Assembly (NCBI RefSeq): GCF_023953935.1
Contig: NZ_JAMLIW010000002.1
Coordinates: 248,001 to 312,000, forward strand
Direction of reading: 5' to 3'
From: Thermomonas sp.
GTDB lineage: Bacteria > Pseudomonadota > Gammaproteobacteria > Xanthomonadales > Xanthomonadaceae
Length of the DNA: 64,000 nucleotides
Under the pieces are notes generated by a model. It worked only from the letters and a program-made list of their open reading frames with translations, was not told the origin of the DNA and searched no databases. A program made the position numbers and the translations under genes. The number at the start of each line of letters is the position of its first letter. The first letter of the stretch is position 1. Shown here piece after piece: positions 1-64,000 of the stretch.

Positions 1-842
1 GGCCGCAGCGAGCGCGGGTGCAGCACCTTGGCGCCGGTGGTGGCGATTTCCTGCGCTTCGTAATAGTCCAGCCGGGTCAGCAGGCGGGCGTCCGGCACCT
101 CACGCGGGTTGGCGCTGAACATGCCGGGCACGTCGGTCCAGATCTCCACCCGCTGCGCGCCGAGCAGGGCGCCGAAATAGGCGGCGGAGGTATCGGAACC
201 GCCGCGCCCGAGGATCGCGGTGCCGCCCTCGCCGTGGCGGGCGATGAAGCCCTGGGTGATCAGCAGCTGCGTTGGCTGCATCGCGAAGCGTACGCGCCAG
301 TCGCCTTCAGCCTGCCACTGGCAGTTCACCGACAGCCGCTGCGCCCAGGCGCTCTGGTTGGGCTGCGGCGGCAGCGCGGCGAGCCAGTCGCGCGCATCCA
401 GCCAACCGATGTCGAGGCCACGCGCGCGCAGGTAGGCAGCACCAATCGTCGAAGACAGGAGTTCGCCCTGCCCCAGCACTTCGGCCTGCCAGTCCAGTGG
501 TCGCGACTCGGCGCGCGGGTCGGTCAGCAGTCCACGCAGTGCGGCCAAGCGTTCACCCAGTACGGCATCGGCGTCCAATTCAAGGTCGGCGAGGAAGTCG
601 CGGTGGCGCTGCTCCAGCGTTGCCACCCGCTGCGCGCTGTCAGCGGCGCCATCGGCAATTGCGGTCAGTGCATTGGTGACACCCGACAGCGCCGACACCA
701 CGACCAGCACCCGCGCGTCATGGTCACGGGCGCGACCGGCGGCAAGCGCGCCGATATTGTCCCAACGCGCGCGCGCGGACACCGAGGTGCCGCCGAACTT
801 GAGCACCAGCCAGCGCGGCGCGGGAGCGGTGGAAATGGACAT
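1..842 (-). CDS. Aspartate kinase, N-terminal part (cut by window edge)
   Basis: This is the first enzyme of the aspartate pathway, phosphorylating aspartate on the way to lysine, threonine and methionine. The reverse strand reads 280 codons without a stop from ATG at 842 and leaves the window. Residues 14-21 hold the nucleotide-binding LKFGGTSV motif, 212-220 the GRGGSDTSA motif and 235-240 WTDVPG, followed by the IATTGAKVLHPRS segment, all hallmarks of aspartokinase. In Xanthomonadales this kinase is commonly fused to diaminopimelate decarboxylase in one protein of about 860 residues (family knowledge); the fusion partner would lie outside the window, so it is inferred. No close operon partner lies upstream, since the next gene is 150 bases away. 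Confidence 0.88.
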   Translation of the reverse strand, partial: MSISTAPAPRWLVLKFGGTSVSARARWDNIGALAAGRARDHDARVLVVVSALSGVTNALTAIADGAADSAQRVATLEQRHRDFLADLELDADAVLGERLAALRGLLTDPRAESRPLDWQAEVLGQGELLSSTIGAAYLRARGLDIGWLDARDWLAALPPQPNQSAWAQRLSVNCQWQAEGDWRVRFAMQPTQLLITQGFIARHGEGGTAILGRGGSDTSAAYFGALLGAQRVEIWTDVPGMFSANPREVPDARLLTRLDYYEAQEIATTGAKVLHPRSLR

Positions 843-865
843 CGGTCGATGCAGGGCGAAAGAAG

Positions 866-895
866 GCCCGCGAGCGCGGGCGATGGCTCATTCTA
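866..895 (-). promoter_or_regulatory. Putative promoter and leader hairpin of the aspartate kinase gene
   Basis: On the reverse strand a -10-like TAGAAT (895-890) is followed by a perfect 7-base GC stem with a 2-base loop (881-866), then a pyrimidine stretch and the start codon at 842. The hairpin would lie in a short 5' leader. It may be an attenuator-like or stability element, or chance in GC-rich DNA. No leader peptide or riboswitch core was recognised. Confidence 0.3.
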
Positions 896-993
896 GCGGG
901 CGCACGCCATCGCGTGCGGCATCGCAACATGGCGTTTGTTCATGGTCGCCTTCGCTCGGCCTTGGTTCGCCTTGGCTTCACCACCCATCCGGC

Positions 994-1611
994 TCAGCCC
1001 GGCGCTGGCGGACCGGCGCCCGATCCTGTGAGCGCTCCACCGAGCCGACGCAGGCCGCGCCACAACCGCCGCCACAGCACCCACACGCCCAGCGCCAGCA
1101 GCAGGCTCAGCCCCACCCCGAACCCCAGCGCCAGCCAAGGATGGGCGATGGCCAGCGCCAGCGCGCCCACCACCAGCCCGTCTTCGATCAGCGAGACGAC
1201 GCCGTTGCTGAACGGCTCGGGCGAGGTGTTGAGCATCGCCCGCACGCCGGACTTCAGGCCATGGCTGGCCAAGGCCGCGCCGCCGCCCAGCACCAGCAGG
1301 CCTGCGCCCAGGTTTCCGTCCGGCGACAGCGTTGCGGCGGCCAGAAACGCGCCAGCCGGGATCCGGGCCAGCGTTTGCAGCAGATCCCAGACCGAGTCCA
1401 CACCGGGAATCTTGTCGGCGAAAAACTCCGCAACCGCCAGCACGCCGCAGGTGCCCAGCACCCACGGCGATTGCGTGACGTGCAGCGCAGACGGCAGGTC
1501 CACCCAGCCCAACGCGCCAGCCAGGCCCACGCCGAACACCGTCAGGTACGCGCGGATCCCCGCCAGCCACGCCAGCAGCAGGCCGATCACGAACAGATGC
1601 GCTTCGCTCAT
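994..1611 (-). CDS. DUF4126 family membrane protein
   Basis: The 205-residue hydrophobic protein has several predicted membrane segments: residues about 5-35 (FVIGLLLAWLAGIRAYLTVF), around 50-70, 85-115 and 140-175. It ends in an Arg/Gly/Pro-rich cytoplasmic tail. The arrangement and the FADKIPGVDSVWD segment fit the DUF4126 family of inner-membrane proteins, whose function is unknown. The start lies 12 bases after the YbjQ gene stop, so the two are probably cotranscribed. No catalytic motif is visible. Confidence 0.72.
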   Translation of the reverse strand: MSEAHLFVIGLLLAWLAGIRAYLTVFGVGLAGALGWVDLPSALHVTQSPWVLGTCGVLAVAEFFADKIPGVDSVWDLLQTLARIPAGAFLAAATLSPDGNLGAGLLVLGGGAALASHGLKSGVRAMLNTSPEPFSNGVVSLIEDGLVVGALALAIAHPWLALGFGVGLSLLLALGVWVLWRRLWRGLRRLGGALTGSGAGPPAPG

Positions 1612-1623
1612 GGCCGCATCTTG

Positions 1624-2007
1624 CTACGGCTGCTGTGGCTCGACCACCACCGCCGTTCCATAGCACAGCACCTCGGTCAGGCCGGTCATGATCTCGGTGG
1701 CATCGTAGCGGACCGCGACCACGGCATTGGCGCCCTGACGGCGCGCGTGCTGCACCATGTCGCGATAGGTCTCGTGGCGCGCCTGCTCGCACAGCTCGGT
1801 GTAGATCGTGATGTTGCCGCCGAACAGTGATTGCAGCCCGCCGAGGAAATTGCCGACCACCGAGCGCGAACGCACGACGATCCCGCGCACCAGACCCAGG
1901 TTGCGGACGATGCGATACCCCGGAAGTTCCAGCGCCGTCGTCACCATCGTGTCGTCCAGCGGAAGGATGCCGGGCTGGAGGGAACCGGAATTGTAGGGAT
2001 CGGCCAT
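1624..2007 (-). CDS. YbjQ family protein (UPF0145, heavy-metal-binding fold)
   Basis: The 127-residue soluble protein resembles YbjQ/UPF0145: a core beginning [18 protein letters not shown], a central Arg/Ser stretch, and the family's C-terminal [18 protein letters not shown] block leading into [10 protein letters not shown]. Members form dodecin-like oligomers and are called putative heavy-metal-binding proteins, but no enzymatic role is established. ATG at 2007 is preferred over GTG at 2010 because AAGGAG lies 7 bases upstream. It precedes the DUF4126 gene at a 12-base gap, suggesting a two-gene unit. Confidence 0.85.
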
Positions 2008-2056
2008 CACATTCTCCTTCGGGTTGCTGCAGAAAATCCGGTCAGCGCTGCGTCGC

Positions 2057-3721
2057 TCACTTCGCCGCCACCGGCACCAGCCGCAGGTCCTGGAAGTCGA
2101 AACTGAAGTCGGTCAACGGCGAGATCGGCACCATGCGCAGTTCGCGGATCTTGCCGTCGGGATCCAGCGCGAAGCTGAGGAAGGCATCGGCATTCAGGCT
2201 GCGGTCGCGCCAGCGCACGATGAAGGTGTCGTGCTGCCAGTGGCTGATGTCACCGAGCAGCTGCGCGGTCTTGCTGAACTGCAATTCCAGGCCCTTCGCG
2301 CCCTGGCGGATCACCACATCGCCGTACCACGGGTCGCGGTAGGTGCCGGCGTAGCGGGCCAGCGGCAGCGACGGCCGGCTGTTGGCATCGCGCGCGGCAA
2401 GGTGTTTCTGCCAACTGTCGTCGGCATTGCCCTGCGCCTTGGCCACCGCCTCGGCATAGCCCTTGAGCCAGTCGTGGCCGGTATTGCCCAGCAGCATGTC
2501 CAGCGCTTCATAGGTGATTGCATTGAAGGCGGCGCCGACTTCGGCACTGGTCAGCACCACCACGCCGAGCTTCTTGTCCGGCAGCAGGGTCAAGCGCGAC
2601 ACCTGTCCCGGCCAGCCGCCGGTGTGCCAGACCATCCGGTTGCCGAGGTAATCCGACAGGTTCCAGCCCTGCCCGTAGCCGTAGAAATTGGGCGTCGCAT
2701 CGGCCAGCGCGGGGATCGATGATGGCCGCACCGAAATCGGTGTCAGCATCGTCCACATCTCGCGCTGGCGCTGCGCGGAGAACAGCCGCTTGGCATCCTC
2801 GCCCGATCCGGCATAGACGCCACCGGCCAGCTGGGCGTTCATCCACTTGGCCATGTCGTGGACGCTGGAGTAAATCCCACCCGCACCGGAGACATTGCGC
2901 CAGCTGGTGACGGCGACCGGGCGCAGGTCCTTGAAGTCATACAGCGCATTGCCGACCGCGACGTTGTCGCCGGGCTTCAGATCGTCGCTGTTGTAGCGGG
3001 TTTCGCTCATCCCCAGCGGGTTCCAGATGCGAGTCTGCAGGAAACGCTGGAACGGCATCCCGGACGCCTCCTCCACCACCAGCTGCGCCACCCCGAACAG
3101 GATGTTGTCGTAGGCGTACTGCTCGCGAAAGCCACCTGTCAGCGGCACGTCCTTGAGCCGCTCGGCCACTTCGCGGGTGGAATAGGTCGTGGTCGGCCAG
3201 TACAGCAAATCCCCTGCGCCCAGGCTCAGGCCGGAACGGTGCGCCAGCAGATCGCGCACGCGCATCTCGTGGGTCACGTAGGGATCGCTCATGCGGAACC
3301 ACGGCAGGTGGTCGATCACCCGATCGGTGGTCTTGAGCTTGCCGTCGTCCTGCAGCATGTTCAGCGCGGCCGCGGTGAAGGCCTTGGTGTTGGAGGCGAT
3401 CGCGAACAGCGTGTGCGCATCGACCGGCGCCGGCTTGCCCATTTCGCGCACGCCGTAGCCGCGCTCCATCACCACCTTGCCGTCAGCGACGATGGCGATC
3501 GCGACGCCAGGCACGTTGAACTGTTGTTGCACGCGGGCGACATAGGCATCGAACTGCGCCAGCCGCGCAGCATCGGGAAGCTGCGCCGACAGCGGCATGC
3601 GGCTGTCGTCGATCAGGAATGGCCTTGCCTCCGTCCGTTCGGTTTGCTGCGCCCACGCCGGCATGGGCGCCAGCACGGTCAGCAGGGCGGCCAGGGTGAA
3701 ACTCAGCGGGGCGATGCGCAT
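2057..3721 (-). CDS. Exported serine hydrolase, class C beta-lactamase/PBP4-like fold
   Basis: The 554-residue protein has a signal peptide (residues 1-24, cleaved after PAWA) and so acts in the periplasm or beyond. The penicillin-binding triad is present: SxxK as SNTK at residues 110-113, YxN as YDN at 204-206, and HTGG at 366-369 in place of KTG. A C-terminal domain of about 100 residues follows the hydrolase fold, resembling the DUF3471 domain often attached to this family. Substrates of such proteins range from peptides to esters; the sequence does not decide, and a true beta-lactamase role is not implied. ATG at 3721 is chosen because it begins the signal peptide and has GGAG 6 bases upstream; the longer frame adds 21 residues that would bury the signal. 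It is transcribed divergently from the EamA gene. Confidence 0.85.
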
Positions 3722-3816
3722 GGGAGGCTCCGGAAGCAAACAGACGCAGTATGCCGCCGCGAGCGCCGTGCCGCGAACCGCCATCGGTCATGCCACGCGC
3801 GCCACGTCCGAAACCG

Positions 3817-3822
3817 GATAAT
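3817..3822 (+). promoter_or_regulatory. -10 box of leaderless promoter for the EamA gene
   Basis: GATAAT ends exactly 6 bases before the ATG at 3829, placing the expected transcription start at the start codon itself. No Shine-Dalgarno sequence lies in between. This supports the ATG at 3829 over the in-frame start at 3790. Confidence 0.5.
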
Positions 3823-3828
3823 GCGCCG

Positions 3829-4788
3829 ATGCGCAACCCGGACACCACCCGCGCCCTCTGGCAGATCCATTTTTGCGTGCTGCTGTGGGGCTTCACCGCG
3901 ATTCTCGGCAAACTCATCACCCTGCCCGCGCTGCCGCTGGTGTGGTGGCGGATGCTGCTGGTGACGGTGGCGCTGGCTCTGCTGCCGCGGGTCTGGCGCG
4001 GGCTGGCGGCCCTGTCGACGCGCACACGGCTGGCCTACGCCGGCATCGGCATGCTGGTCGCCCTGCACTGGCTGACCTTTTACGGCGCGATCAAACTCTC
4101 CAACGCCTCGGTGGCCGCCACCTGCATGGCCTTCGCCACCCCGATGACCGCCCTGATCGAGCCGCTGCTCACCCGCCAGCGCTTCCGCCCCGGCGACCTG
4201 GCGCTCGGCCTGCTGTCGCTGCCGGGCATCTGGCTGGTGGTCGGCGGCGTGCCCGCCGGCATGCACATCGGGATTCTCGTCGGCGTGGTGTCGGCATTTT
4301 TCGTGGCCACCTTCGGCTCGCTCAACAAGCGCCTGGTCGATGCCGGCGATCCGCTCACCGTCACCGCGCTGGAACTGGGCACTGGCACCCTGCTGCTGAC
4401 CCTGCTGGCGCCGCTGATGCCGGCGCTGGTGCCCGCCTTCGCCGGATCGCTGCTGACCCTGCCCTCGCTCTCCGATGCGCTGTGGCTGCTGCTGCTGGCC
4501 CTGGCCTGCACCCTGCTGCCCTACGCGCTGTATCTGGTCGCCCTGCGCCACCTGTCGGCTTTCACCGCCCAGCTTTCGGTCAACCTCGAACCGATCTACG
4601 CGATCGTCCTCGCCGCCCTGCTGTTCGACGAACAGCAGGAACTGCACGCCCGCTTCTATCTCGGCGTTGCCATCATCCTCGCCGTCGTCTTCGCCCAGGG
4701 CATCCTCGCCAGCCGCCGCAAACCCGGCCCGGCCGACGAACACGTCGAACTGCTCGGCATCAGCGAGTCGAAGCAGCTGGTGGAATGA
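3829..4788 (+). CDS. EamA-family (drug/metabolite transporter) membrane exporter
   Basis: The 319-residue protein has about ten hydrophobic segments in two repeated halves, typical of EamA/DMT transporters that export amino acids or other metabolites across the inner membrane. The first half contains LLWGFTAILGKL and ends near residue 140; the second half has PYALYLVALRHLSAFTAQLSVNLEP, the conserved helix 9 pattern of the family. The substrate cannot be deduced. The N-terminus starting MRNPDTTRALW fits the family, and a -10-like box directly precedes it. It converges on lipA; an inverted repeat fills the gap. Confidence 0.85.
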   Translation: MRNPDTTRALWQIHFCVLLWGFTAILGKLITLPALPLVWWRMLLVTVALALLPRVWRGLAALSTRTRLAYAGIGMLVALHWLTFYGAIKLSNASVAATCMAFATPMTALIEPLLTRQRFRPGDLALGLLSLPGIWLVVGGVPAGMHIGILVGVVSAFFVATFGSLNKRLVDAGDPLTVTALELGTGTLLLTLLAPLMPALVPAFAGSLLTLPSLSDALWLLLLALACTLLPYALYLVALRHLSAFTAQLSVNLEPIYAIVLAALLFDEQQELHARFYLGVAIILAVVFAQGILASRRKPGPADEHVELLGISESKQLVE

Positions 4789-4840
4789 TCTGCCATTCAC
4801 AAGAATCAAGAGCGCGGAGGCGATCCGGGCCCCCGTGATT

Positions 4841-4902
4841 GGTGGCAGACGCTGGATCCGTGCAATTCCGTCTCTACTGGCGCTGATCCAACGCCTGCCA
4901 CC
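4841..4902. repeat. Inverted repeat between convergent EamA gene and lipA
   Basis: Two 18-base arms (4841-4858 and 4885-4902) pair with two mismatches around a 26-base loop. The element lies between two converging stop codons, so a bidirectional terminator or REP-like role is plausible. There is no T-tract on either side. Confidence 0.5.
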
Positions 4903-5031
4903 GGCGCAGGTCCGGCTGTCGTGCAGGTGCTGGACGAACGGGTGTGCGTGTTGTACGGCAAGGTCGGACGCCGCGGCAGCGAGGCAAGCCGTGCTCGCCT
5001 GAGCAGGCGGCCCGCTCAACGCAGTGCAAGC

Positions 5032-6084
5032 TCAACAGCGCATCGACGCCGCTTCGCGGATGCCTTCGGCGATGACCGGATCCAAGGCGGCGCGTTCGAG
5101 ACCGACGTTGTTGTGCTGCAGCACCTGCTCGGCGCGGTAGCTGGAGCGCACCAGCGGACCGGCGACGACTTCGAGGAAGCCCTTGGCCAGGCCCATTTCC
5201 CGGTATTGGTGAAACTGCTCCGGGGTGACGAAGCGTTCAACCGGCAAGTGGTTCCTGGTCGGGCGCATGTACTGGCCCATCGTCACCACATCGACATTGG
5301 CGGCGCTCAGGTCGTCCAGCGTGCGCTCGATATCGTCGTCGGTTTCGCCCAGGCCCAGCATCAGGCTGGTCTTGATCACGGTCTGCGGCGCGTAGCCCTT
5401 GGCAAACTTCAGCAGGTTGATGGTCTGCCAGTAGCCGGCGCGCGGATCGCGGACCGGGTGGGTCAGCCGTTCCACCGTCTCGATGTTCTGGGCGAAGGTG
5501 GCCAGTCCGGCGTCGAGCACGGTGGCGACGTGTTCGTGCTTGCCGCCAAAATCCGGCGTCAGCGCTTCCACCGCGGTCTGCGGCATGCGGCCGTGGATGG
5601 CGCGGATGCAGGCGGCGTAGTGGCCAGCGCCGCCGTCGGGCAGGTCGTCGCGGTCCACCGAGGTCAGCACCACGTACTTGAGCTGCATCAGCGCCACCGC
5701 GTCGGCGACGTTGGCCGGCTCCAGCGGGTCCAGCCAGCCATTCGGATTGCCGGTCGACACCGAGCAGAACTTGCAGGCGCGGGTGCACACCGAGCCCATC
5801 AGCATCAGGGTGGCGGTGCCGCGGCCCCAGCATTCGGCGATGTTCGGGCATTTGGACTCGGCGCAGACGGTCGAGAGCTTGTGGCTCTGCACGATCTCGC
5901 GGATCTCCTGAAAGCGCGCGCCGGTCGGCAGCTTGACCCGCAGCCACGCCGGCTTGCGATCCACGTCCGGCACCGCGCTGAGCTTGTTCGGCTTGATCCC
6001 GTCCTTGATCGCCGGGGTGCCCTGCGGGCTGACGAACTTGCTGCCCGGAAGCGGGCGGAGGCTGTCGCTGCTGGTGTCGTTCAT
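5032..6084 (-). CDS. lipA: Lipoyl synthase
   Basis: This radical-SAM enzyme inserts two sulfurs into octanoyl groups on the E2 and GcvH proteins to make lipoate. The 350-residue protein has both iron-sulfur sites: the auxiliary cluster cysteines in [12 protein letters not shown] and the radical-SAM CxxxCxxC as CTRACKFC. The C-terminal RSSYRAE, whose serine ligates the auxiliary cluster, is intact. ATG at 6084 gives the usual N-terminus; an upstream in-frame start adds 16 unlike residues. lipB, its usual neighbour in Xanthomonadales, is not adjacent here, and lipA stands alone, converging with the EamA gene. Confidence 0.97.
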
Positions 6085-6161
6085 TGTTTCGAAACCTGCT
6101 GTCGCCGCGGCCGGCCGGCCGCATGGAACCAAGGCGCGGGGTGGTGCCGCGCAACCTGCGC

Positions 6162-6167
6162 ATCATA
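6162..6167 (-). promoter_or_regulatory. Extended -10 promoter candidate for lipA
   Basis: The reverse strand reads TTGGTATGAT here, a TATGAT -10 with an extended TGn motif. It predicts a leader of roughly 70 bases before the lipA ATG. No clear -35 hexamer is seen, which is acceptable for an extended -10 promoter. Confidence 0.45.
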
Positions 6168-6277
6168 CCAATCGCAGTTGACAGACATTCTTCCCGGGCA
6201 AAACAGCGCTGGCGGCGCGAAACCGGAATCGCGCATTCCAGACCGCGCACCGTCCACGCCCAAACCCTTCAGCCCAC

Positions 6278-7648
6278 TCAGACCGCTCCGGTGCCGGCCA
6301 CGGTCATCCGGTCGATCCAGATCGAGCCGGTGCGCACATGCGAGCGCAGGTCCACGTCGCTGCCCACGGCTTCGATGCCGGCAAACATGGTTTTCAGATT
6401 GCCGGCGATGGTGATGCCGTCCACCGGATACGCAACTTCCCCGTTTTCGATCCAGAACCCGGCCGCGCCGCGCGAGTAGTCGCCGGTGATCGCATTCACG
6501 CCCTGCCCCATCAATTCCGTCACCAGCAGGCCGCGACCCATGGCCGCCAGTTGCGAGGCAAGATCGCCTGCATTGGCCTTGACAGTGAGGTTGTGGACGC
6601 CACCCGAATTGGCGGTGGTTTGCAGCCCCAATTTGCGCGCCGAATAGCTGCCCAGCACATAACGCTGCACGGTGCCGGCTTCGACCAGCATGGAACGTCG
6701 CGTGGCCACGCCTTCGGCATCGAACGCTGCCGAACGGAAGCCGCGCCGCAGGAAGGGATCCTCTTCGATCGCGAACCAGTCCGGAAACACCCGCGTGCCC
6801 ACGCTGTCCAGCAGGAAGCTGGCGCGCCGGTACAACGCCCCCCCCGAGATCGCGCCGATGAAACTGCCGATCAACGAACGCGCCATCTCCGCGCTGAACA
6901 ATACCGGCACCTGTCCGGTCGGCAATTGCCGTGGCTGCAACCGCGCCAGCGCGCGCTGCGCGGCCTTGCGGCCAATGGCATCCGGCGCCTCCAGATCAGG
7001 CGGCGCCAGCGCCACGCTGTACCAGCCATCGCGCTGCATGGCTTCGCCAGCCCCGGCAATCAGCGCGCAGCCGATGCTGTACGAGGTCGACCGCTCGGCG
7101 CCCGAGAATCCGTGCGAATTGGCGTACACGCTGAGCGAGGCGTTGGCATTCATCGAGGCACCATCGGAATTGCCGATGCGCGGATCGACGCCACGGCCTG
7201 CGGCCTCGCAGGCCAGCGCCACGTCAATGGCCCGATCCGCGTCAAACGGCAGCGGGTGCCAACCGTCGAACTCCGCCTGGTGTTTCGCCATCAAGCCCGC
7301 ATCGGCCAACCCCGCGCATGGATCCTCCTCGGTATGCCGGGCAATCGCGCAGGCCTGCGCAACGGTGGCGGCCAGGCTGTCTTCGCGCAGGTCGGCGCTG
7401 CTGGCACTGCCCTTGCGGGTCCCGAAATACACGGTGACGGAAACGCCGCGGTCGCGGGTGGCTTCCACCGTTTCCACTTCGCCCATGCGCACGTTGACCG
7501 CCAACCCGGAGTCCTCGTTGCAATTCACCTCGCACTGGTCGGCGCCCATGTCCCTGGCACGTCCCAGCAGCTGCTGGGCAAGGTCGGACAAGCGGGCAAT
7601 CCGCGCCGGGCTGTCGTCGGGCGCGGAAACAACATCGTGGTGGCTCAT
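6278..7648 (-). CDS. pmbA: Metalloprotease-associated protein PmbA/TldE
   Basis: PmbA (TldE) partners TldD in a heterodimeric peptidase that in E. coli matures microcin B17 and degrades CcdA. The 456-residue protein has the family layout: an N-terminal domain with [27 protein letters not shown], and a C-terminal beta-rich domain with [13 protein letters not shown] and [26 protein letters not shown]. As expected for the E subunit it lacks a HExxH zinc site. ATG at 7648 is preferred; 7654 would add two residues. It diverges from yjgA, and tldD lies just beyond yjgA, so both halves of the protease are encoded within 3.5 kb. Confidence 0.95.
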
Positions 7649-7659
7649 GGGCAATGGCT

Positions 7660-7665
7660 TATCCT
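7660..7665 (+). promoter_or_regulatory. -10 box of leaderless promoter for yjgA
   Basis: TATCCT is followed by exactly 6 bases and then the yjgA ATG at 7672, with no ribosome-binding site between. The box sits inside the short divergent gap with pmbA. Confidence 0.5.
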
Positions 7666-7671
7666 GTGCGG

Positions 7672-8193
7672 ATGCGAGGACGTGACGAAGACACCGGGGA
7701 GTTTCTCAGCCCCAGCCGCAGCGCACAACGCCGCGCGGCGCTGGACGTGCTGGCGCTGGGCGAACGGCTGGTGGCACTGACGCCGGCCCAGCTGGGCAAT
7801 CTGCCGATCCCCGAGCAGCTGCTGACGCCTATCCGCGAGACCCAGCGCATTCCTTCGCACGGGGCGCGCAAGCGGCAGCTGGCCTTCCTGGCCAAGCAGA
7901 TGCGCCAGCTGGATGCAGAGGCGCTGGATGCCATCCGCGACGCGATGAGCACGGACAGCGAGACCGCCCGCCGCGAAACCGCCGTCATGCATCGCGCCGA
8001 GGCCCTGCGCGAAGCCCTGCTGGGCGAAGACGGCGATGCCGCGCTGACCGAACTGCTGGTCCGATACCCGCACGCCGACCGCCAGAAACTGCGTCAGCTG
8101 GTACGCAACTGTCGCGAAGAACAGACGAAGAACAAACCGCCGCGCGCGTATCGGGAGTTGTACCGTCTCCTGCGCGAGATTGGTGATTCGTGA
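7672..8193 (+). CDS. yjgA: Ribosome biogenesis factor YjgA (DUF615)
   Basis: YjgA associates with late 50S ribosomal subunit precursors. The 173-residue, charged, helical protein carries the family signature: [22 protein letters not shown] at the N-terminus, [24 protein letters not shown] centrally and a C-terminal [13 protein letters not shown] followed by [16 protein letters not shown] at 7672 matches the family start (an acidic stretch before SRS) and lies 6 bases after a -10-like box. The last codons and the TGA stop are built from the first two units of the GTGATTN repeat, giving an ending GDS. Confidence 0.92.
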
Positions 8194-8337
8194 TTCGTGA
8201 TTGGTGATTGGTGATTGGTGATTCGTGATTGGTGATTGGTGATTCGAAAGAGCCGGAGCAGGAAAACGCGATTTGTGCCATGCCCCGGCCCTCAAGTCAC
8301 CGCTCTTGCCAATCACGAATCACCAATCACCAATCAC
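8183..8337. repeat. Paired GTGATTN heptamer arrays in opposite orientation
   Basis: Nine GTGATTN units run forward at 8183-8245 (last base C,C,G,G,G,C,G,G,C), and four run in reverse complement at 8310-8337. They flank a 64-base loop that itself has GAAAGAGC near one side and GCTCTT near the other, so the whole can fold back. The arrays supply the stop codons of the two converging genes, yjgA and tldD. A role as a bidirectional terminator is possible but unproven. Confidence 0.9.
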
Positions 8338-9773
8338 GTCATCGTCCCACCCACGGTCAATTCCGAAATCAGCAGGGACGGCTGGCCCACGCCCACCGGC
8401 ACGCTTTGGCCGTCCTTGCCGCAAATGCCGACGCCATCGTCCAGCGCCAGATCGTGGCCGATCATCGCCACTTTCTGCATGGTTTCCGGACCATTGCCAA
8501 TCAAGGTCGCACCCTTCACCGGCGCGGTGATCTTGCCGTCTTCGATCAGATAGGCCTCGGTGGCCGAGAACACGTACTTGCCGCTGGTGATATCGACCTG
8601 ACCACCACCGAAATTCACCGCGTACAGCCCGCGCTTGACCGAACGGATCATCTCCTGCGGGTCGTGATTGCCGGCGCGCATGTAGGTATTGGTCATGCGC
8701 GGCATCACCAGGTGTGCGAACGATTCGCGGCGACCATTGCCGGTCGGCGCCATGCCCATCAGCCGCGCGTTGTGGGTGTCTTGCATGTAGCCGACCAGGA
8801 CGCCGTCTTCGATCAGGGTGGTGCAGGCCGTAGGCGTGCCTTCATCGTCGATGGTGAGTGAGCCGCGCCGGCCCGCCAGGGTGCCGTCATCCACGATCGT
8901 CACGCCCTTCGCCGCCACCTGCTGGCCGATGCGGCCGGCGAAGGTGCTGGTGCCCTTGCGGTTGAAGTCGCCCTCCAGGCCGTGGCCCACGGCCTCGTGC
9001 AGCAGCACGCCCGGCCAGCCGTGGCCCAGCACCACCGGCATCACCCCGGCCGGTGCATCGATCGCCTCCAGGTTCACCAAGGCCTGTCGCAGCGCTTCGC
9101 GAGCAAACGTTTCCGGTTGGTCGTCGGCCAGCAATTCGGCATAACCATGGCGACCCCCGAAACCGGCAAAGCCCGACTCGCGGCGGCCACCCTGCTCCAC
9201 GATCACCTGGATATTCATCCGCACCAGCGGCCGCACGTCGCCGGCCAGCACCCCGTCGCTGCGCGCCACCAGCACCGTGTCCACGCCGCCGGTGATGCTG
9301 ACCATCACTTGCTGCACCCGTGGATCGAGCGCGCGCAGCAGGCCATCCACGCGGCGCAGCGCTTCGACCTTGGCGGCATTGTCCAGCACATCGACGGGGT
9401 CCAGCGCCGGATACAGCGCCTGTCCCGCGCTGGGTGCCAGCGCTTGCGCGCCGCAGCTGCGGCCATCGCGGGCAATCGCGCGGGCCGACTGCGCCGAGGT
9501 GATCAACGCATGCGCATCGAGCTCATCGGAATAGGCGAAGCCGGTTTTCTCACCGGAGATGGCGCGCACGCCCACACCTTGTTCGATGCTGTGCGAGCCG
9601 TTCTTGACGATGCCGTCTTCCATGCTCCACGCCTCGCGGCGGGCATGCTGGAAATACAGGTCGCCGAAATCGATGCCGGCCCCGAGCAGCGTGCCGAAGG
9701 TGCGTTCCAGCGTGGCCATGTCCAACCCGGTCGGGGTCAGCAGGCGGGATTCGGCAAGGGTCAGTGCATTCAT
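8334..9773 (-). CDS. tldD: Metalloprotease TldD
   Basis: TldD is the catalytic subunit of the TldD/TldE zinc peptidase. The 479-residue protein has the zinc-binding HExxxH-type motif in [13 protein letters not shown], a preceding [10 protein letters not shown] segment, and the C-terminal [27 protein letters not shown] block that closes the active-site tunnel. Length matches the family. It lies 45 bases after yhdP in the conserved maf-rng-yhdP-tldD order. Its TGA stop falls inside a GTGATTG repeat unit. Confidence 0.96.
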
Positions 9774-9818
9774 TGGCGGGTCAGTGTGCGAGAGGCGGGG
9801 GACAGGGCCAAACCGGTT

Positions 9819-12800
9819 TCAGCCATTTTCGGCCTTGCTGGCGCTGGCGGCATCCGACCCCGGGACGACGGTGGCCGGCGCGGGCGCAGGTGCGGCCGTC
9901 GGCGCCGCGTTCGGCACCACCTCGACCTTGGGCTGGGACCAGGGGCCGGTGATGCGGTAGGTCTTGGCTCCGATGCCGCGCATCGGGCGGTCCAGCACCG
10001 CATTGGCCAACGCGCCCACGGCCGCGCCGGCCGGGCCGCCGGCCAGCGCGCCGACGGCGGTCAGCAATCCGCCGGAATGGGGCTTGACCTCGACGGTCTG
10101 GTCGAAGCGCTGGTTGCGCAGGTCGGTGTTGCCGCGCACCGCGATGTCCGCCGCCGGCCCGCGGATCGACAGGTTGTCGGTATGCAGCTGGCCGTTGGCC
10201 AGATGCGATTGGCCCTTGATTCGATCGAAGGCGAAGCCCTTGGCGAAAAAATCGCTGAAGTCCAGGGTCAGGCGCCGCCGCAGTTGGGTGACGCCCAGCA
10301 GCCCGAGCACCCGTCCGGCCCCCGGCTCGATTTCCAGCAGGCGGCCATCGCGGGCGTCCAGCGTCAGATCGGCGGTGACATTGGCGAGATCGAAACGATC
10401 CGGGCTGCCGCGCCAGTTCGCGACGAGGTTCAAGGTCCCTTCGCCGCCCGCCACCTGGCCGTCCAGGCCCAATCCATTCAACAGCGCCCCGATATCGTCG
10501 CTGTCCACGGCCAGCTTCAGGTCGCTGCGCGCGTTGGCGCCGGTCCCGACCCAACTCCCGCTGCCCTTGAACCGCTGCTTGCCGCCGGTCGTGGCGAACT
10601 CGTCCAGGCGCAGCCCGCCGGCCATCGGCGAGGTGCGGAAACGGGCGTGGCCGATGGCGGTGTTGCCAAGCCGGAGGTCGTCCACGTCGAAGGCCAGTGC
10701 GGGAATCTCGGCCGGGTTGATTTGCGGCGTGAGGTCCTTGGTCGCAGCGGGCGCGCGCGTCGTGGCCGGCGCCGGAAATCGCCCGACCGCGGCCGGCCAA
10801 TGCAGGCGCTCGAAGCGCCCGGTGACGGGGGCACCCGCACCCTCCGGCACCCGCAAGCGGCCGCTGATGTCCTTGGACTGCACGCTGATGTCGCTCCCCC
10901 GACCGGCCGGCTGCATGCGCAAGCTCACGTCCGCGAACTCCGCGCCCAGCAGGCGCAGGCGCTGGACGCCGAGGTTGGCGCCAAGCAAGGGTGGCCGGGA
11001 CGTGCCCTGCCCGCCGGCCAGCAGGCCAATCCACTCCAGCGCATCGAATTGCTCGGCTTGGCCCTGGATCAACAAGCCGTTGGCGGGTGGTTCCCCGGCC
11101 GCCGCGCCACCCAGCACGATTCGCAACCCGGTCTTGTCGCCACGGGTGCGCGCATGCAGCGCGATGACGTCCCCCAACTTGGCCTCGACTTCACCCTGAT
11201 CCAGCGGCAGACGGATGGCAACGTCGGTGGCCAGCACCTGCGCCGCCGGCTTGTGCAGCGGTTGTGGAAGGTCAAGCCGGGTGCCGACCAAGTCGCTCCG
11301 CAGCCGCAGAACGGACGGGGCAGCGGCTCCCGCAGCGACCCCGACACCGCGCGGGATGGCGATCTCGGCGGTCCAGGTCGAACGCCCGGACGCGTAGGGA
11401 ACCAGCCACTTCAGGCTATCGACTCGTCCGAGCAGGCCGCCGATCTCGTGGCTGGCCTGCAGCTGCGCCTCGAAGGCCTGCGCGGGGTCGCGCACCTTCG
11501 GCCCAGCGCGCAGCGTCAGCGTTCCCGGCGCGCCTTCATTCCTGACCTGCAGCCCTTCGGCCAGAAAACCATCCTGATCGTAGCGCGCCTGCCCACGCAG
11601 CTGCTGGAAATCCAGATTCCAGCGCTGTTCGCGCAGGCGCACGCCATCCAGCGTCACCGTGCCATCGACCTTGGCCGCATGCGGCTGGTCGGCGCCCAGC
11701 GGCAGAGTCATGTCGAACGTCGCCCGCGCCGAGCCTTCCGCCTGCAGGTTGTCCATGACCTCGCCGTAGTCCTTGTGCAGCGGGCTGGCCGAGAGCATGG
11801 CGAGGAAACGCGACGCATCGGCGCCGGCCACCGCGCCCACCTTGAGCTCCGATTCACTGAATCTCCGGATCCCGGCCTGCAGCGCGCCGACCTGCACGCC
11901 CGCCAGCTGCGCGCGTCCGCTGACGGTGAAGCCGTCGGCGATGAAGCTCAGGTCGGCATCCATGCGCTCGGCGGCCGGCCAGTCCGGCTGGAACTTGATC
12001 GTGCCGTTGTCGATGTGCGCTTCGGCGCGAAACACGCCGGCACCGGCCAGGCCCGGTTCGTTGCGGAACGGCCAGTCGCCCAGGTCGCCGGCCACGACCG
12101 CGTGGACCCGGCGCAGGGTGCCGCCGCGCAGCGCCGCATCCAGCCATTGCACCGTCGCCTTGGGCATCAGGTGGTGGATCCAGAAGCCGTGGGCCAACGC
12201 GATCGGGGTGTCGCCGATGTCGGCCGCAATGTCCAGGTGCGGCATGCGGCCATCGTTGCGGAAGCTGATCCCGCCGCGCGCCTGCGCCTGCAATTGCCCG
12301 CCGTCGATCTTCAGGCCCGGCGTGCGCACGGTCCAACCCTCGGCCTCGCGCCACAGCACCGCCTCGCCGTCCAGGTGGAACGCATGCACGACGCCGAAGC
12401 CGGCCGGCCAGTCGAACGCCACCTGCGCGCTGCGGTCAAAGCGCATCCGCAACCCGTCCTGATCGCCCTGCAGCCAGCCGGACACCCCGCGCATGCCCGG
12501 CTCGTGCCGGACCGGATTGAAGCGGAAATCGCGGATGCGCGCACTGGCGCGGAGGCCGTCACCGCGTGCCCCGCGCACATCCACGTCCTCCAGCAGGGCT
12601 TCCGGCGCGGCGGCCTGGAGCCAGTGCCGCGTGCCGCCCGGCAGCGCGCTGCTGATCGCCGCCAGCTGCAGCAGCGGCGCCGTCGGCAGTCGACGCGCGC
12701 GCAGGCCATAACGCTGGCCACCGGCCACGGCCACGCCGTCCAGCACCCAATCCCGGCCGTCGTTGATGCGCAGCTTCGGCACCCGCAGCTGCCAATTCCG

Positions 12801-13706
12801 GACCGTGCCCGACCACTGCGCATCCACGTCGAGCGCCGACCAGCGCCGCGTCTGCGGCAGCGATCCCGCCAACGCCGCACCGCGCAGCGCCACTTCGCGC
12901 AGCGACCCATCCACCCGGATGCCGACGATGCGGTGCTCACGCAGCAGCCCCCAGGTTCGCAATCGTCCGCTGCCCGCTTCCGGGGTCACCCCAGCCACCG
13001 CGAACGCGCCGGCCAGCTGGCTCAAGTCGGCGCGCTGCGAGCCGGCATACACGCTTCCATCGCCGCTGACGCGGTCGAAGTCCACCGCCACCGCGACCGG
13101 ATCGGTGCTTTCGCGCAGCCAGGCCAACGCCCCGGCACGCAGGCGCGGGCCGTGCACCTGCATCCGCACGTCGATCCGCGGCAGGCGCAGGTCGACACCA
13201 AGCTCGGGCGCCAGGATCCGCAGGCGCGCCTGCGCCAGCTGCAGTTCGCCCAGCGACTCCAGCGCGGACAGCGGATCGTCACCCTCCTGCTGCCCCGGCA
13301 GGCCGCGCACCTGCCACTGCCCGTTGGCGGCGCGCCGCAGGGTCAGATCCAGCCCGCGCAGGCGGACTTCGGTGAACGAGCGTCCCGGCAACAGCCCGGT
13401 GTATTGCGCGATCAACACCTCGGCCGCACCGATCCGCACCGGGTCGGCGGGATTGCCGACCCGCAGACCATCCAGCCGCAGCAGCGGCCCACGGCGGGTC
13501 CAGCGCGTGCTCAGATGGTCGAACGCCACCGGCCGCCCGGCGCGTGAGCTCAGCCAGGCCGCCACCCGCTGCGGATGTCGCTCCAGCACCGGCAGCAGCA
13601 GCATGCCCACGCCGTTGCCCACCGCCAGCAACAGCGCCAGCGCGACGAACGCATGCGACACATGCCGCCGCAGCCAGGTCAACCCCTGTCGCCACGGCAA
13701 CGTCAT
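9819..13706 (-). CDS. yhdP: YhdP family AsmA-like lipid-transport protein
   Basis: The 1295-residue protein has one N-terminal membrane anchor (residues about 18-38, FVALALLLAVGNGVGMLLLP) followed by a very long beta-rich periplasmic region. Landmarks include the YhdP/DUF3971 pattern (LSTRWTRRGPLLRLDGLRVG) and the AsmA-like C-terminus ending in VLGLLGVTQLRRRLTLDFSD and AVLDRPMRGIGAKTYRITGPW. In E. coli YhdP acts with TamB and YdbH in moving phospholipid from inner to outer membrane. Here it lies between rng and tldD, as in many gammaproteobacteria. A hydrophilic Ala-rich tail of about 30 residues ends the protein. A YdbH-like gene is present at 40442. Confidence 0.92.
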   Translation of the reverse strand: MTLPWRQGLTWLRRHVSHAFVALALLLAVGNGVGMLLLPVLERHPQRVAAWLSSRAGRPVAFDHLSTRWTRRGPLLRLDGLRVGNPADPVRIGAAEVLIAQYTGLLPGRSFTEVRLRGLDLTLRRAANGQWQVRGLPGQQEGDDPLSALESLGELQLAQARLRILAPELGVDLRLPRIDVRMQVHGPRLRAGALAWLRESTDPVAVAVDFDRVSGDGSVYAGSQRADLSQLAGAFAVAGVTPEAGSGRLRTWGLLREHRIVGIRVDGSLREVALRGAALAGSLPQTRRWSALDVDAQWSGTVRNWQLRVPKLRINDGRDWVLDGVAVAGGQRYGLRARRLPTAPLLQLAAISSALPGGTRHWLQAAAPEALLEDVDVRGARGDGLRASARIRDFRFNPVRHEPGMRGVSGWLQGDQDGLRMRFDRSAQVAFDWPAGFGVVHAFHLDGEAVLWREAEGWTVRTPGLKIDGGQLQAQARGGISFRNDGRMPHLDIAADIGDTPIALAHGFWIHHLMPKATVQWLDAALRGGTLRRVHAVVAGDLGDWPFRNEPGLAGAGVFRAEAHIDNGTIKFQPDWPAAERMDADLSFIADGFTVSGRAQLAGVQVGALQAGIRRFSESELKVGAVAGADASRFLAMLSASPLHKDYGEVMDNLQAEGSARATFDMTLPLGADQPHAAKVDGTVTLDGVRLREQRWNLDFQQLRGQARYDQDGFLAEGLQVRNEGAPGTLTLRAGPKVRDPAQAFEAQLQASHEIGGLLGRVDSLKWLVPYASGRSTWTAEIAIPRGVGVAAGAAAPSVLRLRSDLVGTRLDLPQPLHKPAAQVLATDVAIRLPLDQGEVEAKLGDVIALHARTRGDKTGLRIVLGGAAAGEPPANGLLIQGQAEQFDALEWIGLLAGGQGTSRPPLLGANLGVQRLRLLGAEFADVSLRMQPAGRGSDISVQSKDISGRLRVPEGAGAPVTGRFERLHWPAAVGRFPAPATTRAPAATKDLTPQINPAEIPALAFDVDDLRLGNTAIGHARFRTSPMAGGLRLDEFATTGGKQRFKGSGSWVGTGANARSDLKLAVDSDDIGALLNGLGLDGQVAGGEGTLNLVANWRGSPDRFDLANVTADLTLDARDGRLLEIEPGAGRVLGLLGVTQLRRRLTLDFSDFFAKGFAFDRIKGQSHLANGQLHTDNLSIRGPAADIAVRGNTDLRNQRFDQTVEVKPHSGGLLTAVGALAGGPAGAAVGALANAVLDRPMRGIGAKTYRITGPWSQPKVEVVPNAAPTAAPAPAPATVVPGSDAASASKAENG

Positions 13707-13730
13707 GGGCGGGGCCTTTGGCCGGGATCG

Positions 13731-13810
13731 GTGATTGGTGATTGGTGATTGGTGATCGGGGAAAGCAACCGTCTGCTTTCGCGAATCACCAATGACGAAT
13801 CACCAATCAC
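13731..13810. repeat. Heptamer fold-back element between rng and yhdP
   Basis: Four forward units (13731-13758, the last GTGATCG) are followed by GGGAAAGC, an 8-base loop, GCTTTCGC and four reverse-complement units (13783-13810, one being CAATGAC). The two 36-base arms pair almost perfectly, with a few mismatches. It starts 5 bases downstream of the rng stop codon and ends 24 bases upstream of the yhdP start, so any attenuation would separate maf-rng from yhdP-tldD expression. Confidence 0.9.
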
Positions 13811-13814
13811 GGCC

Positions 13815-15293
13815 TCAAAGCAGCACGACATCGAACTGCTCCTGCAGATACTGCGCATCGCTCTGGAAGCGGATGGTCTTGCCGAGGAATTCCTCCAGCT
13901 CCGCCACCGCGTTCGATTCGTCCTCGGTGATCCGCGCCACCACCTTGGGCGAGGCGATCACCAGCAGCCGGGCGGCCTCGAACTGGCGCACCGCGCGCAC
14001 GATCTCGCGGAAGATTTCGTAGGTGACGGTTTCGGCGGTGCGCACCATGCCGCGCCCGCCGCATTCGTGGCAGGTTTCGCTCAGCCGCCGTTGCAGGCTT
14101 TCCACGGTCCGCTTGCGGGTCATCTCGACCAGGCCCAGCGGCGAGAAATCGTAGACTGTGGTCTTGGCGTGGTCCTTGGTCAGCGATTTTTCCAGCGTCC
14201 GCAGCACCTGCCGACGGTGCTCGGCGTCCTGCATGTCGATGAAGTCGATGATGATGATGCCGCCCAGATTGCGCAGCCGAAGCTGCCGCGCCACCGCCTG
14301 CGCGGCCTCGAGATTGGTGCGGAACACGGTCTCTTCCAGGTTGCGCTGGCCGAGAAAACTGCCGGTGTTGACATCGACCGTGGTCATCGCTTCGGTCTGG
14401 TCGATCACCAGATAACCGCCGGACTTGAGCGGCACCTGCTTGTCGAGCGCACGCTGGATCTCGTCCTCCACGCCATACAGGTCGAAGATCGGGCGCGAGC
14501 CGGAATAGTGTTCGATCTTGTCGGCCAGCGCCGGCATGTAGCGGGCGGCGAATTCGCGCAGGCGCTGGCAGGTTTCATTGGAATCGACCTTGACCTTTTC
14601 GACGTCACGCCGGATCAAGTCCCGCACCGCGCGCAGCGGCAGGCTCAGGTCTTCGTAGACCCGGCTGCCGACCTCGGCCTCGGCGGCCGCCCGCTCCTCC
14701 AGCGCCCACACCCGCCCGAGATAGGCCACATCCTCCGCCAGCGCTTCGGTCGACTGGCCCTCGGCATTGGTGCGGACGATGTAGCCATGGCCGGTGCCCC
14801 TGGCCAGCCCGCCGACCTGTTCCTTCAACCGCGCCCGCTCGTCCTCGTCTTCGATCCGGGCCGAGACGCCGATGACCTTCGAACGCGGCAACAGCACCAG
14901 ATAGCGGGAAGGGATGCTGATCTGGGTGGTCAGGCGTGCGCCCTTGCTGCCGATCGGGTCCTTGACGACCTGCACGATCACCTCGGCGCCATCGCGCAGG
15001 GTCTCGGTGATCGGCGGCGGCGCGATCGGCGCGGCGTCCTCGCTCTCGGCCACCTCCAGCGGCGGCGCCCAGTACACGTCGTTGGCATGCAGGAAGGCAG
15101 CGCGATCCAGCCCGATGTCGACGAAGGCGGCCTGCATGCCGGGCATCACCCGCAGCACCTTGCCCTTGTAGATGTTGCCGACCACGCCGCGCTGGCTGCC
15201 GCGTTCGATGTGCAGCTCCTGCAGCATGCCGTTTTCGACCACCGCCACCCGGGTTTCGCGCGGCGTCACATTGACCAGCAATTCCTCACTCAT
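13815..15293 (-). CDS. rng: Ribonuclease G
   Basis: RNase G trims the 5' end of 16S rRNA and helps mRNA turnover. The 492-residue protein has an S1 RNA-binding domain (residues about 35-130, IYKGKVLRVMPGMQAAFVDIG), the catalytic acidic residues in MTTVDVNTGSF and IIIIDFIDMQD, and the zinc-link CHECGGRG that holds the dimer together. Its short length, without an RNase E-type scaffold tail, identifies RNase G. ATG at 15293 overlaps the maf stop by 4 bases (ATGA), indicating translational coupling. A longer in-frame start exists but would run through maf in another frame. Confidence 0.96.
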   Translation of the reverse strand: MSEELLVNVTPRETRVAVVENGMLQELHIERGSQRGVVGNIYKGKVLRVMPGMQAAFVDIGLDRAAFLHANDVYWAPPLEVAESEDAAPIAPPPITETLRDGAEVIVQVVKDPIGSKGARLTTQISIPSRYLVLLPRSKVIGVSARIEDEDERARLKEQVGGLARGTGHGYIVRTNAEGQSTEALAEDVAYLGRVWALEERAAAEAEVGSRVYEDLSLPLRAVRDLIRRDVEKVKVDSNETCQRLREFAARYMPALADKIEHYSGSRPIFDLYGVEDEIQRALDKQVPLKSGGYLVIDQTEAMTTVDVNTGSFLGQRNLEETVFRTNLEAAQAVARQLRLRNLGGIIIIDFIDMQDAEHRRQVLRTLEKSLTKDHAKTTVYDFSPLGLVEMTRKRTVESLQRRLSETCHECGGRGMVRTAETVTYEIFREIVRAVRQFEAARLLVIASPKVVARITEDESNAVAELEEFLGKTIRFQSDAQYLQEQFDVVLL

Positions 15294-15859
15294 GGCAGCA
15301 CCCCGAACTGGCGCAGCAGGCCGGCTGTTTCGTGCAGGGGCAGGCCCATGACACCGGAATGACTGCCGTCCAGGCGCGCGACCTGCGCCTCGAACACGCC
15401 CTGGATGGCGTAGGCGCCGGCCTTGCCGCGCCACTCGCCGGATTCCAGATAGCGCGCGATCGCGGCCTCCGACAGCGGCGCCACCGTGACGCGGCTGAGC
15501 GACACCGCCTGCGCCTCGCGCCCGGCCGACACCACTGCCACCGCGGTCAGCACCTCGTGGCTGCGGCCCGACAGCCGACGCAGCATCGCCGCAGCTGCCG
15601 CGGCGTCGGCCGGCTTGCCGAACACCTCGCCCTCGAGGATCACTTCGGTATCCGCGCCCAGCACCACCGCCCCCGCCACCGCCACCACGGCGAGCAAGCC
15701 GGCGCCCGCTTTTTCGCGGGCCACGCGACGAACGTAGTCGGACGCAGCTTCGTTTGCCCCCTGCCGTTCGGGAACGTCGAGGTCGAGGATGCCGAATTCC
15801 AGCCCGAGCCGGGCCAGCAACTCGGCGCGGCGCGGGGAGCGCGAGGCCAGATGCAACAT
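15290..15859 (-). CDS. maf: Maf-like nucleotide pyrophosphatase
   Basis: Maf proteins hydrolyse non-canonical or excess nucleoside triphosphates; the YhdE type prefers dTTP/UTP. The 189-residue protein has the N-terminal LASRSPRRAELLARLGL substrate loop, the LGADTEV acidic motif, the FGKPAD lysine motif and the YAIQG segment. The gene begins the maf-rng unit and overlaps rng by 4 bases. A -10-like TAGACT ends 6 bases before the ATG, so its message is probably leaderless. Confidence 0.92.
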   Translation of the reverse strand: MLHLASRSPRRAELLARLGLEFGILDLDVPERQGANEAASDYVRRVAREKAGAGLLAVVAVAGAVVLGADTEVILEGEVFGKPADAAAAAAMLRRLSGRSHEVLTAVAVVSAGREAQAVSLSRVTVAPLSEAAIARYLESGEWRGKAGAYAIQGVFEAQVARLDGSHSGVMGLPLHETAGLLRQFGVLP

Positions 15860-15865
15860 GCGTGC

Positions 15866-15871
15866 AGTCTA
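15866..15871 (-). promoter_or_regulatory. -10 box of leaderless promoter for maf-rng
   Basis: The reverse strand reads TAGACT, then 6 bases, then the maf ATG at 15859. No Shine-Dalgarno is present. Confidence 0.5.
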
Positions 15872-16051
15872 AGGCAAGCCGGGTGCCATCCCGCCCGCTT
15901 CCACCGTACACACCAGCCCGCGTTCAGGCGCGAACGCCCGGCTGGCCGCACGATCAACCCCGGCCGGCGCCCCGATGCGTACATTTGTCCATTGTGCCCG
16001 TTCGATTCCACGCCAACGGGTGCCTGCTACTCTCCCATCACGGAGTTCACC

Positions 16052-16780
16052 ATGTCCTTCCGCACGCTCTTGCTCACCGGCCTTCTTGCTACCGCCATGC
16101 CCATGACCGCATCCGCCCAGCAGGTTTCACCCGCCGTCGCCGCCGCCGCGCAGGGCACCACCCTCACCGTGTCCGCCACCGGCGAAGCCAGCCGGGCGCC
16201 CGATTTCGCCAGCGTCAGCGCCGAGGTCGTCACTCAGGCCGACGCGGCCGACGTGGCGATGCGCGACAACGCCGCCCGGATGAACGAGGTGCTCGCCGCG
16301 CTGCGCAGCGCCGGCATCGCCGAGCGCGACATCCAGACCAGTCGCGTCTCGCTGGCACCGCAGTACCGCTACGAACAGAACCAGACACCGGCCATCGTCG
16401 GCTATCAGGCCAACAATGCGGTGGCGGTCAAGGTGCGCGAGCTGGCGCGCCTCGGCCGGGTGCTGGACGCGCTGATCGCGCCGGGCGCCAACCAGATCAA
16501 TGGCCCCGAGTTCGGCATCGAACATCCGGAGGCCGCCTATGCCGAAGCCCGCCGCGACGCGGTGCGCAAGGCGCTGGCGCAGGCCCAGACCTATGCCGAC
16601 GCCCTCGGCGTGAAGGTGCGGCGGATCATCCGCATCAACGAAGGCGGTGCCAGCGCCAACCTGCCAATGCCGCGGATGCGCGCCATGGCCGCGCCGGTCG
16701 CCGACGTCGCCACGCCGATTGCCAGTGGCGAAACCACGCTGAGCGTGCAGGTGGAAGTCGAGTTCGAGCTCGGCAGCTGA
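16052..16780 (+). CDS. SIMPL domain (DUF541) exported protein
   Basis: The 242-residue protein has a signal peptide (residues 1-23, ending TASA) and is periplasmic or outer-membrane associated. The rest is a SIMPL/DUF541 domain: TTLTVSATGEASRAPDFASVSAEV near the N-terminus, a middle GIAERDIQTSRVSLAPQYRYE, and a C-terminal beta strand ETTLSVQVEVEFEL. E. coli YggE, a homologue, is linked to oxidative stress tolerance; the biochemical role is unknown. ATG at 16052 has GGAG 8 bases upstream and starts the signal peptide exactly. The gene is monocistronic, divergent from maf. Confidence 0.9.
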   Translation: MSFRTLLLTGLLATAMPMTASAQQVSPAVAAAAQGTTLTVSATGEASRAPDFASVSAEVVTQADAADVAMRDNAARMNEVLAALRSAGIAERDIQTSRVSLAPQYRYEQNQTPAIVGYQANNAVAVKVRELARLGRVLDALIAPGANQINGPEFGIEHPEAAYAEARRDAVRKALAQAQTYADALGVKVRRIIRINEGGASANLPMPRMRAMAAPVADVATPIASGETTLSVQVEVEFELGS

Positions 16781-17116
16781 TCCGTTCGCCTCCTTCGCAA
16801 ACCGCACCGGCAACGGGCCGTTGCAGGTTCGTTCAGACAATGTCGCCACGACGCCAACCCGGCATCGGTTGCCCGTGGCGCCCGCGCACCGCGCCGAAGC
16901 CAAGGCGTGGCAAGGCTTTCGGCCGCCCCCAGGGGTCTTCCTCCAACGTGTTGCGGAGCCACGCCGCCGGGTTTTCCCGCACGTCGGAACCCGCTTGCCG
17001 GATCGCCGCATTCGTTGCAGCTTGAAAGCGCGTCGCGGTGGACGGCAACCCCAAGTCCCGCCTCCGCGCGTTGCATGGTTCAAGGTGTCAGCAACCCAGC
17101 CCGAAGGAGGTCGACC
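16781..17116. other. 336-base intergenic region without a credible gene
   Basis: A tight palindrome (7-base arms, 1-base centre) lies at 16810-16824, just after the SIMPL stop. The rest is GC-rich, with a 73-codon reverse reading frame (16833-17054) that has no ribosome-binding site. I have the impression that similar degenerate intergenic sequence recurs in related genomes, so a dispersed repeat is possible, but this cannot be tested here. Confidence 0.4.
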
Positions 17117-17830
17117 ATGATCCACGCCATCGCCAAAGCCCACGCATCCGCCGGTGGTTTCGCCCTGATCCGCCCGGCCTCCGCGCCGCATCCGCAGGCC
17201 AGCCGCATCATCGCCCTGAGCAGTGCGCTCGCGCTCAATCTGCTGCTGGGCGGGGTGATCATGCTGCCGATCTCGCTGCCGCCGCCAGTCATCGAGTCGA
17301 CCGCGCCGGCCAACCCGACCTTCGTCTTCCTGCCCAAGCCCGTGGAACCCGTGGTGGTTCCGGTCGAGCTCCCCAAGCCCGTCCTCCCGCCGCCGCGGGT
17401 CGATCATTCGGTCGCGCCGCCGCGTCACGCCGTGGCGACCGTGAATACAAGCAGCCAGCTCACGATGCCGACCGGGACCGAACCGGTTCTTGATACATCC
17501 GACCTGAACGATCTGGCGCCGCCCACGGATATCGGCGCCGGCTTCGACCCGACCCCGGTGCAGCTGGCCTATCGCAGCGCGCCGCCGCCCGTCTATCCGC
17601 GCAACGCCCAGCGCCGCGGCTTTGCCGGGACAGTGCAACTGCGGGTGCTGGTTGGCGTCGATGGCCGCCCGCTGGAAGTGACGATCGACCGCAGCAGTGG
17701 CTTCCGCGAGTTGGACGAAGCCGCGCGCGAACAGGTCCTCGCCCGCTGGCTGTTCCAGCCGGCCGTGCGCGATGGGCGCACGGTGCAGGCGGTCGGACTG
17801 ATCCCGATCACCTTCAGCCTGCAACGCTGA
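17117..17830 (+). CDS. TonB family protein
   Basis: The 237-residue protein has a short cytoplasmic N-terminus, a membrane anchor (residues about 36-56, IIALSSALALNLLLGGVIML), a Pro-rich periplasmic linker (PVEPVVVPVELPKPVLPPPR) and a C-terminal TonB domain: PPVYPRNAQRRGFAGTVQLR, then VDGRPLEVTIDRSSGFRELDEAA and a closing RWLFQPAVRDG. TonB carries energy from the ExbB-ExbD proton channel to outer-membrane receptors. No exbB, exbD or receptor gene is next to it, so it is an orphan TonB that may share ExbBD or serve a special receptor. ATG at 17117 is fixed by a strong GAAGGAGG ribosome-binding site. Confidence 0.88.
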   Translation: MIHAIAKAHASAGGFALIRPASAPHPQASRIIALSSALALNLLLGGVIMLPISLPPPVIESTAPANPTFVFLPKPVEPVVVPVELPKPVLPPPRVDHSVAPPRHAVATVNTSSQLTMPTGTEPVLDTSDLNDLAPPTDIGAGFDPTPVQLAYRSAPPPVYPRNAQRRGFAGTVQLRVLVGVDGRPLEVTIDRSSGFRELDEAAREQVLARWLFQPAVRDGRTVQAVGLIPITFSLQR

Positions 17831-17997
17831 CCGGCGGTCCCCGGCGTGCCACGGAAGGCGCGCCGGCGGCATGAGTGCATGCCGAATCGGAAGGTTCACC
17901 GGCCTGCGTTTTCATGGCTTCATGCCCGCGCATCCTTTCAACGGACGCAACCGCGCAGGGATGATCGCAGCACCTCGAACGGCACGGAGTGCCCGCG

Positions 17998-19836
17998 ATG
18001 TCGCTGCCCGTCAACACCCTGCCCGCGCCGCTGCACCCGGACACTGCCGGAGCGCTGGCCCGCCTGGCCGAAGGCCTGGACGGCAGCGCCCTGCTGTGGG
18101 CCTCGGGTTATCTGGCCGGGATGGCGCATTCCCTCGCGCGCACCGGCGCGGCGCCTGCCGCCATTGCGCCAGTTCCGACCGCGGCCGCGCAGCCGGCCAC
18201 GATTGTGTATGGCAGCCAGACCGGCAACGCCAGGCGCGCCGCCGAAGTGCTGCACGCCGCCCTGCAAGCCGACGGCCTGCCGGTGCGACTGCTGCGCGCC
18301 GACGCCTTCCCCACCCGCGAACTGGCCAATGAGAAGCTGCTGTTCCTGGTCATCAGCACCCAGGGCGAAGGCGAACCGCCCGACGACAGCCTGGGTTTCG
18401 TCGAATTCCTGCAAGGCAGGCGCGCGCCCAAACTGCCGCAGCTGAAGTTCTCGGTGCTGGGCCTGGGCGATTCGAGCTACCCCGATTTCTGCGGCATCGC
18501 CCGCAAGCTCGACGCCAGACTGGTCGAACTGGGCGCCAGCCGCGCGCACGCGCTCGGGCAGGCCGATCTGGACATCGATACGGCGGCCCAGCCCTGGCGG
18601 GAAGCGGCGCTCGCCCAGGCGCGCGTATTGCTCAAGCCGGCCGCCGCGATCCATCTGGCCAGCGTCACCCCGCTGCGCCCGCACGCCGCGCCGCAGTGGT
18701 CGCAGGAGCAGCCCTTCACCGCCACCGTGCTGACCAACCAGCGCCTGACCGGGCGTGAATACAAGAGCATCGGCTTCCGCCAATACGGCAGCATCGGCAA
18801 GGACGTGCGCCACATCGAACTCTCGCTGGAAGGCTCGGGCCTGAGCTACGAGCCTGGCGACGCGCTGGGAATCCACCACAGCAACCCGGCGCGGCTGGTG
18901 GCGGACGTGCTGGAGACCACCGACCTCGACGGCGATGCCGTCGTGACGCAGGACCAGGACACCCTCGCGCTGTCCGAATGGCTGGCAAGCCGTCGTGAAC
19001 TGACGCGGCTTTCGAGGCCGTTTCTTTCCGCACTGGCACAGCGCGCGCAGGCGGCGGATCTCGAAGCGCTGCTGGAACCCGGCAACGCCGCACTGGCGGC
19101 GCTGCTGGCCGATCACCAGCTCATCGACGTGCTCCGCCGCTGGCCGACCGCGTGGGACGCCAGCGCCCTGCTGGCGGCACTGCGGCCGCAGGCGCGGCGG
19201 CTGTACTCGATCGCCTCCAGCCGCAAGCGCGTCGGCGAGGAAGCCCACCTCACCCTGGACGTGCTGCGCTATCAGACCCATGGCTTCGAACACGGCGGCG
19301 CCGCCAGCGGCTTTCTGGCCGCGCTGGAAGAGGACGCACAGCTGCCGGTCTACATCGAGCCCAACGAACGCTTCCGCGTCCCCGCCGACGCCAGCCGCGA
19401 CCTGATCATGATCGGACCGGGCACTGGCGTGGCACCGTTTCGCGGCTTCGTCCAGGAGCGCGCCGAAATCGGCGCTTCCGGGCGCAACTGGCTGTTCTTC
19501 GGCGCGCGCCACTTCAACACCGATTTCCACTACCAGACCGAATGGCAGGACGCACTGCGCAAGGGCGAACTGACCCGGCTGGATCTGGCGTTCTCGCGCG
19601 ATCAGGCTGAAAAGACTTACGTGCAGCAGCGCCTGCGCGAACGCGGTCGCGAGCTGTTCGACTGGCTGCAAGGCGGCGCCCACCTGTACGTCTGCGGCGC
19701 CATCGGCATGGGTCGGGACGTGCATGCCGCGCTGCTGGAAATCGTGGCCGCGCACGCCGATGGCGATGCCGACGCGGCGGCGGAATACCTGAGCAGATTG
19801 CAGCGCGAAGGCCGCTATGCGCGCGATGTGTATTGA
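17998..19836 (+). CDS. cysJ: Sulfite reductase [NADPH] flavoprotein alpha-component
   Basis: CysJ passes electrons from NADPH through FAD and FMN to the CysI hemoprotein for sulfite reduction. The 612-residue protein has an FMN flavodoxin domain (YGSQTGNARRAAEVL at about residue 68, STQGEGEPPDD), a connecting FAD domain (RLYSIASSRK) and an NADPH domain (GPGTGVAPFRGFVQER), ending in the typical RYARDVY. ATG at 17998 has GGAG 8 bases upstream; an alternative ATG at 17989 adds three residues. It is the first gene of cysJ-cysI-cysH, but a 168-base heptamer array separates it from cysI. Confidence 0.96.
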   Translation: MSLPVNTLPAPLHPDTAGALARLAEGLDGSALLWASGYLAGMAHSLARTGAAPAAIAPVPTAAAQPATIVYGSQTGNARRAAEVLHAALQADGLPVRLLRADAFPTRELANEKLLFLVISTQGEGEPPDDSLGFVEFLQGRRAPKLPQLKFSVLGLGDSSYPDFCGIARKLDARLVELGASRAHALGQADLDIDTAAQPWREAALAQARVLLKPAAAIHLASVTPLRPHAAPQWSQEQPFTATVLTNQRLTGREYKSIGFRQYGSIGKDVRHIELSLEGSGLSYEPGDALGIHHSNPARLVADVLETTDLDGDAVVTQDQDTLALSEWLASRRELTRLSRPFLSALAQRAQAADLEALLEPGNAALAALLADHQLIDVLRRWPTAWDASALLAALRPQARRLYSIASSRKRVGEEAHLTLDVLRYQTHGFEHGGAASGFLAALEEDAQLPVYIEPNERFRVPADASRDLIMIGPGTGVAPFRGFVQERAEIGASGRNWLFFGARHFNTDFHYQTEWQDALRKGELTRLDLAFSRDQAEKTYVQQRLRERGRELFDWLQGGAHLYVCGAIGMGRDVHAALLEIVAAHADGDADAAAEYLSRLQREGRYARDVY

Positions 19837-19848
19837 GGGCCGTTATTG

Positions 19849-20016
19849 GTGATTTGTGATTTGTGATTTGTGATTTGTGATTTGTGATTTGTGATTTGTG
19901 ATTTGTGATTTGTGATTGGTGATTGGTGATTGGTGATTCGTGATTCGTGATTCGTGATTCGTGATTCGTGATTCGTGATTCGTGATTGGTGATTGGTGAT
20001 TGGTGATTGGTGATTC
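19849..20016 (+). repeat. 24-unit GTGATTN heptamer array between cysJ and cysI
   Basis: Twenty-four perfect GTGATTN units run head to tail. The last base is T in nine units, then G in three, C in seven, G in four and C in one. This block pattern suggests growth by slippage from a few parent units. The array starts 12 bases after the cysJ stop and ends 29 bases before the cysI ATG, inside the expected cysJIH transcript. It has no inverted partner, unlike the other two copies. Translated, it gives the low-complexity ITNHxS type peptide, which is not a real protein. Confidence 0.95.
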
Positions 20017-20045
20017 GGGATTGGGGCAAGAGGCAGAGGATCGTA

Positions 20046-21753
20046 ATGAGTCATCCATCCGTCGAAAAAATCAAACTTGAAAGTCGGCATCTGCGTGGCA
20101 CCCTGGCCGAAGGGCTGGTCGATGCCACCACCGGCTCGCTGTCGTTCGAAGACCAGCGCACCATCAAGTTCCACGGCAGCTACCAGCAGGACGACCGCGA
20201 TCTGCGCGACGAGCGCCGGCGCCAGAAGCTCGAGCCCGCCCACCAATTCATGGTGCGCATCCGCGCACCCGGCGGCGTGTTCAGCACCAGTCAGTGGCTG
20301 GCGCTGGATCGCATCGCCACCGCCCACGGCAGCCATTCGCTGCGGGTCACCACCCGCCAGACCTTCCAGCTGCACGGCATCATCAAACGCGAGCTGAAAG
20401 CCGCCATGCAGGCCATCCACGCTTCCGGGCTGGACACCATTTCCGCCTGCGGCGATGTCAACCGCAATGTGCTGGGCGCCAGCAATCCGCTGCTCTCCGG
20501 CCTGCACGCACAGGTGCACGACTGGGCGCAGCGCCTGTCCGCGCACTTCAAGCCGAAAACGCAGGCCTACTACGAGGTGTGGCTGGACCAGCCGCCGGCG
20601 GAGACGATCGAAGACGAGCCGCTGTACGGCGATGCCTATCTGCCGCGCAAGTTCAAGATCGCCGTCGCGGTGCCGCCGCAGAATGACGTCGACGTGTTCG
20701 CCAACGACGTCGGCCTGATCGCCATCGTCGACGAGCGCGGCGAACTTGCGGGGTTCAACGTCGCCATCGGCGGCAGCATGGGCGCCAGCCACGGCATCCC
20801 CAGCCACTACCCGCGCGTGGCCAACGTCATCGGCTTTGTCACCCCGGACCAGGTGTTCGCCATCTGCGAGGCCGCGGTCACCGTGCAGCGCGATCTCGGC
20901 GACCGCGTCGATCGCAAGCACGCGCGCTTCAAATACACCATCGACGACCACGGCAGCGCCAAAATCCAGGCGCTGATGGAAGAACGCGCCGGCTTCAAGC
21001 TCCAGCCGGCGCGCCCATACCACTTCGACCACAACGGCGACCGTTTCGGCTGGGTGGAAGCCGAAAACGGGCTGTGGCATCTGACCCTGTCGCTGCCCTC
21101 CGGGCGCGTCGCCGATTTACCCGACGGCCGCCCGCTGCTCACCGGAATGCGCGAAATCGCCGAGGTCCACAAAGGCCATTTCCGGATGACCTGCAACCAG
21201 AACCTGATCATCGCCGGGGTGATGCCGGAAGACCGCGCCCTGATCGATGCGCTGGTCGCGCAATACCGGCTCGACCGCGAGAACAAGGCGCCCACCGCGC
21301 TGGCGCGCGCTGCCATCTCCTGCGTGGCGCTGCCCACTTGCGCATTGGCGATGGCCGAATCCGAGCGCTACCTGCCTGGCTTCCTCAAGCAGCTGGAGCC
21401 GCTGCTGGACAAGCACGGTCTGCGCGAGACGCCGATCCTGTTCCGGATGTCGGGCTGCCCGAACGGCTGCTCGCGCCCGTACCTGGCCGAGATCGCCCTG
21501 GTCGGCAAGGCGCCCGGTCGCTACAACCTGATGCTCGGCGGCGACCACCGCGGCCAGCGCATGAACACGCCGTATCTGGACAACGCCACCGAGGCGGACA
21601 TTCTGGCCGCGCTCGGACCCGTTGCTGGCGCGCTACGCCGCCGAGCGCCAGCCCGGCGAACGCTTCGGTGATTTCCTGCACCGCACCGGTGTGGTGGCGT
21701 TGCCGTCCTATCCCACCCACGTCCGCGTCGCGCCCGACGAGGGCGCCGCCTGA
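20046..21753 (+). pseudogene. cysI: Sulfite reductase hemoprotein beta-component, frameshifted near the C-terminus
   Basis: CysI carries siroheme and a 4Fe-4S cluster and reduces sulfite to sulfide. The frame from ATG 20046 encodes the family's repeated ferredoxin-like and sulfite-reductase folds, with cluster-ligating cysteines in CVALPTC and [10 protein letters not shown]. At 21618-21620 a CCC run puts the gene out of frame, and the reading frame stops at 21671 after an unrelated Arg-rich tail. With one C removed it continues as [18 protein letters not shown] to a TGA at 21751-21753, giving a normal 568-residue protein. About 44 C-terminal residues are therefore lost as read. Both clusters' ligands are upstream of the lesion. 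A sequencing or assembly error is as likely as a real mutation. Confidence 0.85.
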
Positions 21754-21777
21754 CCCTTTCGCATTTCACCTGTCGCC

Positions 21778-22494
21778 ATGCCCACCTACCATCCCGCCAC
21801 CATCACGTCCGCGGAACTGGACGAGGCCAACCGCCTGCTGGGCGCGCTCGACGCCGAGCATCGCATCGCCTGGGCGCAGCGCCACCTTCCGGGGGTCCAC
21901 GCGCTGTCCACCAGTTTCGGCGTGCAATCCGCCGTCACCCTGCATCTGACCACGCGGCTGCTGCCCGACATCGCGGTGATCCTGATCGACACCGGCTACC
22001 TGTTTCCGGAAACCTACCGCTACGCCGACCACCTGACCCAGCTGCTCGGCCTCAACCTGAAGGTGTACCGCCCCGACGTCGGCAACGCCTGGATGGAAGC
22101 GCGGCTGGGCAAGCTCTGGGAAAACGGCAGCGAAGGCATCCAGCGCTACAACCAACTGCACAAGGTCGAACCGATGCAGCGTGCGCTCGACGAACTTGGC
22201 GTAGGTTGCTGGCACGCCGGGCTGCGCCGCGAACAGGCCTCCACCCGCAAGCACATCCACTTCCTCGAACTGAAGGACGGCCGCTTCAAACTCCATCCGA
22301 TCGCCGACTGGAGCGATCTCGGGATCGGCAGCTACATCCTCCGCCACGGCTTGCCCGAGCACCCGCTGCTGCACCAGGGCTATGTCTCGGTGGGCGATGT
22401 CCACACCACCCGCCCGCTGCAGCCCGGCATGAGCCCCAAGCAGACCCGCTTCTTCGGCCTGCGCCGCGAATGCGGACTGCATTTCGACCTGTAG
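21778..22494 (+). CDS. cysH: Phosphoadenylyl-sulfate (PAPS) reductase
   Basis: CysH reduces PAPS to sulfite with thioredoxin. The 238-residue protein has the ATP-pyrophosphatase-like STSFGVQSAV loop, IDTGYLFPETYRY, and the catalytic cysteine C232 in RRECGLHFDL at the C-terminus. The paired cysteines that bind a 4Fe-4S cluster in APS reductases are absent, so the substrate is PAPS. It follows cysI by 24 bases. No strong ribosome-binding site is seen, suggesting coupling to upstream translation. Confidence 0.95.
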   Translation: MPTYHPATITSAELDEANRLLGALDAEHRIAWAQRHLPGVHALSTSFGVQSAVTLHLTTRLLPDIAVILIDTGYLFPETYRYADHLTQLLGLNLKVYRPDVGNAWMEARLGKLWENGSEGIQRYNQLHKVEPMQRALDELGVGCWHAGLRREQASTRKHIHFLELKDGRFKLHPIADWSDLGIGSYILRHGLPEHPLLHQGYVSVGDVHTTRPLQPGMSPKQTRFFGLRRECGLHFDL

Positions 22495-22605
22495 GGCCAC
22501 GCGGCACCCTGCGGCGAAGCCTGGGCGGGCATCGGTTCGATCGAAGCGGCGCTGCGGTCGATGCGCAACGCCGGCGCCGAGGCGCGTCGTTCAATCCTGC
22601 GCGCT

Positions 22606-23589
22606 TCAATCCGGATTCGTCGCACCTTTCGCCTGCCAGCGCGGCGGATCCGGCCACAGCGGCGGCAGGTTGCCTTCGAGGATGTTGCGCAGGTCACGGC
22701 CGTCGATCTGTGGTGCCAGCGCGTGCAGCAGGGTCAGCGCGTATTCGCGCAACACCCGTCCGCGCGGCACGATCGCCCAGGTGATGCACTCGGGCAATTC
22801 CACCGGCGCCGGCAGCACCCGCAGGTCATCGTCCTTGCGTCCGCCCACCGCCATCTCGGCCAGCAGGCCCGCGCCCAGCCCGGTGCGAACGTAGGCTTCG
22901 ATGAGGTTCGCATCGCGCGCGGTCATCGCGATCTGCGGCGTCACGCCGGCGGCGGCGAAGGTGCGCTGCAGGGAGGACTCCGGCTGGTTGGAGGATTCGT
23001 AGGAAATCAGCGGATAGCGCGCCAGGTCGGCCACCTTCAGCGGCCCGTCCAGACGCGCCAGCGGGTGGGGCTTGGGCACCAGCAGCACCCGCTGCCAGCG
23101 AAACAGCGGAATCGCCAGGCCGTTGGTCTCCGGCACGCGGCCGGCGCTGCTGACCAGCGCGAAATCGGATTCATCGAGCTTGGCCAGCACCTCGGCATCC
23201 CCGGCGACAAACAGGTCCACGCTGACTTCGGGGTAGCGCCGCGTCACATCCGCGATGACCTTGGGCAGCACGTAGCGGGCTTGGGTGTGGGTGGTGGCCA
23301 GGCGCAGCCGACCGCGGTATTCGCCGCGCTCGTTGGCGGCATAGCTGCGGATGTTGGCGGCCTCGGCGAGGATCCGGCGCGCGTGCTCGATCACCTTGAC
23401 GCCGGCCGGCGCCACGCCCAGCAGGCTGCGCCCCTTGCGCCGGAACAGCTGGAAACCCAGCTCGTCCTCCAGCTGCTTGAGCTGCTTGGACAGGCCCGGC
23501 TGGGTGGCGTGCACGCGCTCGGCGGCGAGGGTGATGTTGAAGCCGGAATCGGCGATCGCGACGAGATAGCGCAGTTGGGTCAGGGTCAT
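22606..23589 (-). CDS. cysB: CysB-like LysR-family regulator of sulfur assimilation
   Basis: The 327-residue protein has an N-terminal winged helix-turn-helix (residues 1-60, LAAERVHATQPGLSKQLKQL) and a long effector domain beginning GRLRLATTHTQARYVLPKVI, the CysB/Cbl signature. CysB activates cys genes when acetylserine signals sulfur shortage and represses its own promoter. Its position between cysH and cysG, facing away from cysG, fits this role. A 12-base inverted repeat overlaps its putative -10 box. Confidence 0.92.
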   Translation of the reverse strand: MTLTQLRYLVAIADSGFNITLAAERVHATQPGLSKQLKQLEDELGFQLFRRKGRSLLGVAPAGVKVIEHARRILAEAANIRSYAANERGEYRGRLRLATTHTQARYVLPKVIADVTRRYPEVSVDLFVAGDAEVLAKLDESDFALVSSAGRVPETNGLAIPLFRWQRVLLVPKPHPLARLDGPLKVADLARYPLISYESSNQPESSLQRTFAAAGVTPQIAMTARDANLIEAYVRTGLGAGLLAEMAVGGRKDDDLRVLPAPVELPECITWAIVPRGRVLREYALTLLHALAPQIDGRDLRNILEGNLPPLWPDPPRWQAKGATNPD

Positions 23590-23609
23590 GGCGGCGGGTT
23601 CCGAGGAAG

Positions 23610-23647
23610 TAATTCATCGCTTTATCTGCATGTAGCGATGAATTATA
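23610..23647 (-). promoter_or_regulatory. Dyad operator overlapping the cysB promoter
   Basis: A perfect 12-base inverted repeat (TAATTCATCGCT at 23610-23621 and its complement at 23634-23645) has a 12-base spacer. On the reverse strand TATAAT at 23647-23642 is a consensus -10 for cysB and overlaps the right arm. LysR regulators bind such AT-rich dyads, so this is a good candidate for CysB autoregulation and perhaps control of cysG. Confidence 0.6.
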
Positions 23648-23738
23648 CATGGCTCTGAAAGCATTTCCAGACAGGCCTTATGCCGTGACAGCATAAAACG
23701 AAATCCTGCCACCATTTCCCCATCTGCGGAAAGCGGCC

Positions 23739-23744
23739 TAGTTT
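23739..23744 (+). promoter_or_regulatory. -10 box of leaderless promoter for cysG
   Basis: TAGTTT is followed by 6 bases and the cysG ATG at 23751. No ribosome-binding site lies between. Confidence 0.45.
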
Positions 23745-23750
23745 GGGCGC

Positions 23751-25208
23751 ATGTCGCCAGCCGCCGCTCCGCCACTGTTCCCCCTGTTTGTCGACCTGCG
23801 CCAGCGCCGCGTGCTGGTGGTCGGGGGCGGCGCCGTGGCCGCCCGCAAAGTCGCCGCGCTGCTCGCCTCCGGGGCCGACGTCGCGCTCGTTGCTCCCGGG
23901 CTGGACCCGGCGCTGGAAGCGCTGGTCAGCACCGGGGAGATCACTCATCTGGGCGACGCATTCCAACCCGAGCAGCTCGACGCGGCCTGGCTGGTCGTCG
24001 CCGCCACTGACGCGCCCGAGGTGAACCGGGCGGTGGCCGACGCGGCGCTGGCGCGCCAGCGTTGGGTCAACGTGGTCGACGACGCGCAGCTGGCCAGCGC
24101 CCAGCTTCCGGCGCGGGTGCAGCGCGGCCCGCTGCAGATCGCCATTTCCAGCGGCGGCGCCGCGCCGATGCTGGCACGGCACCTGCGCGAACGGCTCGAA
24201 CTCCAGTTCGACGACAGCTTCGGCGCGTTGGCGCAGCTGTTCATCGAAGTGCGTGACCGAATCCGTACCCGGCTTCCCGAGCTCCCGGCGCGCCGCGATT
24301 TCTTCCAGCAGGTCCTGTCCGGGCCTGTGCCAGCGCTGCTGCGGCGCGGTGATGCGGACGGCGCTCGCCACCACCTCACGGCGCTGCTGCAAGCCGCGCC
24401 GGCCGGCCGACGCGGCCGCGTGGCGCTGGTGGGCGCCGGCCCCGGCGATCCCGGCCTGCTCACCCTGCGCGCCCTGCGCCTGCTCAACGAGGCCGACGTG
24501 ATCCTGCACGATCGCCTGGTCAGCGCCGAGGTGCTGGCGCTGGCGCGGCGTGATGCCGATCGCCTGGCAGTCGGCAAGCGCGTGGGCGAAGACCACGACG
24601 CCACCCAGCGCCGCATCCACGCATTGATGGTCGAACGGGCGCTGGCCGGCCAGCGCGTGGTGCGGCTGAAGGGCGGCGATCCGTTCGTGTTCGGCCGCGG
24701 TGGCGAAGAGCTGCAGGCGCTGCGCGCGCACGGCATCGACTGCGAAGTCGTGCCCGGCATCACCGCCGCCGTTGCCTGCGCCGCTTACGCGGGCATCCCG
24801 CTGACCCACCGCGACCATGCCCGCGCGCTGCAACTGCTCACCGCCAGCACCCGCAGCGGCGAAGCCGAACACGATTGGCGGGCATTGGCCCGATCCGGCC
24901 AGACACTGGCCTTCTACATGGGCATGTCCGGACTGTCGCGGCTGCGCGATCGCCTGCTCGACCACGGCCTGCCCGCCTCGACGCCGGCCGCCCTGATCGA
25001 AAACGGCAGCCTGCCGCAGCAGCGGGTGCTGGTCGCGCCGTTGTCCGAATTGCCACAGCTCGCGCAGGCGCACGCCGTGCAGGCGCCGGCGCTGTTGATC
25101 ATTGGTGAAGTCGCCGCACTGGCGACCTCGCTGCATTGGTTCGGCAAGTCGCCCATCACTTCCGCCAGCCAGCGATGTTGCAACAGCGACCTCGCCCGCG
25201 CCGCCTGA
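23751..25208 (+). CDS. cysG: Siroheme synthase (trifunctional CysG)
   Basis: CysG turns uroporphyrinogen III into siroheme, the cofactor of CysI. The 485-residue protein joins two modules: residues 1 to about 205 are the precorrin-2 dehydrogenase/ferrochelatase ([17 protein letters not shown] nucleotide-binding loop, [13 protein letters not shown]), and residues about 218-460 are the SAM-dependent uroporphyrinogen methyltransferase ([52 protein letters not shown]). The last 25 residues are not conserved. cysK follows after 29 bases, probably in the same transcript. Confidence 0.96.
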
Positions 25209-25237
25209 ATCCCGTTTTCCGCAAAGGACCCATCGCA

Positions 25238-26197
25238 ATGGCCATCTACGACAGCATCCTCGACACCGTCGGCAACACCCCGATCATCAAACTCCAGCGC
25301 CTCGCACCGAAACACGCGACGGTCTACGTCAAAGCCGAATCGTTCAACCCCGGCGGCTCGGTCAAGGACCGCCTCGGCCTGGGCATCATCCTCGATGCCG
25401 AGCGCCGCGGCCTGCTCAAGCCCGGCGACACGATCGTCGAGGCCACCTCCGGCAACACCGGGATTGCCTTGGCGATGATCGCCGCCGCGCGCGGCTACAA
25501 GTTCGTCGCGGTGATGACCGAGACCTTCTCGATCGAACGCCGCAAGGCCATGCGCGCCTATGGCGCCAAGGTCATCCTCACCCCGGCCTCCGCCCGCGGC
25601 GTGGGCATGGTGGAAAAGGCCCGGGAACTGTCTGAAAAACACGGCTGGTTCTGGGCCAGCCAGTTCACCAATCCCGCCAATCCGGCCTACCACCGCCAGA
25701 CCACGGCGGCGGAAATCCTGCGCGATTTCGCCGGCAAGCGGTTGGATTATTTCGTCAGCGGCTGGGGCAGCGGCGGCACCCTCACCGGCGTCGGCGAGGT
25801 ATTGAAACTGGCGCGGCCCGACACCCGCGTGGTTGGCACCGAGCCAGCCGGCGCGGCGTTGCTCAAGGGCGAGGCTTGGAACCCGCACAAGATCCAGGGC
25901 TGGACGCCGGACTTCGTGCCCGAGGTCATCAACCGCAAGGCCTATGACGAACTGCGCACGATCACCGACGAGGAAGCCTTCGCCACCGCGCGCCGGTTGG
26001 CCGCCGAGGAAGGCATCTTCGTCGGCATTTCCTCCGGCGCCACCGCCGCCACCGCGCTGAAGATCGCCGAAACCGCGCCGGAAGGCAGCGTGCTGCTGGC
26101 AATGCTGCCCGACACCGGCGAACGCTATTTCTCCTCTCCGCTGTGGTCCGTGCTCAACGAGGGCAGCGACGACGAGTGGCTGGCCGCACAGGGCTGA
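25238..26197 (+). CDS. cysK: Cysteine synthase A (O-acetylserine sulfhydrylase)
   Basis: CysK makes cysteine from O-acetylserine and sulfide with pyridoxal phosphate. The 319-residue protein shows the PLP lysine K43 in FNPGGSVKDR, the substrate loop EATSGNTGIALA, the phosphate-binding GWGSGGTLTGVGE and the late GISSGATAATAL. ATG at 25238 has AAAGGA upstream. Location downstream of cysG places siroheme supply and the final cysteine step together. It converges on a small membrane protein gene; a GC hairpin lies in the gap. Confidence 0.95.
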   Translation: MAIYDSILDTVGNTPIIKLQRLAPKHATVYVKAESFNPGGSVKDRLGLGIILDAERRGLLKPGDTIVEATSGNTGIALAMIAAARGYKFVAVMTETFSIERRKAMRAYGAKVILTPASARGVGMVEKARELSEKHGWFWASQFTNPANPAYHRQTTAAEILRDFAGKRLDYFVSGWGSGGTLTGVGEVLKLARPDTRVVGTEPAGAALLKGEAWNPHKIQGWTPDFVPEVINRKAYDELRTITDEEAFATARRLAAEEGIFVGISSGATAATALKIAETAPEGSVLLAMLPDTGERYFSSPLWSVLNEGSDDEWLAAQG

Positions 26198-26226
26198 GCT
26201 TCGTTTTCACGCACGCACAAACGCGG

Positions 26227-26248
26227 TGCCGGCCAGGGATGGCCGGCA
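26227..26248 (+). terminator. GC-rich hairpin after cysK
   Basis: Perfect 9-base arms TGCCGGCCA (26227-26235) and TGGCCGGCA (26240-26248) enclose a 4-base loop. It lies 29 bases after the cysK stop and between converging genes. No T-run follows, so intrinsic termination is uncertain. Confidence 0.4.
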
Positions 26249-26291
26249 TGCGCGTGGGGCACGCGCTGCTCCGGCTTGGCATCTTGAACCG

Positions 26292-26639
26292 TCAGGGCGC
26301 AGTTGCGGGCAGTTTCGCCACGACCTCGTACGGTGTTCCGCTCGCAGAGTCTGGCCCCACCACGAGACGCACCCGATCACCGACCGCCAGCGGGCCGCCA
26401 CTGACGACTTCGGCATCCACGCGTGAACCATCCGGCAGGCGGACCGAGACCGTCGCAACGGCACGCCCGGATGCCGACACTGTGCCGGCACCGACCGCCT
26501 CGACTCGCCCGTGGAGCGGCTGAAAGTCCGAAGTGGCCCAACGATAGACCGCGATGGCGCCGAGTATGACGATCGCGAGCACGACCAGGATTTGCGTGCG
26601 CGATCCACGTTCTTCCAGCTTCGTGAACTTGTCTGGCAT
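26292..26639 (-). CDS. Small membrane-anchored protein of unknown function
   Basis: The gene is not recognised. The 115-residue product has a charged N-terminus, one membrane segment (residues about 16-35, QILVVLAIVILGAIAVYRWA) and a periplasmic beta-rich domain of about 75 residues (LHGRVEAVGAGTVSASGRAV, then SVRLPDGSRVDAEVV and VGDRVRLVVG). The pattern resembles an OB- or HlyD-like small beta barrel and could act in membrane-protein assembly or metal handling, but this is only shape. ATG at 26639 is preferred because it directly precedes the anchor; longer readings add an Arg-rich segment without support. Confidence 0.6.
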   Translation of the reverse strand: MPDKFTKLEERGSRTQILVVLAIVILGAIAVYRWATSDFQPLHGRVEAVGAGTVSASGRAVATVSVRLPDGSRVDAEVVSGGPLAVGDRVRLVVGPDSASGTPYEVVAKLPATAP

Positions 26640-26787
26640 GGATACGGACGCCTGCGTCGGGGTCAGCCGGAGAATAGGACATTGGAACGGGACATTGCCT
26701 CTCGTCCAAGCATGCTCGACCCCGGAACCATCGCGCAAGTGCGTGCACCGCGCGGCGTACGGCAATGCGGCATGACTCGATATTGCC

Positions 26788-28041
<1,254 letters not shown>

Positions 28042-28047
28042 GCCGAC

Positions 28048-28053
28048 ATTTTA
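28048..28053 (-). promoter_or_regulatory. -10 box of leaderless promoter for ispG
   Basis: The reverse strand reads TAAAAT, 6 bases, then the ATG at 28041. The box is a close match to the consensus and the spacing places the transcript start at the start codon. Confidence 0.55.
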
Positions 28054-28232
28054 GCGGTTGCCGCAGACGAGCGGCGTCAGGCTCGCATGGTGCCTGGTCG
28101 GCTTCGCCGCCAGATTGGCAGATGGGCAGGTTCGGCTTGGGTCGAGTGGAGCGCGCCGGTCAAATGCCTCCGCGAAATCCTGACGGGCTTGCTTTGGGCA
28201 GAGTCCGAGCCGCTGAGCCAACCACTGACGCC

Positions 28233-28341
28233 GCTTGGCTTGAACCCATTTCGGCTCGCCGCGCGAACTCCGCTTCCGGCTACGACGCGCGGCCGCGCGC
28301 CATCCATGGCGCGCTCGAACCGAAATGGGTTCAAGCCAAGC
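28233..28341. repeat. 22-base perfect inverted repeat with nested hairpin
   Basis: Identical inverted arms of 22 bases (28233-28254 and 28320-28341, left arm starting GCTTGGCTTGAACCC) flank 65 bases. Inside is a second perfect hairpin, GCGCGCCAT with 2-base loop and ATGGCGCGC. A partial copy of the right-arm sequence (GGCTCAAGCCAAGC) follows at about 28364-28378. The remaining intergenic bases from 28054 to 28447 hold no credible gene. It may be a small non-autonomous mobile element or a REP-type repeat. Confidence 0.75.
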
Positions 28342-28509
28342 CCGTGATTTTCTTGCGCCATCGGCTCAAGCCAAGCCCAAGCCACTCCAGAGCCAGCCCC
28401 GCACCACACCGGCTTTCCGCTGACGCCAATACGCGTGATTGCGGCTAGGGTTCACCCCCGTTTTCACGGACACTTACGAGAAGGCCGATCGAGGCCATGA
28501 GGAGTGTTC

Positions 28510-28809
28510 ATGTCAATGCGAAGGAAGTTCAGCGAGGAGTTCAAGCGTGGCGCGGTTGAGCAGGCCAGCCGGCCTGGCGTCAGTTGTGCCCAAGTGGCGC
28601 GGGAGCTGGGGATTCGGGACAACCTGCTGACGCGCTGGAAGCGGGAAGCCCAGAGCCAGGGCAAGACCGCATTCGGTGGCACCGGGACGCCCCGGGACGA
28701 GGAAGTGGCGCGTCTCAAACGCGAACTGGCCCGGGTGCAGAAGGAGCGGGATTTTTTGCGCGAAGCGGCGACGTTCTTTGCCAAGGGATCGTCCCGAGGT
28801 ATCGGGTGA
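28510..28809 (+). CDS. IS3-family transposase OrfA
   Basis: The 99-residue DNA-binding protein has an N-terminal helix-turn-helix ([17 protein letters not shown], then [20 protein letters not shown]) and a C-terminal leucine-zipper-like coiled coil ([20 protein letters not shown]) ending ATFFAKG. ATG at 28510 has GAGGAG 5 bases upstream; a GTG 6 bases earlier is less likely. The stop overlaps the OrfB frame. Normal transposition in this family uses an OrfAB fusion made by -1 frameshifting late in this gene. Confidence 0.9.
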
Positions 28810-29666
28810 TCGAACGTTGCCGCGATGAGTTTCCGATTCGACTGATGTGCCGCTGCCTGAAGGTATCGGCCAGCGGCTACTACGACTGGAGCAAGCGCTT
28901 GCCCAGCGACCGACAGTGCGACAACCAGCGCCTGCTTGGCCGCATCCGCGAACTGCATGAAGACAGCCGGGGGACGTTGGGTGCTGGCCGGATGCAGGAG
29001 GATCTTGCCGAGGAAGGCGAGACGGCAAGCCTGAACCGGGTGGCACGGATCATGGCTGCTGACGGACTGCAAGGCTGGCCGCGTCCGAAGCGGCGTGGTC
29101 AGCGCGGGAGCCCCGCGCTGACGCCTCTGGGTGTGCGCAACCACCTAGAACGGGACTTCACTGCGCTGGAACCGGAGACCAAATGGGTCACCGACATCAC
29201 CGAACTCAAGACCGGCCAAGGCAAGCTGTACCTGTGCATCGTGCTGGACCTGTTCGACCAGCGCGTCGTGGGCTGGTCGATGCATCACCGGCAGGACCGA
29301 CAGATGGTGATCCGGGCCGTGCAAATGGCGGTCTGGCAGCGTCAGGAAAGCTATCCGGTGATCTTGCATTCCGACCGCGGCAGCCAGTTCCGAAGCGGCG
29401 ATTACCAGCGCTATCTGGCGGCCAACAATCTGGTGTGCTCGATGAGTGCCGTGGGTCATTGCGGCGACAACGCCGCCTGCGAGGGCTTCTTCGGCCTGCT
29501 CAAGCGCGAGCGCGTCTACCGCACGAAGTACCCGACACTCGATGCTGCAAGGGCGGATGTGTTCGAATATATCGAACGACGCCATAACCCAAGGATGCGA
29601 CGCAGAGTCATCAGACAAGACCAGAAGTTTTCAGCTCTTTCCAAACCGTCCGTGATTTCGGGGTAG
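28806..29666 (+). CDS. IS3-family transposase OrfB (DDE integrase)
   Basis: The 286-residue catalytic subunit contains the DDE triad: D in [11 protein letters not shown] in [10 protein letters not shown] and E in [14 protein letters not shown], with exactly 35 residues between the second D and the E. Upstream is the HTH_21-like segment [23 protein letters not shown] at 28806 overlaps the OrfA stop as GTGA, allowing coupled translation; an OrfAB fusion by slippage further upstream is the usual transposase. The stop codon lies inside the right inverted repeat. Confidence 0.88.
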
Positions 29667-29672
29667 AACCCC

Positions 29673-29678
29673 TACGAT
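29673..29678 (+). promoter_or_regulatory. -10 box of leaderless promoter for xseA, at the IS junction
   Basis: TACGAT overlaps the CTA target duplication and is followed by 6 bases and the xseA ATG. The upstream -35 region is now IS sequence, so the promoter is either lost or a hybrid. The uninterrupted parent site can be rebuilt by joining 28447 to 29675 and has the same TACGAT. Confidence 0.45.
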
Positions 29679-29684
29679 GCCTCC

Positions 29685-31115
29685 ATGCCCGCAGCCGCCG
29701 CCAGCCTCACACCCAGCCAGCTCAACACCCTCGCGCGCGAGCTGCTCGAAGGCAGCTTCCCGGCGGTGCTGGTGGAAGGTGAAATCGGCAACCTCGCCCG
29801 CCCGGCCTCCGGGCATCTCTATTTCACCCTCAAGGATGCCCGCGCGGCGGTGCGCTGCGCGCTGTTCAAGCCCAAGAGCCAATGGCTGAAGTTCGTCCCC
29901 AGGGAAGGCATGCAGGTGCTGGTGCGCGGACGGCTGACACTGTACGAACCGCGCGGCGACTACCAGCTGCTGCTGGACACCATGGAGGAGGCCGGCGAAG
30001 GCGCGCTGCGGCGGGCGTTCGAGGAACTCAAGCAACGGCTCGACGCCGAGGGTCTGTTCGACCCCGCGCGCAAACGCGCCCTGCCCACCTTCCCGCGTCG
30101 GATCGGGGTGCTCACCTCGCCGTCCGGGGCGGTGATCCGCGACATCCTCAGCGTGCTGCGGCGGCGCTTCCCGCTGCTGGAGGTCGAGCTGCTGCCGGTG
30201 CCGGTGCAGGGCACTGCCGCGGCCGCGCAGATCCGCGCGCTGCTGGCGCGCGCCGATGCCAGCGGCCGTTATGACGTGTTGGTGCTGGCCCGCGGCGGCG
30301 GCTCGCTGGAAGACCTGTGGGCCTTCAATGACGAAGCGCTGGCGCGGGCGGTGGCGGCGTGCGCCACGCCGGTGATTTCCGCGATTGGCCATGAAACCGA
30401 CTTCTCGCTGACCGACTTTGCCGCCGACCTGCGCGCGCCCACGCCATCGGCCGCCGCCGAGCTGCTGGCCCCGGACGCGATCGAACTGCACGCGCGGCTG
30501 GAGCACCTGCAGCGCCGCCTGCTTGCCCAGCACGAGTCCGGCCTGCGCGAACGCGCCCAGCGCGCCGACCGCGCCTTCCTGCGCTTGCACGCGCAGCGCC
30601 CGCAGGCGCGACTGGAGGCGCAGCGCCAGCGCCTGGTTCACGCGCAGCTGCGACTGGCCGGTACCCTGGCGCAGCGCCTGCAGCAAGGGTCCGGAACCCT
30701 GCGAACTTTGGTCGCGCAGCTGCGCGCCGGCCATCCGCGCCGGCGTGCCGAACAGCTGCGCGGACAGTTCCAGGCCTTGGTCGCACGCCTGCGCGCCAAC
30801 CATCCGCGCCAGCAAGTCGAACGCCAACGCGAACGCCTGTCGGCGCTGGCCGGTCGGCCGCGCGCGCTCCTGATCCAGTCCCTGCAAAACGACGTGCTCC
30901 ATCTCGGCGGCCTGGCGCGCTCACTGCATGCCATCAGCCCGCTGGCCACCGTGGATCGCGGCTACAGCATCCTGCAGCGGGAAGATGGCTCGATCATTCG
31001 TTCGGTCGCCGGCGTGGCCATCGGGGAACGCGCCAGCGCGCGCGTCGGGGACGGTGACTTGCAGCTGCAGGTCACCGGCATCCTGCCCAAGCGCGGGACC
31101 GGCAACGCGACCTGA
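29685..31115 (+). CDS. xseA: Exodeoxyribonuclease VII large subunit
   Basis: XseA is the catalytic subunit of ExoVII, a single-strand-specific DNA exonuclease. The 476-residue protein has an N-terminal OB fold ([32 protein letters not shown]), the catalytic domain ([60 protein letters not shown] shown in part) and a long Arg/Gln/Ala coiled coil before the C-terminal VDRGYSIL. The small subunit gene xseB is not adjacent. An IS3-family element ends 13 bases before the ATG and has replaced the native upstream DNA. It converges with the GGDEF/EAL gene. Confidence 0.95.
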
Positions 31116-31186
31116 GAGGCGCATGCGTCGCAGCCGTCGCCACGAAAAGTCACGCTTGAACCAACCGCTCGAATGTGCCATATGAA

Positions 31187-34063
31187 TCAGCCGTCCAATC
31201 CAGACAGGGCCAGCGGCACAGGGCGTCCGAACAGGAAGCCTTGGGCGTGGGTACAGCCCAGCTCGATCAGGGTTTGCCGCTGACCCTCGGTTTCCACGCC
31301 CTCGGCGATCAGTTCGATGTTCAGACTGCCGGCCAGCGCGATGATCGCGCGAATCACCGCAATGCTTTCGTGGCGCACATTGCCCTCAAGTCCGGATACG
31401 AAGCTGCGGTCGATCTTGAGGCTGGCGATCGGGAACCGGTGCAGGTAGGACAGCGCGGAGAACCCGGTGCCGAAATCGTCGAGCTGGGCCAGGATGCCGT
31501 GCCGGCGCAGCACGTCCAGGCATTCGCGGGTGCGTGGCGCGTCATCGAGCAGGGCCACCTCGGTGATTTCCACGCGCAGCCGATCCGGCCCCAGGCCGGC
31601 CCCCTCGATCAATCCGAGCAGACGACTGGAAAAATCCGCCGCGCGGAAATGCCGCGGCGACACGTTGATCGCGACATAGCCGGGCAGGGAATGACTGGCG
31701 ATGTCGGAGATCACCCGGGCATACATCAGCCAATCGACCTGTTCGATCAGGCCGCTGTCCTCACCGATGTCCAGAAACTGGCCCGGCAGCAGCAGGCCCA
31801 GCTGCTCGTGCTGCCAGCGCAGCAGCGCCTCGTGGCCGAAGACTTCGCCGCTGCGGATGTCCACGATCGGCTGGTAGTGCGGCAGGAACTGCTCGGACTG
31901 GATCGCGCGCCGCATGTCCGCTTCGAGGTCGAGGCTGCGGGTTGCCTCGCGGTGCATTTCCTCGTCGAACATCGCGCAGCGATCGCGCCCGTCCTGCTTG
32001 GCCCGGTACATGGCGGCGTCGGCGTCGCGCAGCATCTCCTCGCCGCTGTGGTAGCGCGGATGCCAGACCGCGATGCCGATGCTGGCACTGGGAAACAGCT
32101 CGCGCCCGGCCACCCAGACCGGGGCCGACAGCGCGGCGAGCACGCGGTGCGCCAGCTCCTCGGCCTTGCCTGGGTTCTCGAGGCGTTCGGCGAGAATCGC
32201 GAACTCGTCGCCGCCCAGCCGCGCAACGACGTCGCTGCCGCGCACGCAGCCGACGATCCGCCGGCCAGCCTCGACCAGCAATTCGTCGCCGACCGCATGG
32301 CCGACGCTGTCATTGACCAGCTTGAAGCGGTCCAGGTCCATGAACAGGACCGCGAAGCAGGCCTCCGGGTCGCGCGCCGCCGAGGAAATCGCCCGTCCCA
32401 GCCGATCCAGCAGCTGCAGGCGATTGGGCAGCCCGGTCAGCGCATCGTGCATCGCCTGGTGGATGAGCTTGCGCTCGGCGCGCATGCGCTCGCTGATCTG
32501 CTCGACCAGTTCGACGTTGGCCTCCGCCAGCTCGCGGGTGCGCTCGCTGACGCGCTGTTCCAGCCCGGCGTGGGCCTGGACCAGGCGATCCTGCGCCTGC
32601 TTGCGCTGGAGGCTGCTGCCGATGTGCATGGCCACGAAGGTCAGCAGGTCCTGGTCGCCGGCGCTGAACTTCACGTCACCCGAATAGCTTTGCACCGCGA
32701 TCACGCCGACCACCTGATCCCCGTGCAGCAGCGGCACGCCCAGCCAGTAGGCCGCGTGGGTGCCGTGGGTGCGCACCTTGCCCTCGGCTTCCAGCTCGCC
32801 GATCCGCTCCCGGTCGGCCAGCAGCGGCTGGCCCGTCCTGAGCACGTATTCGGTCAGCCCATCGGCCAGCTTGCGCGGCTTGCGATCCGGGTCGCGTTCG
32901 TCCACCGAATACGGGAACTCGAGCATGCTGCCGTCCTCGGACAGCATGGCGATGTAGAAATTGCGCGCATACAGCAGCCCGCTGACGATGTCATGGACCT
33001 CGGCATGGAAATGGCCGAGGCTCTCGCTGGTCATCGACAGCTCGGCGATCCGGTACAGGGCGCGCTGGATGTCCTGCACGCGCTTGCGTTCGATGATCTC
33101 GGCCTGCAATTCGTCATTGGCGCGCTGCAAATCAGCGGTGCGCTCGGCCACCCGCGACTCGAGCTGTTTGCGGGTCTGCCGCCGTTCCAGCGCGGTCAGG
33201 ACGTGCTGGGCCACGAAGGCCAGCAGGATGCGATCGTCTTCGCTGTAGACGTTTGCCTTGCGATAGTTCTGCACGACCAGCGCGCCCATGACCCGCTCGT
33301 CGCGGCTCATCGGCACCCCCAGCCAGTCGGCGCTGTCCGGGCCGTTTTCCGGCTGGTCTGGAATGCCGAACATCTCGCGCAACATCGTCGACGGCCCGCG
33401 CAGGGTCTCGCCGCTGCGCAGCAGGTGCATGGTCAGGGTGTTGCCTTCCTCGGTGACCTGGATCTCCTGTTCGGGATCGTTGACCCAAGGGTCGAGTTGG
33501 TCGACGAAATACAGGAAGCGCATCACCTGCCGGCGATCGTCGTACAGCACGATGTAGAAATTGTCGGCGTACATCAGCTCGCCGATGATCGAATGCACCT
33601 TGCGCAGCATCACCTGCAGGTCGAGCGCGCTGCCGGCCAGATCGGCGATCTCGAACAGGGCCTGGCGCAGTTGCTCGGAGCGCTGCAGGGATTCGATCTG
33701 CTGCGTAGCCAGCACCGCCAGCACCGCCTGGTCCACCAGCTGGCGGGCGCTCTCCGGCCAATACTGCGCAATCCCCTCGGGCCAGTCTCGGGGATGGCTG
33801 GCCACCACGTTCAGGATGATGCCTTCGGGGCCGGTCCAGCCCAGCCGCAGCGCCCCGGCCGAGGCCGGTTCGCCGGTGACGCCGATATCGCTGCCGGTTC
33901 CCAGCGCCGGATGCTGCCAGGACAAACGCACCCGCGCCCCGACCGGCAGGGTCTGAGCCAGGCGATCGGCCACGCCGCCCAGCACCCCGCGCCGTTGCCG
34001 CACGGCGGCTTCCCTGGACGGCGGTGGCGCAGCGTGTGAAAAGGCGTTCATCGTCCGCGTCAT
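31187..34063 (-). CDS. Dual-GAF GGDEF/EAL cyclic-di-GMP signalling protein
   Basis: The 958-residue protein has no membrane segment. After about 120 variable residues come two related GAF-type sensor domains (roughly 130-300 and 345-500), each containing the similar NFYIVLYDD or NFYIAMLSEDG and WLGVP motifs, joined by coiled coils (QLESRVAERTADLQRANDEL). Next are a diguanylate cyclase domain with intact RLGGDEFAIL and a phosphodiesterase domain with intact HEALLRW, DDFGTG and EGVETE. Both activities look possible, so the ligand on the GAF domains may switch between making and degrading cyclic di-GMP. The start is ATG 34063 or 34051. It diverges from the ECF sigma gene. Confidence 0.9.
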   Translation of the reverse strand: MTRTMNAFSHAAPPPSREAAVRQRRGVLGGVADRLAQTLPVGARVRLSWQHPALGTGSDIGVTGEPASAGALRLGWTGPEGIILNVVASHPRDWPEGIAQYWPESARQLVDQAVLAVLATQQIESLQRSEQLRQALFEIADLAGSALDLQVMLRKVHSIIGELMYADNFYIVLYDDRRQVMRFLYFVDQLDPWVNDPEQEIQVTEEGNTLTMHLLRSGETLRGPSTMLREMFGIPDQPENGPDSADWLGVPMSRDERVMGALVVQNYRKANVYSEDDRILLAFVAQHVLTALERRQTRKQLESRVAERTADLQRANDELQAEIIERKRVQDIQRALYRIAELSMTSESLGHFHAEVHDIVSGLLYARNFYIAMLSEDGSMLEFPYSVDERDPDRKPRKLADGLTEYVLRTGQPLLADRERIGELEAEGKVRTHGTHAAYWLGVPLLHGDQVVGVIAVQSYSGDVKFSAGDQDLLTFVAMHIGSSLQRKQAQDRLVQAHAGLEQRVSERTRELAEANVELVEQISERMRAERKLIHQAMHDALTGLPNRLQLLDRLGRAISSAARDPEACFAVLFMDLDRFKLVNDSVGHAVGDELLVEAGRRIVGCVRGSDVVARLGGDEFAILAERLENPGKAEELAHRVLAALSAPVWVAGRELFPSASIGIAVWHPRYHSGEEMLRDADAAMYRAKQDGRDRCAMFDEEMHREATRSLDLEADMRRAIQSEQFLPHYQPIVDIRSGEVFGHEALLRWQHEQLGLLLPGQFLDIGEDSGLIEQVDWLMYARVISDIASHSLPGYVAINVSPRHFRAADFSSRLLGLIEGAGLGPDRLRVEITEVALLDDAPRTRECLDVLRRHGILAQLDDFGTGFSALSYLHRFPIASLKIDRSFVSGLEGNVRHESIAVIRAIIALAGSLNIELIAEGVETEGQRQTLIELGCTHAQGFLFGRPVPLALSGLDG

Positions 34064-34209
34064 ATTGCCTGCAAGCCGGGGGTGGCGCCATCCTTGCCAC
34101 TGCTCGGACAACCCCAACCGACATACTGGTGCGTTTGTCGAAGTATGCACCTTGCCATCCACCGCGTGGAAATTTCGCGACGCCCCTTCCAGAACGCCGG
34201 TTCCGCGCA

Positions 34210-34215
34210 TAGTCT
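34210..34215 (+). promoter_or_regulatory. -10-like box just upstream of the ECF sigma gene
   Basis: TAGTCT is followed by 7 bases and the ATG at 34223. The spacing is one longer than at the other leaderless sites. An autoregulatory ECF promoter could lie further upstream but was not recognised. Confidence 0.35.
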
Positions 34216-34222
34216 GGTGCCG

Positions 34223-34774
34223 ATGGACGTGCCCGAGGCCAGCGACGAGGACCTGATGGCGGCTTGGGTGGCCGGGACCGCCGGGGCCTTCGAACAGCTC
34301 TACGCGCGCTACCGGCAACGGCTGTATCGACACCTGCTGCGGCACCTGCGCGACAACGCGTTGACCGATGAGCTGTTCCAGGATGTCTGGCAAAAAATCA
34401 TCGCCGCGCGCGCGCAATGGCGGCCGGAGGGCAGCTTCGCCAGCTGGCTGTTCGCCATCGCCCATCACCGATTGAGTGATCACTGGCGGCGCAGCGCGCA
34501 CCGCCCGCCGGCACCGAGCGATGCCGACGAACGGCTGGCGCAGATCGCCGATCCCGACACGCCCGAACGCGCGCTGTCCGAATTCGAACGCCGCCGTCAG
34601 CTGCAGCTGGCCCTGGATGGCCTGCCCGGCGAGCAGCGCGAGGTGCTGCTGCTGCGGCTCGAACAGGAACTGTCGCTGGATGAAATCGGTGCCATCGTCG
34701 GCGCCGGCCGGGAAACCGTCAAATCCCGGCTGCGCTACGGCATGGACAAACTGCGTGCGAGGCTGGCGCCATGA
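34223..34774 (+). CDS. ECF-type RNA polymerase sigma factor
   Basis: The 183-residue protein has only sigma regions 2 and 4, as in the ECF group. Region 2 spans about residues 20-85 (AFEQLYARYRQRLYRHLLRH, ELFQDVWQKI, GSFASWLFAIAHHRLSDHWR) and region 4 about 125-180 (LPGEQREVLLLRLEQELSLD, then EIGAIVGAGRETVKSRLRYG). The stop overlaps the start of the next gene (ATGA), which encodes a membrane protein with the shape of an anti-sigma factor. Which signal and regulon it serves cannot be told from the sequence. Confidence 0.9.
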   Translation: MDVPEASDEDLMAAWVAGTAGAFEQLYARYRQRLYRHLLRHLRDNALTDELFQDVWQKIIAARAQWRPEGSFASWLFAIAHHRLSDHWRRSAHRPPAPSDADERLAQIADPDTPERALSEFERRRQLQLALDGLPGEQREVLLLRLEQELSLDEIGAIVGAGRETVKSRLRYGMDKLRARLAP

Positions 34775-35826
34775 ACCGCTTCCCGCCCGAACCGCTGGAT
34801 GCCGAGGAGCGCGCATTGGCGGCGCAGCTGCCGCGCCTGCGTGGCCGCGGCGAACCGGCGCCGGAACTGGACGCGCGCATTCTGGCCGCTGCCCGCACCG
34901 CGCCGCCGGAAGCTGGCCACCGCAGCCCGCGGCAGCCGCGCCATTGGCAGATGCCGGCCGCGCTGGCCGCCTCGCTCTGCCTGGCGGTCGGGCTGGCCTG
35001 GCAGCTGCGGCAGGCGCCGAGCCGGCACGCGCAGATGGACGCCGCGCGGCCGGTCGCCACGGCACCGGAGGCGGCAGTCGCTGCACCACCCACACCACCC
35101 GCACTCCCAGCCCCGACCGCCGTGCCGGCGCCGGCGATCAGCCCGATGGTCGCGCCCGCGCAGGAAGCCGGCACCCGGCGCCTGTCCGCTCCGGCGGCGC
35201 CCGAGGCCGCGCCTGCCCGCTCGTCAGCTGCGTCCGTGGATGCAGCAGCAGCGCCGCCTCAGCCGCGTCCCGAAGCGGTCGCGCAGGAGGCCCTCGCGGC
35301 GCCATCGGTCACCGAAAAATCCGGAACCGGGCATCCCGCACCCGCGCCAGCAGCTCCGCCGGCTCCGGTCGCACCGCCGCCGCCTGCGGCCCCGATCAAC
35401 GCATTTCCAGCCGAGGCCGATGCGAATGAAGCCCCGCGCAGCGTGCGCCAAACGCACGGAGGCGCAGACCGGCGCCGGGCAATGGCAACAGAAGCGGCAC
35501 CTGCGCCCAAAGCGCTCACCGCGCCCTCGCCAGCGCCAGCCGCCGCGGCGCGCCCGGCCGCCACGACCACGCCGCCGGCACAGGCCGCGGCTGCGGCCAG
35601 CGCCGCACGCACCGCGGCGGAAACCGAGGACGCCGACGCCGACCTGCCGCCCGCGACGATGGATTCGCCCTCGGCGCGCGAAGCCTGGCTGCGCCGGATC
35701 GCCGAGCTTGCCCACGCGGGGCGCATGGATGAGGCACGCGCCAGTCTCGCCGAGTTCCGCAGACGCTATCCGAATGAGCGAATCCCCGCAGTGCTGAAGG
35801 GGCTGGAGCAGGAGACACCGCGTTGA
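34771..35826 (+). CDS. Membrane protein, probable anti-sigma factor partner
   Basis: The 351-residue protein has a short cytoplasmic N-terminus of about 58 residues, one membrane segment (about 59-78, ALAASLCLAVGLAWQL), then about 215 residues of Ala/Pro-rich low-complexity sequence, and a conserved-looking helical C-terminus (SAREAWLRRIAELAHAGRMD, EARASLAEFRRRYPNERIP). Coupling to the sigma gene by a 4-base overlap, plus this topology, suggests an anti-sigma factor, with the cytoplasmic part binding the sigma factor. The cytoplasmic part lacks an obvious zinc motif. The C-terminal TPR-like repeat may sense a periplasmic partner. Confidence 0.65.
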   Translation: MNRFPPEPLDAEERALAAQLPRLRGRGEPAPELDARILAAARTAPPEAGHRSPRQPRHWQMPAALAASLCLAVGLAWQLRQAPSRHAQMDAARPVATAPEAAVAAPPTPPALPAPTAVPAPAISPMVAPAQEAGTRRLSAPAAPEAAPARSSAASVDAAAAPPQPRPEAVAQEALAAPSVTEKSGTGHPAPAPAAPPAPVAPPPPAAPINAFPAEADANEAPRSVRQTHGGADRRRAMATEAAPAPKALTAPSPAPAAAARPAATTTPPAQAAAAASAARTAAETEDADADLPPATMDSPSAREAWLRRIAELAHAGRMDEARASLAEFRRRYPNERIPAVLKGLEQETPR

Positions 35827-35887
35827 TCCGACAGCGAAGCCTGCACCCGGCCTGACCTGGATCGGCCCGGCGCGCCTGCCGAACCGC

Positions 35888-35893
35888 TAAAAT
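35888..35893 (+). promoter_or_regulatory. -10 box of leaderless promoter for the ABC exporter
   Basis: TAAAAT lies 6 bases before the ATG at 35900, after a 61-base gap from the anti-sigma gene. No ribosome-binding site intervenes. Confidence 0.55.
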
Positions 35894-35899
35894 GCGCGG

Positions 35900-37690
35900 A
35901 TGAACTCTCGAACCCAGGCGTCGCCCAAGGCGCCGATCGGCGCATTGCGCGCGCTGTGGCCGTTCATGCGCCGCCACTCCGGGCTGTTCATGGCCTGGCT
36001 GCTGGCGCTGGCCTGCTCCTCGACCGCCACCTTGAGCCTGCCGATCGCCTTTCGGCAGATGATCGACAAGGGCTTCAGCAGCGGCGCCAACATCGACCGC
36101 GTGTTCGGCTTCGTGCTGATCGTCATCGTGGTGCTGGCACTGGCCACCGCAGCGCGCTATTTCTTCGTCACCCTGCTCGGTGAAAAGGTCGTCGCCGACC
36201 TGCGCACCGGCCTGTATTCGCATCTGCTCGAACTGGACGCCGGTTTTTACGACCGCAGCCGCAGCGGCGAACTGGTCTCGCGCCTGACCGCCGACGCCGA
36301 ACTGCTGCGCAGCGTCATTGCTTCCAGCATGTCGGTGGCCCTGCGCAGCTGTGTCACCGTAATCGGCTCGCTGGTGATGCTGTTCGTCACCAGCCCCAAG
36401 CTCGCCGCCTGGGCGCTGGTCGGCATCCCCTGCGCGGTAGTTCCAATCGTGATGGGCGCGCGCCGGATCCAGAAAACCTCACGTGCCAGCCAGGACCGGA
36501 TCGCCGACGCCAACGCGCTGGCCACCGAAGCGCTGGGCGCCGTGCGCACGGTTCAGGCCGACGCCCGCGAAGGCTACGAGGGCCAGCGCTACGCCAGCGC
36601 AATGGCGGTAGCGGTGGCCACGGCGCGGCGCCGGATCGGCGCCCAGGCGATCGTCACCGGGGTCGCCATCACCCTGATTTTCGGTGCCGTGATCGTGGTG
36701 CTGTGGTCGGGCGCGCACGATGTCATCAGCGGCAAGCTCAGCGCCGGCCTGCTCGGCCAATTCGTGATGTACGCAATGCTCGGCGGCGGTTCGGTCGGCG
36801 CCCTGGCGGAAGTCTGGAACGAATTGCAGAAGGCCGCCGGCGGCATGGGCCGGATCCATGAGTTGCTCGACGAGGCGCCGGCGATCGCCGCCCCCGCCGA
36901 TCCCAGCCCGCTGCCTATTCCGCTGCGCGGCGAGATCCACTTCGACAACGTCACCTTCCACTACCCGCAGCGGCCCGATCAGGCCGCGCTGCAAGACTTC
37001 AGCCTGCGCGTGCGCCCCGGCGAGACGGTGGCGCTGGTGGGGCCGTCGGGCGCCGGCAAGAGCACGGTGATTTCAATGCTGCTGCGCTTCCATGACCCCG
37101 CAATCGGCGCGATCACGCTGGACGGCACCGACATCCGCCGCTTCGACCCGGCCCAGCTGCGCGGCGCGATCGCCCTGGTCGCGCAGGCGCCAGTGATCTT
37201 CGCCGCCAGCGCCGCCGACAACATCCGCTACGGGCGGCTGGAGGCCAGCGCCGCCGAGGTGCGCGGCGCCGCCGATTCGGCCAAGGCCAGCGAATTCCTC
37301 GACGCGCTGCCGGAGGGCTTCGACAGCGAACTGGGCGAGCGCGGCACCCGCCTGTCGGGCGGCCAGCAGCAGCGCATCGCGATCGCCCGCGCCCTGCTCA
37401 AGAATGCGCCGATCCTGCTGCTCGACGAGGCCACTTCGGCGCTCGACGCGCAGAGCGAACGCGCGGTGCAGGAAGCGCTGGAAAACCTGATGCAAGGCCG
37501 CACCACGCTGGTAGTGGCGCACCGCCTCGCTACCGTGCTCAAGGCCGACCGGATCGTGGTGATGGACCACGGCCGGGTGGTCGCCGAGGGCAGCCACGCG
37601 CAGCTGTTGGCCCAGGGCGGGCTGTACGCCGAACTGGCGAAACTGCAATTCCTCGACGCGACCGCCGCGCCCGCACCGGCTACTGCATGA
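35900..37690 (+). CDS. ABC exporter, fused membrane and ATPase domains (MsbA/ABCB type)
   Basis: The 596-residue half-transporter has a six-helix membrane domain (residues about 20-310) and an ATPase domain with Walker [10 protein letters not shown], the signature [15 protein letters not shown], Walker [13 protein letters not shown] and the H-loop VVAHRLATV. It should work as a homodimer exporting lipids, peptides or drugs. It is not obviously MsbA itself, and no lpxK or other LPS gene is near. The last 11 bases overlap the end of the converging 3-hydroxybutyrate dehydrogenase gene. Confidence 0.9.
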
Positions 37691-38498
37691 ACCAGCCGTG
37701 GCTGACCACCAGTGATTGACCGGTCAGCGCATTGCTTGGCCAGGCGGCAAAGGTCAGCGCCGCCTGCGCGACGTCATCGACGGTGGTGAACTGACCATCC
37801 ACGGTGTCCTTCAACATCACCTTCTTGATCACGTCCTCTTCGCTGATCCCCAGCTCCTGCGCCTGCTCGGGGATCTGCTTCTCCACCAGCGGCGTGCGCA
37901 CGAAGCCCGGGCAGATGACGTTGCTGCGGATGTTGTGCGCGGCGCCTTCTTTCGCAATCACCTTGGCCAGACCTTCCAGCCCGTGCTTGGCGGCGACGTA
38001 GGGGCTCTTGAGCTTCGAGGCTTCCTTCGAATGCACCGAGCCCATGAAGATGATGCTGCCGCCGCGGCCGGAGGCGATCATCTGCCGCACCGCCGCGCGT
38101 GAGGTCAAAAAGCCGCCGTCCAGATGCACCGCGATGAGCTTCTTCCAGTCCGAGAACCTGAAGTCCTGGATCGGCGCGACGATCTGGATGCCGGCATTGC
38201 TGACCAGGATATCGACCGGGCCCAGCGCCTGCTCCACCTGCGCGAAACCGGCCTCGACTGCGGCCTCGTCGGTCACGTCCATCGCCACGCCCAGCGTGCG
38301 CACGCCCTTCTTCGCGATCTCGTCGGCGGTGGCTTGCGCGATCTCCTGCTTGAGATCGGCGATGACCACGTCGGCGCCGGCGTCGGCATAGACCTCGGCG
38401 ATGCGCTTGCCGAGGCCGCTGGCAGCGCCGGTGACCAGGGCCAGCTTGCCCTTCAGGCTGAGCAGGTGGCTGGCGTGGACTTCGATGTTCTGGCTCAT
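37680..38498 (-). CDS. bdhA: 3-hydroxybutyrate dehydrogenase (SDR family)
   Basis: This short-chain dehydrogenase is predicted to oxidise D-3-hydroxybutyrate to acetoacetate with NAD. The 272-residue protein has the nucleotide loop [10 protein letters not shown], the NAG motif in VSNAGIQ, and the catalytic Ser154, Tyr167 and Lys171 ([14 protein letters not shown]). The C-terminal [13 protein letters not shown] is typical of this enzyme. A ribosome site AGGA lies upstream of ATG 38498. The patatin gene 43 bases upstream is probably cotranscribed; the pair recurs in Xanthomonadales (from memory). Confidence 0.88.
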
Positions 38499-38541
38499 GG
38501 GGGTTGTCCTGTACTGCGGGGGAATGGGTGCGGCGGAACGG

Positions 38542-39696
38542 TCACTCGCCGTAGCGACGCTCGGAGTGCGTGGCCTGGTGGTCGATGACGCAGAAACCGC
38601 CCGCGCACGGCGGCCGGTGGGCGTCGAGCAGGGCCAGCGAGCCCTGCATGTCGCTCATGCCCGCCACCCAGTGCTCACGCATCGACTGCGCGGAAAATTC
38701 GTAATCCTTGTTCTGGGATTCGAAGGGCTTGGGTCGGTGGATGACGTGAACGAGGGTGACCGCCGGCATCTGGCTGGCTTGCAGCAGCGCCCGCACCTCG
38801 GGGCGGGCACGCCGGTCTTTCGGCAACAGCTCGGCCATCCGGTGCAGATCGTGCCGCAGCTGGTGGCGCTCGCGCACCAGATCGCTGACCAGGCGCGTGC
38901 GGCTGGAAAAACGGATGTCCTTCTGGCGCTCGGCCACCGCCTCGAGGTCCTCCGGAAGCGCGCCGCGCGCGCTGAACAAATCGACCTGGAAGATCGTCGC
39001 GCGCCCGTCCGCCCGACCCTTGAGCTGTTCCATCACCCGCGCCAACGGCGTGTTCGAAACCAGCCCGCCATCCCAATAGTGACGACCGTCGATCGCGATC
39101 GCCGGAAACCCGGGCGGCAGCGCACCGCTGGCCATCACGTGTTCGGGGCGGATGCGGATGCTGCGGTTGTCGAAATGCACCAGGTTGCCGGTTTCCACAT
39201 CCACGGCATCCACCGAGAAATGCACCGCACCGTCGTTGATGCGATCGAAATCGACCAGCTCGAGCAGGGTTTCGCGCAGCGGCTGGGTGTCGTACACGCT
39301 GGCCGGCGGGTGTGGCCACCATTCCCACCACGGGCGCGGGCTGAAGAACCCCGGAACGCCCATCCAGACGCCCCACAGCGCGGCGCCGGTATTCATCCAC
39401 GGCCGCAGGAGGGCATCCGGGTGTTTGACCGCAGGCTCGACGAACGGCAGGCTCACGCGCTCCCAGAACGCGTGCAGCCGCTCGACCCGGCGCGTAGGCG
39501 GATTGCCGACGATCAGCGCGGCGTTGATCGCGCCGATCGACACCCCGGCCACCCAGTCGATGTCGCCGCTGCGCGCCGCCAGCGCCTCGAACGCACCGGC
39601 CTGATAGGCCCCCAGCGCGCCGCCGCCTTGCAGCACCAGTGCGGTGAAGGGCCGATCGGTTGCCGCCGGCGGGTGACTTGCCTTGATCCTTGGCAT
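38542..39696 (-). CDS. Patatin-like phospholipase with DUF3734 C-terminus
   Basis: The 384-residue protein has the patatin oxyanion loop [11 protein letters not shown], the nucleophile S53 in GVSIG and the catalytic aspartate in YWDGGLVSN. The remainder (about residues 210-380), including [19 protein letters not shown], matches the DUF3734 extension of the phospholipase branch linked to polyhydroxyalkanoate metabolism. Its coupling with a 3-hydroxybutyrate dehydrogenase fits a role in PHB or fatty-acid turnover. No signal peptide is seen, so it is probably cytoplasmic. Confidence 0.9.
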
Positions 39697-39766
39697 GAAT
39701 GAATGTTTGCGAATCGGACCCGTTCAAGTTAGCGCGGCGTGCGCCGCGAACGCGTGAACGTCCGCG

Positions 39767-40408
39767 TCACTTCTGCTTCCAGGCCCCGCCCACCTGGTAC
39801 CACCAGCCCGGGCGCGCGCTGCTGATCCACTGCTTGGCGAACACGCCGCGAATCTGGGCTTCCCACTCGGGGTGGCCGTTGGCGACCGCGACTTCACGGT
39901 AAACCGCCTTGCGGTCGCGATTGTCGTCGGCCACCGCCGCGTTCATCGCCACCCGATCCTTGAGTTCGATCTTCGACGGATCGCGCACGGTGATCAGCCC
40001 GTCGTCGGTAAAGCCCAGCGCACCGCTGTCGAACCCGGCACGCAGGGTGGCGCCGAAGCGGGCCTCCATGCGCGCCTGGATCGCCTGGATGGTCGGCGTC
40101 TTGATGGTGATGTCCGGCGCCGACTGCGCCTGCGCGCTGCCGATGCCCAGCAGCATCCACGGATCGAAGCGTGCACCGGCGTTGGCGCCGCCAAAATCGA
40201 GCCGCCGCTGCAGCGCCATGCCGCCGCCCGCAGGCGCCGGCTCCTGCGCCGGTTCCTGCGCCGGCGGGGCGTTCGGATCGCTGATGACCTTCTCGACGAA
40301 CTCACGCGCGGCGTCGCGCGCCTCGGCCGCCGGGAAATAGACGTTGATCGTCACGCAGGCCGTCAGCAGCAGCCCGCTGGCCATCGGTATACCCATCCAC
40401 TTGCGCAT
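39767..40408 (-). CDS. YdbL-like (DUF1318) lipoprotein
   Basis: The 213-residue protein begins with a lipoprotein signal (residues 1-17, lipobox LLTAC). After it comes VTINVYFPAAEARDAA, the YnbE/DUF1318 lead, then a Pro-rich linker and a C-terminal DUF1318 domain (TIQAIQARMEARFGATLRAG, DDGLITVRDPSKIELKDRVA, then EWEAQIRGVFAKQW). In E. coli ydbH-ynbE-ydbL is an operon for an envelope-spanning lipid-transport complex. Here the lipoprotein anchor and the DUF1318 domain seem combined in one polypeptide, replacing YnbE plus YdbL. The start ATG 40408 is chosen for the signal sequence. The ydbH-like gene ends 33 bases before. Confidence 0.72.
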   Translation of the reverse strand: MRKWMGIPMASGLLLTACVTINVYFPAAEARDAAREFVEKVISDPNAPPAQEPAQEPAPAGGGMALQRRLDFGGANAGARFDPWMLLGIGSAQAQSAPDITIKTPTIQAIQARMEARFGATLRAGFDSGALGFTDDGLITVRDPSKIELKDRVAMNAAVADDNRDRKAVYREVAVANGHPEWEAQIRGVFAKQWISSARPGWWYQVGGAWKQK

Positions 40409-40441
40409 CACATTCACTCCGTTCCGGCTGACTCGTTCCAT

Positions 40442-42472
40442 TCATTCAATGACCGGCGCTACCTCGCCCTTGCCCGCCGCCAGCAGTCGCTGCACCAGCG
40501 TCGTCCAATCAACGGCGCGATTGAAGCCGATCACGTCCAGCCGCGGCACGCCGCTGCCTTCGACAATAGTAAAGGCGTTTTCGTCCTGAGCCCCCGCTGA
40601 ACCCGACAGCCCGCTCATCGTGCAGATCTGGTTTTCCAGCCGGCAGCCAATCCCCAGGCGGCGATAGCCGAAGTCCGAAAACAGCCCGATCAGCTGGCCC
40701 TGAAGGCTGGCCATGAACGAGGAATCGCCGACGCTGCCGATGTCCTGCACCGCGCGCTGGCTGATCCGCTGCTTGACCCCCGGCGCCGGATAGCTGGCGA
40801 AGCGGGCATCGAACGCCACCGGGGTCCAATCGACCAGGCGCAGGCCCTCGATCGATCCGTCCAGCCGGCCGGTGATCGTGCCAAAGCCCAGCACCTCGGT
40901 CAGCCGCGCCAGATCCAGGCCCTTCAGCGCGATGTCGGCGGTCAGGCTGGGCGCGGTGCCGAACGGGCGCTCCAGCGCCAGCTCCGAAAAGCGCACCGTG
41001 CCGTCGAACAAATGCAGGGTCAGGCCGCCGTCGAAATCGATGCGGTCGTTGGCGTAATGCGCGCTCGGAATCTCGCCGCCGAGCACGCCGGTGAACGCCG
41101 GCAGGCCCAGCGCCTTCGAGACTCGTCCGAAATCGATGCCTTCCAGCGCCATGCCGAAGCGGATGTCGGCGCCGGCATCCTCGCGCGCGGGACGGATCGC
41201 CACATCGCTCAGGGTCAGGCTGCCGCCCTGCATCGGCACGCGCCACGGCGCGCGCGAACGCAGGGTGCCGTCGCCGCTGCGCAGGGGAATTGCCGCGGCA
41301 CCGAATTCCAGCCCGTAGAGTTCGCCCGCGGTCCACTGCAATTGGCTGTCCACCGGCGCCTCGGCCGAATAGCGCAAGTCGCCGCGCAGCCCGTCGAAGC
41401 CGAAGCGACCGGCCGGATCGTGGAGGCCGGCATCGCGCACGACGGCGGTCACTTCGACCAATGCGCCATCCTCGATGCGGGTGGTCATGTCGACGCCACC
41501 CCGCAATTCCACACCACTCAACCCGAGCACGCCCAGCCAGCCGGACAAGTAGCGCGGCGCCAACGGGCCGAGATCGCCGCTGTGCGCTTGCAGTTCGAGT
41601 TCCCGCACGTTGCCATCCGGCGCCAACCGCGCACGGCCGCTGCCGGCCAGCACGTCGCCATCGCGCCATTCGATCCGCGGCAGCCGCCAGCCCTCGGCGC
41701 CGGCACTGTCCGCCTCGATGTGCAGGCCGACCGGCGCCGGCGGCAGCGCGACATAGGTGGAGCCGACCAGGAACTCGCCGCCGTGCAGCACGCCTGCGAC
41801 CGTCACCCGCGCGGCAGCGCTGCCCACGTAAGCCAGCTGGAAGTCGCCGCCCAGGCCTTCCCCGACGATGCTGCTGTCGGCATTCTGCAAGGCCGCCGCG
41901 TGCAGCCGCAGCGGCCCCGACACCCGCAGCGGCGCAGCGGCGGGCGCCACGATCGCCAGCCGTCCGTCCAGCGTGCCCTTGCCGAAGCTGGCCCCTTCCC
42001 ACGCCTGCGCCAGCAGCGCCTGCGCCCAGACCAGCGGCACCCGCGTGAGTATCAGCGTGGTCAGATCGGGCGTCGCCGTGCGCCGCTCCAGCGCCAGCCG
42101 CGCCTGCCCCTGCGCCAGGGTGGCGGTAAGCGCATCCACGTCGAAATGGATCCCCAGCCGCAGCGCCGCAGCGCCGTCGCCGCGCAGCGCACCCTCGCAC
42201 TGCCAGCCGTCCTCCGGCGTTCGCCGCAGCGGGCAGGTCCAAGTCAGGTCGCGAAAGTGGTAGCCCAGCGCCGGCGCATCGACGCGCCCCGCACGAATCC
42301 GCAACTGCCCGCTGTCGGCGTTCTCGGCCCAGTCCAGGCGCACCTGCACCTGTTCCAGCGTCGCCACCGGCGTGTGCATCCGCGCGATCCGCGCCTGCGC
42401 CACCCGCGCCTGCACGGCGGCCGGCGCCAGCAAGGCGGCGGCCAGACACAGGCACGGGATTGAACGACGCAT
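40442..42472 (-). CDS. YdbH-like AsmA-type intermembrane lipid-transport protein
   Basis: The 676-residue protein has a signal peptide or anchor (residues 1-22, LCLAAALLAPAAVQA) and a long beta-strand-rich region. The last 250 residues hold the family pattern LGGEIPSAHYANDRIDFDGG, then VRFSELALERPFG and GRLDGSIEGLRLVDWTPVAF, followed by the C-terminal ISQRAVQDIGSVGDSSFMA. These match the YdbH C-terminal region. The YdbL-like lipoprotein follows directly, as in E. coli. The start ATG 42472 has a TATCCT -10 box 6 bases upstream, suggesting leaderless expression. Overlap with YhdP function is expected. Confidence 0.72.
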   Translation of the reverse strand: MRRSIPCLCLAAALLAPAAVQARVAQARIARMHTPVATLEQVQVRLDWAENADSGQLRIRAGRVDAPALGYHFRDLTWTCPLRRTPEDGWQCEGALRGDGAAALRLGIHFDVDALTATLAQGQARLALERRTATPDLTTLILTRVPLVWAQALLAQAWEGASFGKGTLDGRLAIVAPAAAPLRVSGPLRLHAAALQNADSSIVGEGLGGDFQLAYVGSAAARVTVAGVLHGGEFLVGSTYVALPPAPVGLHIEADSAGAEGWRLPRIEWRDGDVLAGSGRARLAPDGNVRELELQAHSGDLGPLAPRYLSGWLGVLGLSGVELRGGVDMTTRIEDGALVEVTAVVRDAGLHDPAGRFGFDGLRGDLRYSAEAPVDSQLQWTAGELYGLEFGAAAIPLRSGDGTLRSRAPWRVPMQGGSLTLSDVAIRPAREDAGADIRFGMALEGIDFGRVSKALGLPAFTGVLGGEIPSAHYANDRIDFDGGLTLHLFDGTVRFSELALERPFGTAPSLTADIALKGLDLARLTEVLGFGTITGRLDGSIEGLRLVDWTPVAFDARFASYPAPGVKQRISQRAVQDIGSVGDSSFMASLQGQLIGLFSDFGYRRLGIGCRLENQICTMSGLSGSAGAQDENAFTIVEGSGVPRLDVIGFNRAVDWTTLVQRLLAAGKGEVAPVIE

Positions 42473-42478
42473 CCGCGC

Positions 42479-42484
42479 AGGATA
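42479..42484 (-). promoter_or_regulatory. -10 box of leaderless promoter for the ydbH-like gene
   Basis: The reverse strand reads TATCCT, then 6 bases, then ATG at 42472. The same short gap also holds the promoter of the divergent receiver-Hpt gene. Confidence 0.5.
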
Positions 42485-42505
42485 CAAAGAGCCGAAGGTC
42501 CCGTG

Positions 42506-43192
42506 ATGAACACTTCCCCCTCTCCCGCCAGGCCACGCCTGCTGCTGGTCGAAGATGACCCGGTCAGCGCCGCCTTTCTGGCCGAAGGTGCGGCGCTGCT
42601 GGAACTCGACGTGCAGCGCGCCGCCAACGTCGCCAGCGCGCGTGCGGCCGGCCGCGCGGACCGCTTCGATCTCCTGTTGATCGACGCCCATCTGCCGGAC
42701 GGACCGGGTGAAGATGTGCTGATGGCGCTGCGCGAAGCCGGCCAGGACGCGCCCGCACTGGCCCACACCGCCGCGCCGGATGCCGACTTGCGGCAGCGGC
42801 TGCACGCCGCCGGATTCAGCGAAGTGCTGTGCAAGCCACTTCCGATAGCCGAGCTGCACGCCGCGCTGCGTCGGCATCTAGGTGCAGGCACTGCTCCCGT
42901 CTGGGACGATGCGGCGGCGTTGGCGGTGCTGGGCGGCAGACCTGAACAGGTCGCCGCGCTGCGCGGCATGTTCCTCGACGAATTGCCGGGACAGCGCGCG
43001 CGGATCGCTGCGGCAGTCCAGCGCGGTGATGTCACCACGATCCGCGACGAACTGCACCGGCTGAGCGCCAGCTGCGGTTTCGTCGGTGCCACGCAGCTGG
43101 CCGCGGTGGTGCAGCGGCTGCGCGCCGCGCCGACGGACGCAGCGGTACTGGGCACGCTGGAAGCAGCCATCGATGTGCTGCTGGCGCAATAA
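42506..43192 (+). CDS. Receiver plus Hpt domain phosphorelay protein
   Basis: The 228-residue protein combines a response-regulator receiver (residues 10-125; acidic pair E16-D17-D18, phospho-acceptor D60 in LLLIDAHLPD, K110 in CKP) with a histidine phosphotransfer domain (about 135-225; H184 in ELHRLSASCGFVGA). No DNA-binding or enzymatic output is present, so it probably relays phosphate within a multi-step pathway. No histidine kinase lies in the window. ATG 42506 is preferred over GTG 42503; a GAAGG site is present 7 bases upstream. Confidence 0.85.
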   Translation: MNTSPSPARPRLLLVEDDPVSAAFLAEGAALLELDVQRAANVASARAAGRADRFDLLLIDAHLPDGPGEDVLMALREAGQDAPALAHTAAPDADLRQRLHAAGFSEVLCKPLPIAELHAALRRHLGAGTAPVWDDAAALAVLGGRPEQVAALRGMFLDELPGQRARIAAAVQRGDVTTIRDELHRLSASCGFVGATQLAAVVQRLRAAPTDAAVLGTLEAAIDVLLAQ

Positions 43193-43261
43193 GTCGCGCG
43201 CAGGGCGCGCTCCCACTGCAAGGATGCATCGCACCCTGTGGGAGCGCGCCCTGCCCGCGAC
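43193..43261. repeat. REP-like inverted repeat between convergent genes
   Basis: Two 24-base arms (43193-43216 and 43238-43261) pair with one mismatch around 21 bases. Each arm contains the GTGGGAGCGCGCCCTGC core common in REP elements of pseudomonads and xanthomonads. It begins at the receiver-Hpt stop codon and ends 26 bases before the pgi stop, so it may end transcription from both sides. Confidence 0.75.
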
Positions 43262-43287
43262 AGATGCCAAACTGCCGAAGTGCGGGG

Positions 43288-44793
43288 TTACGGACGCCCG
43301 CGCAGTTGCGCCAGCAGCGCCCGCGTCACCGGGTCATCGGCGGCGCCCTGCCCTTCGATCGCCGGCAGCAGGCGGTCGGCCAGGGTCTTGCCCAGTTCCA
43401 CCCCGAACTGGTCGAACGCGTTGATGCCCCACAGCACGGATTGCAGATAGACGCTGTGCTCGTACAGCACCACCAGCGCGCCCAGCGCCTCGGGCGTGAG
43501 CGCGTCGAGCAGCAGCAGGGTGCTTTGCCGGTTGCCGGGATGCCGAAGGTGCGGATCGTCGCTGTCCTTGCCGTTCGCCAGCGCCTCGGCCTGCGCCAGC
43601 AGGTTGGCCAGCTGGGCGGAATGGTTGGCGGCGTGCGGATGGTCGGCGCGGATCACGCCGATGAAGTCGACCGGCACCACCTGGGTGCCCTGATGCAGCG
43701 TCTGGAAGAAACTGTGCTGGGCATCGGAGCCCACCCGCCCCCACCACACCGGCACGGTGTCGGCCTCGACTGGCGTGCCGTCCAGCCGCACCGACTTGCC
43801 GAGGCTTTCCATCACCAGCTGCTGCAAGTGCGCGGGCAGCAGCCGCAGGCGCTCGTCGTAGGGCAGCACCGCCTGGGTCGCCGCACCCAGCGCATTGCGG
43901 TTCCACACCGCGGTCAGCGCGTGCCAGACCGGCAGGTTTTCGCGCAGCGGTGCGGACAGCGCGTGCGCATCCATCGCGGCGGCGCCGGCCAGCAGCGCCT
44001 CGAACGCCTCCATCCCCAGCGCCAACGCGGCGGGAAAGCCCACCGCCGACCACAGCGAATAGCGGCCACCGACCCAATCCCACATCGGCAGACTGCGCGC
44101 GGGCGCGATGCCGAATCCGGCCACCCGCTGCGGCGCCGCGCTGACCGCGTACAGGCGCGCGTCGTCCTTGAGCCAGGCGCGCACGATGGCACCGTTGAGC
44201 AGGGTTTCGCGGGTGCCGAAACTCTTGGAGACAATCACCGCCGCACTGCGCTGCGGGTCCAGCCGCGCCAGCAGCCGCTGGGCGGCATGGCCGTCGAGAT
44301 TGGACAGGAAATGCACCCGGAAGCGGGCGTCGGGCGGCGCCAGCGCATCGACCAGCAGACGCGGGCCGAGGTCGGAGCCACCGATGCCGATGCTGATGAT
44401 TTCGGTGACGGCGCTGTCGGCCAAGTGTGCGTACAGGCCACGCATCTGCGCCAGCGCCGCGCGCGCCTGGGCGTGCGCGCTGCGCGCCGGAGCCGTCATC
44501 GCAGCGTCGCCACGCAGCGCGGGATGCAAGGCGGCGCGGCCTTCGGTGGCATTGACCGCTTCGCCGCCGCACAGGCGCTGCAACGCACCGGCCAAGTCGG
44601 CACGCTCGGCGATGGCAAACAGCGCATCGAGCGCCGTGCGGTCATAGCGCTGGCGGGCAAAATTGGCATACAGCGGGCCCGCCCGCAGCGCAAAATCGGT
44701 TGAACGCGCCGGATCGTCCGCGATCAGCCGCGCAAGCGTCGTGCCGGAAAGCCGTCGGGCGTGTTCGTCCAGGCTTCCCAGCCGCCCGGTCAC
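43288..44793 (-). CDS. pgi: Glucose-6-phosphate isomerase
   Basis: Pgi interconverts glucose-6-phosphate and fructose-6-phosphate. The 501-residue protein shows [27 protein letters not shown], the catalytic region [12 protein letters not shown], the AVWNRN segment and the C-terminal [13 protein letters not shown]. It is a little shorter than the E. coli enzyme (549), as usual in Xanthomonadales. The start is GTG 44793, only 2 bases after the panD stop, indicating cotranscription with panD. It converges with the receiver-Hpt gene across a REP-like element. Confidence 0.95.
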
Positions 44794-44795
44794 GC

Positions 44796-45176
44796 TCAGG
44801 CCGCCTGCTTGGCCGTCGAACGCGTGGTGTGGGTCAGCCGGTTGTCGGCATCGACATAGACCAGGGTGGGCTTGTACAGCGCGGCTTCCGCCTCGCCGAG
44901 CTGGCCGTAGGCGCAGATGATGATGAGATCACCGACCCGCGCCTTGTGCGCCGCCGCGCCGTTGATCGAAATCACCCCGCTGCCCTCGTCGGCGCGAATC
45001 GCGTAGGTGGAAAAACGCTCGCCGCTGGTGACGTCGTAGATGTCGATGCGCTCGTACTCGCGGATCCCGGCGATGTCCAGCAAACGCCCGTCGATCGCGC
45101 AGGAACCTTCGTAATGCAGCTCGGCGTGGGTGACGGTGGCGCGGTGGATCTTGGCTTTGAGCAGGGTCAACAACAT
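44796..45176 (-). CDS. panD: Aspartate 1-decarboxylase
   Basis: PanD makes beta-alanine for pantothenate. The 126-residue proenzyme has the self-cleavage site Gly24-Ser25 in YEGSCAID, where Ser25 becomes the pyruvoyl cofactor, and the conserved INGAAAH and [10 protein letters not shown] segments. ATG 45176 gives the family start [13 protein letters not shown]; a longer frame adds 20 unrelated residues. pgi follows at 2 bases, and panC lies 136 bases upstream. Confidence 0.96.
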
Positions 45177-45205
45177 CGTGACATTCCGAAGCGGTGAACG
45201 CTGGA

Positions 45206-45211
45206 AGTATA
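45206..45211 (-). promoter_or_regulatory. -10 box upstream of panD-pgi
   Basis: The reverse strand reads TATACT, close to consensus, about 30 bases before the panD ATG. It suggests that panD-pgi can be transcribed independently of panC. Confidence 0.4.
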
Positions 45212-45312
45212 GGCCGCAGATTGCGCACTGCAACATATGACCTCGCCACAGATGGCCTCGTCACGGATGGCCCCGCCCCGATGCGGCAGCGCCCAGTCGC
45301 CAAGCGCTCCAC

Positions 45313-46167
45313 TCAATCGGCGAGAGCGAATTCCAGGTTGTCGATCAACCGCGTCTTGCCGAGCCGGGCGGCGATCAGGGCGACGCGCGGGCCGGGCTGA
45401 CCGTCGGCGGGTTCCTGCAACTCCGGAGTGCGCAGCACGGCGTAATCGGGCACGAAGCCGGCCGCGTGCAGGGTGGCCTGGGCTTCGGCTTCGACCTGCG
45501 CGCGCGGCGCGCCCTCCAGCGTCATTGTCCGCATCCGCAGCAGGACGCGGTGCAATTCCGGCGCGGTGGCGCGCTCGTCCGGCGACAGGTACTGGTTGCG
45601 CGAACTCATCGCCAGACCGTCGTCCTCGCGCAGGATTTCCCCCGCCAGCAGCTCGATCGGAAACGCCAGATCCGCGACCAACCGCCGCACCACCAGCAGC
45701 TGCTGGTAATCCTTGCGCCCGAACGCGGCCACGTCCGGCTGCACCTGCTGGAACAAGCGAGCGACCACGGTACACACGCCATCGAAATGGCCGGGGCGGT
45801 GCGCGCCTTCCAGCACCTGGCTCAGGCCGGGGACGTGGATCCGGGCCGCCGCCGCCGGCCCGAACGGGTACATCGTCGTCAGATCCGGCAACCACAGAAC
45901 ATCACAGCCCGCGGCCTGCAATCCGGCGGCGTCCGCTTCCGGCGTGCGCGGATAGCGGCTGTAGTCCTCACCGGGCCCGAACTGGGTGGGGTTGACGAAC
46001 ACGCTGGCCACCACCCGATCGGCGCGGGACCGCGCCAACGCGATCAGCGAATGATGTCCGGCGTGCAGATTGCCCATGGTCGGCACGAAGCCGACCCGCA
46101 AGCCTTCCCGCTTCCAAGCGGCAACGGCGGCGCGCAGCCGCGCAAGCTGGGTGATGGTTTCGATCAC
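45313..46167 (-). CDS. panC: Pantothenate synthetase
   Basis: PanC condenses pantoate with beta-alanine using ATP. The 284-residue protein has VPTMGNLHAGHHSL (the HIGH-like nucleotide motif), VFVNPTQFGPGEDY, FGRKDYQQL and the MSSRNQYL loop. The start codon is GTG 46167, fixed by the family N-terminus. panB, often the gene before panC in this order, is absent; the next gene upstream is the pilin pilE, separated by a hairpin. Confidence 0.95.
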   Translation of the reverse strand: MIETITQLARLRAAVAAWKREGLRVGFVPTMGNLHAGHHSLIALARSRADRVVASVFVNPTQFGPGEDYSRYPRTPEADAAGLQAAGCDVLWLPDLTTMYPFGPAAAARIHVPGLSQVLEGAHRPGHFDGVCTVVARLFQQVQPDVAAFGRKDYQQLLVVRRLVADLAFPIELLAGEILREDDGLAMSSRNQYLSPDERATAPELHRVLLRMRTMTLEGAPRAQVEAEAQATLHAAGFVPDYAVLRTPELQEPADGQPGPRVALIAARLGKTRLIDNLEFALAD

Positions 46168-46195
46168 GGAATGATTGGGCTGGACAGGAGGGAAC

Positions 46196-46225
46196 CAGGT
46201 TCACTTCACGATGGAAATGAACCTG
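46196..46225 (-). terminator. Hairpin between pilE and panC
   Basis: Perfect 8-base arms CAGGTTCA (46196-46203) and TGAACCTG (46218-46225) enclose 14 bases, 13 bases after the pilE stop. It is a candidate terminator for the pilus operon; read on the pilus strand, only a weak pyrimidine tract follows. Confidence 0.4.
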
Positions 46226-46238
46226 CCCCTTTTGTTGC

Positions 46239-46649
46239 TTACCAGCAGCCCGCCGTTGACGGAGACTTGGTGCCGGCCTGATCGAGCGTCAGCGTTCCGC
46301 AGGAATCGCCGGATTGGGAACCCTTCGGCGCCGCCGTCAGGGTGTAGGCCCGGGCCGTCACAACCGGTGCCGGGATATTGTAGAAATCGGAGGTGATCTT
46401 GGGATCACAGTTGGGAGCGCCGGCGAACCCGACATAGGTCATGTTGGTCGTGTAGAAACGCTCGAGCTGCTGGGCCAGGGCGGAGAGACAGCCCTCCGCC
46501 GCCACCCGGCGCGTCCTGCGCACATGATCCACGTAGGAGGGATAGGCGATCGATGACAGGACGCCAATGATCGCCACCACCACCAACAACTCGATCAGGG
46601 TGAAACCCGCGCTGTGCCTCTGGGCCGGACGTTGCTTGGTCATGTCCAT
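46239..46649 (-). CDS. pilE: Type IV pilin-like protein PilE
   Basis: The 136-residue prepilin has a leader (MDMTKQRPAQRHSAG) cleaved before FTLIELLVVVAII, with the conserved Glu at position 5 of the mature protein, a hydrophobic N-terminal helix, and four cysteines in the globular part (CLSALAQQLE, CDPK, DSCGTL, AGCW) that could form the pilin disulfides. Its position after pilY1 marks it as the minor pilin PilE. ATG 46649 shares its A with the pilY1 TGA stop (TGATG), supporting translational coupling; ATG 46643 is an alternative. Confidence 0.9.
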   Translation of the reverse strand: MDMTKQRPAQRHSAGFTLIELLVVVAIIGVLSSIAYPSYVDHVRRTRRVAAEGCLSALAQQLERFYTTNMTYVGFAGAPNCDPKITSDFYNIPAPVVTARAYTLTAAPKGSQSGDSCGTLTLDQAGTKSPSTAGCW

Positions 46650-49600
46650 CAATCCTTCCTGAATTCGCGCCACGACACCGTGCGCCAGACGCTGCGGTGG
46701 GTGCGGGTGGTCGCCAGACTGCCGGCCGAGCCCGTGACGATCATCTGCCCGTCGATGAAGATCGGCAGCGTCGGCATGCCCACCTACATCCACGGAGCCA
46801 ACGCGCAACCCCGCCGACATTGTTGTCCGCCGTGCTGCCATCATTGTTGAGGTCGAACAGCGTGCCCAGGCTGGTTCCGGTGAACGCATCCACGGCATTG
46901 ATGTAGCCCGACCCGGTGGCGTCACAGATATTGGTCTCCGGGATCATGCTCGCCGTCACCAAGGCGTTGGCAACCAGCTGCGCGTCCTGGATGATGCGCT
47001 CGCCGCCTGCGGGCAGGCTGACATACCAGCCCTTGGCCCCCGGGTTGAGGTCGGCCTTGGGCTCGAAGGTCCGCACCGGGTACCCGCTCTGGCTCGCACC
47101 CGTGTTGATGATCGTGCGCTTGACCAGATCCGAATATTGCAGCTGCGCGTCGGTGTCCTCGAATCCGTAGAGCCCCTGCATCAGCGGCGCCTTGTCGTTG
47201 GTATCCGAAACCGTCATGAATCGACCGGTGCCGAAGAACACCCAGCGCTGGTAAGTGACGGGGTTGGTGGCAATCGTCACGCCGCCGGTAATCGGCTGCG
47301 GGGCGCCCGTGCCATCGGCGGACTTCGCCTGGAACAGCCGTTTGACGGTCCAGCTGGCCGGATTGGTCGCGGTCATGTCGAACTTCCAGACGTTGCCCAG
47401 AAGGTCGCCGGCATAGGCATAGGCGATCGACTTGCCATCCGCGCCCAGGATCGCCGTCGGTGCAAACAGCCCGTTGGGCTGGGAAGCACTGCCGGCACCG
47501 GTATCGATTTCACGGATCACGGCGCCGGTCTGCGCATTGACGACCAGCAGCACCGCCTTGTTGTTGGTGCTGTTGACGCCGTTGCCGACCACCGCCGCGC
47601 GACCTTGGTCGTCAGGGAGGTCTGGACCAGGGCCAGCGCCGGGCGTCCGGTCACCATGCCCATGTTGTTGCCGGCGGTCTCGGCGAGCTCCCAAAGCACA
47701 TTGCTGGTCCCGAACGACGCCGGATTGGTGACATTCAACCCATACAAGCCCTTGCCGCCGCGACCGAGGGAACCGACGAGGTAGTTGGCGCTTGGCGTCA
47801 GCTTGCGATCCGTGACGGCAATCGGGCCATCCACGTACCAGCGATGGGAGTTTTCGTAGTCACCGCGGCTGAGCATGGAAAGATCAGCCATCTTGATCAA
47901 GCCGGGCACATAGGCGAACAGTTCCTTGCCGTCGGCGACATTGAAGGCGTGCATCATGCCGTCGTTGGCGCCCACGTACAGGGTCTGGGTGTCATCCACG
48001 TAGAACGGCGAGGAGTTGACGATATCGCCCAGTGAATTGTTGGGACGGTCGCGCAGCAGGCCGCCGTTGCGCTTCTCCTGACCAGCATCACTGCCCGGTG
48101 GTAATTGGCGTTGTTCACGCCGGTCACCTGGAAGTTGACCGGGCCGCCGGTACGGGCCAGCGCGGTGGTCTGGGTCGAGGTCGGGAAGGTCCTGCCGGTG
48201 CCGCCCTCGCGGGTGAACACCTTGCGCACGTTGTAGTTCGGCACCGAACTGGCCCAGGCGAGCGAGGACGGCGTGTTGTTGGCATCCAGATTCCAAGCGT
48301 TGATGGTGCCCGTCCACTTGCCGGCGATGTAGGCGGCATTGAAGACCTTGCCGCCGGAGCGGATCTGGAAGGCGCTGGTGGCCACATTGGAGGCCGCGCT
48401 GGTGCGCTGCGCGATCGTGGCCAGCGCCGACTGCAGGCCCTGGGTGAACTCGTCGGGGCTGGTGGCGGCCACGAAGGTGCCGTGCCCGTTGACCGCCGCG
48501 TGCAGCAGGTCGTCGATGCGGTCGTTGTCTTCCTTGTCGTTGGGATTGGGCCAGGCGGCGTTTTGCGGGACGTCATCCACCGAAGCCCAGCCGGTGCTGC
48601 CGGCCAGACCAATGGAAATGCTGAAGGTCACCATGTGCTGCCAGAACGCCGGGTCACCCAGCTTCGGGTGGCTGTCGTCGGTGGTGCTGGTCGGCACGTT
48701 GTTGGTCAGATCCGTGCGCAGGTCGCGCTTCCAGAAATACATGGCCACGTCGGCCAGGGTATTGCCGTCGCTGCTGTAAGGCGTCTTGGGCGTGTAGGTG
48801 TAGGTCTTGCCGCCCGGCCCGGTGATGGTCGAACCGTTGTTGTCGTCCTGCTCATTGACGGCGGTATAGCCGCTGTCGTTGTTCCAGTAGCCGTCGGTGG
48901 TCAGGATGGTGAAGTTCTGCCGGCAGCTGATCTGGTCTGCCTGCGGCTCGGGGCCGTAAGGTCCGGTGGCCGTCTGGTTCTCGAAATACTTGCCGGCCTG
49001 GTAGAGCCCCCCCTTCAGCGGGGTGCCGTTGTAGCCGATGATCGAGAACAGGGACGCATACCAGTCGTTGCGGTTGGTGGAGCCGTTGTCGTTGGCAAAA
49101 CGCCCCTCGTCCTTGGTGACCGGAATCGGGTTGGAATGGTTGGGACCGCGCCCCCAGATGGTGCGGAACCCGACGCGCACGTCGCGCGTCAGCGGCGAGA
49201 ACGCGGCGCTGGCGCCGGCCTTGGCCGCCTTGATGCGGGTGCGGTGGTAGGAAAACCACGTCGCATAGTTGCTGCGCTCATCGGCTTCGCTGCGGCCGGT
49301 CGGGGTCACCTGGGTGCAATCGCGCCATTGGTTGCCCGTATTCGTTCTGCAACCGCGGCCGTTCAGACCTCGATTGTAGTTGGGAGAAGATCCGGAACGC
49401 GCGCCGTACCAGCTGCGCACAATCACGCCGTCGGTGTGGATCTGGTAGCGGTAGTAGTTGTAGCCGTTGCTCAAATACGTTTCCGAAGTGTCCGTCAGAT
49501 CTTTCGGCACGTAGAAGGTCTGCACGCCGCCGCAGACATTCGTGCCGACGCCTTCATCGGTGGTGGAATTGCTGTTGTAGTTGAACTGCCTGCAACTGCT

Positions 49601-50014
49601 GGTATTGGACAAGTCGATCGTGCTGCCGCCCACCAGATTGAAGCTGCCATAGGCGGCGTAGTAGCTCGTGCCCCCGGTCATCCGGTTGCCGTCGGACTTG
49701 GTCCACGGCAGATAGTCGATGTTCGGGTTGTAGGACAGCGAATTGCGGGTATAGGTCAGGTTCTTGCTGATGACGCTGACTGCCGGCACGCTGTCGGGCA
49801 TGTAGTTGAATGCCATCGACCCCGAGTCATCGAGGATGAACAGGATATTGGGCGGCACCCTGGCGCCGGCCGTCAGCGGATCGCCGGGGATGGGCACGGC
49901 AAGCGTCGCCGCCGTCACCGGCATCGACAGCAGGGTGGCCAGGCAGGCGAGCGGGAAGCTCCACCAGGAATAGCCGGTGCGGGATTTGGTGCGGGCCATG
50001 GTCTTCGTTTTCAT
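46649..50014 (-). pseudogene. pilY1: Type IV pilus tip/biogenesis protein PilY1, frameshifted
   Basis: PilY1 is a tip-associated, calcium-regulated adhesin. The intact length would be near 1122 residues. A signal peptide (ending PVTA) leads to a von Willebrand A region with the metal site DDSGSM. The C-terminal beta-propeller region holds LYVGANDGMMHAF, GLYGLNVTNP, and a calcium loop DLNNDGSTAD. The gene needs four corrections: one base missing near 48080, one missing near 47610, one extra near 46803 and two missing near 46780. The net change is -3, so start and stop are in the same frame. This is either an inactivated gene or a locally poor sequence. Confidence 0.85.
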
Positions 50015-50021
50015 GACGAAC

Positions 50022-50558
50022 TCACAAGCGGGGCATGCTGTAGATGACATCGGTCTGCCGCGTGACAGCGGCGCGTTCCGGCTGGTTGTGGTGCCTTTGC
50101 GCGGTGATCCGGAACAACGGGCCGGTCTGCTGGCTGCTCGGGTTGGGGGTCACGCCCCCGCTCTCCTGGAACGCCTGGTTCCGGCCCAGGTACTGGATCC
50201 AGTACTCGGTCCTCACCCCATTGAGAGTGGGGCCATTGACCCAGGCCGCGGTGCCATCCGCAGGCCCGGGCGCGAGAGGTCCACAAATGATTGACCCGGA
50301 AATCGGACAATCCGTCGAGTTTTCCGGTGGGTCACTGGTGACGCCATTCTGCGGATCGCCCTGCAAGGTCAAAATGGCCTGCGCCAAGGCATTTTCGACG
50401 GCCTGGTCGGTCAGGCTGCGGTCGCGCAGATTGGCCGCCATGCGCTCCTGCATGACCGCGCTGCGCATGACCGCAATGCCCAGCACGGACATCACCACCA
50501 GCAGGATCAGCACGACCAGCAGGGAAACACCTTGTTGCTTTTTGGGCGATTTGTTCAT
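50022..50558 (-). CDS. pilX: Minor pilin assembly protein PilX
   Basis: The 178-residue protein has a leader MNKSPKKQQG and a mature N-terminus VSLLVVLILLVVMSVLGIAV. As in PilX of pseudomonads, mature position 5 is not Glu. The C-terminal part has the family pattern MRSAVMQERMAANLRDRSL followed by AFQE and QTDVIYS. It probably joins PilV, PilW and PilE in priming pilus assembly and displaying PilY1. AGGTG lies 5 bases before the ATG; pilY1 starts 7 bases after the stop. Confidence 0.88.
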   Translation of the reverse strand: MNKSPKKQQGVSLLVVLILLVVMSVLGIAVMRSAVMQERMAANLRDRSLTDQAVENALAQAILTLQGDPQNGVTSDPPENSTDCPISGSIICGPLAPGPADGTAAWVNGPTLNGVRTEYWIQYLGRNQAFQESGGVTPNPSSQQTGPLFRITAQRHHNQPERAAVTRQTDVIYSMPRL

Positions 50559-50572
50559 GGCACACCTGTGGC

Positions 50573-51460
50573 CTACGGAGTGCGGTTGCGGATTGCAACC
50601 GTGGCAGCAATGGTTCGATTCACCTGATTGGACTCACCCGGCGCATTGCCCGGAATGATGGCGCGGATGGGGATGAGCATGTTCACGGCATCCACGTTCT
50701 GGTAGCTGAATGAGCCTCCGGTGGCCGGCGCATACACGCTGGCATTGCCGCCTTGGGCCTGATGGAAGAGCAACGTCCACGGCTGGATGCCCACCGCGGC
50801 TTCCTGGTTGCCGGCGCCATCATTGAGATCCACGTACAGCGAGCTTCCGGTCGGGCCGCCGTTGGGCGCAACGGACCATGTGGTCGTGCGCAGACGGCCA
50901 ATCGAGATGCTGGCCGGGGACGCGCCAACCGTATCGGCGGGATTGAACGGCAGCTTGGCGCTGAAATTGACCTGCTGACCGCTGATCGAGCCAACCGTCG
51001 CAAAGCCGGTCATCGACCCATTGCAGACCATCACGACATCGTTGACGTTGAAAATGTCCGAGGCCGCCGGTGACGCCTCCAGCAGGGTGACGCGATTGGC
51101 ATCGCTGTTGTTCGGATCGACGCGATAGGCCATTTCATCGACCCCTACCGCGGTGAGGCTGGTGGCGGTTCCATCCAGCGGCGCGCGGAAGGCGGCGCTG
51201 TTGGCGTCCACGCCGCGCACCGACGATTCTCTGGTGCACGCCGTGGTTCCCGTGGAGCGGACATCCGCCGCCAGCATTTCATAGGCCACGCGGGCATTTT
51301 CCTGAACGCGGTTTTGTCCGTCGTTGGAATTGAAGGTCCGCAGGTTTCCCACGAACAGGACAAAAGCAGCGCCAAGAACGATCAGCCCCAGCATCAGGGC
51401 GATCATCATTTCGATCAGGCTGAAGCCTTGGGCCGCGGCTTTGGAATGGAACCGGCTCAT
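50573..51460 (-). CDS. pilW: Minor pilin assembly protein PilW
   Basis: The 295-residue prepilin has the leader MSRFHSKAAAQG and mature FSLIEMMIALMLGLIVLGAA with Glu5. PilW proteins are the larger members of the minor-pilin set; the body (RVQENARVAYEMLAADVRST) is characteristic. It overlaps the pilV stop by 4 bases (ATGA) and ends 14 bases before pilX. Confidence 0.9.
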   Translation of the reverse strand: MSRFHSKAAAQGFSLIEMMIALMLGLIVLGAAFVLFVGNLRTFNSNDGQNRVQENARVAYEMLAADVRSTGTTACTRESSVRGVDANSAAFRAPLDGTATSLTAVGVDEMAYRVDPNNSDANRVTLLEASPAASDIFNVNDVVMVCNGSMTGFATVGSISGQQVNFSAKLPFNPADTVGASPASISIGRLRTTTWSVAPNGGPTGSSLYVDLNDGAGNQEAAVGIQPWTLLFHQAQGGNASVYAPATGGSFSYQNVDAVNMLIPIRAIIPGNAPGESNQVNRTIAATVAIRNRTP

Positions 51461-51918
51461 AGTCTGGCCCTCGTGACCACCTGATTGGTCTGGCTACCAC
51501 CCGCGCGCCGGTCATCCCACTGCACGGTGACGGTATAGACACCGCCTGCCTGCTCGATTTTCCCGCAGGTTCCAGGATCCGCGGGGTCATTCCCGATCGC
51601 GGTCTTGAGCTGGAGCGTCCACTGGTGGATGTCCCAGGATGCCAGCGACAGCCCGGCCGCGGGCACCGTGCCGCAGGAGGCCGTACCGTCGAAAACATAG
51701 CTCGCGGCATTGGTACGGTTGGCGCGCATGGCCTCGATGATGGAATTGCTGGCCATGACGGCCTGCGAGGATTCCAGCGAGCTTTGGCCGCCGCGCAGCG
51801 CCAGCGACTGCATCGCCGCCATGCCCATCAAGCCGAGGGCCAGCACCAGCACGGAGATCAGCACCTCGATCATGCTGATGCCACGCTGCGGGCGTGGCAA
51901 GGAAACCGGCATCTTCAT
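51457..51918 (-). CDS. pilV: Type IV pilus modification/minor pilin PilV
   Basis: The 153-residue prepilin has the leader MKMPVSLPRPQRG and mature ISMIEVLISVLVLALGLMGM with Glu5, a signature of PilV. It continues with QSLALRGGQSSLESSQAVMA and ends NQVVTRARL. Four-base overlaps with both fimT (upstream) and pilW (downstream) indicate tight coupling of fimT-pilV-pilW. Confidence 0.9.
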   Translation of the reverse strand: MKMPVSLPRPQRGISMIEVLISVLVLALGLMGMAAMQSLALRGGQSSLESSQAVMASNSIIEAMRANRTNAASYVFDGTASCGTVPAAGLSLASWDIHQWTLQLKTAIGNDPADPGTCGKIEQAGGVYTVTVQWDDRRAGGSQTNQVVTRARL

Positions 51919-52463
51919 GGACAGCTCCCTCCGCCGTTCTTGGGCGTACTCGTGGAGGCGCCGCCCAGGGCCACCGTGATTTCCCGCTGGTTTTCGCCGA
52001 GGTTGGCATCGGGAATGCAGACGACGACAACGCGGTCCGCCGCGGGCAGGCTGGAGTCAATCCGCCCGGAGGAACGGAACACGATGCCCGCCGCCGGCCC
52101 ACTGACCTGCACATCCGCAGGCAGAGCCACTTCACGCAGGATTTCGTTTGCTTCGTTGAATACGACGAAACGCTGTGCGCTGGTGCTGCACGTGATACCG
52201 CCCGAGGAGACACAGGCCGTCACCCGGGCATTGGTGCGAATCGCCTCCGAGCGCGCCAGCTGCATGGTGCCCGCCACGTCCTCGGTCTGGCTCTTGAGAC
52301 GATTCCGCAGGATGATCGTGCGCATGTTGGGTACCGCCACCGCGCCAATCACGGCGATGACGGCGACCGTCACCATCAGCTCCACCAAGGTGAAGCCGCG
52401 CGCGGAGGCGCGTCCCGGCGACTTCCCTGGTGAATCCCACGGATTTTTATTGCGTTGCAACAT
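51915..52463 (-). CDS. fimT: GspH/FimT family pseudopilin
   Basis: The 182-residue prepilin has a 22-residue leader ending SARG and mature FTLVELMVTVAVIAVIGAVA with Glu5. The globular domain has the GspH/FimT core (NRLKSQTEDVAGTMQLARSE, AIRTNARVTACVSS) and a C-terminal cysteine pair (VVVCIPD, GGSCP). It is the first gene of the pilus operon. No clear promoter is assigned, but TAGTGT upstream is a possible -10. Confidence 0.88.
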   Translation of the reverse strand: MLQRNKNPWDSPGKSPGRASARGFTLVELMVTVAVIAVIGAVAVPNMRTIILRNRLKSQTEDVAGTMQLARSEAIRTNARVTACVSSGGITCSTSAQRFVVFNEANEILREVALPADVQVSGPAAGIVFRSSGRIDSSLPAADRVVVVCIPDANLGENQREITVALGGASTSTPKNGGGSCP

Positions 52464-52600
52464 ACCGCCCCCATTTCAGGCACTTGGCACACTACCGGGG
52501 AGTATGCACCAATGCCACGGATCGGCGACAGGCGGGCCGAACGCGGGCGTGAGCGGTCGGATGCGGCGGGAACGCGGCCCCGGCGTGGCCGGTGCTGGCG

Positions 52601-53344
52601 TCAGATCGCGCTGGCGATGGCGAGGAAGTCGGATGCCACCAGCGCAGCGCCGCCGATCAGGCCGCCGTCGATGTCGGGCTGGGCGAACAGGCTGGCGGCG
52701 TTGTCGGGTTTGACGCTGCCGCCGTACAGGATCGGCAGCGCAGCGGCGATGGCGGGATCACCGATGGCCACCTGGGCGCGGATGAAGGCGTGGACGGCCT
52801 GCGCCTGCTCCGGGCTGGCGGTACGCCCGGTGCCGATCGCCCAGACCGGCTCGTAGGCCACCACCGCGTTGGCGAACGCCGCCGCGCCGGCCAGTGCCAG
52901 CACCGGTTGCAGCTGGCTGGCGATGACAGCTTCGGTTTGCCCGGCCTCGCGCGCTTCCAGGCTTTCGCCCACGCACAGGATCGGAACCACACCCGACGCA
53001 TGGGCGGCCACGAACTTGCGCGCCACCAGTGCGCTGCTTTCCGCGTGGTACTGGCGGCGTTCGGAATGGCCGACCAGGGCATAGCGGGCGCCCATGTCGG
53101 CCAGCATCGCCGCCGCCACCTCGCCGGTGTAGGCGCCCTTGGCATGCTCGCTCACGTCCTGGGCACCGAATGCGACGCTACTGCCGGCGCAGCGCTGCGC
53201 GGCCTCGGCCAGATAGGGAAACGGCGGCAGCACGATCAATTCAACCCCGTCCGGCGCGGCGCTGATGATCTCCGACAGCAGCGACTGGACGAAAACGCGG
53301 CTGCCGTGCAGCTTCCAGTTTCCGGCGACGATCCTGCGACGCAT
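52601..53344 (-). CDS. tpiA: Triosephosphate isomerase
   Basis: TpiA interconverts dihydroxyacetone phosphate and glyceraldehyde-3-phosphate. The 247-residue protein has Lys11 in AGNWKLHG, the catalytic His in VGHSERR, Glu in AYEPVWAIGTG and the phosphate loop LYGGSVKPDN. ATG 53344 follows GGAG by 6 bases; a TTG 12 bases upstream is less likely. A TAGACT -10-like box is found about 35 bases upstream. secG, the usual downstream neighbour in this order, is absent and the pilus operon follows instead. Confidence 0.95.
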   Translation of the reverse strand: MRRRIVAGNWKLHGSRVFVQSLLSEIISAAPDGVELIVLPPFPYLAEAAQRCAGSSVAFGAQDVSEHAKGAYTGEVAAAMLADMGARYALVGHSERRQYHAESSALVARKFVAAHASGVVPILCVGESLEAREAGQTEAVIASQLQPVLALAGAAAFANAVVAYEPVWAIGTGRTASPEQAQAVHAFIRAQVAIGDPAIAAALPILYGGSVKPDNAASLFAQPDIDGGLIGGAALVASDFLAIASAI

Positions 53345-53419
53345 GCAACGCTCCAATGATGGGGAAACCGAAGTCTAGCAAGCGCGGCCGGGCCGCAGTG
53401 GGACCCCGGCGCCGGCGGG

Positions 53420-54373
53420 CTACATCAGCTTGATCTCGCGCAGCCGTTCTTCCAGATAGCCTTGGGCGGTGATCGGCTCGGGATAGCGGTTGGGATTGTC
53501 GGGCGTGATGCACGACGGCAGCGCGTCGATCAGGAAATCGGGGTTGGGGTGCAGGAAGAACGGCACCGAATAGCGCGGCTCGCGGGCCTTCGGCCCCGGC
53601 GGATTGACCACGCGGTGGGTGGTCGATGGATAGACGTGGTTGGTCAGACGCTGCAGCATGTCGCCGATGTTCACCACAATCGTGTCGGCGTCAGCGGTGA
53701 ACGGCACCCACTGCCCCTTGCGCGAGAGCACCTGCAGGCCTTCGGCGCTGGCGCCGACCAGCAGAGTGATCAGGTTGATGTCCTCGTGCGCGCCGGAGCG
53801 GATGTTGGGCACGTCGCCGTCGGGAATCGGCGGATAGTGCAGCGGCCGCAGGATCGAGTTGCCGCTGTCGGTCTTGTCGGCAAACCAGTCCTCCGGCAGG
53901 CCGATGTGCAGGGCCAGCGCGGACAGCACCTGCGATCCGAGCGCGTCCAGCGCTTGATAGAGGCCGTATCCGACTTCCCGGAACGCCGGCACTTCTTCGG
54001 GCCACAGGTTGGGCGACATCACGCTGCGGTACTTCGAATCCTCCGGAATTTCGCGACCGATGTGCCAGAACTCCTTGAGGTCGAAATGCTGCGACCCCTT
54101 GGCGGTCTCGATTCCGAACGGCGTGTAGCCGCGCGCGCCGCCGCCGCCGGGCACGTGGTAGCGCCGTTTGGCTTCATCGGGCAGCGCAAAGAATTCGCGG
54201 AATGCGGCATAGGCCGCATCAATTCGCGCCTGCGGGATGCCGTGGTTGCGGATGCCGGCAAAGCCCCATTCGCGGTAGGCCGCGCCGAGCGCATCGACGA
54301 AAGCCTGGCGATCTTCCGGGGAAGCCGGATGGGTGAAGCGACGGATGTCGAGGGTGGGGATTTGCGAAGTCAT
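53420..54373 (-). CDS. 2-oxoglutarate/Fe(II)-dependent oxygenase, isopenicillin N synthase-like
   Basis: The 317-residue protein has the N-terminal DIOX_N domain (IPTLDIRRF, WGFAGIRNHGIP) and the C-terminal oxygenase fold with iron ligands His and Asp in GAHEDINLITLL, His in STTHRVVNPP, and the 2-oxoglutarate-binding Arg in RYSVPFF. Bacterial homologues are often annotated as isopenicillin N synthase-like, but substrates are mostly unknown. No nearby biosynthetic genes hint at a substrate. It lies between glmM and tpiA. Confidence 0.88.
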   Translation of the reverse strand: MTSQIPTLDIRRFTHPASPEDRQAFVDALGAAYREWGFAGIRNHGIPQARIDAAYAAFREFFALPDEAKRRYHVPGGGGARGYTPFGIETAKGSQHFDLKEFWHIGREIPEDSKYRSVMSPNLWPEEVPAFREVGYGLYQALDALGSQVLSALALHIGLPEDWFADKTDSGNSILRPLHYPPIPDGDVPNIRSGAHEDINLITLLVGASAEGLQVLSRKGQWVPFTADADTIVVNIGDMLQRLTNHVYPSTTHRVVNPPGPKAREPRYSVPFFLHPNPDFLIDALPSCITPDNPNRYPEPITAQGYLEERLREIKLM

Positions 54374-54425
54374 GGCGGACTCTCTTCTTTGCTCATCAGT
54401 TTCGCAACAGCGGGAATGACGAAGC

Positions 54426-55787
54426 TCAAGCCACCGCGGCGCGCACCGCATCGGCCAGCGCGGACAGGGTCGAATCGACCAGGGCGACATCGTCGGCCTC
54501 GACCGTCACCCGCACCACCGGCTCGGTGCCGGACGGGCGCAGGAAGGCGCGGCCGCGCCCGGCCACGGCCTGCTGCGCCGCGGCCAATGCGGTCTTGACG
54601 CCGTCGGCTTCCACGGGCCGGCTGCCGGCGCCACAGCGCACGTTCACGGTTTTCTGCGGCACCTTGGCCAGCCCCGTCAGCGCGGCGTCGAGCGTGATGC
54701 CGCGCCGTTGCAGCACTTCCAGCACTTGCAGGGCGCTGACGATGCCGTCGCCGGTATTGCCGCGGTCCAGGCACAGGAGGTGCCCGCTGGCTTCGCCGCC
54801 GAGCACGCCGGCGTGCGCCAGCAGCAGCTGGTGGACGTGGCGGTCGCCGACGTTGGCGCGCAGGAACGGGATGCCGCGCGCCGCCAGCGCCTGCTCCAGC
54901 CCGTAATTGCTCATCAAGGTACCGACCACCGGCCCGCGCAGGCGGCCGCTGTCCTGCCAGTCGCAGGCCAGCAGGTAGAGCAGTCCGTCGCCGTCGCGCA
55001 CCTGGCCCTTGGCATCGATCATCAGCACGCGGTCGCCATCACCGTCGAAGGCGATGCCGAGGTCGGCGCCGGTTTCAAGCACGCGCCGGGCCAGGTTTTC
55101 GGGGTGGGTCGATCCGACGCCATCGTTGATATTCAGGCCGTTCGGCTCAACCCCGATGGCCTCCACCGACGCCCCCAGTTCACGCAGTACCAGCGGGGCG
55201 AGCTGGTAGGTGGCGCCATTGGCGCAGTCGACGACGATGCGCAGGCCGTTGAGGTGGAACCCCTTGGGCACCGAATTCTTGCAGGCCTCGACGTAGCGGC
55301 CGATGGCATCGCGAGTGCGCACGGCCTTGCCCAGCTGTTCGGAGGAGACGGTGTGGAATGGTTGTTCCAGCGCGGACTCGATCGCCAGTTCGGTGGCGTC
55401 ATCGAGCTTCTCGCCCAGCGCCGAAAAGAACTTGATGCCGTTGTCGAAATGCGGGTTGTGGGAAGCGGAAATCACGATGCCGCCGTCGGCGCGCATCGAA
55501 TGGGTCAGGTGGGCCACCGCCGGGGTGGGCATCGGCCCCATCAGCTGCACGTCCACGCCGGCCGCCACCAATCCGGCTTCCAGCGCGGCCTCGAACATGT
55601 AATTGGAAATCCGGGTGTCCTTGCCGATCACCACCATCGGTTTGCGCCACTCCTGGCGCGCGCGCGCGGCCGCAGCCAGCGCGTGGCCATAGGCATTGCC
55701 CAGACGCAGCACGAAATCGGCGGAAATCGCGCCTTCACCAACCCGGCCGCGGATGCCGTCGGTGCCGAAATACCGACGGCGGCTCAT
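54426..55787 (-). CDS. glmM: Phosphoglucosamine mutase
   Basis: GlmM converts glucosamine-6-phosphate to glucosamine-1-phosphate for cell-wall precursors. The 453-residue protein has the catalytic phosphoserine Ser109 in VISASHNP, the magnesium loop DGDGDR, the sugar loop GGEASGH and the phosphate-binding [14 protein letters not shown] 55787 overlaps the accD stop by 4 bases. glmM is usually near folP or ftsH in enterics, so its coupling to accD here links cell-wall and fatty-acid precursor supply. Confidence 0.96.
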
Positions 55788-56674
55788 GCCGCGCTCCCAC
55801 CGCTCGCCGGCGCCGGCTGCCGCAGCAGCAGCGCCAGCAGACGCGCCAGCCGCGTGCGCAGTTCGCGGCGATCGACGATCTGGTCCACGGTGCCGTGCTG
55901 GAGCAGGAATTCGCTGCGCTGGAAGCCTTCCGGCAGTTTTTCGCGCACGGTCTGTTCGATCACGCGCTGGCCGGCGAACCCGATCAGGGCGCCGGGTTCG
56001 GCCAGATTCAGATCGCCCAGCATGGCGAAGCTGGCCGACACGCCGCCGGTGGTGGGATGGGTGAGCACCACGATGTAGGGCAGCCCGGCTGCGCGCAGGC
56101 GCCCGAGCGCGGCGGCGGTCTTGGCCATCTGCATCAGCGAGAACAGGCTTTCCTGCATCCGCGCGCCGCCGCTGGCGGTGAAGCACACGAACGGGCAGCG
56201 CCGTTCCAGCGCCCGCTCGGCGCCGAGGGTGAAGCGCTCGCCGACCACCGAGCCCATCGAACCGCCCATGAAGGCGAAATCGAAGGCAGCGGCGACCAGC
56301 GGCTGCCCGGCCAGCGTGCCTTCCAGCACCACCAGCGCGTCGCGTTCGCCGGTTTTCTTCTGCGCGGCCTTGATGCGATCGGAATACTTTTTCTGGTCGC
56401 GGAACTTGAGCACGTCGGTCGGGCCGAGGCCGGCGCCGATCTCGTTGCCTGCGCCGTCGTCCAGCAGGGCCGCCAGCCGCGCGCGGGCGCGGATCGGCAT
56501 GTGGAAACCGCACTTGGGACAGACTTCGAGGTTCTCTTCAAGCTCGGGCCGGTACAGCGCGCTGCCGCAGCTGGCGCATTTCTCCCACACACCTTCGGGA
56601 ACGCTGCGCTTGCGCTCGCTGCCGCCTTCGGTGCGGATGCCGGTACCGGGCATCAGTTTCTTCAGCCAACTCAT
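55784..56674 (-). CDS. accD: Acetyl-CoA carboxylase carboxyltransferase beta subunit
   Basis: AccD with AccA moves the carboxyl group from biotin to acetyl-CoA, the first step of fatty-acid synthesis. The 296-residue protein has the zinc ribbon C33, C36, C52, C55 (CASC, CPKC), the crotonase-fold segments [12 protein letters not shown] and [12 protein letters not shown], and ends in a Pro/Ala-rich tail. trpA lies 39 bases upstream and glmM overlaps downstream. folC, often next in this order, is absent. Confidence 0.96.
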
Positions 56675-56713
56675 CGGATTCGATCTGCCTTGTTTGCAGC
56701 CGCGCGGCGAAGT

Positions 56714-57520
56714 CTAGCGCCCAACGCCGTCCAGCGCCGCCCGCAGGGGGCGAAGAAAGTTTCCCGCCTGCACCGCGGCAGTGGCCGGATCGGCCGCGTT
56801 CATCGCGGACACCAGGGCGCTACCGACGACGACGCCATCGGCGTGCAATGCCACTGCGGCGGCACTGTCGGCATCGCGGATCCCGAACCCGGCAAACACC
56901 GGCACCCGGGCCTGGCTTTGCACTTCGCGCAGATGCTGGCCGACGTCGGCCGCGTCCAACTGCGCCGCACCGGTGACGCCGGCATAACTGACGTAATAGA
57001 GATAGCCCTGCGCCTGCTCGCACAGTCGCGCCATGCGCTCGGCCGGCGTGGTCGGTGCGGCCAGTGAAATCAGGGCCACACCGCGTTCGGACAAGGCCCG
57101 GCGATACGCCCCCGCTTCTTCCGGCGGCAGATCGACCAGCAGCACGCCATCCACCCCGGCCTCGGCGGCATCCGCCGCGAAGGTGTCCATGCCGTGGATC
57201 TCGATCGGGTTGAGATAGCCCATCAACACGACCGGCGTGGTGGCGTCGCGGGCGCGGAAATCGCGCACGCAATCGAGCACGTATCGCAAGCCCGCGCCAC
57301 GTGCCAGCGCCCGTTCGGAGCTGCGCTGGATCACCGGGCCGTCGGCCATCGGGTCGGAAAACGGGACGCCCAGCTCGATCACGTCGGCGCCGGCCTGCAC
57401 CAGTGCGTGCATGGCCGGCACGGTGGCGGCGAGCGCGGGATCGCCCGCCGTGATGAACGGCACCAAGCCCTTGCGGCCGGCCGCGCGCAGCGCGTCCAAC
57501 CGCTGGTTCAAGCGGGTCAT
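56714..57520 (-). CDS. trpA: Tryptophan synthase alpha chain
   Basis: TrpA cleaves indole-3-glycerol phosphate to indole, which passes to TrpB. The 268-residue protein has ADVIELGVPFSDPMADGPVI with the catalytic Glu and Asp, VLMGYLNPI, GVDGVLLVDLPPEE, and GFGIRDADS. ATG 57520 shares one base with the stop of the DUF3144 gene (TAATG). Confidence 0.96.
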   Translation of the reverse strand: MTRLNQRLDALRAAGRKGLVPFITAGDPALAATVPAMHALVQAGADVIELGVPFSDPMADGPVIQRSSERALARGAGLRYVLDCVRDFRARDATTPVVLMGYLNPIEIHGMDTFAADAAEAGVDGVLLVDLPPEEAGAYRRALSERGVALISLAAPTTPAERMARLCEQAQGYLYYVSYAGVTGAAQLDAADVGQHLREVQSQARVPVFAGFGIRDADSAAAVALHADGVVVGSALVSAMNAADPATAAVQAGNFLRPLRAALDGVGR

Positions 57521-57969
57521 TACGCCGGATTGGTCGGCGGCGTCGGCTGGGCCGCGGCGACGTAGCCTTCGGCCGGGGTCTGGGCCGTCGCATCCTTCAG
57601 ACGGCCGATCTGCACACCGGCAGCCGCGTACTCATCGGCCAGTTCGGATTCGCCGACGTCGATGCCGCGCTCCTCGCCGATGCCATCCAGATGCTGGTTG
57701 AGCATCTTGCGATAGATGCCAGACATCTCATCGAGAAAATGTTTGCGCTCCTGGGCGGCGAAGATCGGTTTGACGACGGACAGGAAGTGGTGGGCGTTGA
57801 AACGCGCCGCCGCGAACTGGATGGCAAGCCCCGGGCCGTTCGGGCCGACCTTCTGGGCCTGCTTGTCCGCAACGGCAAGGTATTCATTCACCGCCTCGAT
57901 GAACGCCGGGTCGATCTGGTTGTTCTGCTGGGCTGCGTCGGCGGGCTGCGCCTGATTGTCTTCGGCCAT
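57520..57969 (-). CDS. DUF3144 protein lying between trpB and trpA
   Basis: The 149-residue soluble protein is Ala/Gln-rich at both ends, with a helical core (IDPAFIEAVNEYLAVADKQA, then FAAARFNAHHFLSVVKPIFA and HFLDEMSGIYRKMLNQHLDG) that matches the DUF3144 family of unknown function. AGGAG lies 8 bases before the ATG at 57969. It is translationally coupled to trpA by a 1-base overlap, so it is expressed with the tryptophan genes, but a link to tryptophan synthase is not shown. Confidence 0.78.
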   Translation of the reverse strand: MAEDNQAQPADAAQQNNQIDPAFIEAVNEYLAVADKQAQKVGPNGPGLAIQFAAARFNAHHFLSVVKPIFAAQERKHFLDEMSGIYRKMLNQHLDGIGEERGIDVGESELADEYAAAGVQIGRLKDATAQTPAEGYVAAAQPTPPTNPA

Positions 57970-58076
57970 GGCCGGCTCCTGCGGGTTGTTCAGTGGTCAA
58001 TCGCGTATTGTCGCGCAAATTCCGCCGGTCACCAAATGCGGGAACCGGCTGGAACCTGAATGCGGTGATCTACAGT

Positions 58077-59306
58077 TCAGAAACCTTCGCGCGCGGCGAT
58101 GGTGTGCACGTCCTTGTCGCCGCGCCCGGACAGGTTGCACAGGACCAGCGCGTCCTTGGGCAGTTCGCGCGCCAGCTTGATCGCCTGCGCCACCGCGTGA
58201 CTGGATTCCAGCGCCGGCAGGATGCCTTCGCTGCGGGTCAGGCGGTGGAAGGCCTCCATCGCCTCGGCATCCGTCACGCCGACGTATTCGGCGCGGCCGC
58301 TGTCCTTCAGGAACGCGTGTTCGGGGCCGACGCCAGGATAGTCCAGGCCCGCCGAGATCGAATGGGTTTCGGTGATCTGGCCGTCGTCATCGCAGATCAC
58401 GTAGGTGCGGTTGCCATGCAGCACGCCGACCCGGCCCGCCGCCAGCGAGGCGGCGTGGCGGCCGGTTTCGATGCCCTCGCCGGCCGCCTCGGCGCCGACG
58501 ATGCGCACGGAGGGATCGTTGAGGAAGGCATGGAATAAACCAATCGCATTGCTGCCGCCGCCGACGCAGGCGGTGATCGCATCCGGCACGCGGCCGTACT
58601 CGGCCAGCATCTGCGCCCGTGCCTCGCGGCCGACCACCGCGTTGAAGTCGCGCACCATGCGTGGATACGGATCCGGGCCGGCGACGGTGCCGATGATGTA
58701 GAAGGTGTCACGCACATTGGTCACCCAATCGCGCATCGCCTCGTTGAGCGCGTCCTTCAAGGTGGCGCTGCCGCTGGTCACCGGCACCACGGTCGCACCC
58801 AAGAGCTTCATCCGGTAGACGTTGATCTTCTGCCGTTCGATGTCGGTGGCACCCATGTAGACGACGCATTCCAGGCCCAGCCGGGTGGCCACGGTGGCGC
58901 TGGCGACGCCATGCTGGCCGGCGCCGGTTTCGGCGATGATCCGGGTCTTGCCCATGCGGCTGGCCAGCAGTGCCTGGCCGATGGTGTTGTTGATCTTGTG
59001 CGCGCCGGTGTGGTTCAGGTCTTCGCGCTTGAACAGGATTTGCGCACCGCCGACCTCGCGTGACAGGCGCTGGGCGTGGTAGATCGGACTGGGACGACCG
59101 ACGTAGTGCCTGAGATCGTTCTCGAACGCGGTGATGAAGGCGGGGTCGGCGCGCGCGGCGTCGTAGGCGGCGGCCAGCTCCTGCAAGGGACCGATCAGGG
59201 TTTCGGCGACGAAGCGGCCGCCGTGGCGGCCGAAGTGGCCGCTGGCGTCGGGATACGCGTGATAGTCGATTGCCGCAGCGGGGGCCGGGGAGGAGGTGGA
59301 ATTCAT
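58077..59306 (-). CDS. trpB: Tryptophan synthase beta chain
   Basis: TrpB joins indole and serine with pyridoxal phosphate. The 409-residue protein has PLP lysine K104 in [30 protein letters not shown] and the C-terminal SGRGDKD. ATG 59306 begins a short Ser/Ala tail before the conserved start; an in-frame ATG 15 bases further upstream is possible. trpF lies 217 bases upstream and DUF3144 about 107 bases downstream. Confidence 0.96.
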
Positions 59307-59523
59307 CGGATGTCGCTCCATGGACTCATGGCCACCCGGCGGATGCACGGGCGCAAAGAGAAATCGAAATATGCGGGGGAACGACGCTGGTCGCGTCGCG
59401 CCTCGGACACGCGCCGCTGACGGGCTTATCGCACCGCCGCCGCAGGCACGCGCCGCCAGCGCCGCAGCGAGCGGCCGAAGGGTGCGGGTTGGCGATTCGG
59501 GGATTTCATGGCGTGGCCATAGC

Positions 59524-60177
59524 CTACCCGATCGCGGTGGCATCCGCCGTCTGTACCGCTTCGACGAAGCGGCGCATCAGCACGCCGTCCTTGATGCCGG
59601 GGGCGGATTCGATGCCGCCGGCCACATCCACGCCCCACGGGCGCACGACGCGGATGGCCTCGCCCACGTTGTCTGGCGTCAGGCCGCCGGCCAGCAGCCA
59701 GGGCATGTCGAGATCGGCGGGAATGCTGGTCGCGTCCAGGCGCTGCCCGCTGCCGCCCGCCTGCCCCGGCGCATGGCCATCCAGCACGAAGCCTGCCGCA
59801 TTCGGCCAGCGCCTGCGCAGCGTCTGCCCGTCCGGCGCCGCGCCGCCCATGCCCACGCCCTTCAGATACGGCAGGCCGAAGCGGCGGCAGAAGGCATCGT
59901 CTTCATCGCCGTGGAATTGCAGCAGCGTGGGTCGCGCCCGGGCGATGGCAGCGTGTATTTCGCCCGCACCGTTGTCCATGAACAGTGCCACCAGATCGAC
60001 CAGCGGTGGCAGCGCCTGCCGCAGCGCACCGGCGTTCTCCGGCATCACGCAGCGCTTGCTGCGCGCGGCGAAGATCACGCCCACCGCGTCCACGCCCAGC
60101 TCGCCAGCCAAGCGCGCATCGCCCGGACGGGTCAGGCCGCAGAACTTGATGCGGGTGCGAAAGGGGGGACTGGTCAT
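59524..60177 (-). CDS. trpF: Phosphoribosylanthranilate isomerase
   Basis: TrpF rearranges phosphoribosyl-anthranilate in tryptophan synthesis. The 217-residue TIM barrel has the N-terminal [13 protein letters not shown] with the catalytic cysteine, [20 protein letters not shown] and [16 protein letters not shown]. In the canonical order trpF follows truA; here a GFA-family gene lies between them. Confidence 0.95.
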
Positions 60178-60198
60178 GCAAGGTCGCCGTTGCCGGAA

Positions 60199-60612
60199 TC
60201 AGGAAGGAAACGCATCGAACACAGGAAGGCGATCCAGATCGTGCTCCCACGCCGCCTTGCTGGCGACGAAGATGTGCGCGTCCGGCGCGGCGTTGAACGG
60301 AACATCGAGGGCGCCGGCCGGCACCACGATCATCTGTTCCATTGCATAAGGCAATCCCGAACCGCAGCTGACGCAGAAGCAGCGGGCATGGCGGGTCGCC
60401 GGCAGCCGGTAGAGGATCGCCCTGCCTTCTCCCGCCAACCAGCGCAGTGTTGCCGTCGCCGAGAACAGATTGGCCGCGTACGCGGAACCGGTGTCCTTGC
60501 GGCAATGCGCGCAGTGGCAGAGGTAGAAGTGGTCGAACCTGCCTTCGATCACGAAGCGCACCGCACCGCACAGACAGGAGCCGTGATGGCGCGTGGGCTG
60601 CATTTCATTCAT
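60199..60612 (-). CDS. GFA-family protein (Mss4-like zinc fold)
   Basis: The 137-residue protein has the zinc motifs of the glutathione-dependent formaldehyde-activating (GFA) family: SCLCGAV and CHCAHCRK, then a late [10 protein letters not shown]. The family includes Gfa/CENP-V-type proteins; actual formaldehyde activity is not established for most members. The start ATG 60612 overlaps the truA stop as ATGAATGA, so the two are translationally coupled. Confidence 0.88.
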
Positions 60613-61373
60613 CGCCGCAAACCTCCTCCGGCAAGCCCCAGTGGCGCGGGTATTTCGGACCGAGGAAGAGCAATCCCGCCGCCGGTGCGGTTGGGCCGGC
60701 TTGGGTGCGATCGCGCTGTTCCAGCAGCTCAGCGATCCATTCAACCGGTCGTTCGCCGCAGCCCACCAGCAACAGCGAGCCGACGATGTTGCGCACCATG
60801 TGGTGCAGGAAGGCGTTGGCCTGCACGTCCACCACCACCTCATCGCCAGTACGGAGGATCGAAATATCCTGCAGATTGCGCCGCGCGTGGGTGGCCTGGC
60901 ACTGGGCGCTGCGGAAACTCGAAAAATCCCGCTCGCCGAGCAGCGCCTGCGCCGCGCATTGCGTAGCGGCTGTAGCAGCAGCAGCGGCTCCCAACCCAGG
61001 AACTGGCGCTGCAGCCGACGCCTGCGGGTGAATCGACCCAGCGGTAGCGGCGCCCGCGCAAGCACGCGCTGAATATTTTCCTGCTGCTGTACACCGCCAG
61101 CGTTGGCGGCAGGTTGGCGGTGGTGCCGAGGACCCAGCCGCGCTGGCTGCGCTCGACCTCGGTGTCGAAATGCACGACCTGGCAGCGCGCATGCACGCCG
61201 GCATCGGTGCGCCCGGCACAGACGGTCGCGATCTGCGCATTCGCCACCCGCGAAAGCGCGGCTTCCAGCGTGGTCTGCAAACTCCCGTCCGGTGCCATGG
61301 ACCCGGGCTGGCTCAAACGCTGCCAACCCGAGTAGCCACTGCCGTCGTATTCGATCCCCAGCGCGAAGCGCAT
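60605..61373 (-). pseudogene. truA: tRNA pseudouridine synthase A, disrupted in the middle
   Basis: TruA makes pseudouridine 38-40 in the anticodon arm of tRNAs. The N-terminal part is good ([18 protein letters not shown]; catalytic Asp in [10 protein letters not shown]). The C-terminal part is also good, in another frame ([33 protein letters not shown]). Between about 60960 and 61085 the reading jumps frame at least twice, and the segment from NLPPTLAV to GERDF is about 24 bases shorter than in E. coli TruA. The HARY-RRYRY region is therefore lost. This suggests either gene decay or local assembly error. ATG 61373 is the family start; a TTG overlaps the fimV stop. Confidence 0.8.
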
Positions 61374-61390
61374 CGGCGTGGACGCCGTGC

Positions 61391-63391
61391 TCAACCCATG
61401 ATTCGGGCCAGCATCTTGCCGGCCTTCTCGCTCACCGCATCGTCTTCGTCATTGAGCAATTCGGCGAGCAACTGCTGCGCGGAGGTGCGGTCGCCCATGT
61501 CGAGGAAGGCATCGACCAGCTTGAAGCGCTGCTCCGCGCTGGCGTGCGCCGGCGGCTCGTTGCCGGCGGCAGGGGTGGGCGCAGCGGGGGCCGTCGGTGG
61601 CGCCGGTTCCGGGTCGGAGACCCGCGCTGCATCGTGCGGTTCCTGGGCTCCGGAACGCGACACGGCGCCTTTCACGACCCAGCCTGAATGCCAAGCCGGG
61701 GCATCGCTGCCGGAAGCAGCGGACGCCGGCGGTGTTCCCGGCGCTGGCGCGGCGGAGGGCTGCGGTGCCGGGGCGGCGTCCGCCTTGGCCTTTTGCTCAC
61801 GCCGTTGGTCGAGCCGCTGCATGCTCGCGGCCAGGGCGTCGTGGTCGAAACTGCGGCGCGGCTTGGGCTCCGGCTCGGGCCGGTTGCGCTTGCTCAGGAA
61901 CCAGACCAGCAGACCCAGCAGCAGGACGCCCACGCCGCCGCCGATGTAATACGGATTGATGTTCGAATGGGTGGCGGCGGCCTGTTCCGAGGCAGGCGTC
62001 GCCGGCGCGGCCGCCTGATTGGCCTGGGCCAGCTGGTGCTGCGCGGAGGCCAATTCGGTGTCCTTCATGGTCAGCAGGCGATGCTGCTCGTCCCGGATCC
62101 GTTCCAGTTCGGCCACGCGCTCCTTCAGTTCCCCGACTTCCGCGGTTTTCGCGGAAATCTCTTCGTCGCGCTGTGCCAACTCCTGTTGCAACATGCTGCC
62201 CCCACCGCGATTGCCGGTTCCGGTATTTGCCCCCGCCGCGGGCGTGGTGCCCGTCGGCGGCACGATTTGCAGGCGTGCTTCGGTGCGCCGTGCGCCTGAC
62301 GCCGCGGCCGTCCGCGCCGCTGCGGCGCCGGGGGCGGCAGCCGGTGCAACCGGCGGCGAAGCCGAGGCGGCCGGGGCCCGGTTCGCAGGCACCGTGCCTG
62401 CCATCGCGACCGCATCCGGCTGCAGCACAGGCCGCTGCGACTGGCGCCAAGCCTGCATCTGCTGGCGCACCACCGCGCTGGCCTCGCCGGCGTCGATCTG
62501 CGCCACTTCGCCCCCTTCCGGGACCCGCAGCACGGCGCCCTGGCGCAGTAGATTGATGTTGTCGCTGATGAAGGCGTCGGGATTGGCGCGCAGCAGCGCC
62601 AGCATGGTCTGGTCGAGGCTGAACGTGTTGCGCAATCCTAGGCTGCCGGCAATTGCGGACAGGGTTTCGCCGCGCTTGATCGGGCCGTACTGACTTGCGT
62701 CATCGGCGGCTGCCGCCTCTGCGGTCGCGACTGCCGTCTCGGACGGTTCGGGTGCCGGCGCGGCCGGCGGCGGGGTGGACACATCGACCGCTGCCTCCGG
62801 AGCCGGCGCCTCCGCAGCGACCGGGGCAGGCGTTGCCGGCGCGCTGGCTTCAGGTTGTGGCGGCAGCGGCTCGGCCGTCACCGGGGCCGCGGCTGCTTCC
62901 GCGGTCGCTTCCGGCAGCGCCGGACGCTGGACGAGGTTCGGCGCCTCGACGGCGGCCATCTGCACGTCCGCCTGGGCAGCCGGCGCGCTGGCCGTGTTGG
63001 GCGCGTCCACCAGCGCCGAATACTCGCGCACCAGCTTGCCTTCGCCCCAATCGACCTCGATCAGGAAATTGACCATCGCCTGGTCAATCGGCTGGACGCT
63101 GGTGACCCGAATCACCGGATTGCCGCGCGCATCGCTGCCCAGACTGAACTGAAGGTCTGCGGCCGCGCCTGTGGGCGGCGGCAGGCCAATGCGGCGGAAG
63201 GTTTCCGGCGACGCCATCCGCGTGCGCAGCGCGGCCAGTTCGCCCGGCGTGGTTGAAATGATCGGGATTTCCGCCAGCAGCGGTTGATTGAGCCTGGACT
63301 TGACCTTGATCTGGCCAAGGCCCAAGGCCCATGCATTGCCGGCTGCCAGCAACAGCGCGGCAATCGCTGCTTTGCGCAAGATTCCGATCAC
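61391..63391 (-). CDS. fimV: FimV-type polar landmark protein
   Basis: FimV (HubP family) organises the cell pole for type IV pili and motility. The 666-residue protein has a signal peptide (about 1-24), the FimV N-terminal domain ([20 protein letters not shown]), a long acidic Ala/Pro region, a LysM peptidoglycan-binding module ([20 protein letters not shown]), a coiled coil (about 400-455), one membrane helix ([20 protein letters not shown]) and the C-terminal FimV domain ([20 protein letters not shown]). The start is GTG 63391, with GGAG 5 bases upstream. Order asd-fimV-truA is conserved. It would serve the pilus operon in this window. Confidence 0.9.
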
Positions 63392-63553
63392 ATGGGCTCC
63401 ATCATCGCGACTGCGCGCCGACTCTAGCAGATTGTCGCGCATTTCCGACACAGCGCCAGCCCTGCGATGCAATGGCCATCACGATTCCGCAGCGTATGGG
63501 CGGCGGCATTGCACCCGACAGGCGCGATCACTTGAATCGCGCCTGAGCCCGCC

Positions 63554-64000
63554 TCAAGCCGCCGCGTCCTTCGGCTCCAGGCCCTCGGCCACCAGCAACT
63601 CGGCGATCTGCACGGCATTGAGCGCGGCGCCCTTGCGGATGTTGTCGGACACCACCCACAGGTCGAGCCCGCGCGGATGCGACAGGTCTTCGCGGATGCG
63701 GCCGACGAACACCGCATCCTTGCCGGAGGCGTGGGTCACCGGCGTGGGATAGCCACCCGGCTTGCGCTCATCGACCACTTCCACGCCCGGCGACTTCGCC
63801 AGCAGCGCGCGTGCCGCGTCGGCGGTGATCTTGTCGCGGGTCTCGATATGCACCGCCTCGGAATGCCCGTAGAACACCGGCACCCGCACCACGGTCGGAT
63901 TCACGCCGATGGTCGGATCGTCCAGGATCTTGCGGGTTTCCCAGACCAGCTTCATTTCTTCCTTGGTGAAGCCGTTGTCCTGGAAATCGTCGATCTGGGG
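63554..64000 (-). CDS. asd: Aspartate-semialdehyde dehydrogenase, C-terminal part (cut by window edge)
   Basis: Asd makes aspartate semialdehyde, the second step after aspartate kinase. The 148 C-terminal residues visible run from PQIDDFQDNGFTKEE through KLVWETRKIL, RVPVFYGHSEAVHIET and VSDNIRKGAALNAVQIAELL to the stop. They match the C-terminal half of the enzyme, including the substrate-binding His of the GHSE motif. The catalytic cysteine lies outside the window. fimV follows downstream on the same strand. Confidence 0.94.
   Translation of the reverse strand, partial: PQIDDFQDNGFTKEEMKLVWETRKILDDPTIGVNPTVVRVPVFYGHSEAVHIETRDKITADAARALLAKSPGVEVVDERKPGGYPTPVTHASGKDAVFVGRIREDLSHPRGLDLWVVSDNIRKGAALNAVQIAELLVAEGLEPKDAAA

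What the first reader, a model, noticed from the sequence alone, without database searches (positions are those of the whole stretch)
3817..42484. A -10 box exactly 6 bases before the ATG at many genes: widespread leaderless transcription
Eight genes have a TANNNT-like (or GATAAT) hexamer followed by exactly 6 bases and ATG, with no Shine-Dalgarno between: EamA (3817), yjgA (7660), maf (15866-15871 reverse), cysG (23739), ispG (28048-28053 reverse), xseA (29673), ABC exporter (35888) and ydbH-like (42479-42484 reverse). The ECF sigma gene (34210) has 7 bases. The spacing puts transcription start at the start codon. All are first genes of their units, while internal or coupled genes use GGAG-type sites. 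In GC-rich DNA such AT-rich hexamers at one fixed offset are unlikely by chance, although no background rate was calculated.
Basis: partly seen in the sequence, partly recalled or inferred. Interest (0 to 1): 0.72.

Follow-up and report, generated by a model that had tools for sequence, protein, structure and literature searches.

The report
Leaderless genes in a Xanthomonas-family bacterium
About one gene in twenty in this bacterium has its promoter box placed so that the RNA should begin exactly at the start codon, with no ribosome-binding leader; this was already known in outline for the group, but here it is traced gene by gene, including divergent gene pairs that appear to share one tiny two-way promoter.

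Summary
All nine boxes are where stated: seven are TANNNT-N6-ATG, EamA is GATAAT-N6-ATG, ECF has 7 bases. Outside the window, 28 of 614 called starts have TANNNT at spacing 6, against about 1 at each nearby spacing. Genome-wide TANNNT-N6-ATG occurs 189 times, N9 79 times. Such genes rarely have SD-like motifs, are rare inside operons (3 of 200), show no -35 signal and favour G at -14. The box-ATG unit is kept in relatives: maf in 28 of 30 family loci (own included), ispG in 9 of 9 testable near relatives with variable N-termini; darP in only 6 of 30. Leaderless transcription of roughly 5% of genes is the best reading; no transcript was mapped. Leaderless genes in Xanthomonadales were already predicted by Zheng et al. 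2011, so the kind is known. The newer part lies outside the window: a palindromic ATGCTAGCAT core between ampD and a divergent gene, both start codons 6 bp away (22-bp gap), found in this exact form in 14 of 60 family genomes.

The parts
3817..3831 (+). EamA gene: GATAAT box, 6 bases, ATG at 3829 (weaker match, lacks T at -12)
   Evidence: Pfam EamA
7660..7674 (+). darP (yjgA): TATCCT, 6 bases, ATG at 7672; divergent from pmbA
   Evidence: spacing 6 in 6 of 30 family loci, own included
15857..15871 (-). maf: TAGACT (15866-15871), 6 bases, ATG 15857-15859
   Evidence: spacing 6 or 7 in 28 of 30 family loci, own included
23739..23753 (+). cysG: TAGTTT, 6 bases, ATG at 23751
   Evidence: conservation not tested (no orthologue in the loci)
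28039..28053 (-). ispG: TAAAAT (28048-28053), 6 bases, ATG 28039-28041
   Evidence: spacing 6 in 9 of 9 testable near relatives
29673..29687 (+). xseA: TACGAT, 6 bases, ATG at 29685; an IS element ends at 29671
   Evidence: spacing 6 in 4 of 12 orthologues, spacing 5 in 1
34210..34225 (+). ECF sigma gene: TAGTCT, 7 bases, ATG at 34223
   Evidence: spacing 7 in 5 of 5 orthologues found, one with GTG
35888..35902 (+). ABC exporter: TAAAAT, 6 bases, ATG at 35900
   Evidence: spacing 6 in 1 of 6 orthologues
42470..42484 (-). 'ydbH-like' gene (no Pfam match): TATCCT (42479-42484), 6 bases, ATG 42470-42472

Best explanation
These are sigma-70-type promoters reduced to a -10 element (GNTANNNT) whose spacing fixes transcription start on the A of the ATG. 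The mRNA then has no 5' leader and no Shine-Dalgarno site, and translation starts at the 5'-terminal AUG, probably on 70S ribosomes (recalled from work in other bacteria). Shown here: the sharp spacing, near-absence of SD, no -35 signal, the G at -14, avoidance of operon interiors, and conservation of the box-ATG unit at several genes. Inferred: the transcript start, the sigma factor and the translation route. About 5% of genes use it; some orthologues keep it across the family (maf, ampD) or its near part (ispG), others mostly do not (darP, ABC).
For: Spacing peak: 28 of 614 starts outside the window versus about 1 per nearby spacing; 189 versus 79 genome-wide for N6 versus N9. SD-like 4-mer in 1 of 34 versus 292 of 629 (partly built in, since the box fills half of the stretch searched). 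Mean best match to TTGACA 2.32 of 6 in the 34 versus 2.66 at the same place in 629 other genes; G at -14 in 71% versus 30%. Family loci with the box, own locus included: maf 28 of 30 (spacing 6 or 7), ampD 29 of 30 (spacing 5-8); ispG 9 of 9 testable near relatives; ECF 5 of 5 at spacing 7.
Against: No RNA data. Gene starts come from my own simple caller, which misplaced the ydbH-like start and missed the ECF gene. darP keeps the arrangement in 6 of 30 loci, ABC in 1 of 6, xseA in 4 of 12; 11 more distant ispG loci (L037, L039-L048) lack it at spacing 6, while two unrelated ones (L062 Burkholderiaceae, L100 a Gammaproteobacterium) have it. In Betaproteobacteria (8 of 541 versus 3.7 per other spacing) and other Proteobacteria (2 of 215 versus 1.2) the peak is weak or absent. 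Several families of the same order show no N6 excess over N9, for example G008 3150 versus 3083 and G005 65 versus 66.
Confidence: 0.9

Rival explanations
1. Chance AT-rich hexamers picked by eye.
Against: Independent stretches give 28 at spacing 6 versus about 1 at nearby spacings; 2000 column permutations never exceeded 14.
Confidence: 0.01
2. The boxes are -10 elements, but the transcript has a very short leader of 1 to a few bases, or start sites scatter around the ATG.
For: Spacing 7 is also above background (6 in 614); 9 of 28 maf loci use 7; ECF uses 7 in 5 of 5 orthologues; ampD uses 5-8, most often 7 (13 of 29).
Against: In this genome spacings 5 and 8 are at background and 6 outnumbers 7 by 28 to 6.
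Confidence: 0.07
3. The motif is not a promoter but a translational or DNA-level signal, such as an in-frame stop before the start codon or a regulator's operator.
For: TAA and TAG boxes at spacing 6 are in-frame stops; ATGCTAGCAT is a perfect palindrome.
Against: Spacings 3, 9 and 12 would share the stop effect and give 0, 2, 0 for ATG starts; T-12, A-11 and T-7 are the key positions of a -10 box and G at -14 fits an extended -10 (meaning of positions recalled); the second two-way site, ATTCTATACT, is not a palindrome.
Confidence: 0.02

Closest known systems
Leaderless genes of Xanthomonadales predicted by Zheng et al. 2011 (PMC3160421; passages and one section read)
   Same: TANNNT about 12 bp before the start codon; among Gammaproteobacteria leaderless genes found mostly in Xanthomonadales and Legionellales; mean 4.5% of genes in the 15 of 239 gammaproteobacterial genomes that have them, close to the 5.1% here.
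   Different: Group-level predictions; the parts I read hold no gene-by-gene conservation or divergent pairs in this group.
-10-motif genes of Deinococcus-Thermus (PMC12340547; outline and Discussion read)
   Same: A -10 box next to the ORF, positions 1, 2 and 6 essential, active without a -35 region.
   Different: Almost one third of ORFs in D. radiodurans versus about 5% here; that work is experimental, and there an added -35 raised expression.
Leaderless mRNAs of Bradyrhizobium japonicum (PMC4842269; passages read)
   Same: An extended -10 of the TGnTA type before leaderless mRNAs.
   Different: Here G at -14 is favoured but T at -15 is not (TG in 4 of 34).
Bidirectional promoters of E. coli and Salmonella (PMC12825309, PMC10268837; passages read)
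   Same: A symmetric -10 firing both ways; divergent starts 23 bp apart are named as a common class in E. coli, the distance predicted at the ampD site.
   Different: The word leaderless does not occur in either main text; here both start codons coincide with the predicted start sites.

Membership tests
Leaderless genes of the TANNNT type | -10-like TANNNT at one fixed short distance before the start codon, above background | tested here: met
   28 of 614 at spacing 6 versus about 1 per nearby spacing
Leaderless genes of the TANNNT type | No Shine-Dalgarno site before the start codon | tested here: met
   SD-like 4-mer in 1 of 34 versus 292 of 629 (partly built in by the box)
Leaderless genes of the TANNNT type | Transcript 5' end at the start codon | not testable with these tools
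   No RNA data are held
Extended -10 promoters | TGn immediately before the -10 hexamer | tested here: inconclusive
   G at -14 in 71%, but TG in 4 of 34
CarD-assisted promoters lacking -35 | A stand-alone CarD protein in the genome | tested here: not met
   the one PF02559 match in G000 lies in a 1193-codon open frame (Mfd-sized)
Bidirectional promoters with symmetric -10 (ampD site) | Reciprocal -10-like elements on both strands between divergent genes | tested here: met
   (sequence only)
Bidirectional promoters with symmetric -10 (ampD site) | Transcription in both directions from the element | not testable with these tools
   No RNA data are held

The most novel reading that the evidence does not exclude
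In this family a conserved 10-bp core (ATGNTAGCAT; in G000 outside the window at C10:133062-133071) is one two-way promoter for two leaderless genes. In G000 it fills the gap between an ampD-like amidase gene and an alpha/beta-hydrolase gene: start codon, 6 bp, ATGCTAGCAT, 6 bp, start codon (22-bp gap), so the two predicted transcript starts are 23 bp apart and both are start codons. In 29 of 30 loci examined (own included) ampD keeps the box at 5-8 bp; the divergent gene starts at exactly 6 bp in 10 of these 29 (5 with a MOSC-domain gene first, 5 with the hydrolase first) and at 9-105 bp in 19. A second recurrent site of this form lies between nnr and queG. The divergent gene thus seems to switch in evolution between exactly leaderless and leadered.
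Probability: 0.7. Interest if true: 0.6.

Novelty: new member of a known kind. Interest (0 to 1): 0.4.

Why it matters
It bears on how gene starts are called (programs that expect SD sites may misplace such starts), shows the leaderless arrangement as a lasting feature of particular genes in a gammaproteobacterial family, and offers natural comparisons: orthologues with and without it (darP), and divergent pairs where one -10 core would set both start codons. These make it directly testable how strictly leaderless translation demands a 5'-terminal AUG in a Gammaproteobacterium.

Tried and rejected
CarD: I asked whether a stand-alone CarD protein could replace the -35 element. G000 has one PF02559 match, inside a 1193-codon frame, hence Mfd-sized; rejected for this genome.

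GTG starts: 2 of 92 GTG starts and 0 of 21 TTG starts have the box at spacing 6, versus 32 of 550 ATG; over all GTG triplets 32 at spacing 6 versus a mean of 27 at spacings 13-39. Inconclusive.

Two-way sites as a general class: CAYN6ANNNTANNNTN6ATG gave 86 matches (both strands; symmetric sites count twice) versus 38 for the tool's reversed pattern in 60 family genomes. Many single sites are likely chance; only the recurrent ampD and nnr/queG sites are claimed.

The exact ampD form with both starts at 6 bp was found in 0 of 365 class genomes outside the family and in 3 of 4 inside it.

The group profile is not an unbiased rate: its loci were fetched around ispG, and in the near group up to 9 of the 14 hits can be ispG itself and 4 xseA.

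Literature: I read listings only, mostly capped. Searches on leaderless genes with Xanthomonas or related genera (21 of 21, 15 of 277, 12 of 1,824 and 12 of 84 papers listed) showed no title or abstract start that reports them for this family; Zheng et al. came. Schmidtke et al. 2012 (Xanthomonas dRNA-seq) was seen only in reference lists; that it reported leaderless mRNAs is recalled. For paired leaderless two-way promoters, (15 of 71, 15 of 96, 12 of 25 listed) showed none by title or abstract start. Warman et al. 2021 is not held.
Full report
Where it is. The window is G000:C9:248001-312000 of a 2.59-Mb, 16-contig genome; the window is 68% GC. Its ispG is closest to a MAG labelled Xanthomonas sp. 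(92%) and to Luteimonas and Lysobacter (83-84%), so it belongs to the Xanthomonadaceae/Lysobacteraceae.

The observation. Seven are TANNNT-N6-ATG; EamA has GATAAT; ECF has 7 bases. Pfam supports EamA, DarP (yjgA), Maf, CysG, GcpE (ispG), exonuclease VII large subunit (xseA), a sigma factor with regions 2 and 4, and an ABC exporter; the 'ydbH-like' protein has no Pfam match.

Background. I called genes in the window plus 40 stretches of the same genome (863 kb, 686 genes) with a codon model that ignores upstream motifs; 663 starts had 80 upstream bases. TANNNT at spacing 6 precedes 34 of 663; outside the window 28 of 614, against about 1 at each nearby spacing, 6 at spacing 7 and 1 at spacing 5. 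A first, smaller sample, contained in this one, gave 15 of 346. Genome-wide, N6 occurs 189 times and N9 79 times, with reversed-pattern controls of 91 and 112. The other genome of the same genus has 180 and 54, but other families of the order can show no excess (G008 3150 and 3083; G005 65 and 66).

Anatomy. Among the 34, SD-like 4-mers are nearly absent (1 of 34 versus 292 of 629), partly because the box fills half of the stretch searched. By upstream neighbour: divergent 16 of 162, same strand 30-100 bp 10 of 91, same strand 100 bp or more 5 of 183, same strand under 30 bp 3 of 200, stretch edge 0 of 27. There is no -35 signal (best match to TTGACA 2.32 versus 2.66 of 6 in other genes); G at -14 is found in 71% versus 30%, A or C at -8 in 88%, and only G or C at -1. 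The promoter is thus GNTANNMT plus a GC-rich six-base discriminator.

Conservation. ispG keeps TANNNT-N6-ATG in 9 near relatives, among them Xanthomonas cissicola, a Stenotrophomonas, Luteimonas and Lysobacter, although the start lies 3 to 81 bases before the aligned part; a tenth locus is cut by its contig end. Eleven more distant loci (L037, L039-L048, among them Dyella, Rhodanobacter and Arenimonas) lack it at spacing 6. Of all 44 loci examined, two others have it (L062, Burkholderiaceae; L100, a Gammaproteobacterium). maf: 28 of 30 family loci, own included (19 at 6, 9 at 7). darP: 6 of 30, own included; many of the others have GGA- or GAA-type stretches before the ATG (not counted). In the named loci L028-L048, xseA has it at 6 in 4 of 12 and at 5 in 1; ECF at 7 in 5 of 5; ABC at 6 in 1 of 6; cysG was not found there. 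By group the peak is 14 of 126 starts in the Xanthomonas-Stenotrophomonas-Luteimonas-Lysobacter loci (0.28 per other spacing), 5 of 148 in other loci of the order (0.60), 8 of 541 in Betaproteobacteria (3.7) and 2 of 215 in other Proteobacteria (1.2). The first figure is inflated, since these loci were chosen around ispG.

A natural experiment. An IS3-like element (integrase core and HTH_21 by Pfam; family name recalled) with imperfect inverted ends occupies window 28448-29671, with CTA repeated on both sides; a 98% copy elsewhere has AGC on both sides. One base separates its end from the xseA box. Anything upstream of the box has been moved 1.2 kb away, while the box and ATG remain. Whether xseA is still expressed is not known.

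Two-way leaderless promoters. Outside the window, at L125:13056-13077, the 22-bp gap between an ampD-like gene (Amidase_2; GTG start) and a divergent gene (weak match to Abhydrolase_6, below Pfam's cut-off) reads GCGCCG-ATGCTAGCAT-CCGCGC. The core gives TGCTAGCAT on both strands, and both start codons are 6 bp away. The exact two-sided form with this core is in 14 of 60 family genomes. ATGCTAGCATN{0,12}ATG is found in 41 of 60; of 68 matches, not all at ampD, 63 have spacing 6-8 (43 at 6), while the reversed pattern gave 3. At ampD, 29 of 30 loci (own included) keep a box of this core at 5-8 bp (6: 10, 7: 13, 8: 5, 5: 1); the divergent gene is at exactly 6 bp in 10 and at 9-105 bp in 19. A second site (ATTCTATACT or its complement) recurs in 8 of 60 genomes; the five such loci held (L130, L132, L135, L145, L148) have proteins of nnr and queG size on the two sides, and Pfam was run on one pair, L132, supporting Nnr and QueG. 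Starts at the two ATGs would be 23 bp apart, a spacing named as common for bidirectional promoters in E. coli (PMC12825309).

Known or new. Zheng et al. 2011 already predicted leaderless genes in Xanthomonadales, with 4.5% on average in the Gammaproteobacteria that have them. The finding is a well-supported member of that kind. The gene-level conservation, the difference between orthologues at darP and at the ampD partner, and the paired two-way sites are what I did not see in the listings; the library lacks most subscription papers, so this is no proof of novelty.

Noticed in passing
L125:13056-13077 (G000:C10:133056-133077): 22-bp gap between divergent ampD-like and hydrolase-like genes made of a palindromic -10-like core and two 6-bp spacers; recurs in the family.
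   Followed up: yes
L132:1501-1528 and similar loci (L130, L135, L145, L148): A second recurrent two-way site, ATTCTATACT, between nnr- and queG-like genes, in 8 of 60 family genomes.
   Followed up: partly
window 28448-29671: IS3-like element flanked by CTA on both sides; one base separates its end from the -10 box of xseA.
   Followed up: partly
window 28251-28323: Intergenic inverted repeat (AACCCATTTCGG...CCGAAATGGGTT) with similar copies in 7 of the other own-genome stretches compared, REP-like.
   Followed up: no
window 42503-43192 (+): A response-regulator/Hpt gene starting about 30 bp from the divergent leaderless ydbH-like gene; it corrects that gene's start to 42472.
   Followed up: yes
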